Origin: Mogibacterium sp.
GTDB taxonomy: Bacteria; Bacillota; Clostridia; Peptostreptococcales; Anaerovoracaceae
Direction: 5' to 3'
Length of the DNA: 59,822 bases
NCBI GenBank assembly: GCA_017432075.1
Contig: JAFRJV010000147.1
Coordinates: forward strand, 1 to 59,822
How positions within the stretch are numbered: the first letter of the stretch is position 1; the number at the start of each line of letters is the position of its first letter. The notes below the pieces were generated by a model. It saw nothing but the letters and a program-made list of their open reading frames with translations, ran no database searches and was not told where the DNA came from. The position numbers and the translations under genes were made by a program. This document shows positions 1 through 59,822 of this stretch, piece by piece.

Positions 1-762
1 TGTTATGCTGTCCGGAAGGTTTATCTCCCTCAGGCTGCTGCAGTCCTTGAATGTGTATGCGTATATGGTCGTCAGGCTTCCCGGCAGGCTCACGCTCTCC
101 AGTGCGGTGTCTCCGTCAAACACGTTGTTTGAGATCGTTGTCAGCCCATCTTCAACAGCCTCATTAACAACAAAGCTTTCGAGCGATGTGCATCCTGCAA
201 ATGCATGATGCCTGATGATCGTTACTGAAGCAGGTACAACCACACTCTTTATTTCTGTATTATTTCTGAACGCTTCCTCTTTGATTTCCTGGACTATGAA
301 TTCTCCTATGGTTGATGGTATGTTTACATTCACATCAGATCCATTGTATCCGGTAATGGTGATAAAGCTTCCATTTAGCTCTTCAAATTCAAATCCAAGA
401 TCATCAGCCGCCTTTGCCGCAGCTGCTCTCTTTTTGGAATCAGGAATTGAAGCGTTCTCATCCACAGTCTGGTCGTCCGTTGTTTCTACGGATTGATGAT
501 CGACTGTCTCAGCGTCTTCTTTATCAGGTTGTTCCGTCTGCTCTTCATCAGAACTATCTACCGCTTCTTCAGAAGCTTCTGTGGTCACAGGATCTTCTTC
601 AGACAGATCAGTAGTTTCTTCAGCAGCAGCTTCTTCTGTTCTTGCCGGTTCATTCGCAGAAGGCGTTCCTTCACCTTCTGCATACACAGCAAATGGTTCT
701 AAAACCATAATACAGAGAAGAACCAAAGCAATAAATCTACTAAAAACTCTTTTATTGGACAT
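1..762 (-). CDS. Secreted BspA-type leucine-rich-repeat protein, N-terminal part (runs off the left edge)
   Basis: Seen: 254 uninterrupted codons reading out of the window. The protein starts MSNKRVFSRFIALVLL and has a Sec signal peptide with likely cleavage after AVYA (residue 28). An acidic Glu/Asp/Thr-rich linker runs to about residue 105. After residue 125 come LRR_5-type units with the pattern I..HAFAGC.SL.S, then FDGDTALESVSLP and FKDCSSLREINLP. The ATG is preceded by GAGGT, which fixes the start. Family knowledge: BspA-type LRRs are extracellular binding or adhesion modules in anaerobes. Inference: a cell-surface protein of the same kind as the rest of the island. Its C-terminus lies outside the window, so I cannot say whether it carries the shared Fn3-like tail. 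Confidence 0.85.
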   Translation of the reverse strand, partial: MSNKRVFSRFIALVLLCIMVLEPFAVYAEGEGTPSANEPARTEEAAAEETTDLSEEDPVTTEASEEAVDSSDEEQTEQPDKEDAETVDHQSVETTDDQTVDENASIPDSKKRAAAAKAADDLGFEFEELNGSFITITGYNGSDVNVNIPSTIGEFIVQEIKEEAFRNNTEIKSVVVPASVTIIRHHAFAGCTSLESFVVNEAVEDGLTTISNNVFDGDTALESVSLPGSLTTIYAYTFKDCSSLREINLPDSIT

Positions 763-880
763 AACTAGTACCTCAAACAACGCGGGGGATAAAGGAGAAG
801 CAATATAGCCTTCGCAAATTGCTTCTTTAGGTTATCTTAATAAGTATTAATATTATAGCAAAAGCGCAATAAAACAGCGA

Positions 881-918
881 CAAAAAGTGCCATCGGGATA
901 TCCCTCTGGCACTTTCTG
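881..918 (-). terminator. Rho-independent terminator after the WG/CARDB giant
   Basis: On the minus strand AAAGTGCCA and TGGCACTTT pair around a GGGATATCCC core and are followed by TTGTC. It lies about 25 bases past the stop codon at 943. Confidence 0.75.
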
Positions 919-942
919 TTTGACTGACATTTACAGTCTCAG

Positions 943-3900
943 TTACTTTATTTTTACACCTTTTACTTTAGACCACTTGGATACATGCACCTGTCCGCCG
1001 GAGCTCTTGTAGGCTCGTATCCTGAAGTAGTATTTTTTCTTTGACTGCAGCTTCTTGATCTTTTTTGAAACTGCCTTTTTCTTCGCAGTCGTGGTCTTGA
1101 CTCCTGTCCTGAAGTTCTTGTCGAGACTGTACTGAATCTGGATTTTCCCGATCTTCTTCTGGTTCTTCGCAGAAACCTTCTTCCACTTGACAGTTGCTGA
1201 TTTCTTCGCAGCTGCCGGTTTGCTTATTTTTACAGCCGGCAGTGTTGGTGCGAGCATCGGGATCGTCCTTGTTTCATCATAGTCGCAGCTCATGCATGAG
1301 TTTACTTCTATGCCGGTAGATATTTCGGTTGCCGGCCTGACGATTTCCCATCCTCTGAATCTGTGTTTATGTACCGGCTGATCAGGATCGTCAGGATCAT
1401 CCGGGTCATAAGGATCATAAGGATCATAAGGATCGTCCGGGTCACCAGGGTTATCCGGGTCGGTGATCCCAAGCGCTTTCTCCACCGCCTCCAGCTTGTC
1501 AAGAGCTTCCTGGCTGATAAGCATCTTCTGATCTTCGCTCAGGGAGTCATATTTCTCTCTTGCTGCTTCTGCTGCTTCATATGCTTCGTCGTAATTATAG
1601 TCCGTTATGTCATTTACATCAGGAAGATCAGTTATCATGGCCTCAGCTGAATCTGCCTTCTTATTGGAAATAGCTATCGGTTCTTCTGTAGCTACCTCCC
1701 AGACTCTTAACGTTTCTGCATTGTTGCTCTCGTAATACTCTTCCGTATCCGTCGAGCAGTTTACTGTCAGAACAGTTCCGTCTCCGTCAAGGCTGACATC
1801 TCCGCCATCCACAGCGTACTTATATGTTTTAGTCTCACCCGCTCCGATCTCATCACTGTACTCCTGAAGGAGAGCGTCATCTTTGCCTGTGATGCTGGTC
1901 GTGGTATTTGCAGCAACTCTTCCCTTATTGGTTACAGTAACAAGTGCATATTTGCCTTCGTCACCGACAACATACTCGGTATCCACTGTAATGTCCGCTT
2001 TTCCGAGATCGATGTCTGCCATGTTGTCGTCCGTTGCCTGGACTGCACCCGGCTCAGTAATAGCCACGGTGTAGTCAGACGCATCAGCTCCATCCGGTAA
2101 AGTAAATGTGACTACCTCATCAGCACTCTCGCCCGGAGCCAGGTTTGCATTGATAGGCAGTGTCTGTATAGCCTCATCCGATCCCTTCTTATAAAGTGCA
2201 GCCTGAAGATCAGCTGCTTCGCTTGTACCGTTGTTGGTAAATGCCAGACGTACATCCAGATCATTTCCTTCGTTCAGATCCTCGAAGTCGAAGAGTGCGG
2301 TATCGAGTACAAGATTGTCACGGTTGATATCCTCACTGAACCTGATCACGGATTCAGTATCGAGTGTATCAAGATCGATATTGCTCTCCACGCAGATCAT
2401 CTTATCGCCTGCTATATCGAATCCGTCAATATAGGAGGACACTTCTGTGACAGGGATGCTGTTCCATGTCTCGCTTCCCTTTTCGAGACGCCAGATGTTA
2501 CGGTCTTCTCCTGTGCTCTTAAGGTAATAGATCTTATTGTCCGAAACGATGAACTTGCTGTAAAGGTCTGTCGTTCCTCCGGCTGCAAGTGCTTCAGCTT
2601 CCGTTTTGCCCTCTTTGATGCTCATTACTGCGCCGCTCAGGTTATACAGAAGGACCTTGTCCCCTCCCAGTTCTGTGAATACAGGATTTGAAATTTCACC
2701 CTCGGCAACGGCCTCGTCGCTTCCATTGACGATGTGCAGTTCCTTGCCTTCTGTTTCAAGGTTATTATCCTTATCGATAACATATGCGATCGAGCTCTCT
2801 CCGGAGCTGAGTCCTGTGATGCTCTTCAGATTGTCAGCAACCTCTTCCGGCTCTGTCCAGTCCGTACCGGTAAAGACAGATTTGTAAATAGTATTCTTTC
2901 CTTCTACACCGAAAATGTTGCCTGTGCTGTTCTCAGCCCACACGCACTCGAGGCCTTCGGAACCGGCTGCAACTGAAGGTGAGTAGCAGTATTTATCACC
3001 GCTGTCAGGTGAGCCAAGCGAAACAAAGCTATTTGAACCGGAATCATACCTTGCAACCGATACACCGAATGTCTTCGCATATTCTGTAAGATCAGGATCC
3101 ACTCCATCATCGAAAACAGTACGTGAATCCTGCCAGTACAGATAAAGTTCTCCGTCCTTTTCATAGAACGCAGGGTTCATGTCGGCTGTACCGTTGTCAA
3201 GAACAGCCTTCGCTGTCGAGAATCTGCCCGTGTCGCCGTCATATACTGCGTATTTGAGGACTGTACGGTTGGCTTCTGCTCTTGAGCTGTCGATATCAAG
3301 GAACGCGGCTACAGTGGTTCCTCCGGACTCCGCAATAACCGGAGATGCGCCCGGATATGAACCCGTGGCAAATGTGTCCCCGCTTCCAAGGCTTCGGAGC
3401 TGCTTTGCCGCAGACAGGTCACTTGTCTCGAAGTATTCATCCGGGTTCTTATAAAGATCCTGCTGAGCATCGCTGTATGACTTTGCAAACAGCCGCTTTT
3501 TAAGCAGCGAGCCGCCATCTCTTGCCCAGATCAGAAGTTCTCCGTCATCATTTATGTAAGGCGCGAGCGTCTTGCTTGTTTTCTTGAGGTCTTTCATGGA
3601 GAAGATCGCGGCCTTATACTCTTTCATCGCGACATAAGCCTTGCCGCCGACCTCTCCTGTCAGATAGAACTCCGTCGGACCTGTTTTCTCTTCCGGATCA
3701 GAGCTGAGCCACATGATGTTGACCCCGCTGGTTACATTGCCGTATACTCCGACGCTTATCCACTGGCCGACACCTACTCCGGCATATGGCTCAAGCGAGA
3801 GACTGAGCCCTGATGTTATATTTCCTGACAGCCCCGGGCCGTTAGCTGCAGTGAGGTTGAGAGTCGCACTTGCACCTATTGAAGCACTGGCGGATGCCTT

Positions 3901-6900
3901 GATGTTCACCGTAGCAGGCACAACAACTATGACTGTCTGCCCCTGGAATGTAGCGCTTCCGCTGATTATAACAATAAGACTGCCGCTTACGCTCTCAACA
4001 ACGTCGCTGTATTCGGTCTCAAAGTAACCCATCACAGAGACATTTGCACTCTTTTCCATGAACGGGATATCAGCCCCAAGGTCTGCCTGATCAAGGTAAC
4101 CTTTCATATCTTTAAGTATCAGACTCGTCTTATATTTGTCTTTCCGCCAGTCCTCCATCTGCTCTCCGATGGACTTTCGGTGAAAATCACTTGTAGTCAC
4201 ACCTTCTGTCGAATTTGACGAATACAGATTCTCCTGCTTTATATTCAGACCGAGCTTTACTTTACCGTCTTCTACTGCAACTGACATCGGAAATGAAGGG
4301 AAATCAAACTCTACTGTCCTTCCGCCGAATATCGGGATCTCATCATTAAGAGTCAGTGAGAACCCTGATCCGAGAAGTGTTATTGACTCAGGGAATTTCT
4401 TGCTCGGATCTTTAAAGTTCAGATAAAGACGATTCTTCATCGAACCTTTGACGCCTTTGACTACTACATATACCTTGGCACCGGCTTTGAACATCGACGG
4501 ATCGACTCCTGTAAATATGCCGTCCTTGCTCTCCTTTATCAGCTTACTGCCGGAATAAAGCATATATAAGCTGCCCGGAGTCTTGCTCCTGCAGATAAGG
4601 TCAAAAGGATTGTGCGTTGTCTCGATTGTATGCGCAGTTTTCAGCACATCGATCTGTTTCGGATCCTTCACATTGCCGTAACTGTATACCGCAGATTCAA
4701 GCGCAAGCTCTGCCGCTTCTCTCTCGTATTCCTTCGGCCCGCTCTGTCCGCCGACTGATAAGCTGTAATCATAAATGTATACACTGTCAGCTTTGTATTT
4801 TCCTCTGAGTGCCAGCGTCGGATAGCAGTTGGCCCGCTCACGGTAAAGTGTAGGTTGCTGACCTTGATAAAGGTATGTGAACTCGCCGTCTATGAGCACA
4901 TTACCATGATAATCTATTATTCCCGCTTCTCCACTTTCGTTCAAATAGATCACACCGGATTCCGTTTCACCGTTTTCGAAGTATGTAGCATTGTTGCGGA
5001 GATTTCCGGTAAAGCTGTACTTGCACGGCACTATCTCAGTGCCGTTGGAGGCCACCAGTCCCCAGTAATTATGCCCACTTCTTTTCTGCACTGCTACATA
5101 TGCGTCTTTGTACGGAAAATGATCTGTGATCCCTGCCTCGTTCAGAAATACTAAATCTGACCGATCGACGTACTTTTTCCCTCTGAAGTTCATAATATGA
5201 GTCTCTGAGTTGATGTAATCTCCATCAGAGTCGTAATTTATCTTCCGGGTGACGATTTTCATTGTATCACCGGATCTTACATCTTCCAGCGTAGCACCTT
5301 CATCGATTATTTCGAAATCAGAGTTGATGATCGTATCAGCTGTTGCTTCGTCATCGCCATACTGACCATTTTCTATCTGCCTCACCTGTGCTACCCAGCC
5401 CATATCATCAAATCTGAATAGATTATTAATAACTACTGAATCTCTTTCCGGATCAAATCCTGGCAGATCATATATGAAGTCTGAAAATCTTGTTGTTCCG
5501 GTCGCCAGGTCAACGATTCCGTATTTCCCCGGGTTATCATCTGACATCACGATCGCCAGGTCCCCATAAGTCTCCTGCGAGCTATTCTCAGCAACACCCT
5601 TTCCATATACCAGCTTCGATGCACCGCTGACGACCATTTTGTGGTCAATGTAGTTGTAGAGATAGTATGAATCTTCTGATGTTCTGCCTATAACATACTT
5701 TCCCCTGACATCGACGCTTTCAAAAAGGATACCACCAGAGACATCTTTATCGTTGTATTTAACTGTGTACCCGTCGAAGCCTTCGATGAGTATTTTTACA
5801 TCTTTATAATAGGATGCCTGGTCATAATAATCCTCGTAAGCCGGATCCCCCGAAGTATTTGAGTTAAATATAATAGGGAAGGTCTTGTTCTGATATTCTT
5901 CTGCTCCATCAGGTGACAGCCATATCATATCAACATCATATCCGTCTTCCCTATCTACGATCTTCTCCAGGGTATATCCATTAAAAAACTCGCTTCGCTC
6001 GGGATAATAACCGGGATATAACTTATTCAGGTCAAGTACTCCATCCTTGGATACAATATAGTTGCCGGATTCACTATACATATAATAATCGCCACCGTAG
6101 CTATAAAACTCCGTATCCGAATGGTCCACATAGTCATAATCATAATCAGTGATGAACTCTCCCGTTTCATAATTGAGATATGCTATCTTACTGCCATTTC
6201 CAACAGCAAAAACCAAATCGTTGGCACCAAAAGTATCCTCGCATTCAATAGGTTCGGACTTGCCGGCCATCCAGAGATAATAACCTCTGTCGTTTCTGCA
6301 TTCGATGCAATTATCGTTATCATCAATATCTGTATACTCAGCATCTGAGAGTACTGATCCATCGCTCTTCAGCAGGCCATACAGGTTATCCTTCCTATAA
6401 GTGAGAAACCCGTTCCTGACATAGTAAGAATTTGCATTGCTGTAGTAATTATAGATAGTGTCTGCAGCAAGCGGATAGTACTGATCAGTCGTTGCGTTGT
6501 ACAGATCATATTTATGAGTCTCAGTATTCTCAGGGTTCCTTATTAAATAGAGCTCATAAGGATAATACTCCAGGATTTCTTCGCAATAGTACGCAGTTAA
6601 AAGAGAAAAGCTTGCCGGATTATCCTTTGTTCCTCTGAAAGTTTTTACCAGCCCATGCTTGCTGACAAGGTAATACAGGATCTGATCGCTTTCAGTATCC
6701 TTTTTTGTGATCATCACACAGCCAGTGCCTAAATATTCATTTTCATAAGACTTGCCTTCCAAAAATTCGGCACTGTCGTCTGTCAGCTTCACCTCCAGGG
6801 CAGAGACATCCTCGTCCTCGACACCGTAATCAGTATCACGCAGAACAAAGGGAACTCCTGTCGGGTCAGGATCACTTACACCTGCTTCCGTATCATCGCT

Positions 6901-7008
6901 CTTGCTTTCCGCATAAGCCATACCATAATCCCCCCATGCAAAAGGCATATAGCTGAACACCATTGCAAGAGACATCATGATCGCAAATAATCTGCTGCGC
7001 ATTTTCAT
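943..7008 (-). CDS. Giant secreted protein: WG-like repeats, propeller-like region, two CARDB domains, helical repeat, CxxC knuckle and Fn3-like tail
   Basis: About 2,021 residues from MKMRSRLFAIMM. This ATG has a well placed GGAG; an in-frame start 69 bases upstream would put a charged stretch ahead of the signal peptide. Residues 1-31 are a signal peptide. About 45-900 holds WG/KWG-like units (GLLKSDGSVL, GLVASNGTEIVPCKY, GIIDYHGNVLIDGEF). About 1220-1520 resembles a sialidase-type propeller (AVYDGDTGRF, ELYLYWQDSR). About 1560-1760 holds two CARDB-like domains (FTNNGTSEAADLQ, VTNKGRVAANT). About 1786-1840 is a helical unit (LPDVNDI, YDSLSEDQK). An Asp-Pro-rich linker, a CxxC motif (CMSC) and a Fn3-like domain ending WSKVKGVKIK at the stop complete it. 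No LPXTG or SLH is visible. Likely a surface adhesin or scaffold; its ligand is unknown. Confidence 0.85.
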   Translation of the reverse strand: MKMRSRLFAIMMSLAMVFSYMPFAWGDYGMAYAESKSDDTEAGVSDPDPTGVPFVLRDTDYGVEDEDVSALEVKLTDDSAEFLEGKSYENEYLGTGCVMITKKDTESDQILYYLVSKHGLVKTFRGTKDNPASFSLLTAYYCEEILEYYPYELYLIRNPENTETHKYDLYNATTDQYYPLAADTIYNYYSNANSYYVRNGFLTYRKDNLYGLLKSDGSVLSDAEYTDIDDNDNCIECRNDRGYYLWMAGKSEPIECEDTFGANDLVFAVGNGSKIAYLNYETGEFITDYDYDYVDHSDTEFYSYGGDYYMYSESGNYIVSKDGVLDLNKLYPGYYPERSEFFNGYTLEKIVDREDGYDVDMIWLSPDGAEEYQNKTFPIIFNSNTSGDPAYEDYYDQASYYKDVKILIEGFDGYTVKYNDKDVSGGILFESVDVRGKYVIGRTSEDSYYLYNYIDHKMVVSGASKLVYGKGVAENSSQETYGDLAIVMSDDNPGKYGIVDLATGTTRFSDFIYDLPGFDPERDSVVINNLFRFDDMGWVAQVRQIENGQYGDDEATADTIINSDFEIIDEGATLEDVRSGDTMKIVTRKINYDSDGDYINSETHIMNFRGKKYVDRSDLVFLNEAGITDHFPYKDAYVAVQKRSGHNYWGLVASNGTEIVPCKYSFTGNLRNNATYFENGETESGVIYLNESGEAGIIDYHGNVLIDGEFTYLYQGQQPTLYRERANCYPTLALRGKYKADSVYIYDYSLSVGGQSGPKEYEREAAELALESAVYSYGNVKDPKQIDVLKTAHTIETTHNPFDLICRSKTPGSLYMLYSGSKLIKESKDGIFTGVDPSMFKAGAKVYVVVKGVKGSMKNRLYLNFKDPSKKFPESITLLGSGFSLTLNDEIPIFGGRTVEFDFPSFPMSVAVEDGKVKLGLNIKQENLYSSNSTEGVTTSDFHRKSIGEQMEDWRKDKYKTSLILKDMKGYLDQADLGADIPFMEKSANVSVMGYFETEYSDVVESVSGSLIVIISGSATFQGQTVIVVVPATVNIKASASASIGASATLNLTAANGPGLSGNITSGLSLSLEPYAGVGVGQWISVGVYGNVTSGVNIMWLSSDPEEKTGPTEFYLTGEVGGKAYVAMKEYKAAIFSMKDLKKTSKTLAPYINDDGELLIWARDGGSLLKKRLFAKSYSDAQQDLYKNPDEYFETSDLSAAKQLRSLGSGDTFATGSYPGASPVIAESGGTTVAAFLDIDSSRAEANRTVLKYAVYDGDTGRFSTAKAVLDNGTADMNPAFYEKDGELYLYWQDSRTVFDDGVDPDLTEYAKTFGVSVARYDSGSNSFVSLGSPDSGDKYCYSPSVAAGSEGLECVWAENSTGNIFGVEGKNTIYKSVFTGTDWTEPEEVADNLKSITGLSSGESSIAYVIDKDNNLETEGKELHIVNGSDEAVAEGEISNPVFTELGGDKVLLYNLSGAVMSIKEGKTEAEALAAGGTTDLYSKFIVSDNKIYYLKSTGEDRNIWRLEKGSETWNSIPVTEVSSYIDGFDIAGDKMICVESNIDLDTLDTESVIRFSEDINRDNLVLDTALFDFEDLNEGNDLDVRLAFTNNGTSEAADLQAALYKKGSDEAIQTLPINANLAPGESADEVVTFTLPDGADASDYTVAITEPGAVQATDDNMADIDLGKADITVDTEYVVGDEGKYALVTVTNKGRVAANTTTSITGKDDALLQEYSDEIGAGETKTYKYAVDGGDVSLDGDGTVLTVNCSTDTEEYYESNNAETLRVWEVATEEPIAISNKKADSAEAMITDLPDVNDITDYNYDEAYEAAEAAREKYDSLSEDQKMLISQEALDKLEAVEKALGITDPDNPGDPDDPYDPYDPYDPDDPDDPDQPVHKHRFRGWEIVRPATEISTGIEVNSCMSCDYDETRTIPMLAPTLPAVKISKPAAAKKSATVKWKKVSAKNQKKIGKIQIQYSLDKNFRTGVKTTTAKKKAVSKKIKKLQSKKKYYFRIRAYKSSGGQVHVSKWSKVKGVKIK
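1380..1466 (-). repeat. Codon-level Asp-Pro tract with 9-base repeats
   Basis: Inside the giant gene, the unit ggatcataa occurs three times in a row, flanked by diverged copies such as ggatcgtcc. It encodes a DPY/DPD linker between the helical unit and the CxxC-Fn3 tail. In-frame slippage here would change linker length without breaking the gene. Confidence 0.8.
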
Positions 7009-7108
7009 AACTGCTCCTTCAAAATCTTCTGAACAAAATAAAACGGGAGGTGCGCATTTTCTGCGCATAAGTTGCACTTATTATATCAGATATAACCTTC
7101 CCTTAGGC

Positions 7109-7146
7109 AAAAGAAAACAGGGTGCCCTGTATGGGTACCCTGTTGA
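7109..7146 (-). terminator. Terminator after the wall-binding-repeat protein
   Basis: Minus-strand stem AACAGGGT / ACCCTGTT (7137-7144 with 7116-7123) is followed by TTCTTTT. It lies about 40 bases after the stop at 7185 and before the start of the next gene. Confidence 0.8.
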
Positions 7147-7184
7147 ATCGGACTTCTTTCAGCCCGCTGATTTAATGTAATCGC

Positions 7185-9083
7185 TTAATTGTTGGTAGTA
7201 TCGTCTTCTTTCGGTTTTTCATTCGGGAATACTTTCCAGTAATCCTCGAGCGAGATGATACCTGTCTTTGAGTTCGGTGTGATCTTGATTCCCTTATATG
7301 TGAAGGTCTTCTTTTCGATCGCACCATTCGCGCGTACAAAGTAATGATTATCTTTGTATGTGACGAACTCATAATTTGCCATTGGTCCGCCCTTCTTTAC
7401 GAAGTACTGGGTATTGTTGTAAGTATAAATACCGGTCTTCGTGTAGATCGCACCCTTGTCATTTGTCAGATAATTTTTGTTCTGCCATGTGAAGTATCCG
7501 ATCTTGATGGCTGCGTTGCTCTGAGCGAGGTATTTCTTTCCGCCTGCCTTGAACAGCATGTTCTGATAGAGCTTTCCGCCGCTGCGTGAATAGTAGCTGT
7601 TGCCATCATAGTTGAACAGTCCGGCTTTTGTTCTCAGCACACCCTTAGCGCTTGCATAGTACATAGCTTTCTTCCAGGTAAAGAGTCCGGTAAAGATCGA
7701 TCCATTCTTTCTTGCGATGTAGTATTTTCCCTTATACTTTACCTTTTTGTTAGTGCTGATTTTACCGCCTTTTTTGCCTTTTCTGACATGGTAATAGTTG
7801 TTGTTCCACTTTACGATACCTGCTTTAGTACGTACAACACCCTTTGCATTTGAGTAATAGTAGTACTTGCCCCATTTGTGGACACCAATTGCAAGAGCTC
7901 CGTTGGAAGTAGGATGATAATATCTTCCCGAAACTTTTACTGTCTTGTTTACCTTGAGTACTCCCGAGCTGTTTGTTACGTAGTAGATCTTGCCGCCTGC
8001 TCTGAAGAAGCCATTGGTTGTGCAGATGACACCATTGGAGTCTGCAACATACCAGTTGCTTCCGTACTTGATAGGACCGGCTTTCTTGCTGATAGCTCCG
8101 CCTGAGTTGACGAGATACTTCTTGCCGTTGACAGTAATGAATCCCGCACTTGTTTTTACCGATCCGTCAGCATAGACATAATACTGAGTGCTTCCTACAC
8201 TGTACAGTCCCTCTTTTGCAGGGATGACTCCGCCGGCACCTGCATAGTACAGCTTGCCGTTATTAGCTGTGAAAGTTCCCTGTTTTGTCAGTATTACACC
8301 TTCACCATTCTGTACATAATACTTCTTTCCGGTAGTAGAATCAGTTACAAATCCGGTAGTAGTGTAGATAATATCTCCGGTATTATAGTATGTGTTGCCG
8401 TCCTTGGCTGTGAACACACCGCCTGCGACACGTACGGTACCGTTCTTCTGAACATAGTACTTTTTGCCGTTTACCCAGTAAGTGCCTTCCAGGTACTCTG
8501 CGTAATAATCTCCGGAGTGGTTGTTGATGAGGTATGTATATGTGCCGCTTGTTACGTCTTTCCAGAATTCCTTTCCAGTATCCGGATCATACGGATGATA
8601 CTCAAACCTCCATCCGCTCGATACAGTCCTAGGACCAACTTCCTTTACGACCTTATAATTTTCGGCATAATACAGGCCTGTGCCGCCCTCTTTCATGGAT
8701 GCCTTGAAAAGACCTGTCACCTTTTTGCCATTCGCATCCTCAGCCTCTTCTCTTGTGCTAGGATCGACCCATGTGCATGGATCATATGGATTGACTATTA
8801 CATCTCCGAGAAGCGGAGCTTTTTCAGCTGCAGGAGCCTCTTTGAATGCTTCCTCTGCCGGTGCAGCTTCAAGTGCTTCTTCTTCGACAGCTTCTTCTGC
8901 CGGTGCTTCCGGTTCTGCAGCTTCCGGTGCTTCAGCATCCGGCTCTTCAACGTCAACTGATTCCTCCACTTTAGCAGGAGCCTGCGTTTCGTCCTGTGCG
9001 TCTTCAAGCGCGTCTGCGAACACTGCCGCCGGGCTGAATGCCATCAGAAGAGTCAGTAAATATATTAAAGTTTTCTTCATCAT
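7185..9083 (-). CDS. Secreted protein built of aromatic ~20-residue wall- or glucan-binding-like repeats
   Basis: 632 residues. Start MMKKTLIYLLTLL has an AGGAG site upstream; the second Met is equally possible. A signal peptide ends near residue 23 (VFA). An acidic Glu/Ala-rich linker spans about 25-95. From about residue 200 to 600 there are roughly twenty short units with the pattern KYY...G.I.T..G.F (GKKYYVQNGEGVI, GKLYYAGAGGVI, KYYYYSNAKGVV). This spacing of aromatics and glycines resembles choline-binding or glucan-binding repeats, which form a beta solenoid binding wall polymers or polysaccharide. No catalytic domain and no Fn3-like tail is seen; the C-terminus is a short acidic end (PKEDDTTNN). 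It may attach to the wall through the repeats, or bind an exopolysaccharide; the ligand is inference. Confidence 0.8.
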   Translation of the reverse strand: MMKKTLIYLLTLLMAFSPAAVFADALEDAQDETQAPAKVEESVDVEEPDAEAPEAAEPEAPAEEAVEEEALEAAPAEEAFKEAPAAEKAPLLGDVIVNPYDPCTWVDPSTREEAEDANGKKVTGLFKASMKEGGTGLYYAENYKVVKEVGPRTVSSGWRFEYHPYDPDTGKEFWKDVTSGTYTYLINNHSGDYYAEYLEGTYWVNGKKYYVQKNGTVRVAGGVFTAKDGNTYYNTGDIIYTTTGFVTDSTTGKKYYVQNGEGVILTKQGTFTANNGKLYYAGAGGVIPAKEGLYSVGSTQYYVYADGSVKTSAGFITVNGKKYLVNSGGAISKKAGPIKYGSNWYVADSNGVICTTNGFFRAGGKIYYVTNSSGVLKVNKTVKVSGRYYHPTSNGALAIGVHKWGKYYYYSNAKGVVRTKAGIVKWNNNYYHVRKGKKGGKISTNKKVKYKGKYYIARKNGSIFTGLFTWKKAMYYASAKGVLRTKAGLFNYDGNSYYSRSGGKLYQNMLFKAGGKKYLAQSNAAIKIGYFTWQNKNYLTNDKGAIYTKTGIYTYNNTQYFVKKGGPMANYEFVTYKDNHYFVRANGAIEKKTFTYKGIKITPNSKTGIISLEDYWKVFPNEKPKEDDTTNN

Positions 9084-9176
9084 TAAGCGTTATCTCCTTT
9101 CCTCACTGTATCAAAAAATTTTTTCGCATACCTGTTTAGATTTTATCACTTTTTTCAGTAATTTGAAAAACAGTAT

Positions 9177-9545
9177 CTACTCACAGCAGTAGCCCATCCC
9201 GTGATCCATGTAGATGATGCTTTCCAGATCCTTTCGTATGCACGATTCTGTATCAGATGCAATACCCTTGCTGTCTTCAGAGGAAATACATACTTCGAGT
9301 TCCGGCTCCATGCCGGACATTTTGATCATCACCGACAGGCCTCCCGCAAGCCAGTATTCCACCGCACTGCAGCCAGTATTTCCGCCTGCTTCCGGACTCT
9401 TCTCCTTGACGCTCTCGACCTTCAGGCCGCCGACCGTCTTAAAGCCGTAGCGGAACATACGCATGACATCCTGCATTTTCAGCATGCCGTCTTCGCCGCC
9501 GAACAGATAGCTGTATTTCTTTGTGCTTGATCCGGACTGCTGCAT
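9177..9545 (-). CDS. Small unknown protein at the end of the kinase cluster
   Basis: 122 residues, no signal peptide and no membrane segment. It starts MQQSGSSTKKYSYLFGG, 13 bases after the stop of the 60-residue gene, with a weak GGAAG ahead of the ATG. It is Gly- and Met-rich in the centre and acidic near the C-terminus, ending in CCE. I do not recognise a family. The tight spacing suggests translational linkage to the 60-residue gene. Confidence 0.6.
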   Translation of the reverse strand: MQQSGSSTKKYSYLFGGEDGMLKMQDVMRMFRYGFKTVGGLKVESVKEKSPEAGGNTGCSAVEYWLAGGLSVMIKMSGMEPELEVCISSEDSKGIASDTESCIRKDLESIIYMDHGMGYCCE

Positions 9546-9558
9546 TTTCTTCCGGGAA

Positions 9559-9741
9559 CTACTTGGTGAATCCCTCTGCGATCTCGATTCCCTTTGTGAA
9601 AATGTCCCAACCGTCGATTGGAAGCTTGACCGGAATGTTCATAGTAAGATTTCCGAGAACAGGCAGTCCATTCTTATTGATATATGCGAGTGTTCCGGCA
9701 AGGCCTCCGATGATTGCTGTGCAAGTTAGAAATTTCTTCAT
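9559..9741 (-). CDS. Small membrane-associated peptide downstream of the kinase
   Basis: 60 residues with an excellent ribosome site (GGAGGGGG) ahead of the ATG. The N-terminus MKKFLTCTAIIGGLAGTLAY is a single hydrophobic segment, either a signal anchor or an uncleaved signal peptide. It is followed by an amphipathic stretch (GNLTMNIPVKLPIDGWDIF). No family recognised. A possible promoter lies in the 114-base gap between it and the kinase gene, so it may be expressed with the kinase or separately. Confidence 0.6.
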   Translation of the reverse strand: MKKFLTCTAIIGGLAGTLAYINKNGLPVLGNLTMNIPVKLPIDGWDIFTKGIEIAEGFTK

Positions 9742-9788
9742 TTCTAAATCCCCCTCCGTTCAATAATAAAAAAGATGTTGATAAATCA

Positions 9789-9817
9789 TTTATACCACTA
9801 TTATTCGAGTCTGAAAA
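9789..9817 (-). promoter_or_regulatory. Possible promoter for the two small genes after the kinase
   Basis: On the minus strand an extended -10 (TGG followed by TATAAA at 9794-9789) lies about 50 bases ahead of the 60-residue gene. The matching -35 at a 17-base spacing is weak (TTTTCA). No terminator hairpin is visible between the kinase stop and this site, so read-through is equally possible. Confidence 0.35.
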
Positions 9818-9855
9818 GGTTTCCCGTGTACTGTATTTGGTCCGTTGTTAATGTA

Positions 9856-11526
9856 TCAGAAGTGCTCGTCGTCGCCGGAGTCAAAATACCCCTTGCTGGC
9901 TTTTGAGCTGCTCTTTTTCCTGCCGGATTTCGATGACTTATTTGATGAGCTCGAGGACGAGCTTGACGGATAATATACGACCGGATCTGTAACGTTCACT
10001 GCAGTCTTTACAGTGCATCCGCCGGATGAGACGGTCAGTGAGGTCTCTCCTGCCGCAACCGCCGTAAGCGTACCGTCTTCGGATACAGTGACCACTTTCC
10101 CGTCACCGGATTCAAATGTCACCGGTTCATCCGCGAATTTTTCCGGTGCGAGCACAGGCTCCAGTTTCAGCGTCTCACCTGTTGTAAGGCTTACTGTCTC
10201 GTCTATGCCGCTGATGGAAGTGACCTTTGGCACCACGCTCACAGCCACCTCTTCTGAATACTCCTTCGCAGTCATTGTAAGCGTCGCTTCGCCCGTCGCC
10301 ATTGCATGCATAACGCCCTTTTCATCGACTGTAAACACACTTTCGTCGCCAGATTCAAATGTCACCGGCTCATCTTTGAATCGGTCAGGCATTACAGTGC
10401 ATGACAGCGCCAGATCATCGCCGAGGTAAATCTCTGTGCTGCCTTCTGCCTCTCCTGCATCTATATCGGTCACCTCTTTAGGTATGGCATACCAGACCGC
10501 GCATCCAATCAAAGCGCAAAATACGATCACAAGACCAAGGACCTTTTTGTAAGTGGTTCCGCTCTTCCTCATGTCCGGACCGGCATCATTGCTGACGCCA
10601 CCCTTCAGCATCCCCTCGCAGCAGTTTTCGAGGTCCTTCAGCATCTCTGCGGCATTCCGGTAGCGATCCTTTCTGTCGTATGCGCATGCCTTGAGCACGA
10701 TCCGCTTCAGTTCTTCCGGACCGTTCAGGGGCGCAGGCATCTCGTGCCCGTTCACTCTTTTGATAAAAGCGGCCTCCCTGTCGTCAGCGTGTATGGCTGC
10801 AGGACTCTGCGGCATGAAAGGCATTCGTCCGTCATTCAGGTAACGGTACATGACCATACCGAGAGAATAGAGATCTACGGATGCTCCGTACTCATGTCCC
10901 CAGTATACCTCCGGAGCCATGTATTCATATGTGCCCTTGCGGGAGAGCCCGATCGTTGACTTTTCTATGATGCGCGCTATGCCGAAATCGCCCAGTTTAT
11001 AGCTTCCGCTCGGCGAGATGAAAATGTTGTCTGGCTTGATGTCGCGGTGCACGATACCGTATTTCTGGCACAATGAAAGCCCTCTGCAGATATCGCAGCC
11101 CATACGGGCCACCTCATCAGCAGAGAGCGGATTATCGATAGAATATCTGACAAGAGGAGTCAGCTCCTCAAGCCTTATAAGGATGTCCCATCCTATACCA
11201 TCCTGATGCCTGAAGATCTCATGATCTTCGTAGCTGGCTATATTGCTGTTTCCCTTGAGTTTCGCGAGCAGCTCAAACTCATGGGCCGTATTCTCGAGCA
11301 CGCTCTCATAATACTCAGCCACCTCTTCAGCCTGCATGCCGCCCGCCATCAGAGATGCTGTCTCTGACTCGCTTGAGGGTACGGAAACAGCTTTCAGCGC
11401 CGAATAGTATTCATGCCCCAAAGCGTCGGTGCGGCATATCCTGTAGAGGCTGCCCTCAGCACCTGAACCGATCTCTTCTGTTATATACCACGAACCGAAA
11501 ATAGGCTCGTACTGTCTGTAATCCAT
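9856..11526 (-). CDS. Transmembrane serine/threonine protein kinase with two extracellular Ig-like domains
   Basis: 556 residues. The kinase domain spans about 12-300: glycine loop GSGAEGSLY (20-28), candidate ATP lysine K45, catalytic loop HRDIKPDN (160-167), DFG at 180-182, APE at 204-206. All key residues are present, so it should be active. One membrane segment (about 329-347) follows. Outside are two similar Big_2-like domains, each with the phrase DEPVTFESGD, then a poly-Ser/Lys tail ending DSGDDEHF. Family knowledge: Gram-positive receptor kinases such as PrkC/Stk1 usually carry PASTA repeats that bind muropeptides; none is present here. The start is 6 bases after the stop of the secreted Ig-like/Fn3 gene, so the two are almost surely co-transcribed. 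No partner PP2C phosphatase is seen in the window. Confidence 0.9.
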   Translation of the reverse strand: MDYRQYEPIFGSWYITEEIGSGAEGSLYRICRTDALGHEYYSALKAVSVPSSESETASLMAGGMQAEEVAEYYESVLENTAHEFELLAKLKGNSNIASYEDHEIFRHQDGIGWDILIRLEELTPLVRYSIDNPLSADEVARMGCDICRGLSLCQKYGIVHRDIKPDNIFISPSGSYKLGDFGIARIIEKSTIGLSRKGTYEYMAPEVYWGHEYGASVDLYSLGMVMYRYLNDGRMPFMPQSPAAIHADDREAAFIKRVNGHEMPAPLNGPEELKRIVLKACAYDRKDRYRNAAEMLKDLENCCEGMLKGGVSNDAGPDMRKSGTTYKKVLGLVIVFCALIGCAVWYAIPKEVTDIDAGEAEGSTEIYLGDDLALSCTVMPDRFKDEPVTFESGDESVFTVDEKGVMHAMATGEATLTMTAKEYSEEVAVSVVPKVTSISGIDETVSLTTGETLKLEPVLAPEKFADEPVTFESGDGKVVTVSEDGTLTAVAAGETSLTVSSGGCTVKTAVNVTDPVVYYPSSSSSSSSNKSSKSGRKKSSSKASKGYFDSGDDEHF

Positions 11527-11532
11527 TTGCCT

Positions 11533-12906
11533 CTATCTTGCCTTTGCCTTTTTGACCTTTGAAAAAGGTCCGTAATAAGTCTTACCGTTGACCGTCTTAA
11601 ATGCTCTTATCTTATAGCGGTATACCGTGCCCCTGCTGAGTCCTTTATGGGTCACGGATTTGACTGTTGCATTCTTTGTAACGGCTTTTACATATTTTTT
11701 CCTGCCGGGATATTTTAAATAAACGATATAGCCGTCGGCATTCAGCACCTTCTTCCATGTCAGCTTGTTTTTTCTGCCTCTCAATGCCCTGACCTTAAGG
11801 ACCGGCTTACCGAGAGCTTTTGCCGCGGCGATCTCTGCCTTCAGTGCGGCAGCTTTCTGCGCCTCTGCCGCCTGTGCAGCTTTTTCCGCCTCTATCCGTG
11901 CGGCTTCCTCAGCGGCATAATCACGCGCTGTTATGGTTATTGTGATCTCTGCCGGTCTGTATTCTCCTGACGGAAGAGCTGTTACCCTGATTCGAGCCGT
12001 TCCGGCCTGCGTGAATACCACATGCCCGTTCTGATCGACACTCGCGAAACTCCCGCTGACCACGGAATACTCGAGCCCGGTCATCGCCTGAAGATCAAGC
12101 TGCAGCCCGTCATGCCAGTCTATCGTGAACGGTCCAGCATCACCAGTTATCTGCTGATCGCTTCGTTGGTCTTCACCGGTCACATAGATCCTCTCAAGGA
12201 AATAACCCGCGTTATACCTGCCTCCGCCGTCATCGACATCAAAACGGACAAGTGTATTTCCGGCCGCTACCGGTGTGACCACCCCGTTCTGATCTACCAG
12301 CAACACATCCGTGTTGTCTGAAGTAAACTTCACACTTGCTCCCGGCCTCAGGGAAACCACCAGTTTCTGAGGGTCATCCGAAGTATCCAGATCGAGCCCC
12401 CATAGCGGAGACCTTCCTTCGTAGCAGACCGGATCAGTCTCGATCCATCCATTATGTTTGCCGACCGTTACCCCAAGGTACACGGTGCACTCTTTGTATT
12501 TTTCATCCGCCTTGATCGTTGCCTTTATCTCAGCCTTACCGGTTTTATGTATAGTCACATGGCCTTCACCATCCACTTCCAGCACATCGGGATTAAGTGA
12601 AGTCAGTGTGACATTGTTTTCCGTTACTCCATCTCCTTTCACCTGAATGACATGATCTGAATCGCACATCATCATTTCTGTCCCGTAATATGAAGGCTCC
12701 TGATAATATCCGATGTCATCCTTCTCAAGAGAGAAATGTTTGCCGATACAATCGGTGTATTCATATGTGAACCAGACCTGCCTGTCTGCAGGCTGATCAT
12801 TATCCGCGGCAAAAGCATTGCACGTCACCGCAAGGCATAATACGATCATCAGCAGTCCTGAAGCGGCTGCCGCAATGATTCTTTTTGTCAGAATTTCAGA
12901 TCGCAT
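11533..12906 (-). CDS. Secreted Ig-like (Big_2) protein with C-terminal Fn3-like tail, partner of the kinase
   Basis: 457 residues; GGAGGT five bases before the ATG. A signal peptide ends near AFAA (residue 34). Ig-like units follow, with the Big_2 signature of a value followed by a G-rich turn (VLEVDGEGHVTI, VLLVDQNGVVTPVAAGNT, SVDQNGHVVFTQAG). A helical Ala/Glu-rich spacer (about 330-365) leads to a Fn3-like domain with LTWKK, YKIRAF and the ending FSKVKKAKAR. It sits between the cytoplasmic gene at 12930 (23-base gap) and the kinase (6-base gap). The Ig-like domains are of the same type as those outside the kinase, so it may contact or compete with the kinase ectodomain; this is inference. 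Confidence 0.85.
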   Translation of the reverse strand: MRSEILTKRIIAAAASGLLMIVLCLAVTCNAFAADNDQPADRQVWFTYEYTDCIGKHFSLEKDDIGYYQEPSYYGTEMMMCDSDHVIQVKGDGVTENNVTLTSLNPDVLEVDGEGHVTIHKTGKAEIKATIKADEKYKECTVYLGVTVGKHNGWIETDPVCYEGRSPLWGLDLDTSDDPQKLVVSLRPGASVKFTSDNTDVLLVDQNGVVTPVAAGNTLVRFDVDDGGGRYNAGYFLERIYVTGEDQRSDQQITGDAGPFTIDWHDGLQLDLQAMTGLEYSVVSGSFASVDQNGHVVFTQAGTARIRVTALPSGEYRPAEITITITARDYAAEEAARIEAEKAAQAAEAQKAAALKAEIAAAKALGKPVLKVRALRGRKNKLTWKKVLNADGYIVYLKYPGRKKYVKAVTKNATVKSVTHKGLSRGTVYRYKIRAFKTVNGKTYYGPFSKVKKAKAR

Positions 12907-12929
12907 GTTTACCTCCGGTTATGTGCTCC

Positions 12930-13988
12930 TTACACATAAATAAACTCGTATCCTCTGCTTTTATATATTTCTTCGAGATCGCTCCTGAGCTGCAGCATTT
13001 CCCTTACCGCCCGGTATTCCTCCTCCGGGCTGAGTACTATGCTGGCATCATTTTTAAAATGCATGTTTTTATATGCCCGCTGGAGAGGATGTGTGCTTTC
13101 CCACTCCGTCAACGCGGCGAGCAGCCTGCCTTCATCTCTGTCGCTGACATCGATTGGCGCATAGCCCATCATCTCAAGGAACGGGTCGATATCCTCCGTT
13201 GTCATGCCAAGCGCCATGCACATGGATATATATTTGCGGCGGCTTTTCGGCATTCTCTTTATGTTGATGCTTTTCTTTCCTGTTTTCCGGTCGATCACGT
13301 TCACCGTACTGCAGTCACCGCTCAGGAAGTTGATCATGCTGTCATCCAGCCATCCCCGCATCGAATTGAGGCTGTTGATCACAGTCTGCTCCGGGTCTTC
13401 ACGGCATGTGCTTATCACCTGCCGGAGCCAGCCGTCCAGCATCGTGCGCGGTTTCGCATAAGCGCTGATGAAAGCATCCATATGTTCCGCTACGAAGGCC
13501 TTTATGCCGTCATATTCAGGACCGTAGTCTGCCTGCCCCAGGCTTATCTCAACATCCGCAGTATCTTCGAGACCGAGTCTTATCTCGTCCCACCTCTCGC
13601 GGAACACCGCATAAGCGACCGACTGGTACGCCTCATAGCGCTGATAATAATTGATGCTGCCGCTCTTATCTTTCAGATTGGCGTTTATCAGGTAGAGCCA
13701 CACAAGATCTTCGCTGACATCTTTCACATACAGCTTTCTCTTGCGTGCGTAGTCCGTGATCCACTGATTTATAACATCGACCGGCTGTCTGAAAGCCATC
13801 CCGACACCTATGAAGGTGGAACGCTTGCGCGGCATTTTGATATAAAAGCCCGGTGCCCCGTCAGTGCAGGCTGCATCAATGTACGCAGCAACATCATTGA
13901 GGCTGATACCTGTCTCTTTTGCAAGACGGTCAAGCGTGATCCTCCAGCTTCTGAGAGTATATGAATTATTAGTAATTTTAGCACCCAT
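12930..13988 (-). CDS. Cytoplasmic protein with internally duplicated helical module, first gene of the kinase cluster
   Basis: 352 residues, no signal peptide or membrane segment. The N-terminal 15-40 (LDRLAKETGISLNDV) is compatible with a helix-turn-helix. Two related segments are visible: one near residues 50-100 (MPRKRSTFIGVGMAF, then VKDVSEDLVWLYL) and one near 240-295 (MPKSRRKYISMCMAL, then IDVSDRDEGRLLAAL). I infer an internal duplication. Similar segments occur in XRE-like proteins of Bacillota as I remember them, but I cannot verify that here. The ribosome site is poor (AGG 13 bases upstream). A strong terminator lies upstream, so this gene should have its own promoter and start the transcript that includes the kinase. 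Possible kinase substrate or transcription regulator. Confidence 0.75.
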   Translation of the reverse strand: MGAKITNNSYTLRSWRITLDRLAKETGISLNDVAAYIDAACTDGAPGFYIKMPRKRSTFIGVGMAFRQPVDVINQWITDYARKRKLYVKDVSEDLVWLYLINANLKDKSGSINYYQRYEAYQSVAYAVFRERWDEIRLGLEDTADVEISLGQADYGPEYDGIKAFVAEHMDAFISAYAKPRTMLDGWLRQVISTCREDPEQTVINSLNSMRGWLDDSMINFLSGDCSTVNVIDRKTGKKSINIKRMPKSRRKYISMCMALGMTTEDIDPFLEMMGYAPIDVSDRDEGRLLAALTEWESTHPLQRAYKNMHFKNDASIVLSPEEEYRAVREMLQLRSDLEEIYKSRGYEFIYV

Positions 13989-14027
13989 ATCGCAGTTTAA
14001 TACCTATTGGCTGTTTTAATAATGATA

Positions 14028-14063
14028 TCAAAAAATGCGGATAACAGAATAGTTATCCGCATT
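14028..14063 (-). terminator. Terminator after the SH3b lipoprotein
   Basis: Perfect 12-base stem AATGCGGATAAC / GTTATCCGCATT (14034-14045, 14052-14063) with minus-strand TTTTTT after it. It separates the peptidoglycan pair from the kinase cluster. Confidence 0.9.
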
Positions 14064-14121
14064 AAATATATCACTGTTTGCAGGTTCTGTCTTTCAACAA
14101 AAACGGCTTATACTATCTCCT

Positions 14122-15321
14122 TTATCTTACTTCTGCGCCGCCCCATTCCACTACTGTGAATCCTTTCCTTTCGAAAGGCTTTATTTCAGGAGCGGTTATG
14201 GAGACCGGCTTATCTATCGCCTTGAATGCCATGAATACCCGCAGCACGCTGTCCGGCGTCGGACTTACATCCAGCTTAGCCGCATCGGTGTAGCGGTCTG
14301 TCTGGAATGTGACCAGGTTATACTCATTCTTCTCGAGACGCGGGCTCCAGTACTCTATGAACTCGCTGTACTCCTTCTTTTTCAGTCCCATCTTCGGGAG
14401 GATTCTGAGCAGGAAGTCCTCCGACTCGCAGCCCTTTACGACATAGCCCTTCGACCAGTCATACTCGGTACCGTCAGTCGATTCCCAGAAGATATAGTCG
14501 TACGTTTTTCCGCTCGCCTTGTCAGTGAGTTTTCCGTCCGGCTCGGCGGTAACATGCCACAAACCGCTGCCTGCAGGAATGGACTCTGTGAATCTTCCGT
14601 CAGTGAGGGTGACCCTTACGGTCACATCCGTCGTCTTTGTCGGATACAGATAGATCACCGGCTTTTCCCGTCCGCCTTCCATGATGAAGTACTGCGCGTG
14701 GATCCAGCCGTACTGACCTTTGTACTGCACATAGACCCAGCTTTCAGACCAGCCGAGCTCTGTCAGTTCAGTCTTATCCGGAATGACTGCGATAACATCA
14801 TAATCCGGTCCCGGTCCATAGCGCATGTTGAGACCTTCCTTGGAATCCACATATCCGTGGAGGCCGGCCTCAGAAGTGTATTCAGGTTCCACGAGCTTGC
14901 CCGGATCGGATTTTGCAGTGCTCTCTTCCTTCTTCTTTATCTCGTCCTTGTTTTCCGTCAGATACTCCATCGAGCACCAGCCGTTTTGTCCGTCCACCGT
15001 TGCGTTTGCCCAGCCGTTCTCAGTCTTTTCGACCTGTATCTCCTGCCCGTAAGTCATGAGATAGACCACATCGTTTTCTGTTCCGGGACCTTTACGCAGG
15101 AGCAGTCCGTCTTCCGAAGTAACGTACATCGCCTTCGGGAATTCACTCTGTGCTTCAGTCTCCTGCGCCGGCTCTTCCTGTGCCGGTTCGCTTTCTTCAG
15201 CTGCAGCGGCTGTCCCCTCAGTCTTCGCAGGTTTGCTGCCTGACCCGCATGCTGCTAATGCAGTCATGCAAATCGTGACGCAGATCGCCAGCAGTAATGA
15301 TAATAAACGTCTTTTGCTCAT
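14122..15321 (-). CDS. Lipoprotein with two SH3b domains and a KPVIYLYP-type C-terminal domain
   Basis: 399 residues from MSKRRLLSLLLA. I chose this ATG because GGGAGG lies ten bases upstream; an in-frame ATG 24 bases earlier sits directly after the upstream stop. Lipobox LAAC gives a lipid-anchored Cys. An acidic Glu/Ala linker follows. SH3b 1 (GLLLRKGPGTENDVV, WANATVDGQNGWC) and SH3b 2 (GLNMRYGPGPDYDVI, WVYVQYKGQYGWIH) are typical peptidoglycan-binding modules. The second half starts KPVIYLYPTKTTDV and contains WSPRLEKNEYNLV; I recall this as a conserved domain of unknown function in many bacteria. The gene is 24 bases after an amidase gene, which points to a joint role in wall turnover or sensing. 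Confidence 0.85.
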   Translation of the reverse strand: MSKRRLLSLLLAICVTICMTALAACGSGSKPAKTEGTAAAAEESEPAQEEPAQETEAQSEFPKAMYVTSEDGLLLRKGPGTENDVVYLMTYGQEIQVEKTENGWANATVDGQNGWCSMEYLTENKDEIKKKEESTAKSDPGKLVEPEYTSEAGLHGYVDSKEGLNMRYGPGPDYDVIAVIPDKTELTELGWSESWVYVQYKGQYGWIHAQYFIMEGGREKPVIYLYPTKTTDVTVRVTLTDGRFTESIPAGSGLWHVTAEPDGKLTDKASGKTYDYIFWESTDGTEYDWSKGYVVKGCESEDFLLRILPKMGLKKKEYSEFIEYWSPRLEKNEYNLVTFQTDRYTDAAKLDVSPTPDSVLRVFMAFKAIDKPVSITAPEIKPFERKGFTVVEWGGAEVR

Positions 15322-15345
15322 TTCAGCATAACCTCCCGGGCTCAT

Positions 15346-16284
15346 CTACCATCTGATTCCCAGATAGTCACACACGCCTTTGGCAAGTCCCTTGCCGTAG
15401 GCATCGTACTCCGTGCGGAGAAGCAGATTATCCTTTTCTATACAGCCAGTTTCGAACAGGCAGGCCGTGCAATAGCGCCTCGTCTTGTTGAGCGTCTTAA
15501 GGTCTGTTCTCTTAGTGAGACCCCTGTCCGGCATCTGCACGTATTCGTGCACGCCGTTGTTCAGGCACCTTGCAAGCTTCTTCTGGTTGCTGTATCTGTA
15601 CAGCGGCATGGTGCCGCTCGGAGCATAGCGGTAATCGCAGTGCACATTCAGGAAAACGCTGGCATTGAGCTTTTTCAGCTTTTTGATAGTAACATTAAGA
15701 TTTCTGTTGTTGTCACTGAACGCGTCAGTGTAAACATATACTCCCCTTGCTCGCAGATAATTCGCTGCAGATTTGCAGATAGGGATCATAAGCTTGTCTT
15801 CCCGGTATCCGTTCCACGTGCAGCCCGAATCAGGACGCCCATCGTCTCCCAGACCATGGCCGGTTTCGATAAAGACCCTGTAGATAATTCCTGATACAGG
15901 ACCCGAAAGCAAAATCTTCCTGCCATTCGTCTTGCATGCGAAGACTTTATAATATGCCCTCTTCCCGGATTTGACTTTCTTATCGGTATACGAACAGCCC
16001 TTGATATTCTTTTTCACGCGCTTATAACCACGGTTTTTCTTATAGCTTCTGTACACCTGATAAGACTTGGTACCGGCAGTCTTCTGCCAGCTGACGCAAA
16101 GACCGGCACCTTTGACTGCGACACTTACCGGCGGTGCTGCCGGGACTTCAGCTTCCTGACTTCCTGTAGCTTCTGCAGGCACAGGATCAGTCGCTGCTCC
16201 GGTCTCATTATCAGCAAACGCTGTCACCTGGAGCAGAGACAATGCAATCAATATTGTTAATAAAACAGTCGTAAATTTTTTCAT
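15346..16284 (-). CDS. Secreted N-acetylmuramoyl-L-alanine amidase (Amidase_3) with N-terminal Fn3-like domain
   Basis: 312 residues. Signal peptide to about residue 24 (AFA). A Fn3-like domain spans about 50-133 (LCVSWQKTAGTKSYQVYR). The catalytic domain runs 134-312 with the zinc set of Amidase_3: H143 in ETGHG, E162 in YRED, H215 in NVHCD, and the catalytic E278 in FETGC. It should cut the amide between muramic acid and the stem peptide outside the membrane. Here the Fn3-like domain is ahead of the enzyme rather than at the C-terminus as in the giants. Followed after 24 bases by an SH3b lipoprotein; the pair ends in one terminator. Confidence 0.9.
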   Translation of the reverse strand: MKKFTTVLLTILIALSLLQVTAFADNETGAATDPVPAEATGSQEAEVPAAPPVSVAVKGAGLCVSWQKTAGTKSYQVYRSYKKNRGYKRVKKNIKGCSYTDKKVKSGKRAYYKVFACKTNGRKILLSGPVSGIIYRVFIETGHGLGDDGRPDSGCTWNGYREDKLMIPICKSAANYLRARGVYVYTDAFSDNNRNLNVTIKKLKKLNASVFLNVHCDYRYAPSGTMPLYRYSNQKKLARCLNNGVHEYVQMPDRGLTKRTDLKTLNKTRRYCTACLFETGCIEKDNLLLRTEYDAYGKGLAKGVCDYLGIRW

Positions 16285-16382
16285 TGATCCTATCTTTAAA
16301 TGGGCAAATGCCTGATTTTCCGTTAGATTTCAGCTTGATAATTATATCAAAGGAAAATCATACACATCAAATTAATATCCCT

Positions 16383-16583
16383 TTAGGTCAATTCCCTCTG
16401 CAACTCCGGTTCAGGAGAACTTTTAAAAATTTTGATAAATAACCGGGCCTCAAAAACAATATGTGTATCAATTTCAATTTGAGCCTTCTCGTTCAGTAGC
16501 TGCAGGTCCGAAAAAGTGATATTTGACTTAACGATAATCCTTCCACAGGGAGTTATTGTAAAGCAGTGTATCCGGGTTTTCAT
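16383..16583 (-). CDS. Doubtful small ORF
   Basis: 66 residues from the internal ATG (an in-frame GTG lies nine bases earlier). There is no good ribosome site. The predicted peptide (MKTRIHCFTITPCGRII) has no signal, no membrane segment and no family I know. The surrounding 16285-16764 gap is otherwise AT-rich with no other gene visible. Kept only because the composition looks protein-like. Confidence 0.2.
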   Translation of the reverse strand: MKTRIHCFTITPCGRIIVKSNITFSDLQLLNEKAQIEIDTHIVFEARLFIKIFKSSPEPELQRELT

Positions 16584-16762
16584 GTCTTTCACTATGTTCT
16601 TATATGAATTGATACATATATAAAATTAGATGCTCCTTTATTTATCAAATTTTTAAAAACTCCTCACACGCAACCTTTTCTTACCAATATGGCACGCCTG
16701 ATCTACAAACGCTATGCTCTAATTGAGCAAGAGCCTGCCTCATAACAAAAAAGATTACAAGA

Positions 16763-16788
16763 ATGGGGGTGCCGGCCGGCACCCCCCC
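16763..16788 (-). terminator. Terminator after the Lys/Trp-tailed protein
   Basis: Perfect 11-base inverted repeat GGGGGTGCCGG / CCGGCACCCCC at 16765-16786, directly after the stop at 16794. The tail is only partly T-rich (ATTCTTGTAATC), with a longer T-run about 15 bases later. Confidence 0.75.
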
Positions 16789-16793
16789 TCTTA

Positions 16794-18347
16794 TTAGAAT
16801 ACCCCTAAATCGATAATGTAGTTGTCCCGGTTGTAGTAATCGAAGACTCTCTTTTTCTTTTTCTTGTACTTCCAGACCTTCTTTGTCTTGTATTTATATT
16901 TCCAGACTTTCTTTGTCTTATATTTCCACTTCCACTTGCCGGACTTGGTCTTTACTCTCTTCCACTTTACTTTCTTCTTTACTCTTTTCCACTTTACCTT
17001 GACTCTCTTTTTGACCTTCTTCCATTTCACCTTTACTTTTATGGTCTTGTACTTAGGGTCGGTGCTGTAGTTGGTCAGATAGAAGTGTCCCTTGCCGTTT
17101 CCGACATCAACGTGATACATGCTCTCAATCTCGTTGACATTCTTTACGGTTATTACAGCGGATTTGTATCCGTCACCGTTGCCGCACCACCAGATTTCTT
17201 CAGTGCTGGTTCCGTTGAGAAGCGCTGCCAGTTTCTCTGCATGCCAGTCGAACACGATTATCTTTCCTGTCCCGTTGGTCTTGCTGACAAGGAAGTAAGC
17301 ATATGTGTCGTCAGAGTCCATATCCTGAAGAGTTCCCTCAGCCGAGCTGTCCAGCATTGTGGCAGCAACTGCCTTTATTTCAAGGGAATCCGGATCGATA
17401 ACGACCACATTGCGGGCCTGCTTCTGCATACCGACATAGCAGTCATATTTTGCGTTATACGAAATGCCGTTAAGGCCCAGTTTGTTGCTCAGTCCGGCCT
17501 CTGTCAGCTTTGCCTTGAAGGTTCCGTACTTTATCGTATCCTGGGTTATATCATTCAGATTGTCCGGATTCACGAACGTCAGCGTTCTGACCAATTCTGT
17601 ACGGCAGGTAATTACCACCCTGTTGCGCTTGGTGTCGAAGCACATACCATTGCCATGGTTGAAGAAGAACGGGTTCGAAACGGCTATGCAAGCGCCGTCA
17701 CTTATGCGCACCTTGACCAGCCGTCCCCACTCATTACCTGTATTAATGAGCATGTGATAGCTGTAAGTGCCATCCGTGCAGCTGCCCTGTGAAATAGAAT
17801 AACCGGTATGTGTTTCTCCCGCATACTTGCGCAGGTTGAAGTAACTTCCGCCGGCAGTCCTCATCCTTACCGGGCTGCCCACAGTAAAGCTGCTGAAAAA
17901 TCTTCTGTCCGGCATCGGGAAGACTTCTTCATCGCCTTCATCAGGAGTATCACCGCCGTCCCCGCCGTCATTCTCATCCGTTCCTTCGGTGACCGCCGGA
18001 TCTTCAGGGTTATTGTTTTCAGGGTCTGATACGGCAGCATCATCTGACCCCAATGCACCATTATCGCCAGAGCCCGATACGCTATCATCGTTACCGGGTT
18101 CAACATTCTCGCCGGAATCCGATGATCCTGAAGGTTCATTTTCCTCTATTGTTCTGTCCGAACCGGAACCCTCCGCCGGATCCGGGCTGTTGTTAGCCTG
18201 CGAATCGATGACTTCTTCTGTAGCAGCAGGGTTTTGTTCCTCCTGCACGTCATCAATACCAAAACACGGCAGCGGTACTATCAATGTAAGCGCCGTGATC
18301 AGGCATATTATCGCTTTAAACTTTTTTCTTTCTCTTCTGTCCTTCAT
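16794..18347 (-). CDS. Secreted protein with acidic linker, propeller-like core and extreme Lys/Trp/Val repeat tail
   Basis: 517 residues. Signal peptide to about residue 30. An acidic Asp/Glu/Ser/Gly/Asn-rich linker spans about 32-145. The core (about 150-430) reads like a beta-propeller or quinoprotein-type fold (GRLVKVRISDGACIA, MCFDTKRNRVVITC, AYFLVSKTNGTGKII). Residues about 435-505 are almost only Lys, Trp, Val, Tyr and Arg in near-repeats (KVKWKKVKKRVKVKWKR, then KYKTKKVWKY repeated). The protein ends with a neutral DYYNRDNYIIDLGVF. The ribosome site is weak. The tail is not the Fn3 module of its neighbours, though a diverged Fn3-like strand such as VKVKWKKV may be its seed. Possible roles: binding anionic wall polymers or DNA, or membrane activity; all inference. 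Confidence 0.8.
   Translation of the reverse strand: MKDRRERKKFKAIICLITALTLIVPLPCFGIDDVQEEQNPAATEEVIDSQANNSPDPAEGSGSDRTIEENEPSGSSDSGENVEPGNDDSVSGSGDNGALGSDDAAVSDPENNNPEDPAVTEGTDENDGGDGGDTPDEGDEEVFPMPDRRFFSSFTVGSPVRMRTAGGSYFNLRKYAGETHTGYSISQGSCTDGTYSYHMLINTGNEWGRLVKVRISDGACIAVSNPFFFNHGNGMCFDTKRNRVVITCRTELVRTLTFVNPDNLNDITQDTIKYGTFKAKLTEAGLSNKLGLNGISYNAKYDCYVGMQKQARNVVVIDPDSLEIKAVAATMLDSSAEGTLQDMDSDDTYAYFLVSKTNGTGKIIVFDWHAEKLAALLNGTSTEEIWWCGNGDGYKSAVITVKNVNEIESMYHVDVGNGKGHFYLTNYSTDPKYKTIKVKVKWKKVKKRVKVKWKRVKKKVKWKRVKTKSGKWKWKYKTKKVWKYKYKTKKVWKYKKKKKRVFDYYNRDNYIIDLGVF
16850..17045 (-). repeat. Short tandem coding repeats for the Lys/Trp tail
   Basis: Two 15-base words recur within about 200 bases: gtctttattttccac-like and ccagactttctttgt-like units on the plus strand, coding WKYKYKTKKV and KWKRVKK on the minus strand. 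Copies are near-identical, which suggests recent expansion. Confidence 0.65.
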
Positions 18348-18439
18348 AGCATTTAACTTTTCCGCTAACTATATATCTAAATAATTATAGCAAACTCTAA
18401 AGCATGCAAGGTAATTAAAATCTGTTCAGAAACTAAAGA

Positions 18440-18466
18440 AAAGGGATGCCGTTTGGCACCCCCTTC
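18440..18466 (-). terminator. Terminator after the C39-like giant
   Basis: Minus-strand GGGGTGCC / GGCATCCC stem with a four-base loop, followed by TTTTCTTT. It lies about 35 bases after the stop at 18501. Confidence 0.85.
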
Positions 18467-18500
18467 TTATTAAAATTTGGCTCTTGTCAGACTTTCGTCT

Positions 18501-21500
18501 TTATTTTGCTTTAACCTTTTTTGTTGAGGACCACTTGGATACGTGTACCTGGCCGCCGGAGCTTGTGTATGCTCTGATGCGTACAAAGTACTTCTTTCCC
18601 TTCTTGAGGCCTTTTACTTTGTACGAGGTCTTTTTAGCGCTGGCGTATTTTGTTTTTACGCCGTTGCTGAAGTTCTTGTCCTTGCTGTACTGGATCTCGA
18701 TCTTCTTGACCTTCTTCCGTTTAGCCGAACTCAGCTTCTTCCATTTTACTGTCGCGCTCTTCTTTCCTGCCGTAGCCTTGGAGATCTTGACTGCAGGGAG
18801 TGTCGGCGCAAGCATCGGTACTGACTGCCTTTCTTCGGCGTTGCATACCTTGCAGTAACGAACTTTTTCACCTCCGGCTATCTCTGTTGGCTGTTTTACA
18901 GTTTTCCATTCTCCGAATGAATGTCCCTTTTCGCAAGGATCACCACTAGGGTCATCTCCCGGATCTGTCGAAGGATTGAGTGTCTCCTCTGCCTCTTTTT
19001 CAAGAGCAGCAAGTTTTTTCTCTGCTGCAGAAAGCTTGTTTTCAAGCGCTCTGTATTGAGCACTCGACAGAAGCTCCATCTGAGCATCTGTCAGGCTGTC
19101 AAGCTTCTCACGTGCAAACTCGATCAGCGACTTGTCTGTAAGCTTAATATCGCTTGCATCAGGCAGCTGGTTGATCAGAGATGTCACGTTTTCAACAGCC
19201 CTCTGATTTTCAGCCTTTTCCCTCTCTCTTTCTTCACGCGGATCCTGTGCGTTAAGAGCGTCAATAACGGACTCCAGCTTGCTGTACGATGAGTAAGGTA
19301 CAAGGTCTCTCTGCTCAGGAGTCAGCTTATCGAATTCTCCCTTGACATATTCGACCTGTGCGCTGTGTGTATCCCAGTCAACCTCACTTGCATCAGGCAG
19401 TTCATTGATAAGTTCCTTGACAGCATCAGCAGCCGCCTTATCCGCAGCAGCCTGGTCTGCTTCATCTTCAGCATACTGTTTAAGGAAATCTATTACACCG
19501 ATAGCCTGGTTGAGCTTTGCAACGAGCGCGCTTTCAATCTGATTCTGCTGATCTGCAGTCAGATCATCAAATGCATTCTGCGCAGCCTGAACAGCGGCTT
19601 CATCGCTCAATGTCAGCTCATTACTTGGTGGAAGAGCGTTGATCTTATTCCTGACATTTTCGATTGCTCTCTGGCTTGCTTCTGCTGCCTGCTGTTCCTG
19701 CTCCTCCTGATCAAGGATAGCCTGATAAGCGGCTTCAGCTTTGGTCAGCTTGAGATACGTCTCATCGCTGATATACTGCTTCTGGCTCGCTGTCAGATTC
19801 GAGTAAGCAGTTCTTGCAGCAGTGATCTGGTCTGAATCGTCCTTGGTTATGTTTTCAGGCAGAGCATTGATCTTTGCCGCTACGGCATCAGCTGCAGCCT
19901 TGTCAGCCTTTACCTGTTCGCTGTTAGCCTCTTCTTCCTTAAGCTCAGCTATTCTGGCAACAGCAGTGTTCAGTTTCTCAACGAGCGCTGCATCAACCTG
20001 CTGCTGCTGGTCTGCGTTGAGTGTGTTGTACAGGCCGTTTGCATAGTTGACCGCAGTTTCGGCTTCAAGAGTTAAGCTGCCGACCTCAGGTATAGCATTG
20101 ATCGCATCAGTAACAGCTGTAACATCTGCATCTTCTTCTTCGCCGATCTTTATGATGCTGAATGCTGCCGGGCTGGCGTTCTTTCCATTCTTCTTAGCAT
20201 ATGCGAAGACTACTGAACTCTCTGATACTGTGAATGGAGATTCGTATTTCTCGTAGTCGTCTTCAATGATCGCATCGATAAATTTAGCTTCTTCTATCGG
20301 CTGAACTGAATAGTACAGATCGCTTCCGCTTTCAAGACTGTATACACCAACCTTCTGAGGTTCTGCATAATTGCCGCTATCTACCGTTATCACAGGCTCG
20401 TCAGCATCTTCAACATATTTCGCTACAGGTGAAACTACCATGCTGCAGTTTACAAATGCTATGTTGCCTGCCTTATCCCACTCCTTGAATACCTGATTCT
20501 CTGATGGAGCTTCGAGGTCTGCCGGTGGAACAGCTGCTTCACCGTATGCCACTGTCTGTTCCTTGATAACATTACCGTTCCAGTCAGTGAACTGTACGCA
20601 GTATGTCGCGTCAACATATTCTGCTGTTACGATCATGTTGTCCTTAACAACGATGGCTTCCTTGCCGGATTCATCCAGCCACTTGCTGAAGTTCTTTCCT
20701 TCCTGAGTCGGGTTGGTATCCGCAGTGAGTACGTCACCATACTCGAACTCCTTGATCTCAAGATCTTTGTCATCCCAATCCACGAAGATAACTGTAAATG
20801 TCTTCTTCTTGTACTGAGCCGTGACAACAGTGTTTTCTGTAATATTCTTGAGAGCTGTATCCCAGCCTATGAATTCATATCCTTCTTTTTCAGGTGCTTC
20901 CGGTGCCTCTACCGTGCCTCCGCTTACGACAGTCTTCTGTTCGCCGATAGGATTTCCTTCATCATCTACGAAGTTGACAGCATAGACAGCTTTCGGAGCA
21001 TCGATCTTTCCAAGAACGATGTAATTCGTAGCACCCTCAATACCAAGAGTTATTACAAAGTCACCTGTCTTAGCTGTCGGCTCCTCCTTGGTCACATAAT
21101 CGAACTTATAGGAACCATCTTCAGCAACAGTTTGCTGTCCTATGTACTCGATCTGGCTGGCGATCGGGTCATCATTGCTTCCCTTATAAACCATAAGAGT
21201 TGCGACCTTGCCGGCTGCATTATCGAGCTTACCTTCGAGCACACGCTTTGTACCAAGCGTATCTTCAAGAGAGGACTTGGATATAAAGGTTGTAACCTCT
21301 CCTTCGTCGTTGACGTCTGCCTTGTACCAGGATGCATCACCTGTTCCGCCGTACAGTTCTACGTCATCGCCTGTGTCTGTATTCACTTTATTAAGCTGTG
21401 TGAAGGTTACATTGTATTCCCACTCGCCAGGGAAATCCATGCTGTCAGCATATGCGCTGGTGTATGTGTATACAGTTTTTCCTGTATTTACATTTTCGAA

Positions 21501-23846
21501 CTTATAGCGCTTATAGTTATAGCATGGCACCTCAGTTCCATTGTTCTTGAACCTGTAGGTAGTTCTTGTTTCTACCTTCCTGGAATCAGATGCGGTGGCT
21601 ACAGTCGGTGACCATGATGACCAGTTTGTGCTCCAGTAAGTATAGTTCTTATACTCCTGACGTGTTCTGTATCTGTACAGAGTTGTGGTCGGCTGTCCGG
21701 TTCCGCCCTGACCGTCTGATGTACCCGGGAATTCGAAGTACCAGTACTTATTCTGCCAGTAAATCCTTCCCTTATTGTTGTCCATCTTGGTATAGCCGCC
21801 GCTGTAGTCCTGACCTCTGCATGTACCGTAGTCCTGAACCCAATACATGTTGGTACTGCCGCAATTAGAGCATGCACCGCTGTATGGGTCTCTTGTACCA
21901 CAGTTTCCACACTGGAATGCATAATATCTGTAGCCTGTTGTTGTCGACACATCCTGCAGTGCAGAGCTTGATCTGGCAGCTGTTGAGTAACCGCTCCAGG
22001 CGCCCCAGGCTGTATATGTTCCGGTGTTGCTTGTGCTTGTCAGAGTGTATCCTGACGGAGTCGAAGGAGTAGTTGTATCCTTTATGATTTTCCTATCCTT
22101 ATATCTATATTCAGTTCTCGACTCTTTGATGATGTCGTCGCCTGTAGGAACGGTCGTGCTCCAGTTTGACCACTCATTGCCTATATCTACAGGTGCGGTT
22201 ACAGCCTTAGCCTTCGGTGTTCCTGTTGTTTCATCATCAACAACACCTATCATGGAAACTTCTACCTGAGACGCAACGCCTGAGTAGAGGATCGTCATAG
22301 TCTCAGTTGTCTCTCCTGTGCTAGGCATGCTTACGGATTTGATCTCAGAAGCAACCATCTTTCCGTCTTTAGTCTTCAGGGCAGCTACCAGCTTGCCTTT
22401 GGTGAAGTTGTCAGGGAAGTTCGAGATCTTGACTGTAATATCATATCCTGTGGATTCTGCATTTCTCTTTGCTGAAGTAACCTTCGTGATTATTGGAAGA
22501 TTAACGTTTTCCCAAACGTAAACAGCTTTTACTGTCAGAGCTTTCTTTACGTTCTTATACTCGTCTGTGCTCCATTCTGAGAATATGTATCCTTCCTTAG
22601 TCGGGATGTCTGTAGGAGGAGTTGCAGCTGAACCATAGTCCACCTTCTGAACATTTCCTATTACATCGCCGTTGTAGTCAACAAATGAAACTGAGTATGA
22701 ATTGATCTTATACTGAGCGGTTATAGTAGTATCGGACTTTAATCCTTTACCGTTTGAGCTCCAGTTCTGGAATGTATAACCCTCACGGCTAGGTGCAGCC
22801 GGAGCCGTAGCGTTTCCGCCATACTTGATCGATTGTGTTGCACCGATCTGCTTACCATCCCAGTCCACATACTTTACAGTAACATTGGAATGTACAACTG
22901 TGCTGTTTGAAGATGATGCCGCCCCGCTGCTTCCGGCAGAGTTGCTTGCTGTCACCGAAACTTTATATGTTCCCGCATGTGCAGCCTGGAATGACACATT
23001 AGTTCCTGTAACACTTTTGCTCTGATTGTATGCGCTGTTTGTTGTGCAAGTCAGAGTAACATTATAGCTGCTTGCACCTGAAACCGCTGACCAGCTCGCT
23101 GCAATTGCATCGTTAAGTCCTACATCAGCGCTGCTCATCTTAACATTGCTCGGTGCAGAAGGCTTAACTACAGTAGCAGGTGCTGACTCCAGCTGGTAAA
23201 CATGGCCTTCTGAAGCGCCGCCATATCTGGAATGATATTTAATTGGCGAATCACAAAAATACCCGAAAGCTGTATGTTTTGTATTCCAGCCATTAAATGA
23301 ATCATAAATGTAAATCTCACCGGTACGGCTTGATGTAGCGTTATCAACCATTACATAGTGCCCGCCTACATTAAGGATCGTATAATAACCGGCACCGATG
23401 TTGAACCAGATCTGGGCGTCACTTGCATCCCAGCTTCCCCAATACTTCAGCTTTTTTCCGTTTTCCGAAGCATAATTCGACGGTGCCAGATAGCCGCTGT
23501 ATTTCATATAAAGGCTATATGGAGGATTCGAGAGGTGCCCCCTGTTCCTTAAATACCAATACCAGGTATCAGGATTGAACGATCCGCCGGCTATACCCGC
23601 CTCGCGGAGCATCTTTGCCTGGGCTACAATAAAGCAGCCTACATCACGCATCTCGTTATAATCAGATTGCCCCTGGTTCCAGTCACGGTAATCTGATGGA
23701 TAACTCGCTGCGTTTACCTGTCCCTGTTCCGGAGCGATCCAAGGCATCATCGTGAACACCATCATAAATGACAGCATCACTGTGATAACACGCCTTGCCA
23801 GGATCTGCCTTTGATCGGGACCGTCTTTGCGATAATTCTTTTTCAT
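18501..23846 (-). CDS. Giant surface protein with N-terminal C39-like cysteine peptidase domain, InlB-like modules, five helical repeats and Fn3-like tail
   Basis: 1,781 residues; signal peptide ends near VNA (46). About 50-200 is a Peptidase_C39_2-like domain: C71 in VGCFIVAQAKML, H163 in VGGHYVMVDN, D182 in YIYDSFNG. A Fn3-like domain (about 230-315) follows, then InlB/Flg_new-like repeats with VKYVDWDG and EGYTFQNWS. A Trp/Ser-rich zone (about 550-780) contains two CxxC knuckles (CGNCG, CSNCG). More InlB-like repeats and a chitobiase-like strand (about 1170-1230) follow. Five three-helix units occupy about 1240-1615 (signature LP..I, AR..Y..LT..Q). The end is CxxC (CKVC) plus Fn3-like domain closing WSSTKKVKAK. 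Family knowledge: C39-like domains cut peptides, often at double glycine; the substrate here is unknown. No LPXTG. Ribosome site GGTGGGG. Confidence 0.88.
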   Translation of the reverse strand: MKKNYRKDGPDQRQILARRVITVMLSFMMVFTMMPWIAPEQGQVNAASYPSDYRDWNQGQSDYNEMRDVGCFIVAQAKMLREAGIAGGSFNPDTWYWYLRNRGHLSNPPYSLYMKYSGYLAPSNYASENGKKLKYWGSWDASDAQIWFNIGAGYYTILNVGGHYVMVDNATSSRTGEIYIYDSFNGWNTKHTAFGYFCDSPIKYHSRYGGASEGHVYQLESAPATVVKPSAPSNVKMSSADVGLNDAIAASWSAVSGASSYNVTLTCTTNSAYNQSKSVTGTNVSFQAAHAGTYKVSVTASNSAGSSGAASSSNSTVVHSNVTVKYVDWDGKQIGATQSIKYGGNATAPAAPSREGYTFQNWSSNGKGLKSDTTITAQYKINSYSVSFVDYNGDVIGNVQKVDYGSAATPPTDIPTKEGYIFSEWSTDEYKNVKKALTVKAVYVWENVNLPIITKVTSAKRNAESTGYDITVKISNFPDNFTKGKLVAALKTKDGKMVASEIKSVSMPSTGETTETMTILYSGVASQVEVSMIGVVDDETTGTPKAKAVTAPVDIGNEWSNWSTTVPTGDDIIKESRTEYRYKDRKIIKDTTTPSTPSGYTLTSTSNTGTYTAWGAWSGYSTAARSSSALQDVSTTTGYRYYAFQCGNCGTRDPYSGACSNCGSTNMYWVQDYGTCRGQDYSGGYTKMDNNKGRIYWQNKYWYFEFPGTSDGQGGTGQPTTTLYRYRTRQEYKNYTYWSTNWSSWSPTVATASDSRKVETRTTYRFKNNGTEVPCYNYKRYKFENVNTGKTVYTYTSAYADSMDFPGEWEYNVTFTQLNKVNTDTGDDVELYGGTGDASWYKADVNDEGEVTTFISKSSLEDTLGTKRVLEGKLDNAAGKVATLMVYKGSNDDPIASQIEYIGQQTVAEDGSYKFDYVTKEEPTAKTGDFVITLGIEGATNYIVLGKIDAPKAVYAVNFVDDEGNPIGEQKTVVSGGTVEAPEAPEKEGYEFIGWDTALKNITENTVVTAQYKKKTFTVIFVDWDDKDLEIKEFEYGDVLTADTNPTQEGKNFSKWLDESGKEAIVVKDNMIVTAEYVDATYCVQFTDWNGNVIKEQTVAYGEAAVPPADLEAPSENQVFKEWDKAGNIAFVNCSMVVSPVAKYVEDADEPVITVDSGNYAEPQKVGVYSLESGSDLYYSVQPIEEAKFIDAIIEDDYEKYESPFTVSESSVVFAYAKKNGKNASPAAFSIIKIGEEEDADVTAVTDAINAIPEVGSLTLEAETAVNYANGLYNTLNADQQQQVDAALVEKLNTAVARIAELKEEEANSEQVKADKAAADAVAAKINALPENITKDDSDQITAARTAYSNLTASQKQYISDETYLKLTKAEAAYQAILDQEEQEQQAAEASQRAIENVRNKINALPPSNELTLSDEAAVQAAQNAFDDLTADQQNQIESALVAKLNQAIGVIDFLKQYAEDEADQAAADKAAADAVKELINELPDASEVDWDTHSAQVEYVKGEFDKLTPEQRDLVPYSSYSKLESVIDALNAQDPREEREREKAENQRAVENVTSLINQLPDASDIKLTDKSLIEFAREKLDSLTDAQMELLSSAQYRALENKLSAAEKKLAALEKEAEETLNPSTDPGDDPSGDPCEKGHSFGEWKTVKQPTEIAGGEKVRYCKVCNAEERQSVPMLAPTLPAVKISKATAGKKSATVKWKKLSSAKRKKVKKIEIQYSKDKNFSNGVKTKYASAKKTSYKVKGLKKGKKYFVRIRAYTSSGGQVHVSKWSSTKKVKAK

Positions 23847-23889
23847 TTTTCCCCACCAAACATTAATAAATTTTGAGATAACATATCAA

Positions 23890-24012
23890 TTAAAGCATGA
23901 AAAAAGCCCCAAGCCCTGAGGTCCTACGCTTTTGATCATTTGCAGTAATCAGTGCCCGTTGTCCGGACAACTTTCATACGACGCCTAAATAATATCATAT
24001 TTGCTCAAACAG
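23890..24012 (-). promoter_or_regulatory. Structured leader ahead of the C39-like giant, nature unknown
   Basis: The 305-base gap (23847-24152) holds a perfect 14-base palindrome GTTGTCCGGACAAC at 23958-23971. About 30 bases later on the minus strand comes an AAAGC...CCTC / GGGG...GCTTTTTT hairpin with a T-run, about 50-80 bases ahead of the start codon. This looks like a palindromic operator or aptamer stem plus an attenuator. I compared it by eye with the riboswitch consensus sequences I know and found no match. Confidence 0.35.
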
Positions 24013-24085
24013 CCGCAATGCAGCAGCATATTTGTTATGCTTTTAACTGGGATTCTTTATCCTATTTCTCCGTTTTCATTTCACG

Positions 24086-24111
24086 AAAAAAACCTCCCGC
24101 TGATCCCGGTT
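24086..24111 (-). terminator. Possible weak terminator after the small membrane protein
   Basis: Minus-strand AACC...GGTT short stem followed by seven Ts, about 45 bases past the stop at 24153. The stem is short, so this is tentative. Confidence 0.35.
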
Positions 24112-24152
24112 ATGCCTGTTTACGTTAAATCTGCTCGCAGCAATTCGTCTTT

Positions 24153-24530
24153 TTATTGAGAATTTTTGCTCCTGATTATCACCAGACATGTCGACAGCAG
24201 CAGATACACCCCCATGGAAATCGAGTTATAAATCGAAGCCAACGTCGGAACCAGTCCGATGCTCAGCCTGTCTCCATATGTATAACACACAAACAGAGAC
24301 AGAAGCGCTCCTGCTGCAAGTGTCACAGCTTGAGTGATGACAATGCTGCCACCTATTCGGCCGCGGAACATCAGTATCAGCGCCGCTACAGCCTGCAATA
24401 TATAGAGTGCTACGATCATAACCAACGCAATGAAATCGCCCAAAAACGATCCCAGATAAATGGCACCGGCCCAGGTCAGGACCTGGGCCAGGCAAGTAAT
24501 AATGATGGTTTTTATGATTCTGAGATCCAT
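24153..24530 (-). CDS. Small integral membrane protein
   Basis: 125 residues with four hydrophobic segments (about 5-28, 32-54, 62-84, 97-118), short loops and a basic end (IIRSKNSQ). No family recognised; the size and topology fit many small four-helix membrane proteins of unknown role. The ATG is 14 bases after the stop of the vWA/lipase giant, with no clear ribosome site of its own, so it is probably translated from the same transcript. It could serve export, anchoring or immunity for the giant, but nothing in the sequence proves this. Confidence 0.7.
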   Translation of the reverse strand: MDLRIIKTIIITCLAQVLTWAGAIYLGSFLGDFIALVMIVALYILQAVAALILMFRGRIGGSIVITQAVTLAAGALLSLFVCYTYGDRLSIGLVPTLASIYNSISMGVYLLLSTCLVIIRSKNSQ

Positions 24531-24544
24531 ATATGTTTTCTGTA

Positions 24545-27500
24545 CTATTTGAAGTCGCTCTTTTTCACGTGTTTGCTCAGGATATGATATGTCTCTGTGT
24601 AGTGCGGATATCTGATACCCCCAAGATAGCTATCCCTGAGCTCACTCCTCGCCTTGTTGAAACCTTCTCCGAGTTTGTACTTGTTAAACAGCGCAACGTT
24701 CTTTCCGTCCATTTTATTTGCCATTACTCCTGCAAGGCACTGCATGAAATATGCAGGCGTTTCATCCAGCAAATAGCCATAATACGTTTTATCTCCCAGG
24801 ATCAGGTTATAGTCCGTCCATTTCAACGTATATGCATGGTAGACCGGAAGTTCAGGTGTTGACTTTACAAAATTAGCCGGCAGTGAATCGCGGAATTCTT
24901 TCATCGCTTTCTTTGCATCCGCTTCGCTGGTCTTTTTCAAGCGTTCTTCATACTGGAACTTCTCATCAGTCTCATATAATTTGTTTCGTCCGCTTGTTAC
25001 GTTTTCGAGTGCATTTATAGTCTGCATCAGTCCCAGTGTATCCGGATCGTAGTCCCATATTCCGGTGAACTTTTCCCACTCCTTCTCATACGAACTCGTC
25101 ACGTCAATTTTTGCAGTCTTTCCGTAGTGCCTGAATCCCCACATAGGCAGATAAGGAACAAAGTCGTCTTTGTTTACAAGATTGTAAATTCCTTTGTACG
25201 AACCTGCATCAGGGGCGAGAGTAGTCGTCGGTGTAGCATAAGTATAGTCAAAGACAGTATACCCTTCATCGACCAGATATGCTCCGAGTATGTTGGCAAT
25301 CGATGCACCGCGTGAATGGCCTGTTATCCAGAACACCTTCTCATCGCCTCCGCAGTTCTTATTCACATATGTTTTAAGTATCGTGCGCACCCTGTTTGCA
25401 GTGATATCAAAGCCCATATGGTTGGTGCTTTTTCTCCACCCTTTGGCATCACGCATAGCACTGAAATTCGCAGTTGAGCCTACATCAAAGTTGCTCTGCC
25501 ACTCATCGAGGGTTCCGTTTGTTCCTCTGATGACAACCTGAATGATTTCCTTTGTCTTATTATCGTACTTTACTGTCCTGTGTCCGATTGCGGCTTCAGT
25601 CAGATGCTGATCTTTATAAGCTTCATTATATCCACTGTTCGCATCTTTCAAGGAAAGATCGACTACATCGTCCATTCCCAGTCTCTCCATAAGCTGTTTA
25701 GCCTTCATCGAGGATGAACTGGATCCCATTTCGGATCCACGGCCGCTGATGGAAATATCTTTGTAAATCGAGCCTGCATACATCAGAGACAAAGTGCCTA
25801 ATTCAGGGTCATAGGATGAATTATCATTGAAGAATCTTCTGTAGTCCATTGAGACCTGAGTATCTCCATGGATCACCTCTTCTTTTACTTTACCAAGAGC
25901 ATTTTTGTACTTGTAATAACTGTTATAAGTAAGATTCAGCTTTCCGCTATTCGGTTGAGGATCCGAACTATCGGACATCCCGTCATAATCGGTATCCGGA
26001 TTTGACGGATCGGTAATATAGTCATAATACTTGACCTTCCCGTCTGCTGTGAGATATGTTTCCGGAACACCCATCTTCTGGAGTTTGCTTTTTATCAGAT
26101 TGCTGACTGATACAGTCTTGAGTGATCCCAGCTCTGCTTTATCAAGCGATCCATCCTTATCCGTGTCATGTCCTTCTTCAGGATCACCGTCAAGTCGTAC
26201 GAATCTGTATCCGCGCAGCAATACCCATGTTCCGTTCGCGGTCTGCTCTCCAATATTATCTGCAAGTTTCAGCAGCTCATCGCTGAATCTCGCATTGATA
26301 TCCGCCCAGATGCCTCCGGTCGCGTTATACAGTGATGTGTAATAGCTTCTGTAACCACTGCCGGTGATAACGGATACGTTTATTCCATCAGCAGTCAGCT
26401 TACGGATCTCTTCATCCATGGAGCCGATTCCGTATCTGTTAGCTGTCTTAAAATATGTATCTGTGATCAGGATGACATATTTGGATGCATTCGGTCTGAA
26501 ATCCAGTCTTCTTGCAGTCTCAAGCGCATCGATATCGCATTCAGGCTCATCTCCTCCACCATCTGCAATTAACGAGTTGACCTTCTCTTTGAACACCCTT
26601 ACATCATCAAACCAGTTTGAGCTGCCGTTCTTGATCACTTTGGTAGAGTCATTGCCATCCTCTTCGATATCTCTAAAATCTACCAGCGCATAATTGGCCT
26701 GGACGTTATAGTTCTCATTGAGAGAAGTAACGAAAAGATTGACGTTGTTTGCAACATTATAGATGGTGCCACTCATTGACCCTGTAGTATCTATGGCAAA
26801 AACGATGTCCGCCTGGCCCTTGAATTCCGATGAACCGGCTTTGGCCGCTTTTGCAAGCTTGCCTACGAAAGGTACTGATTCTAAAGGTTCAAGATTCTGC
26901 GCCTTAAGTGAAGATTCCTCGGTTTTCTGCTCATCTGCAGAAACGGCCTCATCTGAGGATTCAGCCTTCTCCACGAGTTCCCGGATCTCCTCTGCCATGA
27001 TCTCTTCCGGTTCTTCACCCTTCTCTTTCTTATTGTTGCTTTCCGGTGCTCCGGCACGTAAAGCTTTGCTACTTCTTACACTCAGTACCTCCTCGTCAGG
27101 ATACCCGGAACCAAAAATTACATTTATCGTTCCCTCATCTGAGGAATAGAATCTGACGCTATAGTAATAGGTTTCTCCGGCGGTAAGCTCACATGACAGA
27201 CGGAAATTATTGTCTGTTCCGCTGTCGTCATCTGAAGCGATCACCATTCCGTAACTATCATACAATGTGACATATGTATCAGCATACGAATCTGACATGA
27301 TAGTCCAGACTCCATCGTCTTCCGGAGAGAACTTCAGATAAGATGTAGCATCTGTGTATACAGGGACATCAATATTTCCCCAGTCAGTCAGCTCATTCAG
27401 ATCAGATACAACATCCGGATCCCATATATTGCTTTCAATTACCACAGGTATCGTTCCGGTCTCTTCACTGCTGTAATATCTTGCAGCAAGGTAATAAGTC

Positions 27501-30043
27501 TGTCCGCCGGTCAGTACAGAAGAGATCCTGAAGTTACTGTTATCGCCTCCGTCATCATTTTCATCGATCATATTCCCTTCACTATCGATGATCTTGCCTA
27601 CAGTGTCTCTATCAGCTGTTGCATAGAAGTAATAAAGTCCTGTATTTTCAGGAGTGAACTTCATAAATGCCCATTCCCCGCCAACACTTATGCTGACTTC
27701 GTATTCGCCTTCTGCAATTTCGGTAGCATAGTAAGGAACACCGTTCTCATCCATTGAGTTAGTGTAAACTCCCAGGCTATAAGAACTGCTCACATATGAA
27801 TAATAATTGGATATCGCAAGATAGTACGTTGTTCCTGCCTCAAGCTCATATGTGAACTCGAATGTTCCTACATTGCTTTCATCAATTACGGTTCCGTCAG
27901 CTGTATATAACAGTCCGTTCAGATCCGAATCGGTGTCGTAGGTTCTGAAAGTATAGGTCGTATTGTATTCAGGCGTGAATGAATAGTAATGTATATCACC
28001 TGCATTCAGCTCAGCAGAGCACTGTGATAACGGATCTAACACTGTGACCTGGTCTGCTTCCGGTATAACCGGTTCAAGCTTGACAGCGAAGAGTGCGTTG
28101 TCTGTGAACCCCAGAGCATTCAGGAACGCCGGCAGGTTCAGGACAAAATATGTGCCGCTCTTTGTTACTGATGCCGACAGCGTTCCTGCTGAGTAATCTG
28201 TTTTTGTAGCCAGAGGTTCATACTCTCCGTCATTGATCGTGCAGATCTGGAATCCATCGATCTCTTCACTTGTATAATCATCACGTGAAAATGAGAATGT
28301 AAGCCTGGTATCCATTTCGCTGTAATCAGTTGAAACATCAACCGGCTTGCCGATAAGATATCTGCTGTCCGTCAGTTCATCAGATTTTGAAAGTTCGAGT
28401 TCTACATGATCATCGAAAATACCTTTCGCACCTTCCGATGAGAGAGCCGGCTTCATGAGGTTATCAGAACCCAGAAGACCAACATCGATTTTGTCTTCTG
28501 AAAGCTCTGCCGGGAATTCTCTTTCCGCGTCCGGCGTCACGCCATCTGTGACCGGATTCGTCGGATCAAGCCCCAACGCCAGTTCGACATTGTCATTCAA
28601 TCCATCCTCATCTGTATCATCACTGAGTGGATCTGTATGGTAGGTTTTTACTTCGTCTCCGTCAGAGAGAGTATCTCCGTCTGTATCCGCCTTCTGAGAC
28701 TCGGTCTTAAGATCTATCTCTTCGATATTCCGGAGTCCATCAGCATCAGGATCATCCTGATCGTCATTTATTCCGTTCTCATCTGTATCTGCCAGAGTAG
28801 GATCAGTCCTGAGTATCAGTATCTCATCCTCGTCAGAGACCCCGTCTCCATCGTAATCTCCTTCGGCAACGCCATTGCCATCATAAAGGTGATAATAATC
28901 TTCAAGATAGTCCCCTATGCCATTCGAGTTCTTATCGTGATAAACCCACTTTGCATAGATCGAAACGTCCTCTGTCACAGGTTCACTGAAGTCGAATTCC
29001 TCCTTATACTCCGGATCTGCATACCAGCCGTCAAAGTCAGCATATTCATCCTCCGGGTCCTCAGGACGCGATATCTTTTCCGGTTCATCCATATGTATCA
29101 CGACCGGATCTGAGTTGAGATATACAAATTCAGCTTCTATACCGGTTTTTTGTACAGTAAGTGTTATAGAGGCCGACGCACCGGATCCATCTGTCGCAGT
29201 AGCAGTAATGATCACGTTACCCTTTCTGATACCTGTTACGAGACCTTCATCATCAACAGTAGCGATCATTTCATCACTGGACTCGAACTTGAGGCCCTTA
29301 TTTGTAGCATCCGCAGGTGAAAAAACTGCTTCAAGACGCATTGAAGTTCCTGCATCTATAGTTGTATCAGCTGCATTGAGCGTTAATCCCTCAACAGGTA
29401 CATTGTTCCTTTTCACAGTTACACTCGCGCTGGCGGACTTCCTGGATCCGTCATTAGCCTTTGCCGTGATCGTTGCAGAACCTTCAGCAAGGCCGACGAC
29501 CCTGCCCACGGAATCGACTTTCGCTACACTGTTATTTGACGAAGTCCAGGTATAATTCTTGTTTGATGCTTTGGCAGGGTTGACCATGACCGGCATGACA
29601 AAAGATTCCCCGACATTTATGGCCTTCGAAGTCAAAGACAGAGACTTTATTTTCTTGAAAGCCTTCTTCTTTACAACAGTCAGTTTGATCTTTTTCTTTA
29701 TGCTCTTATTGCCGGCTGCACTTACGGTGATCGTTGTTTTACCAGGCTTCTTGGCCTTTATCTTTCCGCTTGCCGTGACAGTTGCAACTGCCTTCTTTGA
29801 GCTTTTATAAGTAGCTTTTAGTTTTTTCCCTTCCGGTGAAACTATACTCGTCTTAAGGCTGTACTTACCGCCTTTAGCAAGAGTCAGCTTTCCCGTTCCG
29901 CAATTCGAGATTTCTATCGAAGCAGACATTCCTCCTGCATAAACGAAAGAAGGAAAAGAAAAGGCGGAGCAAATGATCATCGCAAAAGCAATAAACACTA
30001 CTCCACACTTCCTGACAATATTTCTGGCACTGTTTCCACTCAT
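24545..30043 (-). CDS. Giant surface protein: Big_2 repeats, calcium-type TSP3 repeats, PPC domains, vWA domain and class 3 lipase-like domain
   Basis: About 1,832 residues from MSGNSARNIVRK, chosen because AGGGGG lies nine bases upstream; an upstream in-frame ATG lacks a site. After the signal peptide (to about 37) come three Big_2 domains (about 40-310), a short InlB-like unit (FDGWYADPEY) and thrombospondin type 3 Asp repeats (about 380-485; DYDGDGVSDEDE). Three pre-peptidase C-like domains span about 660-955. A vWA domain follows with MIDAS motif DTTGSMS from D1085, then a second TSP3 block (about 1285-1370). A Lipase_3-like alpha/beta hydrolase comes last: S1577 in GHSRG, a likely Asp in NKDDFVPYLP. 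It ends HVKKSDFK, without the Fn3-like tail. Likely a calcium-stabilised adhesin with hydrolase activity; the substrate is unknown. Confidence 0.87.
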   Translation of the reverse strand: MSGNSARNIVRKCGVVFIAFAMIICSAFSFPSFVYAGGMSASIEISNCGTGKLTLAKGGKYSLKTSIVSPEGKKLKATYKSSKKAVATVTASGKIKAKKPGKTTITVSAAGNKSIKKKIKLTVVKKKAFKKIKSLSLTSKAINVGESFVMPVMVNPAKASNKNYTWTSSNNSVAKVDSVGRVVGLAEGSATITAKANDGSRKSASASVTVKRNNVPVEGLTLNAADTTIDAGTSMRLEAVFSPADATNKGLKFESSDEMIATVDDEGLVTGIRKGNVIITATATDGSGASASITLTVQKTGIEAEFVYLNSDPVVIHMDEPEKISRPEDPEDEYADFDGWYADPEYKEEFDFSEPVTEDVSIYAKWVYHDKNSNGIGDYLEDYYHLYDGNGVAEGDYDGDGVSDEDEILILRTDPTLADTDENGINDDQDDPDADGLRNIEEIDLKTESQKADTDGDTLSDGDEVKTYHTDPLSDDTDEDGLNDNVELALGLDPTNPVTDGVTPDAEREFPAELSEDKIDVGLLGSDNLMKPALSSEGAKGIFDDHVELELSKSDELTDSRYLIGKPVDVSTDYSEMDTRLTFSFSRDDYTSEEIDGFQICTINDGEYEPLATKTDYSAGTLSASVTKSGTYFVLNLPAFLNALGFTDNALFAVKLEPVIPEADQVTVLDPLSQCSAELNAGDIHYYSFTPEYNTTYTFRTYDTDSDLNGLLYTADGTVIDESNVGTFEFTYELEAGTTYYLAISNYYSYVSSSYSLGVYTNSMDENGVPYYATEIAEGEYEVSISVGGEWAFMKFTPENTGLYYFYATADRDTVGKIIDSEGNMIDENDDGGDNSNFRISSVLTGGQTYYLAARYYSSEETGTIPVVIESNIWDPDVVSDLNELTDWGNIDVPVYTDATSYLKFSPEDDGVWTIMSDSYADTYVTLYDSYGMVIASDDDSGTDNNFRLSCELTAGETYYYSVRFYSSDEGTINVIFGSGYPDEEVLSVRSSKALRAGAPESNNKKEKGEEPEEIMAEEIRELVEKAESSDEAVSADEQKTEESSLKAQNLEPLESVPFVGKLAKAAKAGSSEFKGQADIVFAIDTTGSMSGTIYNVANNVNLFVTSLNENYNVQANYALVDFRDIEEDGNDSTKVIKNGSSNWFDDVRVFKEKVNSLIADGGGDEPECDIDALETARRLDFRPNASKYVILITDTYFKTANRYGIGSMDEEIRKLTADGINVSVITGSGYRSYYTSLYNATGGIWADINARFSDELLKLADNIGEQTANGTWVLLRGYRFVRLDGDPEEGHDTDKDGSLDKAELGSLKTVSVSNLIKSKLQKMGVPETYLTADGKVKYYDYITDPSNPDTDYDGMSDSSDPQPNSGKLNLTYNSYYKYKNALGKVKEEVIHGDTQVSMDYRRFFNDNSSYDPELGTLSLMYAGSIYKDISISGRGSEMGSSSSSMKAKQLMERLGMDDVVDLSLKDANSGYNEAYKDQHLTEAAIGHRTVKYDNKTKEIIQVVIRGTNGTLDEWQSNFDVGSTANFSAMRDAKGWRKSTNHMGFDITANRVRTILKTYVNKNCGGDEKVFWITGHSRGASIANILGAYLVDEGYTVFDYTYATPTTTLAPDAGSYKGIYNLVNKDDFVPYLPMWGFRHYGKTAKIDVTSSYEKEWEKFTGIWDYDPDTLGLMQTINALENVTSGRNKLYETDEKFQYEERLKKTSEADAKKAMKEFRDSLPANFVKSTPELPVYHAYTLKWTDYNLILGDKTYYGYLLDETPAYFMQCLAGVMANKMDGKNVALFNKYKLGEGFNKARSELRDSYLGGIRYPHYTETYHILSKHVKKSDFK

Positions 30044-30154
30044 GTTTTCATCCCCCTGTAAGTAAAAACGCGTCATCTTATAAATTTGCTATTAGTATAT
30101 CTTATTAACAAACATTAAGGTAGGACTTTATAGAGAAAAGAAAACCGCAATAAA

Positions 30155-30195
30155 ATATGGCAGGCACGATTCGATCCTCCAAACCGTGCCTGCTA
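30155..30195 (-). terminator. Terminator after the lipase/LRR giant
   Basis: Minus-strand GCAGGCACG / CGTGCCTGC (30185-30193 with 30160-30168), loop of 16 bases, followed by an AT-rich ATATTTTATT tail. About 20 bases after the stop at 30213. Confidence 0.75.
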
Positions 30196-30212
30196 TTTTC
30201 AACTTCTTTTAG

Positions 30213-33200
30213 CTATTTTGTTTTAATGTTCTTTGTCTTGGACCACTTGCTTACATTCTTTACGCCATTAATCTTCTTTATCGTGCGTATTTTGATGTAG
30301 TATTTCGTCTTTGCCTTGAGGCCTTTGACCTTGTATGATGCCTTGCCCTTGCTGATGGTCTTTATAACGGTATCGTCAGGACCGAATGACTTGTTAGGAC
30401 ATACCCATATCTCGATCTTCTGTGCCTTCTTCTTTTTAGCAGCAGCCAGCTTCTTCCACTTGACTGTGACAGCCTTCTTGGCAGCTGCAGGCTTCGAGAT
30501 GCTCAGCTTAGGCAGTGTAGTATTGAGCTTGCCCTGGCGTTCTGCTTCCTTTGCCTGTGCTGCTGCCGCTGCACTTCTGCTCTGTGCTTCCTTTACTGCT
30601 GCAGCGGCCTCCTCTGCTCCCTTCTTTGCACTGTTCAATGCATACTCGGCTTCGACTGCAGTCTTGCTTGCTGTCGCTACTGCTTTCTCGGCTGCTGCCT
30701 TCTGCTCTTCGGTCGCATTCTTAAGGAAGTCTTTTGCTGCCTCAAGTGCCGCATCCGCAGCAGCCTTGGATGCCTCCGCCTTAGCAGCTGCTTCATCAGC
30801 CGCCTTCCTGGCTGTGTTTGCTGCGTTCACGGCTGCCTGCCCAGGTGTAGCTGCAGCAGCTGATGCTTCGATCTTAGCGGCAGCTGCCTTCTTGCCTGCG
30901 CTTGTCGCTGCAGCCTTTGCTGCTGTCGCTTCGGACTGTGTCGTCGATGCCAGAAGTTCTCTTGCAGAAGCTGCCAGATTCTCTGCCGCGAGTGCCTGTG
31001 ACGAGCCTTCTCCGTAAGCTGCTTCAGCTGCCTTGAGAGCTTTCTGCGCTGCATCATACGCTTCCTGAGCTGCCTTGACTGCTTCATCAGCTGCAGCTAC
31101 CGCGCCGTCGATCACTTCATCATCAGGCTTATCTGCCGCTGCTGCCGCCTCCGCTTCATTCGCCTGTGCCGAAGCTTTGCCGTCTTCAGTCTCTGCAGCC
31201 GTTACCGCGTCTTCAGCATTACTGATCGCTTTATCTGCTTTCTCCTGCTCTTCCTTAGTGATCCTGAGATCTTCCGAAGAGACTTCCGTCTTGCAGGTTT
31301 CATCGCTGAACAGTTTGCCGCATCTGCTGCAGCTCCAGTGCGCCTTGCAGCCATCAGTCTCATCTGTTGGCTCCACTCTGTCTACCTTGACCGGATCATG
31401 TCCGGGAGCCGGAATCACAGTATCCTCGATATTGATCTCTGCAGTGCCCTGCTCATCGCTGAAGTAATGTCCGCATCCTGTACAGATCCAGTATTCATAG
31501 TTGCCGTCCTCTGTACAGCCTGCATCTTTTGCCTCAACCCGTTCAGGCCTGTGCTGGTGACCAATAGGAGGTATTGCCCTGTCCTCAGTCTCACCGCACC
31601 TGCCGCATGTGCGTCTTTCCAGACCTTCCGCATCCTCGGTTGCAGCTGTTACTACTTCCCATTCGCTCCAGTTGTTGTGGCCGAGCGCAGGTATCTCTGT
31701 CTGCTCAGTAAAAATCTCTCCGCATACCGAGCATTTCTCTCCGTCCGTGAGTCCGCTTTCAGTACATGTAGCCTCATGCCCTTCTGTCACGACCACTTTA
31801 TGGCCTTCTGACGGGATGACTTCGTTCTCGGTCTCGCCGCACTTGCTGCATATCCTGTATCTTGAGCCGTCCTCTGTGCAGCTCACTTCCTTAGTCACGA
31901 TCCAGTCGCCCCACTCGTGCGAGCACTGTATCTTCAGGGCTTCCTTCGCAGCAAGGAGATCCGCCCTGGCCGCGATGAACTCTTCCTCGGTTGAGGATTC
32001 ATTTGCCGCGACAGCCTTTGCTGCTGTCAGAGCGTCCGTGAATGCCGTGAAGCTTTCCACAGTGAATGCGACATCGCTTATTGCGATCTGTTCACACTCC
32101 GCTATCAGAGTATTCAGCTTCTTGAGAGCCTCCTTACGCGTATCTCTCTCCACGCGGAACTCCGCTTTGTGCGAGCTTGTATGTCCCTTATATGTCACTT
32201 CGACCGTGACAGGCCCCGCTTCATCTTCTCCGATCGTAAGCAGACCCTTGTCAGTGATCGTAGTTTTGGAGCTCGTCGCGGACACGATCTTCCATCCGCC
32301 CGTCGCAGGAGTCTCGAACTGATCGATATCCGCCACATAGGTGAATGACAGCTGCTGTGTTTCTTCCGGCGCCATGACATCACTCTCCGCTATGATCTGT
32401 GGATCATTGAGGTAATAGACATTGTTGCCGTTCGACTGTGCGAAAGTATCCGCCGCGCAGTCCCGTACAGTATAGATATCCATCGACTTAGGGAATGCTC
32501 CGCTGTCGATCGTCTCGATCTTATCACCAAGCACTACAGCCGTGATCTTGCTGCAGCTTGAGAATGCTCCGCTGCCGATGATCTTAAGAGTATCCGGCAG
32601 TGTCAGTGTCTCCACGTTGCCGCATCCGGACAGAAGGTTCGCCGGGATCTCGGTAACTCCATCCTCTATTATCACCGTCGTCAGACTACCGCTCGCGATG
32701 TAAGGAAGTCCATAAGTATAAGAACCTCTGCACGTGTAGCCTGAGCTGCTCGAATCGTTCCAGCTGTACTGCATCGCCTCGCCGCTTCCTTTAGTGAAGT
32801 GGATCTCTTCTACGTTCCCGCATCCGCTGAACGAGTAATAGTCATAGCGGTCGGTATACATCGTTCCGTAGGATGTTCCCTGATAGCATGAGTATTTCGC
32901 GGATATCGGGAGTGAAATCTTCTTCAGCCCGCTGCAGTTCTTGAATGCGTCTGTAGCGATCGTCTCAACCTTATCCGGTATCACGATCTCCTGCAGAGAA
33001 GAATCCTGGAAGGCTTTTCCTCCAATCGAAGTCAGTGTTTCCGGAAGCGTTACTTTAACAAGATTGCCGCAGCCTTCGAAGCTGCTTTCCGGAAGTGTTG
33101 TGACTCCCTCCGGAACAGCCACATTCTTAACACCTGAGTTGCTGAATGCAGAGCTTCCTACCTCAGTAGCAGTCTCAGGCATCTCAACGTCCGTCAGGCT

Positions 33201-36200
33201 GGTGCAACCGCTGAATACGCCGGAAGGTATTGCTGAAACATTGGCTATCGAAACCGAAGTGAGACCTGTACATCCGCCGAACGCGCTTGCTCCGATCGAT
33301 TCCACAGCTGCAGGGATCACTGTATTCCTGCTGAGTTTACATCCGGCGAACGCACTCGCGCCAATGATCTTCAGAGTGGACGGCAGGCTCACGTTCTCCA
33401 GATTGCTGCATCCTCTCATGAAGTCGACCGGCAGTTCAGTGATGCCCTCATCCACTGTCAGAGTTGTGAGATTCTCTCTCGATATATACGGAAGTGCGTA
33501 CTCATATGAGCCGGTTCCGGTGTTTCCGTATCCGCTGGAGTTATAGTGGCTGTAGTCATTCCAGTTGTACTGGGTAGTTTCACCGCTTCCTTTGGTGAGG
33601 CGCATCTCTCTTACGTTGCTGCATCCGCTGAATGAGTAATAATAGTTTGTGCCGTATGTCATCTGGCTGACATAAGAGTCTTTAAGGCACGAATACTTCA
33701 CCGAGATCGGCATCGTCACCTTCTGCAGGCTGCTGCAGTTCTTGAATCCGTCCGTGGCGATCGTCTCAACCTTATCCGGTATCACGATCTCGGTCAGGCC
33801 GGCATTCGTGAACGCGTTGCCCTGTATCGAGGTAAGTGTTTCCGGAAGCGATATGCTCCTGAGAGCGCTGCAGTTTTCGAAGCAGCTCTCCGCTATGGTT
33901 TTGACTCCTGTCGGAACAACGATCGAGGTTATGCCTGAATCGCTGAACGCGTAACTTCCTATAGCATCCAGGTATCCCGGAAGTGTTATGCTTGTCAGAT
34001 TGGTACACCCGCTGAAAACGCTTGACGGTATTACGCTGACGCCCTCAGGTACAGTTGCCGAAACCAGTCCGGTACATCCCGCGAAGGCTCCGGCTCCTAT
34101 CGACTCTACTCCGCCCGGGATCGCTGTGCTGCTGCTGAGCTTGCATCCGGCAAAGGCGTTCTCTCCTATGACTTCGAGAGTATCCGGCAGGCTGAGTTCA
34201 GTCAGGTTGCCGCATCCCTGCAGGAAGTCCTTTGGTATCTCTCTGACACCGTCCTCTATGACCACGGTCGTCAGTTTCTCACGGGTGAGATAAGGGAGTG
34301 CGTACTTATATGAACCTGTAATGGTATATCCATAACCGCTGGAATTATACTGGCTGCGGTCAGCCCAGCTGTACTGCGCTGCCTCACCGTTTCCTCCGGT
34401 AAAATGTATCTCCTCAACATTGCTGCATCCGTTGAAGGAGTAATAATAGTCTGTTCCGTATGTCATCTGGCTGACATAGGTATCATCATAGCACGTATAC
34501 GTCGCTGAGATCGGCATAGTCACCTTTTTCAGACCGCTGCAGCCGTTGAATGTATTGGTCGGGATGTTCTCTACCCTATCACCGAGAATTATCTCCTCGA
34601 TACCGCTGCAGCCGTTAAATGCCTCTGCTCCGACAAGGCTGTTTATCCTCAGTTCTCCATGTATGATCGACAACTGATCCAGCCCTGCAAAAGCCTTCGA
34701 TCCCGCATATTCAATACCTCCGTCAGGGATCGTGATCGCTTTCAGAGAAGAACAATCGCTGAAGCAATTCGCTCCGACACCGGTTATGACAGCTTTCGTA
34801 TCAGTGAGATCAACAGCTGAAGTGTCACTTCCGGCCCATCCCGCGAATCCGAAATATCTGGAGTTCATTGCGGTCATATAGTTCTCAGGTGTATGACCAT
34901 GTGTGATCGCATCAAGAGGTTTATTGTCAGTCGCTGCAAACACAACAAGCACATCCGTAATCAAAGTAATCGGTTTGCTCTTGTACATCAGCATGCGTTT
35001 ATTGACTACTTCCTCTGCTTCATCAAGATCATCCACCTCATTGATCGTTACAGAAGTATACTTCTCTATTTTTCTGATCAGTTCAGTATGATCTGTCTTC
35101 CAGTGATTCCATCGTTCTTCAATAGTCGAACCGTATTCTTCTTTCTTTTTATACTCGCTATTCCAGTTATTTCTTCCGGCAGGTATCTCGCTGTTCAGTT
35201 CTGTCCATGCATCATTTTCGATCTTCACTTCCTCGAACCATGCTGCACCTGTCGCGTAACTGTTAATGGTCTCCACTACTGCATTGAAGCCTTCCCATCC
35301 GTGCTTTGCGACGATCTGGTCCCATTCATCTTCTGTATGGTTCTCATTCATGATATATGACAGAGTATCCATCAGCAGCAGATTATCTTCTTTATAGAAA
35401 TCTGCCTCGGACTGCACTAAGGCCTGTATAGCATCCACTACGGCTGCCGGTGTATCCGGTTTCCCGGCAAAGGCTTCTCCGTATTCAGCCAGGAACCTCC
35501 GGCCGGCATTGCTGTCAGGCTCATATTCGATCGTCGTACCATAACGCATGTAATCCCAGGTATCCAGCGGAAGAGCCGGGATCACGTCGCCTTTATAGTT
35601 GAAGTTGTAAATATTCTTGTAGCTGATGCTTGCAGTCTTGCTCACTGCCGGGCAGGCGAACGTGTATGCGAACACGCCGCTCTGATCAATATATGATCCC
35701 TCGGTAAGCTTTCCGGCAAGCAGATTACCTACAGCAGCGCCGCGGCTGTGACCTGTTATGAAGATCTTACGCGTACTGCTGTCCGCATTGTCTGTTTCAA
35801 AGAAATCCTTTTTCAGGACATCGATGATCTGGTCGTATGACAGTTTGAATCCTTCGTGCGTTCCGCTTGTGCCCAGGTTGAAATCGCTGTACCATTCCGC
35901 GTCATATGTGCCGCGTATCGGAACTACATAGAGGACGTAACGCTTGCCTTCCTTGTAAATGACCTTCTGTGCGATCGAGAATGCCACACGGTCATTGTCT
36001 TCATATGTCGATTTCACGCTGTAGTTATACTGGTTGATCTTGGTGTATCCCATTCCGGTCAGCATACTGCTGACGTTATAGTTCTGGTATGCAGCTGACA
36101 TGAGCGCGACACCGGCCTTTGTAAGATCTGTATATCCCTCGTCTCCTCCCGCTGTGGAGTCAGCCAGGAGCAGACTGTCGCTGTACATGAATCCGGTTGC

Positions 36201-37550
36201 CAGTGGAGACTTATCAGTATGTCTGGCATAATTGCCGCTTACTTCCGTGTACTTGTCTATCAGATTTCCCGAATACTCGTTTACAGTACTGCTGTCAAGA
36301 ACCGCGCCCGCAGTTGACAAAGTGCTTTCATCAGCAGTCTGAGCCGCATCATCAGCCCAATAGAACACATCATTCACGTCTGCAACGGCTATACGGTCGT
36401 ATATACTCTTGCATAACCCTAATTTAGGATCCGGATCAGCATAGTTTTCATTGCTGTATAAGGCGGCTCCCGACTCAAACGCGGTGTACATGAGTCCGTC
36501 ATCGATGGTTATCTCCTCTGCCATAGGCGGGATAGTGAGCTTATCGATAAGATTGACAGATGTGCTGCTGGACGCATTAGAGCTGACCTCGTACAGACAC
36601 AGCTCACTGTCATGCTTCCTTCCGTGAGCACTGGTTGTAGCAAGACACTCCCTTCCGTTTATCTCGTAGAAAGCCGCGCCGTTGGCACCGCCGGAGATCG
36701 GGTAGCTGATCGCAAGATCTGACTCCAGATTTCCGTCTTCTCCGCTGATCGTGAATCCGTAAAGACCGTTCGGTACGTTCTTATTGAATACCCCGACGAA
36801 GAGTTTATCGTTGTACCAGGTGAGGAATGAAACCTTATAGTCATCGCATGTAACGATGTCATCATATGACATTGCAAATCCGTCTACGCCCTGTGCCTTG
36901 GCTTTTTCGATGGCAGAGATCAGACGCGACTTGCTGATTATGCTGATGTTTCGGTCGTTGCTCTTAGCTATGTAGAGCCTGCTGCTTCCGTCATACGCAA
37001 TACCACCCACATGGTTTTTGCTCGCCTTATGACCGGCAAAGCTGTCCCCGTCGAGCTCGCAGACCGCGCTTTCGCCCTTCTCATACTCATAGAGAGTAAT
37101 TGTCGTTATATATTTGCCGCTCGCCTTGTCGATGACATACAGAACAGAAGGATGGCCTTTCTCATCCGGGTCAGTAGACTTAGGATTCTTGTTCCCTCCG
37201 CAATAGGCTGACAGCAGCAGATAATCATCCACAACAGTAACCCCTTGCGGCACAGCATCCCTGCAGGCATCATCTTTCAGCACTCCATTGTCCAGTACGC
37301 GGATATGAGTCCTGAGCAGTCCCGGTATAATGATGTAATCCTTCTTGCTTACAATATACTGAAGCGCGGGATACCTTGCACAAGTCGCAACAGTCTCTGT
37401 CGGATACCTTTCTTTAGTTTCCGTGCTGAAATCCGTATCCGCCCAGCTGACATATCCCATGCCCACAGGCATAACCAGCAAAAGCATCAGCATGACGGTA
37501 ACAGACGCATGCACGACCCGCTTCATCGCTTCTCTCCTCATAGTCTCCAT
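30213..37550 (-). CDS. Giant surface protein: propeller-like region, class 3 lipase-like domain, triplicated LRR block, CxxC repeats, Ala-rich helix and Fn3-like tail
   Basis: About 2,446 residues from METMRREAMKRV (GGGAG eight bases upstream); MKRVVHAS at 37526 has an equally good AGGAG. After the signal peptide, about 45-480 resembles a propeller (GGIAYDGSSRLYIAKS). The Lipase_3-like domain follows, S602 in GHSRGAAVGNLL. BspA-type LRRs (about 930-1695) are arranged as three large near-copies. An Ig-like strand set and a FIVAR-like helix pair lead to four His/CxxC units (about 1880-2085; CSKCG, CSVCG, CGRCG, CTGCG). Residues 2097-2337 form an Ala/Lys/Glu coiled coil; the Fn3-like tail ends WSKTKNIKTK. 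No LPXTG. Likely an adhesin with a tethered lipase-fold enzyme. A 69-base promoter-like cassette ahead of it recurs ahead of the 37703 gene. Confidence 0.88.
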   Translation of the reverse strand: METMRREAMKRVVHASVTVMLMLLLVMPVGMGYVSWADTDFSTETKERYPTETVATCARYPALQYIVSKKDYIIIPGLLRTHIRVLDNGVLKDDACRDAVPQGVTVVDDYLLLSAYCGGNKNPKSTDPDEKGHPSVLYVIDKASGKYITTITLYEYEKGESAVCELDGDSFAGHKASKNHVGGIAYDGSSRLYIAKSNDRNISIISKSRLISAIEKAKAQGVDGFAMSYDDIVTCDDYKVSFLTWYNDKLFVGVFNKNVPNGLYGFTISGEDGNLESDLAISYPISGGANGAAFYEINGRECLATTSAHGRKHDSELCLYEVSSNASSSTSVNLIDKLTIPPMAEEITIDDGLMYTAFESGAALYSNENYADPDPKLGLCKSIYDRIAVADVNDVFYWADDAAQTADESTLSTAGAVLDSSTVNEYSGNLIDKYTEVSGNYARHTDKSPLATGFMYSDSLLLADSTAGGDEGYTDLTKAGVALMSAAYQNYNVSSMLTGMGYTKINQYNYSVKSTYEDNDRVAFSIAQKVIYKEGKRYVLYVVPIRGTYDAEWYSDFNLGTSGTHEGFKLSYDQIIDVLKKDFFETDNADSSTRKIFITGHSRGAAVGNLLAGKLTEGSYIDQSGVFAYTFACPAVSKTASISYKNIYNFNYKGDVIPALPLDTWDYMRYGTTIEYEPDSNAGRRFLAEYGEAFAGKPDTPAAVVDAIQALVQSEADFYKEDNLLLMDTLSYIMNENHTEDEWDQIVAKHGWEGFNAVVETINSYATGAAWFEEVKIENDAWTELNSEIPAGRNNWNSEYKKKEEYGSTIEERWNHWKTDHTELIRKIEKYTSVTINEVDDLDEAEEVVNKRMLMYKSKPITLITDVLVVFAATDNKPLDAITHGHTPENYMTAMNSRYFGFAGWAGSDTSAVDLTDTKAVITGVGANCFSDCSSLKAITIPDGGIEYAGSKAFAGLDQLSIIHGELRINSLVGAEAFNGCSGIEEIILGDRVENIPTNTFNGCSGLKKVTMPISATYTCYDDTYVSQMTYGTDYYYSFNGCSNVEEIHFTGGNGEAAQYSWADRSQYNSSGYGYTITGSYKYALPYLTREKLTTVVIEDGVREIPKDFLQGCGNLTELSLPDTLEVIGENAFAGCKLSSSTAIPGGVESIGAGAFAGCTGLVSATVPEGVSVIPSSVFSGCTNLTSITLPGYLDAIGSYAFSDSGITSIVVPTGVKTIAESCFENCSALRSISLPETLTSIQGNAFTNAGLTEIVIPDKVETIATDGFKNCSSLQKVTMPISVKYSCLKDSYVSQMTYGTNYYYSFSGCSNVREMRLTKGSGETTQYNWNDYSHYNSSGYGNTGTGSYEYALPYISRENLTTLTVDEGITELPVDFMRGCSNLENVSLPSTLKIIGASAFAGCKLSRNTVIPAAVESIGASAFGGCTGLTSVSIANVSAIPSGVFSGCTSLTDVEMPETATEVGSSAFSNSGVKNVAVPEGVTTLPESSFEGCGNLVKVTLPETLTSIGGKAFQDSSLQEIVIPDKVETIATDAFKNCSGLKKISLPISAKYSCYQGTSYGTMYTDRYDYYSFSGCGNVEEIHFTKGSGEAMQYSWNDSSSSGYTCRGSYTYGLPYIASGSLTTVIIEDGVTEIPANLLSGCGNVETLTLPDTLKIIGSGAFSSCSKITAVVLGDKIETIDSGAFPKSMDIYTVRDCAADTFAQSNGNNVYYLNDPQIIAESDVMAPEETQQLSFTYVADIDQFETPATGGWKIVSATSSKTTITDKGLLTIGEDEAGPVTVEVTYKGHTSSHKAEFRVERDTRKEALKKLNTLIAECEQIAISDVAFTVESFTAFTDALTAAKAVAANESSTEEEFIAARADLLAAKEALKIQCSHEWGDWIVTKEVSCTEDGSRYRICSKCGETENEVIPSEGHKVVVTEGHEATCTESGLTDGEKCSVCGEIFTEQTEIPALGHNNWSEWEVVTAATEDAEGLERRTCGRCGETEDRAIPPIGHQHRPERVEAKDAGCTEDGNYEYWICTGCGHYFSDEQGTAEINIEDTVIPAPGHDPVKVDRVEPTDETDGCKAHWSCSRCGKLFSDETCKTEVSSEDLRITKEEQEKADKAISNAEDAVTAAETEDGKASAQANEAEAAAAADKPDDEVIDGAVAAADEAVKAAQEAYDAAQKALKAAEAAYGEGSSQALAAENLAASARELLASTTQSEATAAKAAATSAGKKAAAAKIEASAAAATPGQAAVNAANTARKAADEAAAKAEASKAAADAALEAAKDFLKNATEEQKAAAEKAVATASKTAVEAEYALNSAKKGAEEAAAAVKEAQSRSAAAAAQAKEAERQGKLNTTLPKLSISKPAAAKKAVTVKWKKLAAAKKKKAQKIEIWVCPNKSFGPDDTVIKTISKGKASYKVKGLKAKTKYYIKIRTIKKINGVKNVSKWSKTKNIKTK
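32230..34560 (-). repeat. Three-fold higher-order repeat in the LRR block
   Basis: Equivalent marks recur about 804 and 801 bases apart (for example the word gctgcag at 34536, 33732 and 32931). Each unit of about 267 residues contains one odd Tyr/Ser-rich insert (pattern YYYSF.GC.N, then SGY....GSY.Y.LPY) followed by ordinary LRR_5 units. Inserts keep the phrase LTT.....G..E.P. near their ends. Confidence 0.8.
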
Positions 37551-37590
37551 AACTAACTCTCCCGGTGTGATCATTTGTATAACTTTTGTT

Positions 37591-37659
37591 ACAGGTATTC
37601 TATCAAATGTACTGCCTGCAATCGATTACATGCCGTAATAAAAGCAACATAAAACAAAG
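37591..37659 (-). promoter_or_regulatory. Promoter-like cassette, copy A (ahead of the lipase/LRR giant)
   Basis: 69 bases nearly identical to 38602-38670 (about six differences). On the minus strand both copies have a -10 hexamer (TAGAAT here, 37602-37597) 17 bases from a shared TCGATT (37625-37620), and lie about 46-50 bases before a start codon. The -35 is weak, so an activator or alternative sigma factor is possible. Confidence 0.55.
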
Positions 37660-37682
37660 GACGACCATATGGCCGTCCTTAC
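37655..37682 (-). terminator. Terminator after the 37703 gene
   Basis: Minus-strand stem AAGGACGGCCAT / ATGGTCGTCCTT (37669-37680 with 37657-37668; one G-T type pair) followed by TGTTTT. Its end overlaps the promoter-like cassette. Confidence 0.85.
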
Positions 37683-37702
37683 TCTTAATTGCATGCCGCT
37701 CT

Positions 37703-38557
37703 TTACTCACCTATTAGCTTCAATATATATTTCTGCTGCTTTACTACCTTTTTATAATACTTTTTAGGTACTTTAATTTTTTTATAGGTGTATACGGTTA
37801 CATCGTCCAGCTCTTTTTCGTGTTCTCCGCCTTCGTCTTCATACGCCTCGTATTTATCCGATCTGACAAGGCGGCCATTCTGTAAGGTCTGTTTAGTTAT
37901 AGACCTTAATTCCATCTTTTCGCCCGGAGAGGAATTCTCGTACTTCCTCAGGACCCGCATATCACCCGGAAGATAAGTACACGTTATACTAAAGTTCTTT
38001 ATCTCGTCCTCATCATTAGGATTATAGCCCTGACTGCCTGTATAGTTTCCGCCGCTGTCATAGTTATATGTTTCGATGGTTTCACCGCCATCTTCCACAT
38101 CTTTAAGACGGTCCTTAATTAAGAGACCCTGTGAATCCCAGTTATAATAATTTGCACAGGAAAGATAAAATTTCTTTGCTTTGCCATATTTGGCGTACTC
38201 TCTCGCTTTGCTTAAATACCCTTTCTTCGTGTAATTGAACTTTACTTTGCCGGATTTATATTTTTTCTTATTTTTATAATAACTGGTGGTCTGGCTGGTA
38301 GCTTGCTTTTTCCCGTTATACTTAAACGTGCTTTTAAAAGAATAGCTGACATCGTCACGTCCGTTGACTTTGGATAAAAGCCCGTTTTTATTGTATTTCA
38401 GAACTTGCTCATCGAAACCGTCATCTTCTGTGACCTTAATTTTTGTCAGAACATACACTGTCTTTTTACCTGAAGCAGCATATGTAGTTGGTGTAGCAAT
38501 ACAGATCGTCAGCATAAACACTAACATCAACACTAAAGCTTTTCTTATTTTATTCAT
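37703..38557 (-). CDS. Small secreted protein with YD-like repeats
   Basis: 284 residues; AAAGGAGG ten bases upstream of the ATG. Signal peptide to about residue 27 (YAA). The mature part is rich in Lys, Tyr and Asn with short units such as YNKNGLLSKV, FKYNGKKQAT and FNYTKKGYLSK, which resemble RHS/YD-type strands. The middle is acidic (PNDEDEI). The end is basic (KKYYKKVVKQQKYI). No catalytic motif is visible. Its promoter-like cassette is shared with the 30213 giant, so the two are perhaps co-regulated. Confidence 0.8.
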   Translation of the reverse strand: MNKIRKALVLMLVFMLTICIATPTTYAASGKKTVYVLTKIKVTEDDGFDEQVLKYNKNGLLSKVNGRDDVSYSFKSTFKYNGKKQATSQTTSYYKNKKKYKSGKVKFNYTKKGYLSKAREYAKYGKAKKFYLSCANYYNWDSQGLLIKDRLKDVEDGGETIETYNYDSGGNYTGSQGYNPNDEDEIKNFSITCTYLPGDMRVLRKYENSSPGEKMELRSITKQTLQNGRLVRSDKYEAYEDEGGEHEKELDDVTVYTYKKIKVPKKYYKKVVKQQKYILKLIGE

Positions 38558-38601
38558 AACTGTCCAAACCTCCTTTCTTTGATACCGTTATACCCTTTTG
38601 T

Positions 38602-38670
38602 ACAGGTATTTTATCAGATATACTGCCTGCAATCGATTGCATACCGAAATAAAAGCAACATAAAACAAAG
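38602..38670 (-). promoter_or_regulatory. Promoter-like cassette, copy B (ahead of the 37703 gene)
   Basis: Counterpart of 37591-37659. Minus-strand -10 TAAAAT (38613-38608) and TCGATT (38636-38631) at 17-base spacing, inside the palindrome-containing ATCGAT. Located about 50 bases before the start codon of the 37703 gene. Confidence 0.55.
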
Positions 38671-38684
38671 AGGCTGTCGCACCG

Positions 38685-39101
38685 TTAAAGTGTGTTTTTT
38701 AGTTTTTCACGCAGGCACTCGTAACGCTGTTTCTTCTCGTCCTTTGCAAAATGGATTTCCCTGAACTGCTCCGGACAGTCTGAATAATCAAGCTTCTCGT
38801 CTCCGAACTGCTCGCTGGTCAGGTCAAACACACATCCGTCAACATCATTGAAGCAGTGATAATTTCCATCCGGTCTTAGTATGCCGTATACCTTGCCGCC
38901 GTAAATATCCTGCATCAGAAAAGCTGTGATCGAGCACTGCCCAAGCGTCATATTGTCCGGGCTCCATTTTTCACGCATTCTCGGAGCGCAAGTCTCAGCG
39001 CACCATAGCGTTGACAGGATGTCGTAATAATCTCTCGGCGTTCTTCCAAGAGAATCTTTGATGTCTGCTGTTTCCCAGCCATAAAAATTGTACTTCTTCA
39101 T
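38685..39101 (-). CDS. YunG-like cytoplasmic protein
   Basis: 138 residues from MKKYNFYGWETA; this ATG has AAAGGTGGGA upstream, whereas the in-frame GTG nine bases earlier does not fit. The core WSPDNMTLGQCSITAF, followed by YGGKVYG and NYHCFNDVDG, matches my memory of Bacillus YunG-type proteins. The order Cys, His, Asp (GQC, YHCF, FDLTSEQF) recalls a papain/transglutaminase fold, but activity is unproven. It is separated from the transglutaminase giant by a strong terminator, so it is its own unit or is read with 37703. Confidence 0.7.
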   Translation of the reverse strand: MKKYNFYGWETADIKDSLGRTPRDYYDILSTLWCAETCAPRMREKWSPDNMTLGQCSITAFLMQDIYGGKVYGILRPDGNYHCFNDVDGCVFDLTSEQFGDEKLDYSDCPEQFREIHFAKDEKKQRYECLREKLKNTL

Positions 39102-39128
39102 TAGTCCCACCTTTCAACCGGAAGATAA

Positions 39129-39164
39129 TAGGAAGACGGAATCCTTGATGATTCCGTCTTCCCG
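39129..39164 (-). terminator. Terminator after the transglutaminase-like giant
   Basis: Perfect 13-base stem GGAAGACGGAATC / GATTCCGTCTTCC (39131-39143, 39150-39162), followed on the minus strand by TATTATCTT. About 25 bases after the stop at 39187. Confidence 0.85.
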
Positions 39165-39186
39165 TCTTGCTTTTCGCTTTGAAGTT

Positions 39187-42100
39187 TTACTTCTTGGTCT
39201 TGATTCCCTTTGCTGAGGACCATGGACCAACATACTTGACTCCACCAACGATCCTTATCGCACGGACCTTCACAAAGTACTTGGTGTTCTTCTTGAGTCC
39301 GGAAATCTTTCCGCTTGACTTGCCCTTGCTGAAGGTCTTGAACTTTGTGTCAGCTCTCTTGAATCCCTTGTTCGGGCATGCCCAGACTTCGTACTTGGTA
39401 GCTCCGCCGAGGTTCTTCTTTGACAGCTTAGTCCACTTCACGGTGATCGCAGACTTGGTCATCTTAGACTTCTTCAGCCCTTTGACCTTCTTGATCTTCT
39501 TGTCAGGAATGCCATTGAATGCCTGATCGAGGGCAGCTTCTGCTTCAGCCTTCTTCTTGTTGTCTACAGCCGTCTTTGCATTGCCGGCGCTCTCATTAGC
39601 ATTATCCTTGGACTTGTCCGCGTCAGTTGCTGCATTGCTTGCAGCGCCTGCCGAGGTATTCGCCTGATTCTGTGCGTCTGCGATAGCGCCTGCGACAGCC
39701 TCTGCAACCGGACTGTCAGCCATTTCCTTAGCGAGATCTTCCAGATCACTTACTGCCTTTGCAGCATTTGCTGAGGCAGTGTCTGCTGCGCCTGCTTTTT
39801 CTGCCGCTGTTGTCGCATATGCTTCAGCTTCCTTACGGAACTGCTCTGCTGCAGTTGAGTTAGCTGCCGACTGTGCTGCATTATATGCTGCTGCTGCCTT
39901 ATTTGCAGCTACCTTGGCCGCTGTCTTCTTCGTTCTCGCAACCGCGCTGTTGGCCGCAGCCGTGAGCTGCTTAGCTACTGCCAGATTCGTCGCTGCGTTT
40001 TTGAGATTTGTTGTAGCAGTTTCGATCTGTTCAGGTGTTGCTGAAGGATCTTTGCTGATCCTTGCGTAATCGACACTCGCCTGTTCAAGAGCATCTGATG
40101 CTGCTTCTTCAGCCATAGCTGCATATGCTGCCGCCTTAGCTGCTGCATCTTCAGCATCACTTATCGCTCCTTCATCTGTCGAATTCTCTACTGCTGTTGC
40201 CTTTCCGTCAGCCTCATTTGTCTGATCCTGAGCCTGATTGATAGCCTGAGCAGGTGTGAGCATCGGTAACTCTACCTTTACAGTCTGGACCTCAAATCCC
40301 TCTACCGTAAATGCCTCGGAAGTGTAAATGATCTCGCCCTTTTCCTTTGTGGTCGGAGCCTTTGTCACTTCATAGCTTGCTCTCTTTGCAACCGCCTGGA
40401 CGCTCTCATGACATACTGTGCAGTTGCGTGTTCCGGTGACCTGTGTATAGTCAGGATCCCACGCGTAAGTTGCTTTGCCCCATGAGTGTCCCTTTGCCGG
40501 GATCTCCTGAGGTGCTACAAGGATCTCTCCACATACAGAGCACTTCTTGCCTTCCGTTGATCCCTTTGCTGTGCAGGTAGCTGCAACTGCAGGGATCACT
40601 TCTTCAGTATGAGCTTTCCTGGCAATAGTCTTAGGTGTTCTGCTGAGTTCCTTTCCGCAAATAGTGCAGTATACGACCTCATCGTAGCTTCCCTCTGCTT
40701 TGCATGTCGAGTCAACGACATTCTCTCTGACCGGGTCACCGCCGACACAATCGTGCGGAGCAGGAGCTCCTATATCAACAAATTTGAAGTTGTACGTATT
40801 GGCAAACGTCTCAGCTGCGGAGCCGCTGTATCCGCGAATCTCCATCTTCGAGTTGCCATACTGGAAAGCATTTTTATCAATGCTTGTAACACTTTCAGGA
40901 ATCGTGATGCTCGCCAGTTTGGTTGTGTATCCGAATGCCTGCCAACCAATGCTGGTAACGGTATCAGGAACTGTGAAGCTTGTAAATCCGCAGTCTCTGA
41001 ACATTTCATCACTGATGGTCTCAATTCCCGGCGGGAGTACGATGCTGTTCAGCTTTAAGCAATTGACGAACATTCTCTCTCCCAGTTCAGTAACCGTATC
41101 AGGTATAACAATGGTCTCTATAGCCTGACATCCTGAGAATGCCTCACCGTCAATGGTTGTCAATCCATCCGGAAGAGATAAGTTCACCAGAGCTTTGCAC
41201 TCGCAGAAGGTGTGACGGTTGATCTTTTTTACACCATCAGGAATAGTTATGGCTAACAGTTTCCAGCAGCCATAGAACGCTCCGGTTCCGATAGTTGTAA
41301 CCGTTGACGGGATGCTTATACTCGTAGCATTTGTAGCCTTATAGAAAGCATAGTTACCGATGCTTGTTACACCCTCTTCTATGACAATACTTGTGATTTT
41401 CCGCTTTGTGCTGTCTTTACTCCAAGGGGCAGAGTTTTCATAGTAGTTCGACATCTTTCCAGTTCCGCTTATGGTAAGCGTTCCCGTTGTATCCACTTTC
41501 CATGTCAGGTCAGTACCGCATGTGCCCATATCGATAATGCCATCCGGGAACACGGTCTCAGTCCTGGTTTCTCCACAGGCTGTGCAGGTGAAGGTCTTCA
41601 CGCCAGGCTCTGTGTCTGTTGGCTCAGGATCTACTACTCCATCATTCCATGTATGATCTGCATACTCAGTCTCGCCACAGCCTTCAATTGTGCACACTCT
41701 TTTATGCTGATTAGCATCATATGGCTCCCAATTACCGAAGACGTGCGTGTGCGTTCCTCCATCGACGATCCTGATGGTAGTTGTTGTGCTGGCACCAAGC
41801 ATATCGATCCTTACACTATTTTCACCTATAGCAGGATTCTCGCAATATGCATATGTAGGCGCTTCACCATAATCTTCACAGCTGAATATCTGATATTCAG
41901 GATCCGGCTTATAGGTGAATTCATAGACCGTAGTCTTTCCATTAAACTCATTTGTCAGTTTAATGGCATCGCCTTCTACGAAGAAGCTTCCGTTGCCTCT
42001 CTTTTCAATGTCATAGCCGCCTTCGCCATCCTGGATGTCGGAGGCATTGAGCTCTGTACGGCCATTCGGTGTAAATTCGATACTGAGTATCTCATTTCCG

Positions 42101-45100
42101 TAAACATTCTCGATCTTCGATTTTCCGATTTCTATGCCATTCTTTTCGTACTGGACTATGAAATAGAACGTGTACTCATCTGTGTCTTCATCATAATCAG
42201 AACCAGTACTCCATAAATACCAGCCGATTCCATCGCTGCCATTTTTGAAAGAGCCAGATGCTGAATCGTAAGTGTATGTAACACCATCGACTGCGACGCT
42301 GTCTCCGTCTTCAGGGAAATTCATCTCGCCTGACATTTCATCTCTGACGATCGTTCTTACACTGCCGTCTGCCTCAGGGTGAAGTGTCGTAACGATCTGG
42401 TCATCCGGTATATCCGGTCCATCTGATCCTTCTACGATCTTTACATAGATGCTGCATGTTGAGCCCATGTAGTACAGTGTGAACGGTCTTATGTCATTGA
42501 CGTACCATTCTTCTCCTTCACTCTGTTCTGAATCCCACCATACATCCCATGGAAGTACCAGAACATCATCCGGATCTTCTGTATTGACAAAGCGTTCTTC
42601 TGCGCCTTCATCAGTTTGTATACGTGCGAATTCATAGACGATATCACTGCCGTCTTTCTTTACAACAAGCCGGTCTCCATCCTCGAGAGGACATACGTAT
42701 TTGGTTACGCCATCCTCCTCGTATGAATAATCTCCGCCTTCTTTCAGTTCAATAGGATCGTCTTCACTGTATCCATCACGCTCGAAGGAAATGTTTTCAA
42801 CAGGATTTGCAACAGTAACAACACTTACCTCGCATGTCCTGCCGTTATAGTAAATGGTGCATACGTGCTCCTCACCGATGCCCCATGGCTCATCCTCGTC
42901 TTCCGGATCTTCTCCCCATGTTCCTATATTATCGTCGCGGATTGCCTTAGGCACGTCTTCCGGTACGTCTGAATACTCTTCGCTAAGTACAAATGCATCA
43001 GGCATACCATCATCCGAATATGTATAGATATAGTCGTACTCCGCATCTCCGTAGTTCACGGTGAGCACGTCGCCTTCTTTGAAGATCAGGTTGTATCTGA
43101 ATTGCTCATATTCTTCATCATACCAGCCATCGATCCGATCCATCAGTTCGACAGGATGCTCGTCATCGTACCCAGCTCTGGAGAACGAGATGCCTTTTAC
43201 CTGATTTTCCGCAAGCGTTACAGGAACTGTATACTCATGACCGCTGAAATACAGTTCGAACGAGTAACCTTCACCGTCTGCCGTCCAGTGTGTTTCCCAC
43301 TGCCGCGGCTGGGCTTTCGTACTGATCCTGTAAGTCTCGATGTAGTCATCATCAACGAATTCACCGGTTCCCGCGGCATCTCTCCTTACAAATCTATCGA
43401 CCCAATCGCCTTCGTCATCCTCCGGAACCGCTTCATACCATTTCACTTTACCGTCAGGACCGGTCACTACCAGCTGGTCCCCCGGTTTGAAATAGAGATT
43501 GTACCAGAAGAATTCTTCACCATCGTCATCCGTATCGTAATCACCGTCGACCCCTTCCGTCAGTACGACTCCGCCGCTTCGCTCAAATATGAAGGAGCTC
43601 ACAGGATTCTGCAACATGGTGACAGGTATAGGCTCTGATACTACTCCCATATACTCGACAGTAAACCAGTGCTCTTTACCATCATTGTATTTCCACTCTG
43701 TTGCTTTGCTCTGCGGGTCACTGTCACGACCCAGGTCACGGTAGTAGAGGCAATCAGTTTTGTCCGCTGTATTTACGAACTTGAAGGTACTGTCTCCTGA
43801 ACCTTCTTCTTCCTCCTCTTCGCCGACATATACTTTTTCTACAGGATCTTCGTTTTCATCCTCCTGTACTGTAATTGTCAGCGTGTCTCCTTTACGGAAT
43901 TCAAGCCAGTATTCCATGAAGTTGCCGTCTGCGCCATCGGAATTGGCTCCATCGGTTCCCTCTGTGAGCACCACTCCGCCTTCTCTCTGGAATGATACGC
44001 TTTTTACAGGGTTTGCAACGACCTTGTAATAAACTGTTGTTTCATGGCCGGCAATCATCACCGTGGCTTTGTGCGGCTCTGCATCGTTGATTATCCAGCC
44101 GTTCTCACATTCTGTCTGGTCATCTATGACCTGCGGCCAGTATTCAAGGAAATTGCTGTCACTATCGCAAAATTCGCAGTAATAATCATCAAACGTGAAG
44201 GTTTTTTCTGTTCCGTCTGTGTAGTGAACTACCACGGCATCTCCGGCTTTAAAACTATCCAGCTCATAGTAATAGTATTCAATGCCTTCATGATCATCCC
44301 AGTATCCACCGTTATTTTCTATAAGCTGTATAGGGTTTTCCTTAGTTCCACGACCGTTGGTTCCGTAGAATTCTACCTTTGAAATGCTTTCATCTATATA
44401 TACGAACTCAGAGTATCCGCTTGCCAGCCAGCCGGAGCCTCCATCAACGATCACGCCTGCAAAGAAACTGATACGTCTTCCGTAATCACTATCTTCAGTA
44501 TTGATTGCCTCACCGACAGCCGGTCCGTGGAGAGTAAGCGTCATCGTATCCCTGTCAAAGTCGTATTCCTTTCCTTCAGTGAAGTCTAAGACCCAACCAT
44601 GATCTCCTTCATCAGGCTCATATGTGTTGATACCAACTCTCAAATCGAGTTCGCATCCTTCAGGAACAACAGCTTCTTCAGGAAGCGTGAATACTGCATC
44701 CCCGTTTGAAAAGATATAATCCGGTCCGGACCATTCATATTCAGCGTCCTCATCATCGTCGTCGTCACCGGCTTCGCCGTAGTCGTAGGCAGACATCTCA
44801 AGGTCTTCGTATTCATACTGAGCAATTGTCTCAGGATCATACTGATAAAGGAGTTCATCATTATAAACGTATCCGTCATCCACGGATCCGTATGAATATC
44901 CCTTCAGGAACAGGTAATCCGGATATCCTTCCTCCGGATTATCATTGTCGCAGTTCGTGATATCTGCAATATAGTTTCTTCCATCGTCCATGTGGAGAAT
45001 ATTCCACATATGGCCTTCAGTCTCACCGCCGTCACTCATCATTTCGCCTGTAACGGTATTGCAATCGATCTGTGAGCTGGCAAAGCCCGACTTGTCGCAC

Positions 45101-46299
45101 AGGAACTGGAAAGCCTTTGCGTATCCTTCACATACAACTTTGGTATCTTCGTTTCCATCAAATACGTATATCAGCTGCCAAGGGTCGCCATACGGCATAT
45201 CCGGATCCTGAGCGGCATCATAGTTGTAAGATGTCAGATCGCAGATCTTATTCTTATACGCGTACAGTTTTTCGAGATCGCTTTTTCCGCCATTTTCAGC
45301 TACGATCTTTTCAACGCTTGCTACAGCCGCGAGTGTCGACTCTGCTTTTTGGCTATCGACATCGAACTCATCAGCACCATCGGCTGCACGATAAGCTTCA
45401 GCGACGGTAAATGAAAGTGTGAGATTCGGTTCTTCTGCGAAATGAGCATCTGACCCGGTACCCGAAGTATCAAGCAGCGCATTGAATTCCGGCAGGTATC
45501 CTTCTATTTTGTCAAACCAGAACGCATAATACGGCTGATCCAGCAGAATGGCGTCCACAACTTTCCCTATATCGAAAAGATTTGCTTTAGCCTCTTCTGA
45601 AAGATCCCAAAATGTTCCCTCTTCAGATTCATAAGGGACGAATACGGCTTCACCATCCTCCAGGCCGAGGCTCTCGCTTGTGATCGCCCATGGATATTTC
45701 GCATCTCCTGTATCAACAAGATAGTCGCCAAGCTGATCTTTCAGATCAATACTGACTACAGCTCTGCTGACTTTGGCATATGCTATATCCTGCATCATCC
45801 ACAGGATATTAGAATAGATATACTGCTCAATCTCATTCAGATTGTATGCACGTGGTGATTTCGCACCTCTCTTCTGAACGGACTTACCAAGCGCCTTGTC
45901 GACTTCTGAGCTGAAGTACTGCTCAAACAGCTCGTCGTTGTCAGCTATCTTTGCGCCAGGTACCATTTTGGCCGATCCGGTTGCTGAAAGCTTGCCTTGT
46001 GCAGCTTCTGCCTTAGCCGGCGCTTCATTCTCAGCTTCCGGTTCAGCTGCTTCTGCCGGTGCTTTTGTTTCAGCCGGTCCAGCCGCTTCTGCCGGAGCAT
46101 CAGCTTCAGCCGGTTCGGATGCCTCTGCCGGCTCCTCCTGAACAGGCTCTTCCACTGTCGCTTCTTCCTGAGACTCAACGGTCACATCCGGATCCGGTTC
46201 ATCACCGGCCGCCGCATATGCCAGCCCCGGCATATACGTGAAGACCATCATTATCGCCAACAGGATAGCGAAAACTCTGTTTCTCTCTTTCATTTTCAT
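39187..46299 (-). CDS. Giant surface protein: transglutaminase-like domain, six acidic beta repeats, LRRs, CxxC units, Ala-rich helix and Fn3-like tail
   Basis: 2,370 residues; AGGGG ahead of the first ATG. Signal peptide to about 30. Residues 35-105 are a Glu/Ala/Pro linker. The transglutaminase-like domain has an intact triad: C390 in VVCEGYAKAF, H430 in EGHMWNIL, D446 in ADITNCD. Next, about 560-1450, come roughly six acidic repeats of 110-135 residues, several opening with NPV..ISFER.G and each holding a GD.L.V strand; I do not recognise the family. A His/CxxC unit, BspA-type LRRs (about 1600-1840; TSIGNYAFYK), further CxxC units (CTICG, CSVCG), an Ala-rich coiled coil (about 2020-2256) and a Fn3-like domain ending WSSAKGIKTKK follow. 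Family knowledge: secreted transglutaminase-like domains are proteases or crosslinkers. No LPXTG. Confidence 0.88.
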   Translation of the reverse strand: MKMKERNRVFAILLAIMMVFTYMPGLAYAAAGDEPDPDVTVESQEEATVEEPVQEEPAEASEPAEADAPAEAAGPAETKAPAEAAEPEAENEAPAKAEAAQGKLSATGSAKMVPGAKIADNDELFEQYFSSEVDKALGKSVQKRGAKSPRAYNLNEIEQYIYSNILWMMQDIAYAKVSRAVVSIDLKDQLGDYLVDTGDAKYPWAITSESLGLEDGEAVFVPYESEEGTFWDLSEEAKANLFDIGKVVDAILLDQPYYAFWFDKIEGYLPEFNALLDTSGTGSDAHFAEEPNLTLSFTVAEAYRAADGADEFDVDSQKAESTLAAVASVEKIVAENGGKSDLEKLYAYKNKICDLTSYNYDAAQDPDMPYGDPWQLIYVFDGNEDTKVVCEGYAKAFQFLCDKSGFASSQIDCNTVTGEMMSDGGETEGHMWNILHMDDGRNYIADITNCDNDNPEEGYPDYLFLKGYSYGSVDDGYVYNDELLYQYDPETIAQYEYEDLEMSAYDYGEAGDDDDDEDAEYEWSGPDYIFSNGDAVFTLPEEAVVPEGCELDLRVGINTYEPDEGDHGWVLDFTEGKEYDFDRDTMTLTLHGPAVGEAINTEDSDYGRRISFFAGVIVDGGSGWLASGYSEFVYIDESISKVEFYGTNGRGTKENPIQLIENNGGYWDDHEGIEYYYYELDSFKAGDAVVVHYTDGTEKTFTFDDYYCEFCDSDSNFLEYWPQVIDDQTECENGWIINDAEPHKATVMIAGHETTVYYKVVANPVKSVSFQREGGVVLTEGTDGANSDGADGNFMEYWLEFRKGDTLTITVQEDENEDPVEKVYVGEEEEEEGSGDSTFKFVNTADKTDCLYYRDLGRDSDPQSKATEWKYNDGKEHWFTVEYMGVVSEPIPVTMLQNPVSSFIFERSGGVVLTEGVDGDYDTDDDGEEFFWYNLYFKPGDQLVVTGPDGKVKWYEAVPEDDEGDWVDRFVRRDAAGTGEFVDDDYIETYRISTKAQPRQWETHWTADGEGYSFELYFSGHEYTVPVTLAENQVKGISFSRAGYDDEHPVELMDRIDGWYDEEYEQFRYNLIFKEGDVLTVNYGDAEYDYIYTYSDDGMPDAFVLSEEYSDVPEDVPKAIRDDNIGTWGEDPEDEDEPWGIGEEHVCTIYYNGRTCEVSVVTVANPVENISFERDGYSEDDPIELKEGGDYSYEEDGVTKYVCPLEDGDRLVVKKDGSDIVYEFARIQTDEGAEERFVNTEDPDDVLVLPWDVWWDSEQSEGEEWYVNDIRPFTLYYMGSTCSIYVKIVEGSDGPDIPDDQIVTTLHPEADGSVRTIVRDEMSGEMNFPEDGDSVAVDGVTYTYDSASGSFKNGSDGIGWYLWSTGSDYDEDTDEYTFYFIVQYEKNGIEIGKSKIENVYGNEILSIEFTPNGRTELNASDIQDGEGGYDIEKRGNGSFFVEGDAIKLTNEFNGKTTVYEFTYKPDPEYQIFSCEDYGEAPTYAYCENPAIGENSVRIDMLGASTTTTIRIVDGGTHTHVFGNWEPYDANQHKRVCTIEGCGETEYADHTWNDGVVDPEPTDTEPGVKTFTCTACGETRTETVFPDGIIDMGTCGTDLTWKVDTTGTLTISGTGKMSNYYENSAPWSKDSTKRKITSIVIEEGVTSIGNYAFYKATNATSISIPSTVTTIGTGAFYGCWKLLAITIPDGVKKINRHTFCECKALVNLSLPDGLTTIDGEAFSGCQAIETIVIPDTVTELGERMFVNCLKLNSIVLPPGIETISDEMFRDCGFTSFTVPDTVTSIGWQAFGYTTKLASITIPESVTSIDKNAFQYGNSKMEIRGYSGSAAETFANTYNFKFVDIGAPAPHDCVGGDPVRENVVDSTCKAEGSYDEVVYCTICGKELSRTPKTIARKAHTEEVIPAVAATCTAKGSTEGKKCSVCGEILVAPQEIPAKGHSWGKATYAWDPDYTQVTGTRNCTVCHESVQAVAKRASYEVTKAPTTKEKGEIIYTSEAFTVEGFEVQTVKVELPMLTPAQAINQAQDQTNEADGKATAVENSTDEGAISDAEDAAAKAAAYAAMAEEAASDALEQASVDYARISKDPSATPEQIETATTNLKNAATNLAVAKQLTAAANSAVARTKKTAAKVAANKAAAAYNAAQSAANSTAAEQFRKEAEAYATTAAEKAGAADTASANAAKAVSDLEDLAKEMADSPVAEAVAGAIADAQNQANTSAGAASNAATDADKSKDNANESAGNAKTAVDNKKKAEAEAALDQAFNGIPDKKIKKVKGLKKSKMTKSAITVKWTKLSKKNLGGATKYEVWACPNKGFKRADTKFKTFSKGKSSGKISGLKKNTKYFVKVRAIRIVGGVKYVGPWSSAKGIKTKK

Positions 46300-46318
46300 A
46301 CCTTCCCCTAAACTGCAA

Positions 46319-46346
46319 ATAAAACCCCATGAGGCATAGGGTTTCT
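46319..46346 (-). terminator. Terminator after the O-antigen-ligase-type gene
   Basis: Minus-strand AAACCCTATG / CATGGGGTTT (one T-G pair) with loop CCT, followed by TATTT. It sits in the 150-base gap before the transglutaminase-like giant. Confidence 0.7.
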
Positions 46347-46452
46347 TAACAAGTATTAAGATAGTTCAATTGTACTTTATGGGATGTCTTTAGACAATAA
46401 CAAGAGTGCAGCGACGTGCAAAAGAAAACATATAAAAACAAAAGCGCCGTGA

Positions 46453-47766
46453 TCAGCGCTTGAGAGAGAGGCCCAGGAATATGAAGTAGAAAGGCAGAGT
46501 ATAGAACATTCCCACCCCTACGAACGATGAGATGAAGTACCCTGCTGCAGCCATGCAGGCTGCCTTCTGTTGCACTCCGCCGGTATCCATCCTGCGTATC
46601 GATGTAACTATCACGCCTATGACTCCTGCCATATACAAAATGACGGCAGGTATGCCGTAATATGCCGCATACGCGAGCGGCTCGCAGTGAGGATCGGAGA
46701 CTTTCATGGCTTCGTAAAGCATCAAAGCGATCCCTTCGCAGCCATATCCCAGAAGAGGTTTCTCCGCTATGTATCCCCTGGTCAGCCTCCACATCTGCAG
46801 TCTTCTGTGACCGGCTGAGCCTTCAGCCGTTTTATTCAGGATCGCGCCTATATCAGAGGCAAGACCGGTAAACTCTGCCCGCAGAGAAGGACTCGCAACA
46901 AAAGCGGCTATCAACGCAACAAGCAGAACAGCAGCGAGCATCCCGAATTTCTTTATATATGCGCGGTCCTTTATGAGTATCAGCAGGCCCGTGCAGACAA
47001 ACACAACGATGAACGCAAGAATGCTCCCGAGAGAGTGGTTTATTGCAAGAATGATCAGGTTCAGCCCCGCAGATGCTGCGCCAAAAATCGCCGGTTTCTT
47101 TTCTGCGAACAGATAGTACGCCAATCCGATAAGGCCCGCCATCATCAGGAAGTATCCGTAATGATTTCCATTAAAGAAGATGGCGCTTATTTCCTTCTTA
47201 TTGTGGAAAGCCGCAATACCTCCGCTTGCTCTGTCGTAAAGCGCAGCCAGTCCGATCAGGTCCGCAGCTATCAGATAGCCAATGAGAATATATCTCCCGA
47301 ACGACTCCCTCTTTATGGACCTGGTGACCCCCATATATATCAGCATAAAAGCAAGCATGTTAAAGATGCCGATGTATCTGTACGGTACTCCGTCTATAGT
47401 CACCAGGTCAAAGCCGTTGACGAATGTCGAGATGAGTATCAGCAGCGCAAAGCCGGCAAACAGCACGTCGGTCTTTTCGAAGCGCAGCTCCTTACGTTTT
47501 GCTGCAATACCTATAAATATAAGGCCTCCGGCTATGATCACATAATCCATGACTGTGAATATGTTCGGAAAGTCTTCATACTGCTTTTCAGCCATACCCG
47601 GCATTGCAAAGTCGAGTATCAGAACGAGTACGAGCATCGCGCACATCAAAATGCCCGGCAGAAACGCCAGATAATCCACGAGGCTGTTTGAGTCTTTCGC
47701 AATGACGCCGACTTCTTTTTTCGTTTTCGTATTTTTACTGTGCTTATAAGTTTTCTTCTTACTCAT
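46453..47766 (-). CDS. Polytopic membrane protein of the O-antigen ligase / polymerase (Wzy_C) type
   Basis: About 437 residues from MSKKKTYKHS; a TTG 30 bases upstream is the only longer option and neither start has a clear ribosome site. After a basic N-terminus there are about eleven hydrophobic segments. A large outside loop near 290-350 contains GHRRLQMWRLTRGYIAEKPLLGYG, the part typical of Wzy_C ligases (R.......W......P..G.G); that phrase covers about 24 residues. Family knowledge: such enzymes transfer or polymerise lipid-linked glycans at the outer face of the membrane. In a Gram-positive it might join a wall or capsular polysaccharide or glycosylate surface proteins. No other glycan genes are nearby except a NahK-like sugar kinase at 50828. 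Confidence 0.75.
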   Translation of the reverse strand: MSKKKTYKHSKNTKTKKEVGVIAKDSNSLVDYLAFLPGILMCAMLVLVLILDFAMPGMAEKQYEDFPNIFTVMDYVIIAGGLIFIGIAAKRKELRFEKTDVLFAGFALLILISTFVNGFDLVTIDGVPYRYIGIFNMLAFMLIYMGVTRSIKRESFGRYILIGYLIAADLIGLAALYDRASGGIAAFHNKKEISAIFFNGNHYGYFLMMAGLIGLAYYLFAEKKPAIFGAASAGLNLIILAINHSLGSILAFIVVFVCTGLLILIKDRAYIKKFGMLAAVLLVALIAAFVASPSLRAEFTGLASDIGAILNKTAEGSAGHRRLQMWRLTRGYIAEKPLLGYGCEGIALMLYEAMKVSDPHCEPLAYAAYYGIPAVILYMAGVIGVIVTSIRRMDTGGVQQKAACMAAAGYFISSFVGVGMFYTLPFYFIFLGLSLKR

Positions 47767-47852
47767 AGATATACACATATTAGCACAAAAGGCCAATCAG
47801 TAAGACGAAATCATAAAAACTTTGCACATTCAGTCGAGATCTGTCCCCACTC

Positions 47853-48695
47853 CTAAAGTCTTGGCAGCACCTCATTCTCAATCAAACTTTTGATCATCGG
47901 AATATTTATCACACCCTCTATATCATAGGTAACTATCAGATTCTTCCATGGCATTATTCCAACTCTTTCAAAAGTATCCATCTTCCGCTTGTGACTTTCC
48001 CTGTATGCCGGAACATCCATCATGCCCGCATGTTCCCAGTAAAACTTCTTTTTATTCCGGTCGCGGAATGTAAAATCAGATGAATATGGCCACTTATTGA
48101 TCCATATCACCTCTTCATATCTGAAAGGAACTCCATAATTCACCAGCTGTTCAACGATCGACTGTTCTGATTTGGATCTTACTTTGAATCCTGCTGATGT
48201 TGGAAATATCCTTTTTTCCGGTTTATAGGTGCTCTTCTCATATGGTGCTTTTGCCCACTCCACATGGCGCCTGATTCCCTCAAGGTATTGATCCATCTGG
48301 TTGATACCTGGTCTGTCAAACAGCCCCTTGAAAAAGTATTCATCGGGCAGACCTCTATACGCTTTCCGCATTTTCTTCCGCATATAATCAATATCCATAG
48401 GCTGAATGCTCTCCTCCGCTTTTGAAAGCACTTCAATATTGCTCTTCAAGACTTTTATTGCCCGGTTAAGGTACTCTTTTCTTGCCAGAGATTTGAGTAT
48501 TTCCGAATCCTCGTCGGTCACCTCTCTGGTGTACTTGCCATTATCCGTAAAAGTGTGGTAGTAGGTGTCCTTTCCATGCGCTTTATAATGTGTCAGGCCT
48601 CCCTCGACGCAGTTCTCATATTCCCGGATGTAGTTTTCTAATAATTTAGAACTCTCATACATCATTTCTTCGATTTGATCTTTATAAATGCTCAT
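47853..48695 (-). CDS. PD-(D/E)XK nuclease-like protein of unknown role
   Basis: 280 residues, cytoplasmic, Lys/Glu/Tyr-rich. The N-terminal 110 residues look helical. The C-terminal part has the order RSKSEQSIVEQL, YSSDFTFRDR, FYWEHAGM: a Glu, then an Asp in a strand, then a Glu-x-x in the next strand. That is the arrangement of PD-(D/E)XK-type nucleases, although the usual Lys after the second acid is replaced (WEHAG). GGAAG lies nine bases ahead of the ATG. No mobile-element genes are adjacent. The call rests on motif order only. Confidence 0.55.
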   Translation of the reverse strand: MSIYKDQIEEMMYESSKLLENYIREYENCVEGGLTHYKAHGKDTYYHTFTDNGKYTREVTDEDSEILKSLARKEYLNRAIKVLKSNIEVLSKAEESIQPMDIDYMRKKMRKAYRGLPDEYFFKGLFDRPGINQMDQYLEGIRRHVEWAKAPYEKSTYKPEKRIFPTSAGFKVRSKSEQSIVEQLVNYGVPFRYEEVIWINKWPYSSDFTFRDRNKKKFYWEHAGMMDVPAYRESHKRKMDTFERVGIMPWKNLIVTYDIEGVINIPMIKSLIENEVLPRL

Positions 48696-48935
48696 ATTTC
48701 TTAGCTTCCGATGTAAATTTGCGGCCTATACTAACCTTTCTGCATCCTAAATCTGCGAAATGGATGCATTTCCGCATCATTCTGATACATTTCTACATTT
48801 TTTCTCTCATTTGGAGGCGAAAATCCGCCCATGTCGGTGGTCTTGATGTATTTTGCGCATATTATCTGACGAATCTACATCCACCCCCTCGCTCGTTAAG
48901 TCAAGTCCACATTTAAGTGTATTTTGCCTTTAGGC
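48696..48935. other. AT-rich intergenic segment with small hairpins
   Basis: No gene accepted. On the plus strand TGCATCC / GGATGCA (7-base stem) and GGCG...CGCC hairpins are visible, plus imperfect repeats of a gaaatg(t/c)a word on the minus strand. This would be the leader of the 47853 gene, but I see no known riboswitch. Confidence 0.4.
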
Positions 48936-49240
48936 AAATGGATTGGTCTGCTCCGAGTGCCCCAGCGCTGACGATGGGCATCTCCGAAGCCCAGGCGCCA
49001 GCTATAGAGCGGGGCGATCGGCTAAGCAGACCCCGGGAGTGCACAGGAGCACGACCGGTATGTGGATCGGTAATAGCATGCGGCAGTTAATGACAATGCG
49101 GTTTGTGCGCGCACGAGATATTGGTGCTCGTAGTACGCTGTGTTCTCGTGCGTGCTTTGAGAGCCTCCGGCTAAGCAGCGGCATGTGTTACTAATGCGCC
49201 GCAACCTGCGTTATTTTATGCCGCGCCTATGTTATTAAAA
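48936..49240 (+). ncRNA. Candidate structured non-coding RNA, class unknown
   Basis: A GC-richer block with no gene I accept. Stems seen: GGTCTGCT (48945-48952) with AGCAGACC (49025-49032); inside it TGGGC (48975-48979) with GCCCA (48989-48993); a 12-base stem 49107-49118 with 49144-49155; AGCC/GGCT (49162-49165, 49169-49172); GCGGCAT (49178-49184) with ATGCGCCGC (49194-49202). The only irregular pair of the 12-base stem is G-U if read on the plus strand but A-C on the minus strand, which favours plus. The word cggctaagcag occurs twice (49019-49029, 49168-49178), once at the end of each main helix. No tmRNA, RNase P, 6S or tRNA signature was found. Confidence 0.45.
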
Positions 49241-49253
49241 TGGTACTTGAGTC

Positions 49254-49292
49254 AATAAAAAAAGTCGAACGAGCAAAGCACTCTTTTCGACA
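49254..49292 (-). terminator. Terminator after the metallophosphoesterase
   Basis: Minus-strand GTCGAA...TTCGAC hairpin (49286-49291 with 49264-49269) with an inner GAG/CTC pairing and a T-run of seven. A plus-strand T-run also follows the hairpin, so it may stop transcription from both sides, including the candidate RNA. Confidence 0.75.
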
Positions 49293-49413
49293 TTAAATGA
49301 CCTTTTTTTAGGTCGAGGCACTCTTTTGTGGTTCTGGTTTGGGGTTCTGGGCAGGGCGGTTGCAAGTAGCAGCAAGTGGCCTGGCTTTACGGCCATCCCG
49401 CTTTTTCTTCCTG

Positions 49414-50262
49414 TCACTCGAACTGCAGATAGACTACTTCGGGCGGATTGCCCAGTCTAGGTACGATCTTATATGGATTGCTGAGCCCTCTGGAAACAAT
49501 CAGGCTGCCATACTGCCCCTGATGTATGCCGCCGGTGTACTTTGGAAACAAGCCCTGTCCCGGAGCAAATACTCCCCGGCCCATAAACCGCCACTGGCCG
49601 CCGTGTGCATGCCCTGACAGCACGAGATCGATCTTTCTGTCTTTGATCATCGGTTCTCTCAGGCTCCAGTATTCCGGATGGTGGCAGAGCAGTATTTTGT
49701 ATCCGTCTGCCTGTTCAAAATCATCAAGCCATGCTCTGTCAGTCGGATGTTTGCTGATATCCCTAGGTCTTCTGCGATAGGGATATTTCACTTCTTCAGT
49801 GCCATTCCGGCGGTTGTACTCATCACGGAACCGCTTAAAGCTGATCGCATAGGCTGATGTAAATCCTCCTACGAGTATTCCCTCTGCAGCCTCTGTCCAT
49901 TCATTATCCAATAGTATTGCACCGGTCGCGCGCAGTCTGTCGTAGTCACCGTCGCAGAGCATGCACTCATGGTTCCCAAGTGACATATATGTCGGCGCGA
50001 TCCCGCAGCAGCCTTCAAGAAGCGTTATGGCGTTCCGGCATCTGTCGAGAACATACTCCTCGCCCTCAGGAAAATATCCCAGGACAAAATCTCCGGGGAT
50101 CATGATCGCGTCAGGGATATCGTTCCTCAGCATATCAAGGACAGGTCCGGGAGCTCTGTCATGAAAGTCCGCAAGCACCGCCAGACACTTACCGGCAAGC
50201 CCGCCGCATCCGGGCGCTGAACTGTCAATATTTATGGAGTACAAAGTCTTCTTCAGTTTCAT
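49414..50262 (-). CDS. Calcineurin-like metallophosphoesterase
   Basis: 282 residues. Metal-site motifs in order: D32-F-H34 (ADFHD), GD at 57-58 (PGDF), GNHE at 96-99, HH in LLCHHPEYW, GHAHGGQW. All five blocks are present, so the enzyme should be active. It resembles YkuE-type phosphoesterases, but the N-terminus lacks a signal peptide or membrane anchor. The start site is weakly supported (GGAT 13 bases upstream). It is 27 bases after the small lipoprotein gene; together with the NahK-like gene it forms a likely three-gene unit ending at the 49254 terminator. Substrate unknown. Confidence 0.85.
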   Translation of the reverse strand: MKLKKTLYSINIDSSAPGCGGLAGKCLAVLADFHDRAPGPVLDMLRNDIPDAIMIPGDFVLGYFPEGEEYVLDRCRNAITLLEGCCGIAPTYMSLGNHECMLCDGDYDRLRATGAILLDNEWTEAAEGILVGGFTSAYAISFKRFRDEYNRRNGTEEVKYPYRRRPRDISKHPTDRAWLDDFEQADGYKILLCHHPEYWSLREPMIKDRKIDLVLSGHAHGGQWRFMGRGVFAPGQGLFPKYTGGIHQGQYGSLIVSRGLSNPYKIVPRLGNPPEVVYLQFE

Positions 50263-50289
50263 TACGTCAGTGTATCCGGCAGAGAATTC

Positions 50290-50757
50290 TTAAGGAATGA
50301 TTCCTTTATCTGTTGGTACATAAAAATGCGTTCCTTCTCTGTCGACCAGCATTTGCGAGCCCTCATCATATGAGTAATACAGATCCGTTCCGTTGATTCT
50401 TATGCATACTTCCTGCCCCTCTACATGCCAGGTGCCGTCCATATAATAAAGCAGTTCGCCGTCAGGATCATCTTCATTAAGATGGTATGCCGATAATGTT
50501 CCATCCTCTTTTATATTGATGATAAGACCCATCTCGATCGGCTCGCCCCATTTGCCTATCAGGTCTACCGGGAAGTCTCCCTGCGGTTCAATGTATTGCA
50601 CAGGCTCCTGATCCTGCACAGGTTCAGGCTCTTCCGTATATTCTTCAGCAGTTACAGGTTCATCTGTTGCAGGAGCAGCCTCTTCTTGTGAAGAGCCACA
50701 TGCTGCTGCAGAAACGGCAATTATCGCTATTAATATAATGGTCCAGTATTTTTTCAT
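50290..50757 (-). CDS. Small lipoprotein
   Basis: 155 residues from MKKYWTIILIA; an in-frame GTG nine bases upstream is possible. A lipobox-like SAAAC gives a Cys at about residue 20. An acidic Glu/Pro linker runs to about 65. A compact beta-rich domain follows with GKWGEPIE, GTLSAYHL, GTWHVEG and IRINGTDLYYSYD, the pattern of small lipocalin-like domains of the GxW...G..L type. Role unknown. It sits between the NahK-like kinase and the metallophosphoesterase. Confidence 0.75.
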   Translation of the reverse strand: MKKYWTIILIAIIAVSAAACGSSQEEAAPATDEPVTAEEYTEEPEPVQDQEPVQYIEPQGDFPVDLIGKWGEPIEMGLIINIKEDGTLSAYHLNEDDPDGELLYYMDGTWHVEGQEVCIRINGTDLYYSYDEGSQMLVDREGTHFYVPTDKGIIP

Positions 50758-50827
50758 AACACTCACTTGTATTTCCCCAAATATAGCATGTTTTGTTGTT
50801 TAGCCTGATTATACCAGAAATCGCTTC

Positions 50828-51844
50828 CTAACCTATCAGGGTTTCCAGCTCCTCTACGATCCGAAATTGTGCTCTGCATCTTACCAGGTTGTGTTCCGGG
50901 TACTCTGTCTTGAAATAGTGATCTCCCTCGATATAGTCCGTCAGAAACCTGATTCCGCATTCAAGTGCCATGAGCCTGGCTCCGACCGGCATCAGCTCTA
51001 TCTCCTTCTCCGTCAGATCGGGGCATCCGGCAAGGAAACCTGCCTCGTAGCTCCTGTACAGATCCATGTCAATCGTTACCTTCGCGGGATCTTCCTCGTC
51101 CTCTCTCCCTGTTGAAGCGCCTGATCTTATGGCATCGCCGAAATCTGTTACCGCCAGCCCCGGCATCACAGTATCAAGATCGATCACACAGACAGCTTTG
51201 CCTGTGTCCCTGTCAAGGAGGACATTGTTGATCTTAGTGTCATTATGCGTGACTCTTACAGGTATCTCACCCCGCCTGACGCTGTCATTCAACACGTCTA
51301 TGTCCCTCTCGCGCTCGCAGGCAAAACGCATCTCCTTCAGCGCTGTCTTCTTTCGCCCGAACGGATCCGCATCGCATGCCCGCATGAGCTGTTCAAACCT
51401 GCGTCTTGTATCGTGGAATCCTTCTATCGTCTCATAGAGATCTCCGGCAGGAAATCCTGACAGCTCATATATGAATGACCCATATGCTCTTCCTATCTCG
51501 TAGAACTGCTCCGGATCGTCGATCCGTTCACATGTATATGAGTTCTCGATATATGTCATCATGCGCCAGTGCCCGTCAGGCGTTACAGCAAAAAGACCTT
51601 CATCCCGGGTCGTGATCACCTGCAGACGACTGTGCATAAAGTCTGTCACGGCCTTGATGTTGTACATGAGCTGCTCCGGAGATCTGAAGACATGCGTGTT
51701 GATCCTCTGCAGGATGTATCTGCCGGAGTCTGTGTCAACAAGATACGTATCATTTATATGCCCATTCCCCGTCGGAGTTACGCTCAGGACAGCTCCTTCA
51801 ATATTGAATTGTTTGGCAATGTGTTTCAGATCGTTGTTATCCAT
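50828..51844 (-). CDS. APH-fold sugar kinase, N-acetylhexosamine 1-kinase (NahK)-like
   Basis: 338 residues, cytoplasmic. N-terminal IKAV-type and GNGHINDTYLV strands form the nucleotide site (GNGHINDTY, then YILQRIN). The catalytic loop is HNDTKINNVLL with the catalytic Asp, and the metal-binding DLD follows in CVIDLDTVMPG. The early phrase GNGHINDTYLVD and YILQRINTHVF agree with what I recall of NahK from Bifidobacterium and its Bacillota relatives, which phosphorylate GlcNAc/GalNAc at C1. Choline or aminoglycoside kinases share the fold, so the substrate is uncertain. It may feed amino sugars salvaged from host glycans into the cell. Confidence 0.75.
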   Translation of the reverse strand: MDNNDLKHIAKQFNIEGAVLSVTPTGNGHINDTYLVDTDSGRYILQRINTHVFRSPEQLMYNIKAVTDFMHSRLQVITTRDEGLFAVTPDGHWRMMTYIENSYTCERIDDPEQFYEIGRAYGSFIYELSGFPAGDLYETIEGFHDTRRRFEQLMRACDADPFGRKKTALKEMRFACERERDIDVLNDSVRRGEIPVRVTHNDTKINNVLLDRDTGKAVCVIDLDTVMPGLAVTDFGDAIRSGASTGREDEEDPAKVTIDMDLYRSYEAGFLAGCPDLTEKEIELMPVGARLMALECGIRFLTDYIEGDHYFKTEYPEHNLVRCRAQFRIVEELETLIG

Positions 51845-51965
51845 TTTTAGCCATTCTATCCAGGGATAATCACTCTGAGTTTTTTTGATTATAGCATATT
51901 GATCCGGGCGAAACCCTTAGGCCTCCTTGTTAGCAGCTATGTATTCTTCTGTGATTTTCTATAAA

Positions 51966-52000
51966 CAAAAATAGCCATTGAGGCTTTTCCTCAATGGCTA
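51966..52000 (-). terminator. Terminator after the small PPC/Fn3 protein
   Basis: Perfect 12-base stem TAGCCATTGAGG / CCTCAATGGCTA (51989-52000 with 51972-51983), five-base loop, then TTTTTG on the minus strand, just after the stop at 52018. Confidence 0.95.
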
Positions 52001-52017
52001 TACGTAAGTCATGTCAC

Positions 52018-52821
52018 CTATTTAACTTTTCCTGATTTTACTTTTGACCAGCTGCCATATACTTTAACGTCTGTTACTTTCTTATAAGCGCGTACTCTGA
52101 CATAGTAGCGGCCTTTCTTCTTGAGCTTGATCGTCTTGTTGAGTGTGCTGCCCTTCTTTACTGTGACAGTCTTGACGCCGGTCTTAAAGCTTTGATCTTT
52201 TGAGCACTGGATCTGATATCCGGCTGCGCCGGCAGACTTTTTCCACTTTACAGCTAAAGCCTTCTTTTTGCCTTTGACACTCTTGAGAACTGTTTTTCCT
52301 GCCCCCGGAGAGTTCGCTCCCACTACCTTGAGCATATATGCACCGCTTTTAAATGCATCAAGTCTTATGCCTACCTTGACATTCTTCTTATAGCTGTCGA
52401 GCGATACTGTTCCTATGTACCATCCGCTTGCATCAGGATGTACAGAAATGTAATCTATTGAATGGATGCTGCTGGCGCCCCACTGGAACCTCGGAGGGTC
52501 TCCCCCTGCAGCGCTGAATTTCGCGAAGGTGCTGTAACTGATTTCTACCGCCATGGCAAGATCATCCTCCCAGCCATACGGATCAGTAATCGGTGTTTGG
52601 GTATATACCATCAAATTATAAGCTCCTCCACCTGAAATGAAGGTATAAGTATCACTGTCGTTATTGCTCTCAAATGTTCCCTCAACCATTGTATTCGGTG
52701 TGATATTCGGCGTCTTTTTGTCGAAATAATTGCTTACATCTGCCGCAAATGTCAGCTGCACCGATGTAAGTGTGAACACAAGCGCCAATAACACTGTTAA
52801 TAACCGGCTTCTCTTCTTCAT
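52018..52821 (-). CDS. Small secreted protein with PPC-like domain and Fn3-like tail
   Basis: 267 residues; GAGGAGGG ahead of the ATG. Signal peptide to about 27 (FAA). Residues 30-165 look like a pre-peptidase C-type beta domain (GTFESNNDSDTYTF, GAYMLKVVGA near its end). The rest is the Fn3-like tail: LAVKWKK, YQIQCSKDQSF, YYVRVRAY and the ending WSKVKSGKVK. It is the smallest protein with the shared tail, and the simplest to test for what the tail does. It starts 37 bases after the CAP gene stop, so the two may be co-transcribed. Confidence 0.85.
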   Translation of the reverse strand: MKKRSRLLTVLLALVFTLTSVQLTFAADVSNYFDKKTPNITPNTMVEGTFESNNDSDTYTFISGGGAYNLMVYTQTPITDPYGWEDDLAMAVEISYSTFAKFSAAGGDPPRFQWGASSIHSIDYISVHPDASGWYIGTVSLDSYKKNVKVGIRLDAFKSGAYMLKVVGANSPGAGKTVLKSVKGKKKALAVKWKKSAGAAGYQIQCSKDQSFKTGVKTVTVKKGSTLNKTIKLKKKGRYYVRVRAYKKVTDVKVYGSWSKVKSGKVK

Positions 52822-52858
52822 GATTCCCTCCTCTTTACCTATTTATATATAACGTGAT

Positions 52859-53749
52859 TTACCAATAATAATCGTCATAATCACCCGGATCCTCAACAAC
52901 GAGCCTCTTCGTAAATGTGTAACCGAGCGGAATCTTCATCTTTGCTGTTATGGTGACTGTTCCGGCAGCTATCGGGGTGATCCTGCCGTTAGCATCGACT
53001 GTGGCAACTGCATTGTTGCTGGATGTCCATGTAAAATCCGCACCTCTGAGAAGCGTATTAAAGTTGAAATTGTTGGTGTAGTATACTCCCAGGCGTGAAG
53101 GTTCTCCAACATATACCGATGGCGTACCAGTGCCATCGTCGAAATAAAACTCTTCCGGCAGGCTCATCCAGAAATGCTTCTTTGTAAGATATTTTGAGTT
53201 TGCAACTACCTTATAAGTCTTCGGAACGACGGTCTTGCGGGTCTCTTTCTTCTTTGCTTTCTTCGAGCTGAATTCGAGAGTCCAGAACTTATCGCCATTC
53301 TCGGAAGTCACGCATCCGATACCCACGCTGCGGGCACCCTTCAGCAGTATGCCTCTTTTATGCGGCTTCGAACTCATCCAGCCGGACATTACCGCTTTAG
53401 GTGACATGTATCCTTCTGCACAGCACTCGTAATTGATCTTTTTATTTATGGACTTTCCTACTTTGCCGTTAGGTCTCCTGTGAGGACTCTGTTCAGGAAT
53501 ATACACTGTAAGCTCGATCGCGCGCTTTACTGCGGAATCAGTAAGATTCCTGTCGAGTTTCAGCTTCTTCAGGCCCCTTTTTGCACGCTGTTTATTAATG
53601 AGCTTGAGTACCTGCTGAGCGTCACTGTAATTCTGCGTGACCTGTACATTGACGTAGTTGCCCGATGCCGCGAATGTTGGGAATGCGGAGCAGCTGAGCA
53701 TCATACAGATCATAAGCACGAGAGCTAATATACTATGTCTTTTCTTCAT
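52859..53749 (-). CDS. Secreted CAP-domain (SCP/PR-1-like) protein with a Big_2 domain
   Basis: 296 residues from MKKRHSILALVL; AGGGGAG ahead of this ATG, whereas the longer in-frame reading has a polar N-terminus without a signal peptide. Signal peptide to about 27 (TFA). The CAP domain (about 40-165) is seen from LINKQRAKRGLKKL, SPHRRPNGKV, SSKPHKRGIL and VGIGCV..W.LEF. A Big_2-like domain follows at about 225-290 (FTWTSSNNAVATVDANGRI). It ends GDYDDYYW, without the Fn3-like tail. Family knowledge: bacterial CAP proteins are secreted and often bind lipids or wall components; the catalytic role is unclear. Confidence 0.85.
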   Translation of the reverse strand: MKKRHSILALVLMICMMLSCSAFPTFAASGNYVNVQVTQNYSDAQQVLKLINKQRAKRGLKKLKLDRNLTDSAVKRAIELTVYIPEQSPHRRPNGKVGKSINKKINYECCAEGYMSPKAVMSGWMSSKPHKRGILLKGARSVGIGCVTSENGDKFWTLEFSSKKAKKKETRKTVVPKTYKVVANSKYLTKKHFWMSLPEEFYFDDGTGTPSVYVGEPSRLGVYYTNNFNFNTLLRGADFTWTSSNNAVATVDANGRITPIAAGTVTITAKMKIPLGYTFTKRLVVEDPGDYDDYYW

Positions 53750-53849
53750 ATAGTTCTCCCCTCTGGCTTTGCCGTACTGTTGCATACTTATTGCGCTTTG
53801 TATCATTATAGCAGATACGCTTCGTAAATAGGCGGTGTGGGAAGTTTTT

Positions 53850-53884
53850 AACAAAAGAAGAGCCGGCTTAGCCGACTCTTCTTA
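53850..53884 (-). terminator. Terminator after the 53897 protein
   Basis: Minus-strand AAGAAGAGTCGGCT / AGCCGGCTCTTCTT stem (53855-53883; one mismatch-tolerant T-G pair), followed by TTGTT. Confidence 0.85.
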
Positions 53885-53896
53885 AACAGCTTTGTA

Positions 53897-55648
53897 TTAT
53901 TTGATCTTTGCCTTCTTGACAGCACTCCACTTGGATACGTGAGTCGCACCACCTGCATTGGTGTATGCGCGAATCCTGATATAGTATGTCTTCTTGGACT
54001 TGAGGCCTTTGATCTTCAGGGAAGACTTTTTAGCCGCGGCATATTTGGTCTTGACGTCTGTACTGAAAGACTTGTCAAGGCTATACTGAATCTCAATTTT
54101 CTTGACTTTTTTAAGGTTCTTCTTCGCTACTTTCTTCCATTTTACTGTGGCAGACTTCTTTGCTGCTGCAGGCTTTGCGATCTTCACAGCAGGGAGTGTC
54201 GGTGCAAGCGTTGCGATCGCTCTCATCTCAGAAACTCCGCAAACCGAACATTTTCTCGTCTGTACACCGGCCAAAGTCTCTGTTGCAGCCGCGGTCGTTG
54301 TCCACTCGCCAAATGTGTGGCCATCTGCGCACGGATCTACTACCGGCGGATCATCCGGATCACTGCCCTCGTCTTTCTTAACATGCAGATAATCATTATC
54401 ATCGACGTAAAGCACATACCCTGCAGGTATATACACATCTATCTTACATGTCGATACTCTTTTTTCCGTATCACTTGCATCTGCTATGTTGAAAGTGTAA
54501 TTGACCTTGTAATTTTTTTCGCCCTCTGCAAGGGTCAGCTCCTCTTCTTCTTCACTCAGTGTTGAGCTTTTATATTTTGTCTGATATTTGCCGAAATTCA
54601 TATCAACGAGCCTCGGGTTGTAATACTGAACCGGAACGCTCGATATTGTATTCAGATATGACGTATAGCGGAGCCAATGATTTTCACTCTCTCCGGATAC
54701 GCTCCATGTATACGGCTTACTGAGATTGCCAACTGTATACATATTCCAGCCGTCAGTTCCATCTACAGGATTAGTGACACCGGAAGCAGTCTTTTCATAT
54801 TCCCATGTGCCAAGAGTTCCGTTCCCACAATAATTTTGTGGAGTATCTGACACCATGACGTAATCATCTTCCTGGGTATTACTGCTTTTAGCATACAGAT
54901 AATAAGTCTCTCCCGGCTCTGCAGGGTACGTCACAATAGCATCATAATTAATCGCATCGACTACATATCCTTCACTGTCAAGCAGCTTGACCCATGTGGT
55001 TATGATCGGTCTGTCGACCATGATGCGATTTGAAGCGACATGGAATTTGACCCACTGGCTTGTCCCTGCCGGCAGCTTGTAGCTGTAGCACGGAACTCCC
55101 ATATCTTCGCCTTCTTCAACGCTCTTATACCAGTCGTCTGCATAGACATTTGAAAGATCGATCTCCTTAGCATCTGCAGGGATTTCTTCCTTCTGTCTCT
55201 CCTGTACTTTTATAAGATCCAGCTTCTCATACGTTCCGTGATACGGATCAACGCCTTCAACCTTACAGAAGTACACTCCTGTTTCCGTCGGGAACTCAGT
55301 CAGCCAGTTATTCTCATCGATTTTTTCCCATGCATTCTTCTCTTTGTTAAACTGACACTCACAATAAGATGCGGTATAGCAATCACTATCCAGTTTAGAA
55401 CCTTCGGTGTCAAATACATAAAGATCAAGAACTTTACCTTTGGTAACTACATAGAAATAGTCCGGATATGGTGTCGATTCAATATCATCCAATACACGAT
55501 ACTCATCATCAAAGCTAACATCAAAGTTGCTGATATCATTATCATCCGCTGCATGCACCGGCTCCGCATTGGCTGCAAACATGCCAAGCACCAGCAGCAA
55601 AGATAACATCAGAGACAGCAAGCCTCCTCTCCTCGCCTGGATCTTCAT
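53897..55648 (-). CDS. Secreted beta-rich protein with CxxC knuckle and Fn3-like tail
   Basis: 583 residues; AAGGAGG ahead of the ATG. Signal peptide ends near VHA (33). The body is rich in Tyr, Asp and Glu with beta-type strands. The middle resembles a pre-peptidase C-like domain (QWVKFHVASNRI, GETYYLYAKSS). No enzyme motif is visible. After a DPDDPP linker come HTFGEW, a CxxC (CSVCG) and the Fn3-like tail ending WSAVKKAKIK. The tail DNA is closely similar to that of the 55736 gene, 1.8 kb away, in the same orientation. Function unknown; likely surface-located. Confidence 0.83.
   Translation of the reverse strand: MKIQARRGGLLSLMLSLLLVLGMFAANAEPVHAADDNDISNFDVSFDDEYRVLDDIESTPYPDYFYVVTKGKVLDLYVFDTEGSKLDSDCYTASYCECQFNKEKNAWEKIDENNWLTEFPTETGVYFCKVEGVDPYHGTYEKLDLIKVQERQKEEIPADAKEIDLSNVYADDWYKSVEEGEDMGVPCYSYKLPAGTSQWVKFHVASNRIMVDRPIITTWVKLLDSEGYVVDAINYDAIVTYPAEPGETYYLYAKSSNTQEDDYVMVSDTPQNYCGNGTLGTWEYEKTASGVTNPVDGTDGWNMYTVGNLSKPYTWSVSGESENHWLRYTSYLNTISSVPVQYYNPRLVDMNFGKYQTKYKSSTLSEEEEELTLAEGEKNYKVNYTFNIADASDTEKRVSTCKIDVYIPAGYVLYVDDNDYLHVKKDEGSDPDDPPVVDPCADGHTFGEWTTTAAATETLAGVQTRKCSVCGVSEMRAIATLAPTLPAVKIAKPAAAKKSATVKWKKVAKKNLKKVKKIEIQYSLDKSFSTDVKTKYAAAKKSSLKIKGLKSKKTYYIRIRAYTNAGGATHVSKWSAVKKAKIK
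53918..54205 (-). repeat. Direct repeat, copy 1: DNA for the CxxC-Fn3 tail
   Basis: Closely matches 55756-56050, with identical runs of 26 and 33 bases. More diverged copies lie at 955-1250 and 18515-18800. It encodes the tail of the 53897 protein. Confidence 0.8.
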
Positions 55649-55735
55649 AAAAAGTCCTCCTTAAATCGTTCTAACTTCTACAAGATGCCAATATCCAACA
55701 GCCATCTCTTATCCCGAATACATTGTATCATACAC

Positions 55736-58700
55736 TCAGCGGATCTTTGCCTTTTTGGTGCTGCTCCACTTGGATACGTGGATCACACCACCTGCATTGG
55801 TGTACGCGCGGATCCTGACATAATATGTCTTTTTGGACTTGAGGCCTTTGATCTTCAGTGAAGTCTTTTTCGCAGGGGGATATTTGGTTTTGACGCCTGT
55901 ACTGAAATTCTTGTCAAGACTGTACTGGATCTCTATTTTCTTTATTTTTTTAAGGTTCTTCTTCGCTACTTTCTTCCACGTTACTGTGACAGACTTCTTT
56001 GCCGCCTTAAGTTTTGCCAGCTTGACTGCTTTAAGTGTAGGCGGCAGCATCGGAATTACTGCCTCTTCGGTCAGTCCGCATATATTGCAGCTCCTGACCT
56101 TTTTACCGGTGGAAATTTCTGTTGCGGCTGTTGTGATCTTCCAGTCGAAATTGTGGTGCTCACATTTAGCAAACCTTGCCTCAACATCGGTATCCTTTGT
56201 CACCTTTATTCTGATGGAAAGACCATCTTCAGATATATCATTTGTGCACTTCTCACCATCAATATAGAAACCATCGAAGATGTAGCCGGCATTGCAGGCT
56301 GCTTCGAGGCTTGCAAATGAGCCTTCAGTGAAGGAGCCTCCGCCCAAGACGATTCCTGCTGTTTCATCGTAAGAAGCAGATACTGTATATGTATGCGCAG
56401 CGATCTCGTCTTCTCCGCGCAGATCAGCCTCAACAGGCACCTCTCCGCCGTCTTTGTTGAGTGTATAATCAACACTGCTGCCTTCTGATGCTCCCTCAGT
56501 AAGCTCTGTATCAGAGAATGCTGAAACGTCAGCAGACAATGCCTTATCGGCTTCAAGCGGAACGGTTTCGAAAGCAGTGACTCTCGAAGGTTCGCCAAAT
56601 TCTGCATCATACTCTTCTACACCGCAGGATACTTCGCTGTCTTCTCTGGCAACTACCTCCACCCGGTAATCGCTGTCTACAGGCAGATACGCAATCTTCT
56701 GCCCGTTCTCATCAATGCTGACTATTATTTCCTGATTCTCTTCATCCGACGGCACTTCGTTTACTATAGAAGCTATTACATTATTACTTGCATCATATAC
56801 ATAAAGATCGACCGGGCAGTTTGCCTTGAACACTCTGTAGTTCTCATTTCCCCAGGCCTCCGGGAGCGAAAGCTTATAATTAGGGTCCATCAGCTGCATC
56901 CATGCAATATAGTATTCCTGATCGGCGTGAGGTTCGATGAGTGTTGCTCTATTCTTTTGCAGAGTTACGGTCAGATGCGGATGAAGCTCTACAAATTCCG
57001 GCACGATCTCTACTGCATTTATCAGTACTTCAGCTATATTAAAACTATAGTTATCATTCATAACTTTCGCCAAAGTATCAGACAGAGTTGACTGATAGTA
57101 TGTACTGTACTGCTTTCTGTCTCCAATTGCATTAGCTAATGACTTAACTGATTTTCTTAAAACAGTTCCCTGAGTATCGTGATTGAACGGATCTTTTATT
57201 GCAACTAATTCATTTATTACTATTTTATTAATTACTCCTGTCGGTGCTACCGATTTATAGTTTGTAAATTTAGATATGTTATAACCTTTTCCATTGTTAA
57301 GTCTGGTCGCAACTCTATCAATATATTGGTTATAGGCATTGTTGCTCTCTTTATATATAAACACTTTGGTTGTTCCATACCTGTCACACTTCCATTTTCC
57401 AGGTGCGACCAGCGGGACCGGATCATTGTACTCTATTACATTCCAGATATTATTGTACTTGGAACTATGCGGATCGCTGCTGAAGTCCGCACCTGCAGGG
57501 GTTGCAAAACCGTATGCGTAAATCGACTCCTTATCCATATTGACTGTGTTGTAGCCAGTTTCACTATCATCATCTTCGTATGCAAATGAGGATACGTCAT
57601 TCAGTTTTGCGGCCGTTTGAGTTGCTACAGCACCGGCTCTGCTGAAACCTGTGATCCATACCTTAACATCACCCTTGATTTTGTTTGTTGTAATATATGA
57701 TATTATGCTTCTTTTAACATCTTCCGCACTGCTGTCAAATCCATAATGGTCACCTGAAAGACCAATAGTAAAATTGCTCTTCCATTCGTACTCATATCCT
57801 CCGCCTCTTACAGCTACAGCTATTACAGTTGTCGGATTTCCGTCTACTTTGATTGATTTGCTGCCTATAACATAGCCAATAGAATTTTCGGTAGGCTTTT
57901 TGTTAAAATTGTACTCCTTATACCTGCCGTTCTTTGCAAATCCGCATTCTGTCATCAGACGTTTAACATGTTTGTCATAGTATGAATAATCAGTGCTTTT
58001 TGTGTTCTCCTTGAGTCCATATGCAGTGAATGCCATACATAAACTCATAGTAGCAAGGCTCTGATTATACTCTGTTGCAGGTTTATAAAAGTAAGAGTCC
58101 TTATAATAATAGCCTTTGTCTCCGGTAAATCCTCTCGGTACTATCAGTTTTAGTTTTCCGGATTCCACTTCTTCTGTAGTATAGAAATCATTGTGAACTT
58201 CCATTGGAGGTTCATCATCCGGATCAATACTCATATCTGTAACGTAGACCCTGTAATCCGCAGATGGTATTTTTGTTCCTGCCGTGTATTCCTCTCCGGT
58301 TTCCTTGTCATACATAGTCACAGGAAACTCCGCTTCGCTACACGTGTTAAAGCCCTTACCGCCTTTTAGTACGGTCAATGAATAACATCCTTCGAACGTC
58401 TCGAACATATCTTCAGTATTACTGGTATCGAAACTGGACAGATCCAAAGTGGTCAGATTGCTGCACTCATCAAACAAAAGGCTCATGTCTGAAACATTTC
58501 TCGTATCCCAGCCTGTTAAATCTATGGATTTAAGGTTGATACACATAACAAACATCCCTTGCATGTCCGTGACTTTGCTTGTATCCCAGCCTGACAGATC
58601 CATGCTTGTCACACTTTCGCATCTTTGGAACATACCGCTTATATCTGTAACATTGCTTGTATTGAAATCGCTAACATCTATGTCAGCCAGTTTTCTGCAT

Positions 58701-59266
58701 TGTATAAACATGCCGGATATATCGGTAGCTTTACTTGTATCAAAGCCGGAAATGTTCAGCTTTTTCAGCTGGAATCCCCCGGCAAACATACCGGAAAAGT
58801 CTGTGACTTTACTTGTATTGAAGCCGGAAAGGTCCAATTCAGTCAGGATTCTGCAGCCGCAGAACATGTCGTACATGTCTGTCACATTACTAGTATCCAG
58901 TCCTGAAACATCAATACTGGTAACAACTTGCAGATCCCAGAACATTTCTCCAAGACTTCCGTTACCATGTACTATGCCTGCAATTCTGGCTTTTTTGATC
59001 TGTTGTCTGTATTCAGCCCAAGGATAATCCAGATCTCTGCGCTCTTCTTTGTAAGCGTAGGTATATTCCTTTCCCTGTTCTCCGATTATCAGTTCATAAT
59101 CACCGGTGACCTTCCATGGAACGCCATCATAATTGCCGGATGCGATGTCATCCGCTGCATGCACTGCCAGCGGGATGTTAAACGCTAAGTAGCTTACAGG
59201 AAGTCCTGTAATAATCATCATCGCGATGATTATTATTGAAATAATACGGTTTCGTAAAGCCTTCAT
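55736..59266 (-). CDS. Large surface protein: DUF285-type repeats, lipase-like domain, InlB-like unit, CxxC knuckle and Fn3-like tail
   Basis: About 1,176 residues from MKALRNRIISI; AAGGAG lies seven bases upstream of this ATG, while earlier in-frame Mets sit on or before the site. Signal peptide to about 37. Residues 85-295 hold about eight DUF285/BspA-like units of 24-25 residues (LDTSNVTDMYDMF, FNTSKVTDFSGMF, WDTSKVTDMQGMF). About 390-680 is a lipase-like alpha/beta hydrolase: S542 in the atypical elbow GFSRAG, with the neighbouring EWKSNFTIGLSGDHYGF shared with the other two lipase-like giants. An InlB-like unit (about 960-1030), CNICG and the Fn3-like tail ending WSSTKKAKIR complete it. 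Because the elbow is changed from GHSRG, substrate or activity may differ. Confidence 0.86.
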   Translation of the reverse strand: MKALRNRIISIIIIAMMIITGLPVSYLAFNIPLAVHAADDIASGNYDGVPWKVTGDYELIIGEQGKEYTYAYKEERRDLDYPWAEYRQQIKKARIAGIVHGNGSLGEMFWDLQVVTSIDVSGLDTSNVTDMYDMFCGCRILTELDLSGFNTSKVTDFSGMFAGGFQLKKLNISGFDTSKATDISGMFIQCRKLADIDVSDFNTSNVTDISGMFQRCESVTSMDLSGWDTSKVTDMQGMFVMCINLKSIDLTGWDTRNVSDMSLLFDECSNLTTLDLSSFDTSNTEDMFETFEGCYSLTVLKGGKGFNTCSEAEFPVTMYDKETGEEYTAGTKIPSADYRVYVTDMSIDPDDEPPMEVHNDFYTTEEVESGKLKLIVPRGFTGDKGYYYKDSYFYKPATEYNQSLATMSLCMAFTAYGLKENTKSTDYSYYDKHVKRLMTECGFAKNGRYKEYNFNKKPTENSIGYVIGSKSIKVDGNPTTVIAVAVRGGGYEYEWKSNFTIGLSGDHYGFDSSAEDVKRSIISYITTNKIKGDVKVWITGFSRAGAVATQTAAKLNDVSSFAYEDDDSETGYNTVNMDKESIYAYGFATPAGADFSSDPHSSKYNNIWNVIEYNDPVPLVAPGKWKCDRYGTTKVFIYKESNNAYNQYIDRVATRLNNGKGYNISKFTNYKSVAPTGVINKIVINELVAIKDPFNHDTQGTVLRKSVKSLANAIGDRKQYSTYYQSTLSDTLAKVMNDNYSFNIAEVLINAVEIVPEFVELHPHLTVTLQKNRATLIEPHADQEYYIAWMQLMDPNYKLSLPEAWGNENYRVFKANCPVDLYVYDASNNVIASIVNEVPSDEENQEIIVSIDENGQKIAYLPVDSDYRVEVVAREDSEVSCGVEEYDAEFGEPSRVTAFETVPLEADKALSADVSAFSDTELTEGASEGSSVDYTLNKDGGEVPVEADLRGEDEIAAHTYTVSASYDETAGIVLGGGSFTEGSFASLEAACNAGYIFDGFYIDGEKCTNDISEDGLSIRIKVTKDTDVEARFAKCEHHNFDWKITTAATEISTGKKVRSCNICGLTEEAVIPMLPPTLKAVKLAKLKAAKKSVTVTWKKVAKKNLKKIKKIEIQYSLDKNFSTGVKTKYPPAKKTSLKIKGLKSKKTYYVRIRAYTNAGGVIHVSKWSSTKKAKIR
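55756..56050 (-). repeat. Direct repeat, copy 2: DNA for the CxxC-Fn3 tail
   Basis: Counterpart of 53918-54205 in the same orientation; recombination between the two would delete about 1.85 kb and join the 55736 body to the 53897 tail in frame. Confidence 0.8.
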
Positions 59267-59309
59267 AATCATTCTCCTTGAAGCTCTCTGGGTTAACAAA
59301 AAATGCGAT

Positions 59310-59349
59310 TTGCAAAAAATAAAAGGAGGTAATTGTCCACCCCCTTTTA
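59310..59349 (-). terminator. Terminator between the right-edge remnants and the 55736 gene
   Basis: Minus-strand AAAAGGGGGT / ACCTCCTTTT ten-base stem (one G-T pair), loop GGACAATT, followed by ATTTTTT. It ends whatever gene once lay to the right, fitting a truncated predecessor. Confidence 0.8.
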
Positions 59350-59392
59350 AGGAATTATATCAGACGTCTTTTGTACTTGCGAGTTTATAAGA

Positions 59393-59509
59393 TCATTTCA
59401 TGCACATTTCCTCATCTGCCGGCAGGTCTTTCAGCCTGGCTGACGGCAGTGACTGATACCAGTAAGCAACGCTTGTATAATCGTCATATCTCGGGCCGGT
59501 CCAACTTGA
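59393..59509 (-). pseudogene. C-terminal remnant of a DUF2961 / GH172-type glycosidase
   Basis: 38 codons to a TGA, with no start. The peptide contains GPRYDDYTSVAYWYQSLP; the phrase DDYSSVAYWYQ is what I recall from the C-terminus of DUF2961 (now GH172) glycoside hydrolases. The reading frame is closed upstream by a stop at 59510-59512, and the rest of the domain is absent. It sits directly before a terminator, as the real gene end would. The truncation is likely linked to the IS21-type insertion 80 bases away. Confidence 0.6.
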
Positions 59510-59555
59510 TCATATTAGCGAGCTTCTCGTTGCCCTGTATAGTTTTGTGAGCCAT
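59484..59555 (-). CDS. 23-codon ORF with strong ribosome site, probably the 5' stub of a broken gene
   Basis: Starts MAHKTIQGNEKLANMIK with GAGAGGT four bases before the ATG, and stops after LDRPEI. It overlaps the GH172 remnant in another frame, so it may be a 5' stub joined to the remnant by a deletion. No family recognised. Confidence 0.35.
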   Translation of the reverse strand: MAHKTIQGNEKLANMIKLDRPEI

Positions 59556-59585
59556 GTAAACCTCTCTTTTTTCGTTATTTAGACA

Positions 59586-59822
59586 TGTTGTTAGCGTCGG
59601 GCGATAATCGCCAATTAGAGTCGGGTGAAAATCGCCAATTTCAGTCGGAATAAAAAAGCCATTACCTTTGATCATAGAATACTTTAGACTAGGATGAGAA
59701 CCAATCACCTGGCAAAGGAGGTATATGAACAAGCAAATCGGTAATGACTTGTGTACCGAAATAATAACACAAGCCATTGATGAGATGAAAGCGATTCAAG
59801 GGGACTCCTTTTCACTCGAGAA
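59586..59822 (+). mobile_element. Left end of an IS21-family insertion sequence (partial)
   Basis: The end begins around TGTTAGCGTCGG (59589) or three bases earlier. Two direct copies of a 24-base unit beginning GTCGGGCGAT / GTCGGGTGAA and ending near ATCGCCAATT follow, plus a third partial GTCGG: the multiple transposase-binding repeats usual at IS21-type termini. The element runs out of the window to the right, so its right end and target duplication are not visible. Confidence 0.7.
59725..59822 (+). CDS. istA: IS21-type transposase (IstA), N-terminal 32 codons
   Basis: The only accepted plus-strand gene. AAAGGAGG lies just before ATGAACAAGC. The peptide begins MNKQIGNDLCTEI and includes IDEMKAIQGDSFSLE, which matches the N-terminus of clostridial IS21-family transposases as I remember them. 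It reads to the window edge; the DDE catalytic domain and the IstB partner would lie outside. Confidence 0.7.
   Translation, partial: MNKQIGNDLCTEIITQAIDEMKAIQGDSFSLE

Follow-up and report, generated by a model that had tools for sequence, protein, structure and literature searches.

The window and its eight basic C-terminal domains

The window, the whole stretch of 59,822 nucleotides that was analysed, encodes eight proteins that end in a related domain, as an earlier note on this DNA had claimed. The stop codon follows the domain directly in seven of them and after one extra K in p39187 (proteins are named here by their first coordinate). The positions of these tails and of associated features are given in Table 1. 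A ninth window protein, p15346, is a contrast case, its related basic Fn3-like domain being non-terminal and not a tail. The host assembly contains 19 matches to the tail profile, 8 of them inside the window.

Table 1. Positions of the basic Fn3 tails and associated features in the window.
Feature	Position	Strand	Support
Basic Fn3 tail, C-terminal, 2044-aa protein 943..7077	946..1260	-	profile E 7.9e-44
Basic Fn3 tail, C-terminal, 457-aa Big_2 protein 11533..12906; most divergent member	11536..11826	-	profile E 8.5e-27
Basic Fn3 tail, C-terminal, 1781-aa Flg_new/MucBP protein 18501..23846	18504..18818	-	profile + Pfam
Basic Fn3 tail, C-terminal, 2453-aa lipase/LRR_5 protein 30213..37574; Ala-rich stretch precedes	30216..30527	-	
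Basic Fn3 tail, C-terminal, 2370-aa LRR_5 protein 39187..46299; Ala-rich stretch precedes	39190..39501	-	
Basic Fn3 tail, C-terminal, 267-aa protein 52018..52821	52021..52308	-	profile + Pfam
Basic Fn3 tail, C-terminal, 583-aa protein 53897..55648	53900..54214	-	profile + Pfam
Basic Fn3 tail, C-terminal, 1187-aa DUF285/lipase protein 55736..59299	55739..56053	-	profile + Pfam
CxxC (CMSC), residue 1928, ahead of tail in protein 943..7077	1285..1296	-	
CxxC (CKVC), residue 1665, ahead of tail in protein 18501..23846	18843..18854	-	
CxxC (CSVC), residue 467, ahead of tail in protein 53897..55648	54239..54250	-	
CxxC (CNIC), residue 1071, ahead of tail in protein 55736..59299	56078..56089	-	
Distantly related basic Fn3-like domain, N-terminal to Amidase_3 of protein 15346..16284	15892..16152	-	18.7 bits

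All eight tails are linked by composition-adjusted BLASTP of tail against protein and represent one homologous, Lys-rich domain of Fn3 type, p11533 being the weakest link (pairwise E-values 1e-5 to 0.02). Each tail scored between 25.0 and 142.0 bits against a leave-one-out profile of the other seven. Chance or composition as the source of the similarity was rejected, as 500 composition-preserving shuffles per tail gave at most 14.7 bits; for p11533, the tail scored 25.0 bits and its own shuffles no more than 14.7. Searched at full length, all eight proteins matched Pfam family PF00041 at E ≤0.0065, as for a divergent Fn3; three (p18501, p53897 and p55736) exceeded the Pfam gathering cut-off, and six of the eight domains exceeded it in the genome search. 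The best solved-structure matches of the tail profile were Fn3 chains (titin, fibronectin, IL-6 receptor beta). In the tail alignment, conservation covers the full Fn3 domain, not a short motif, and no residues lie beyond the last strand. An NCBIfam scan of 31 tails gave weak matches to five families (best E 0.0004), none of them relevant, and literature searches, with most subscription papers outside what was searchable, returned no description of the tail.

The motifs originally reported for the tails hold in most members. The ending [WF]S-x-x-K-x-x-K-x-K is exact in six of the eight, but p11533 and p55736 have a terminal R. The strand given as VKWKK or LTWKK reads LTWKK in p11533, but VKWTK in p39187 and VTWKK in p55736. 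All four proteins said to share a CxxC unit and the phrase PTLPAVKI do have the CxxC; the phrase is exact in three, p55736 having PTLKAVKL. The CxxC was considered as a part of the tail module and rejected, since only these four of the eight have it ahead of the tail and since further CxxC motifs inside p30213, p39187, p18501 and p943 mean that it is not tail-specific. The assertion that the N-terminal architectures differ completely had to be dropped, Lipase_3 being common to p30213 and p55736 and LRR_5 to p30213 and p39187.

Charge and passengers

Acidic residues are rare in most columns of the tail alignment and the Lys content is extreme; the basic columns with the strongest conservation are 19, 28, 80, 82, 100, 103 and 105. 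Net charge per 100 residues averages +25 in the tails and -5 in the rest of the proteins, and the final residue is K or R in 119 of 129 terminal tails. Using gene and signal-peptide calls that are crude heuristics, the last 100 residues were at +10 or above in 112 of 113 tail genes; the corresponding counts were 21 among 128 signal-bearing genes that have no tail, 4 among 297 genes without a signal and 5 among 162 membrane genes. With only 21/128 for the non-tail signal-bearing genes, basic C-termini are not a general rule for secreted proteins. In several of those 21 the basic C-terminus belongs to a beta or LRR domain that is unrelated to the tail. Very basic Fn3 domains are also found internally, at +29 to +30, in L195, L197 and L200.

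The passengers carried by the tail are unrelated, 42 Pfam families being found on 91 of them. Wall-acting families are present (GH25 on 8/91, CHAP on 1/91 and LytR_cpsA_psr on 1/91) and adhesin-like passengers with LRR_5 or Big_2 are many. For several tail carriers the record title mentions the gut of sheep, goat or deer. Glyphos_transf genes lie directly 3' of tail genes in genome G014, and likewise in G009 with a caveat as to the frame, and occur in only 4 of 113 sources. Tails are more alike within a genome (mean identity 0.417) than between genomes (0.357), and the nearest neighbour of a tail was in the same genome in 42 of 125 cases, as against a mean of 10 and a maximum of 24 in 500 label shuffles.

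The tail is terminal across the genus and beyond

A check for terminal bias using a profile of the tail showed a strong one, with 129 of 133 genus matches in the fetched stretches ending within 5 residues of the stop at a threshold of 29 bits, which was our choice; 8 of the 129 had trained the profile. The 133 matches came from 100 stretches around the stronger among the matches listed and from 12 host stretches, those weaker than about 1e-10 being largely omitted. Two of 15 further matches below 29 bits were terminal. Kinship among the genomes is as assigned by the analysis tool; the family may, at a guess, be Anaerovoracaceae. The four exceptions were L110 twice (412 and 9 residues after the match), L159 once and L160 once. 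Both L110 copies are without the final strand, and one frame there carries on through a glycerophosphotransferase gene, which may reflect a gene fusion or an error in the frame.

The 30 best PF00041 matches in five genus genomes, a selection that is independent of the tail profile though many of the genes are the same as among the 133, gave a similar picture. Of those reaching at least 29 bits on the tail profile 15/16 were terminal, as against 1/14 of the others (Fisher p 2.4e-6), 'terminal' here meaning that the Pfam match, which does not include the last strand, ends 8–24 residues before the stop. Internal copies are thus not as frequent as terminal ones. As for cytoplasmic occurrence, a crude heuristic classed 108 of the 114 tail proteins whose frame is complete at the 5' end as apparently exported.

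At the named loci 25 of 27 matches were terminal, the misses being L017 (103 residues after) and L020 (its frame extends past the edge of the locus). Stretches from two of the genomes to which such loci belong gave 22 of 28; one of the six misses ends 6 residues short, three are penultimate copies with a terminal tail also present, and the remaining two are both copies in L307, a protein without a terminal tail. Matches per genome reach 47, with one tail each in G002, G015 and G023 among the matches listed. Eubacterium uniforme also carries the tail, its cultured strain ATCC 35992 giving 27 profile matches.

Searching with the p52018 tail (tblastn) gave no match in phages or plasmids. In viral_contigs 14 loci were obtained, the best match exceeding 45 bits in six (L315, L316, L317, L318, L323 and L325), all of them terminal, and the weaker loci being mostly neutral internal Fn3s. 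L316 encodes a Phage_lysozyme2 protein with a terminal tail. Phage lysins with a tail were considered as proof of wall targeting, but this argument is weakened as the viral_contigs carriers may be cellular.

Other anchoring routes

The statement that the eight proteins show neither LPXTG nor SLH was borne out, with no LPxTG string in any of them and no Pfam match to SLH or Gram_pos_anchor at E 0.01. Both routes were therefore rejected as the true means of anchoring for these proteins. PF00746 (LPXTG) had no match in the host assembly at E 0.001. Sortase was found in 11/11 genus genomes tested, including the tail-less G005. LPXTG signals are few in these genomes, G015 having 5 LPXTG-type matches and one tail among the matches listed, and SLH was found in a single one of the 52 genomes, the tail-bearing G129.

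CWB2 and SH3-like domains in place of the tail

G005 is a near-complete member of the genus in which no tail was found among the matches listed and which has 39 matches to CW_binding_2 (CWB2), a domain known to anchor proteins non-covalently to the wall. By comparison of the sequences, the C-terminal tail is replaced in this sister genome by the recognised wall-binding CWB2 block. Thirteen CWB2 proteins were examined in seven G005 stretches, and the block is C-terminal in 12. The N-sides of eight of the 13 match tail passengers in BLAST, some over short repeats only. Pfam confirms a C-terminal CWB2 on a G005 subtilase and on a G005 GH25 lysozyme, families that are capped by the tail elsewhere. 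CWB2 was absent from 34/34 tail-bearing genomes, and PF04122 had no match in the eight window proteins or in the host assembly. The contrast within the genus is drawn from one genome, G005; G001, which is 74% complete, has neither CWB2 nor, among the matches listed, a tail. In an order sample of 158 genomes the tail (E 1e-12) occurred in 16, CWB2 (E 1e-8) in 31 and both in none, a hypergeometric p of 0.025 that ignores phylogeny, CWB2 being concentrated in other families.

A second exchange was seen in lysozymes. Two of these are 65% identical over 392 residues (54% identity when the host's own copy is compared) and then diverge, one into a tail and the other into a domain that we read as SH3-like; of two copies scanned with Pfam, one gave a sub-threshold SH3_3 match (E 0.0083) and the other none. 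Among 29 GH25 frames from nine genomes, only three have the tail at their end. Five lysozyme orthologues retain the SH3-like domain, and several tails are present in four of those genomes.

Discussion

The tail probably holds unrelated secreted proteins to the negatively charged cell wall. We infer a wall-retention function because CWB2 and the SH3-like domain substitute for the tail. The reading that we favour, and hold to be reasonably likely, is that the tail, built on an Fn3 scaffold, is a portable module for the C-terminus, which would retain proteins on the wall non-covalently by binding an anionic wall polymer. The passenger would be exported first, as the predicted signal peptides suggest, with the cationic Fn3 as the last folded domain, and the tail would then hold the mostly acidic passenger on the bacterium's own wall. 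A teichoic-acid-like ligand is a guess. The tail would thereby take the position of the CWB2 blocks in a close relative and of the SH3-like domain in orthologous lysozymes. Between the two roles proposed in the earlier note, the terminal bias and the replacement by CWB2 or an SH3-like domain favour surface retention, while an export machine found no support.

Fn3 domains can act as plain spacers. The tails might be ordinary spacers of this kind, stable beta-sandwiches passed from one surface gene to another by recombination at the 3' end, with Lys-richness a general style of the secreted beta-domains of these bacteria and no specific ligand. The tail does match PF00041 as well as Fn3 chains whose structures are solved, other secreted proteins also end in unrelated basic domains (the 21/128 above), and the within-genome resemblance of tails is as expected from recombination. 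However, spacers sit between domains whereas the tails end at the stop codon, the tail-like Fn3s differ in position from the other Fn3s of the same genomes, and CWB2 replaces the tail on the same kinds of passenger; we regard this explanation as unlikely. It is distinctly unlikely that the tail is an adhesion domain, its charge binding host mucin, glycosaminoglycans, DNA or plant fibre instead of the bacterium's own wall. The many adhesin-like passengers and the gut origins in the record titles are in keeping with adhesion, as is CBM37 of Ruminococcus albus, a module often found with LRRs and implicated in fibre adherence in the accessible part of the source (PMC4300822), but wall hydrolases are among the passengers and the domains that substitute for the tail, CWB2 and the SH3-like domain, speak against it. 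A cationic module could bind both the own wall and adhesion targets.

Machine-read C-terminal signals include the type IX secretion domains and the rhombosortase/exosortase-type tails. A sorting signal of this sort, recognised by an export or attachment machine of its own that joins the protein to the surface, would account for the extreme terminal position, the diversity of passengers and the K or R as last residue, yet it is very improbable here. The last strand is followed by nothing that could be cleaved off, and what is conserved is an entire Fn3 domain, not a short motif. Sortase is found in genomes with and without the tail, the exchange of the tail for a binding block calls for no machine, and a non-exhaustive search found no co-occurring machine or partner gene.

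A wall-retention module of the kind favoured above would resemble several known systems in part. Like the CWB2 domain (PF04122) of the Clostridioides difficile Cwp proteins, it would be a portable wall module on many exoproteins, and the CWB2 ligand is, in the available text of Willing 2015, the anionic wall polymer PSII (PMC4973711). CWB2 acts, however, as three tandem repeats of a fold other than Fn3, as described in the accessible portion of a further source (PMC5842191), whereas the tail is a single Fn3 domain, so that the likeness would be one of working only. The C-terminal domain of Lactobacillus SlpA resembles the tail in its charge, teichoic acids being bound by an extensive positive region, but it consists of two SlpA motifs (IPR024968) and is described, as far as the available text goes, for S-layer proteins and not for many unrelated proteins (PMC11181022). 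The SlpA family had no Pfam match in the eight proteins at E 0.01. CBM37 is reportedly a cell-surface attachment module, this being the title claim of Ezer in 2008. Like the tail, it is found on many proteins that a gut Clostridium secretes, LRRs often accompanying it (PMC4300822), but it is a carbohydrate-binding module family of its own, set apart from the tail by description only. The tail belongs to PF00041 by profile and differs from typical members in its extreme Lys content, its few acidic residues and its C-terminal seat ending in K or R. That it constitutes an undescribed class of wall anchor, a single cationic Fn3 at the extreme C-terminus in gut Clostridia of more than one family, reading an anionic wall polymer and exchanged with CWB2 and SH3-type anchors, so that this one domain would label a large part of the surface proteins of these mostly uncultured bacteria, is a tentative proposal, to which we give somewhat less than even weight.

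The near absence of SLH and the scarcity of LPXTG raise the question of how most exoproteins stay on the cell. The cultured Eubacterium uniforme ATCC 35992 makes a direct test of the tail possible. If the tail is a wall anchor, then a very common fold, Fn3, has been recruited for charge-based wall anchoring, a single profile would place many proteins of each genome at the cell surface, as many as the 47 matches found, and the surface proteome of uncultured gut bacteria could in large part be predicted.

The tail as a member of the Fn3 family

The host assembly amounts to 2.75 Mb in 160 contigs, is rated 83% complete and includes the window as contig C68. Homology searches confirmed the observation in the earlier note that all eight named window proteins end in one common Lys-rich domain of about 100 residues. 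Leave-one-out profiles scored the tails at 25.0–142.0 bits, against no more than 14.7 bits for shuffled copies, so the homology exceeds an effect of composition. Judged from sequence, the tail is a divergent member of the Fn3 family. A Pfam scan of the whole proteins matched PF00041 in all eight, three of them above its cut-off, and when the genome was searched six of the eight domains were above it. The solved structures matched by a profile of 31 tails include Fn3 chains of titin, fibronectin and IL-6 receptor beta. The scans made gave no specific Pfam or NCBIfam model for the tail.

Terminal position of the tail

The terminal bias that the earlier note had proposed to check was counted in the window and 112 fetched genus stretches using A1, the profile built on the tails, with a threshold of at least 29 bits. 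The match lay at the C-terminus in 129 of 133 proteins, including the 8 tails used as the profile training set; the stop codon was at most 5 residues away in these 129 and at most 1 residue away in 126. The last residue was K or R in 119 of the 129 terminal tails. The exceptions were in L110 (two), L159 (one) and L160 (one). The tail was also terminal in 25/27 matches at named loci, in 9/10 matches in stretches of Eubacterium uniforme, in 13/18 matches in stretches of genome G046 and in the six loci above 45 bits from viral_contigs. Three of the non-terminal copies in the E. uniforme and G046 stretches were penultimate and less basic, on proteins which themselves end in a tail.

Given that A1 was itself derived from terminal domains, a control blind to the tail was taken, namely the 30 best PF00041 matches from five genus genomes chosen regardless of the tail. 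The domain was terminal in 15 of the 16 scoring at least 29 bits on A1 versus 1 of the 14 others (Fisher p 2.4e-6), many of these genes overlapping the set of 133. Basicity alone does not fix the position, since the Fn3 domains of L195, L197 and L200 have net charges of +29 to +30 and are internal.

Charge pattern

Lys makes up 24% of the tails on average, and their mean net charge is +25 per 100 residues, against -5 for the remainder of the same proteins. When the last 100 residues were scored in 700 genes, using crude gene and signal sorting, a charge of +10 or more was found in 112/113 tail genes versus 21/128 other signal-bearing genes, 4/297 signal-less genes and 5/162 membrane genes. In an alignment of 154 tails acidic residues are scarce in most columns, the main exceptions being columns 41 (39%) and 47 (31%), with a few others at 11–22%; columns 19, 28, 80, 82, 100, 103 and 105 are more than 80% basic. 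The charge is thus distributed over the whole domain, and a handful of basic positions are nearly invariant. Other Lys-rich proteins were also seen (Table), and the ends of those in L082 and L121 are possibly a second basic tail type.

Passengers and gene neighbourhood

Pfam was run on the 91 shorter of 125 eligible passengers (the rest of the tail-bearing protein), on six of the 34 longer ones separately and on the long window proteins whole. The 91 passengers contained 42 families; among the 25 listed were GH25 (8), subtilase (7), Big_2 (7), LRR_5 (6) and transglutaminase (4), with CAP, CHAP, LytR_cpsA_psr, CotH, Lectin_like and others as single cases. A crude signal-peptide test was passed by 108 of the 114 tail proteins whose frame is complete at the 5' end; among the six that failed, L152 at least has a visible signal peptide at a more internal position.

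In two genus members tail genes are immediately followed by Glyphos_transf genes (Table), and such genes also occur within L160 and L181; with 4/113 sources this neighbourhood is suggestive only.

Table. Coordinates of neighbouring genes and of other features observed
Source	Position	Strand	Feature
L110 (G009)	15088-17611		Two Glyphos_transf regions, following two tail genes; the first is in-frame with the second tail gene
L100 (G014)	5327-8689		Two Glyphos_transf genes, following a tail gene, with a candidate glycerophosphodiesterase ORF between them
Window	46453-47796	-	Gene of the O-antigen ligase family (Wzy_C) amid surface-protein genes
Window	24545-30076	-	1843-aa Big_2/VWA/Lipase_3 protein without tail; Lipase_3 proteins 30213 and 55736 have the tail
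Window	16794-18347	-	517-aa secreted protein; K/W/V/Y low-complexity stretch close to end; last 100 residues net +38; no Pfam match
Window	7185-9083	-	632-aa secreted protein; Lys-rich YY/NG-type repeats recalling choline-binding repeats; no Pfam match; similar protein in L114
L082	1799-3202	+	Secreted; C-terminus of another Lys-rich type, LRR-like and by eye not related to Fn3
L121			926-aa gene, as L082
Window	15346-16284	-	Amidase-type protein; weak Fn3-like match before amidase part, not terminal
L148	from 7038	+	As preceding, second species
L017	4397	+	Non-terminal domain resembling the tail (57.7 bits), followed by 103 residues; record titled Coriobacteriaceae, which if correct places it beyond Clostridia

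Distribution and substitution by other anchors

The host assembly has 19 A1 matches. At E 1e-4 a match was found in 22/24 genus genomes, host included, and in 1/16 other genomes of the order, this one being an internal low-scoring Fn3 domain (L068, 19.1 bits). Copy number is uneven across the genus, from 32 in G008 to one each in G002, G015 and G023. At E 1e-12 the tail was present in 16 of 158 genomes sampled from the order, every one from the same family. The twelve genomes behind the named loci all contain the tail (6 to 47 matches each), having been picked since one of their loci already matched it. One of the twelve, E. uniforme ATCC 35992, assigned by NCBI to Eubacteriaceae, has 27 matches.

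The near-complete genus member G005 (99%) has no tail match and 39 matches to CWB2 (CW_binding_2, PF04122), a known non-covalent wall anchor. A profile search of 52 genomes found CWB2 in four, G005 and three from other families, none of them among the 34 that have the tail; 14 of the 18 tail-less genomes, G001 included, also lack it. In the order sample the tail (16/158) and CWB2 (31/158) never co-occur (hypergeometric p 0.025, not corrected for phylogeny), and within the family CWB2 is found in G005, G074 and G094, each tail-less. Seven G005 stretches gave 13 CWB2 proteins. The CWB2 block ends at most 16 residues from the C-terminus in 12 of these, and the N-side of eight has BLAST matches to tail passengers, some over short or repeated segments only. 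Pfam confirmed CWB2 on one subtilase, two papain/Lectin_like proteins and the GH25 lysozyme L262; subtilase, GH25 and Lectin_like are common to both sets.

Among 29 GH25 frames from nine genomes, three end in the tail (L259, L267, L269), one in CWB2 (L262) and five in what we read as an SH3-like domain (L246, L248, L256, L260, L263), the rest having neither; of the two SH3-like cases scanned, Pfam placed SH3_3 below cut-off in L256 (E 0.0083) and gave no such match in L263. The tail-bearing L259 (G023) is 65% identical to L256 (G016) over 392 residues, as far as the last domain, and 54% identical to L263 of the host.

SLH was found in 1/52 genomes (G129) and Gram_pos_anchor in 29/52 with 1–8 matches each, the genome profile search finding none in the host assembly; sortase was detected in all 11 genus genomes tested. 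LPXTG anchoring therefore exists in the group. It is usually rarer in copy than the tail in tail-rich genomes; Gram_pos_anchor matches outnumber the tails in G015 (5 versus a single tail) and in G174 (8 versus 3 tails at E 1e-12).

Possible role of the tail

Fn3 is a common fold, and wall modules that bind non-covalently belong to an established kind; the literature searched gave no description of Fn3 in a wall-retention role with a fixed C-terminal seat. The CWB2 ligand is described as the anionic polymer PSII (PMC4973711), and an account of Lactobacillus SlpA has its strongly positive C-terminal domain bind teichoic acids (PMC11181022). One caution is that L. brevis SlpA binds the wall through a positively charged region reported to work without teichoic acid (PMC2571106). 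The nearest neighbour of a tail came from the same genome in 42/125 cases (shuffled mean 10, maximum 24), a likeness which fits either co-adaptation to a single ligand or recombination of gene ends. From its position, its charge and its substitution by wall modules, we infer that the tail, which the earlier note held to be a candidate surface-retention or export module, is a putative retention module binding a wall polymer. The folded cationic tail would bind an anionic polymer of the cell's own wall, and this binding would keep the passenger on the cell.
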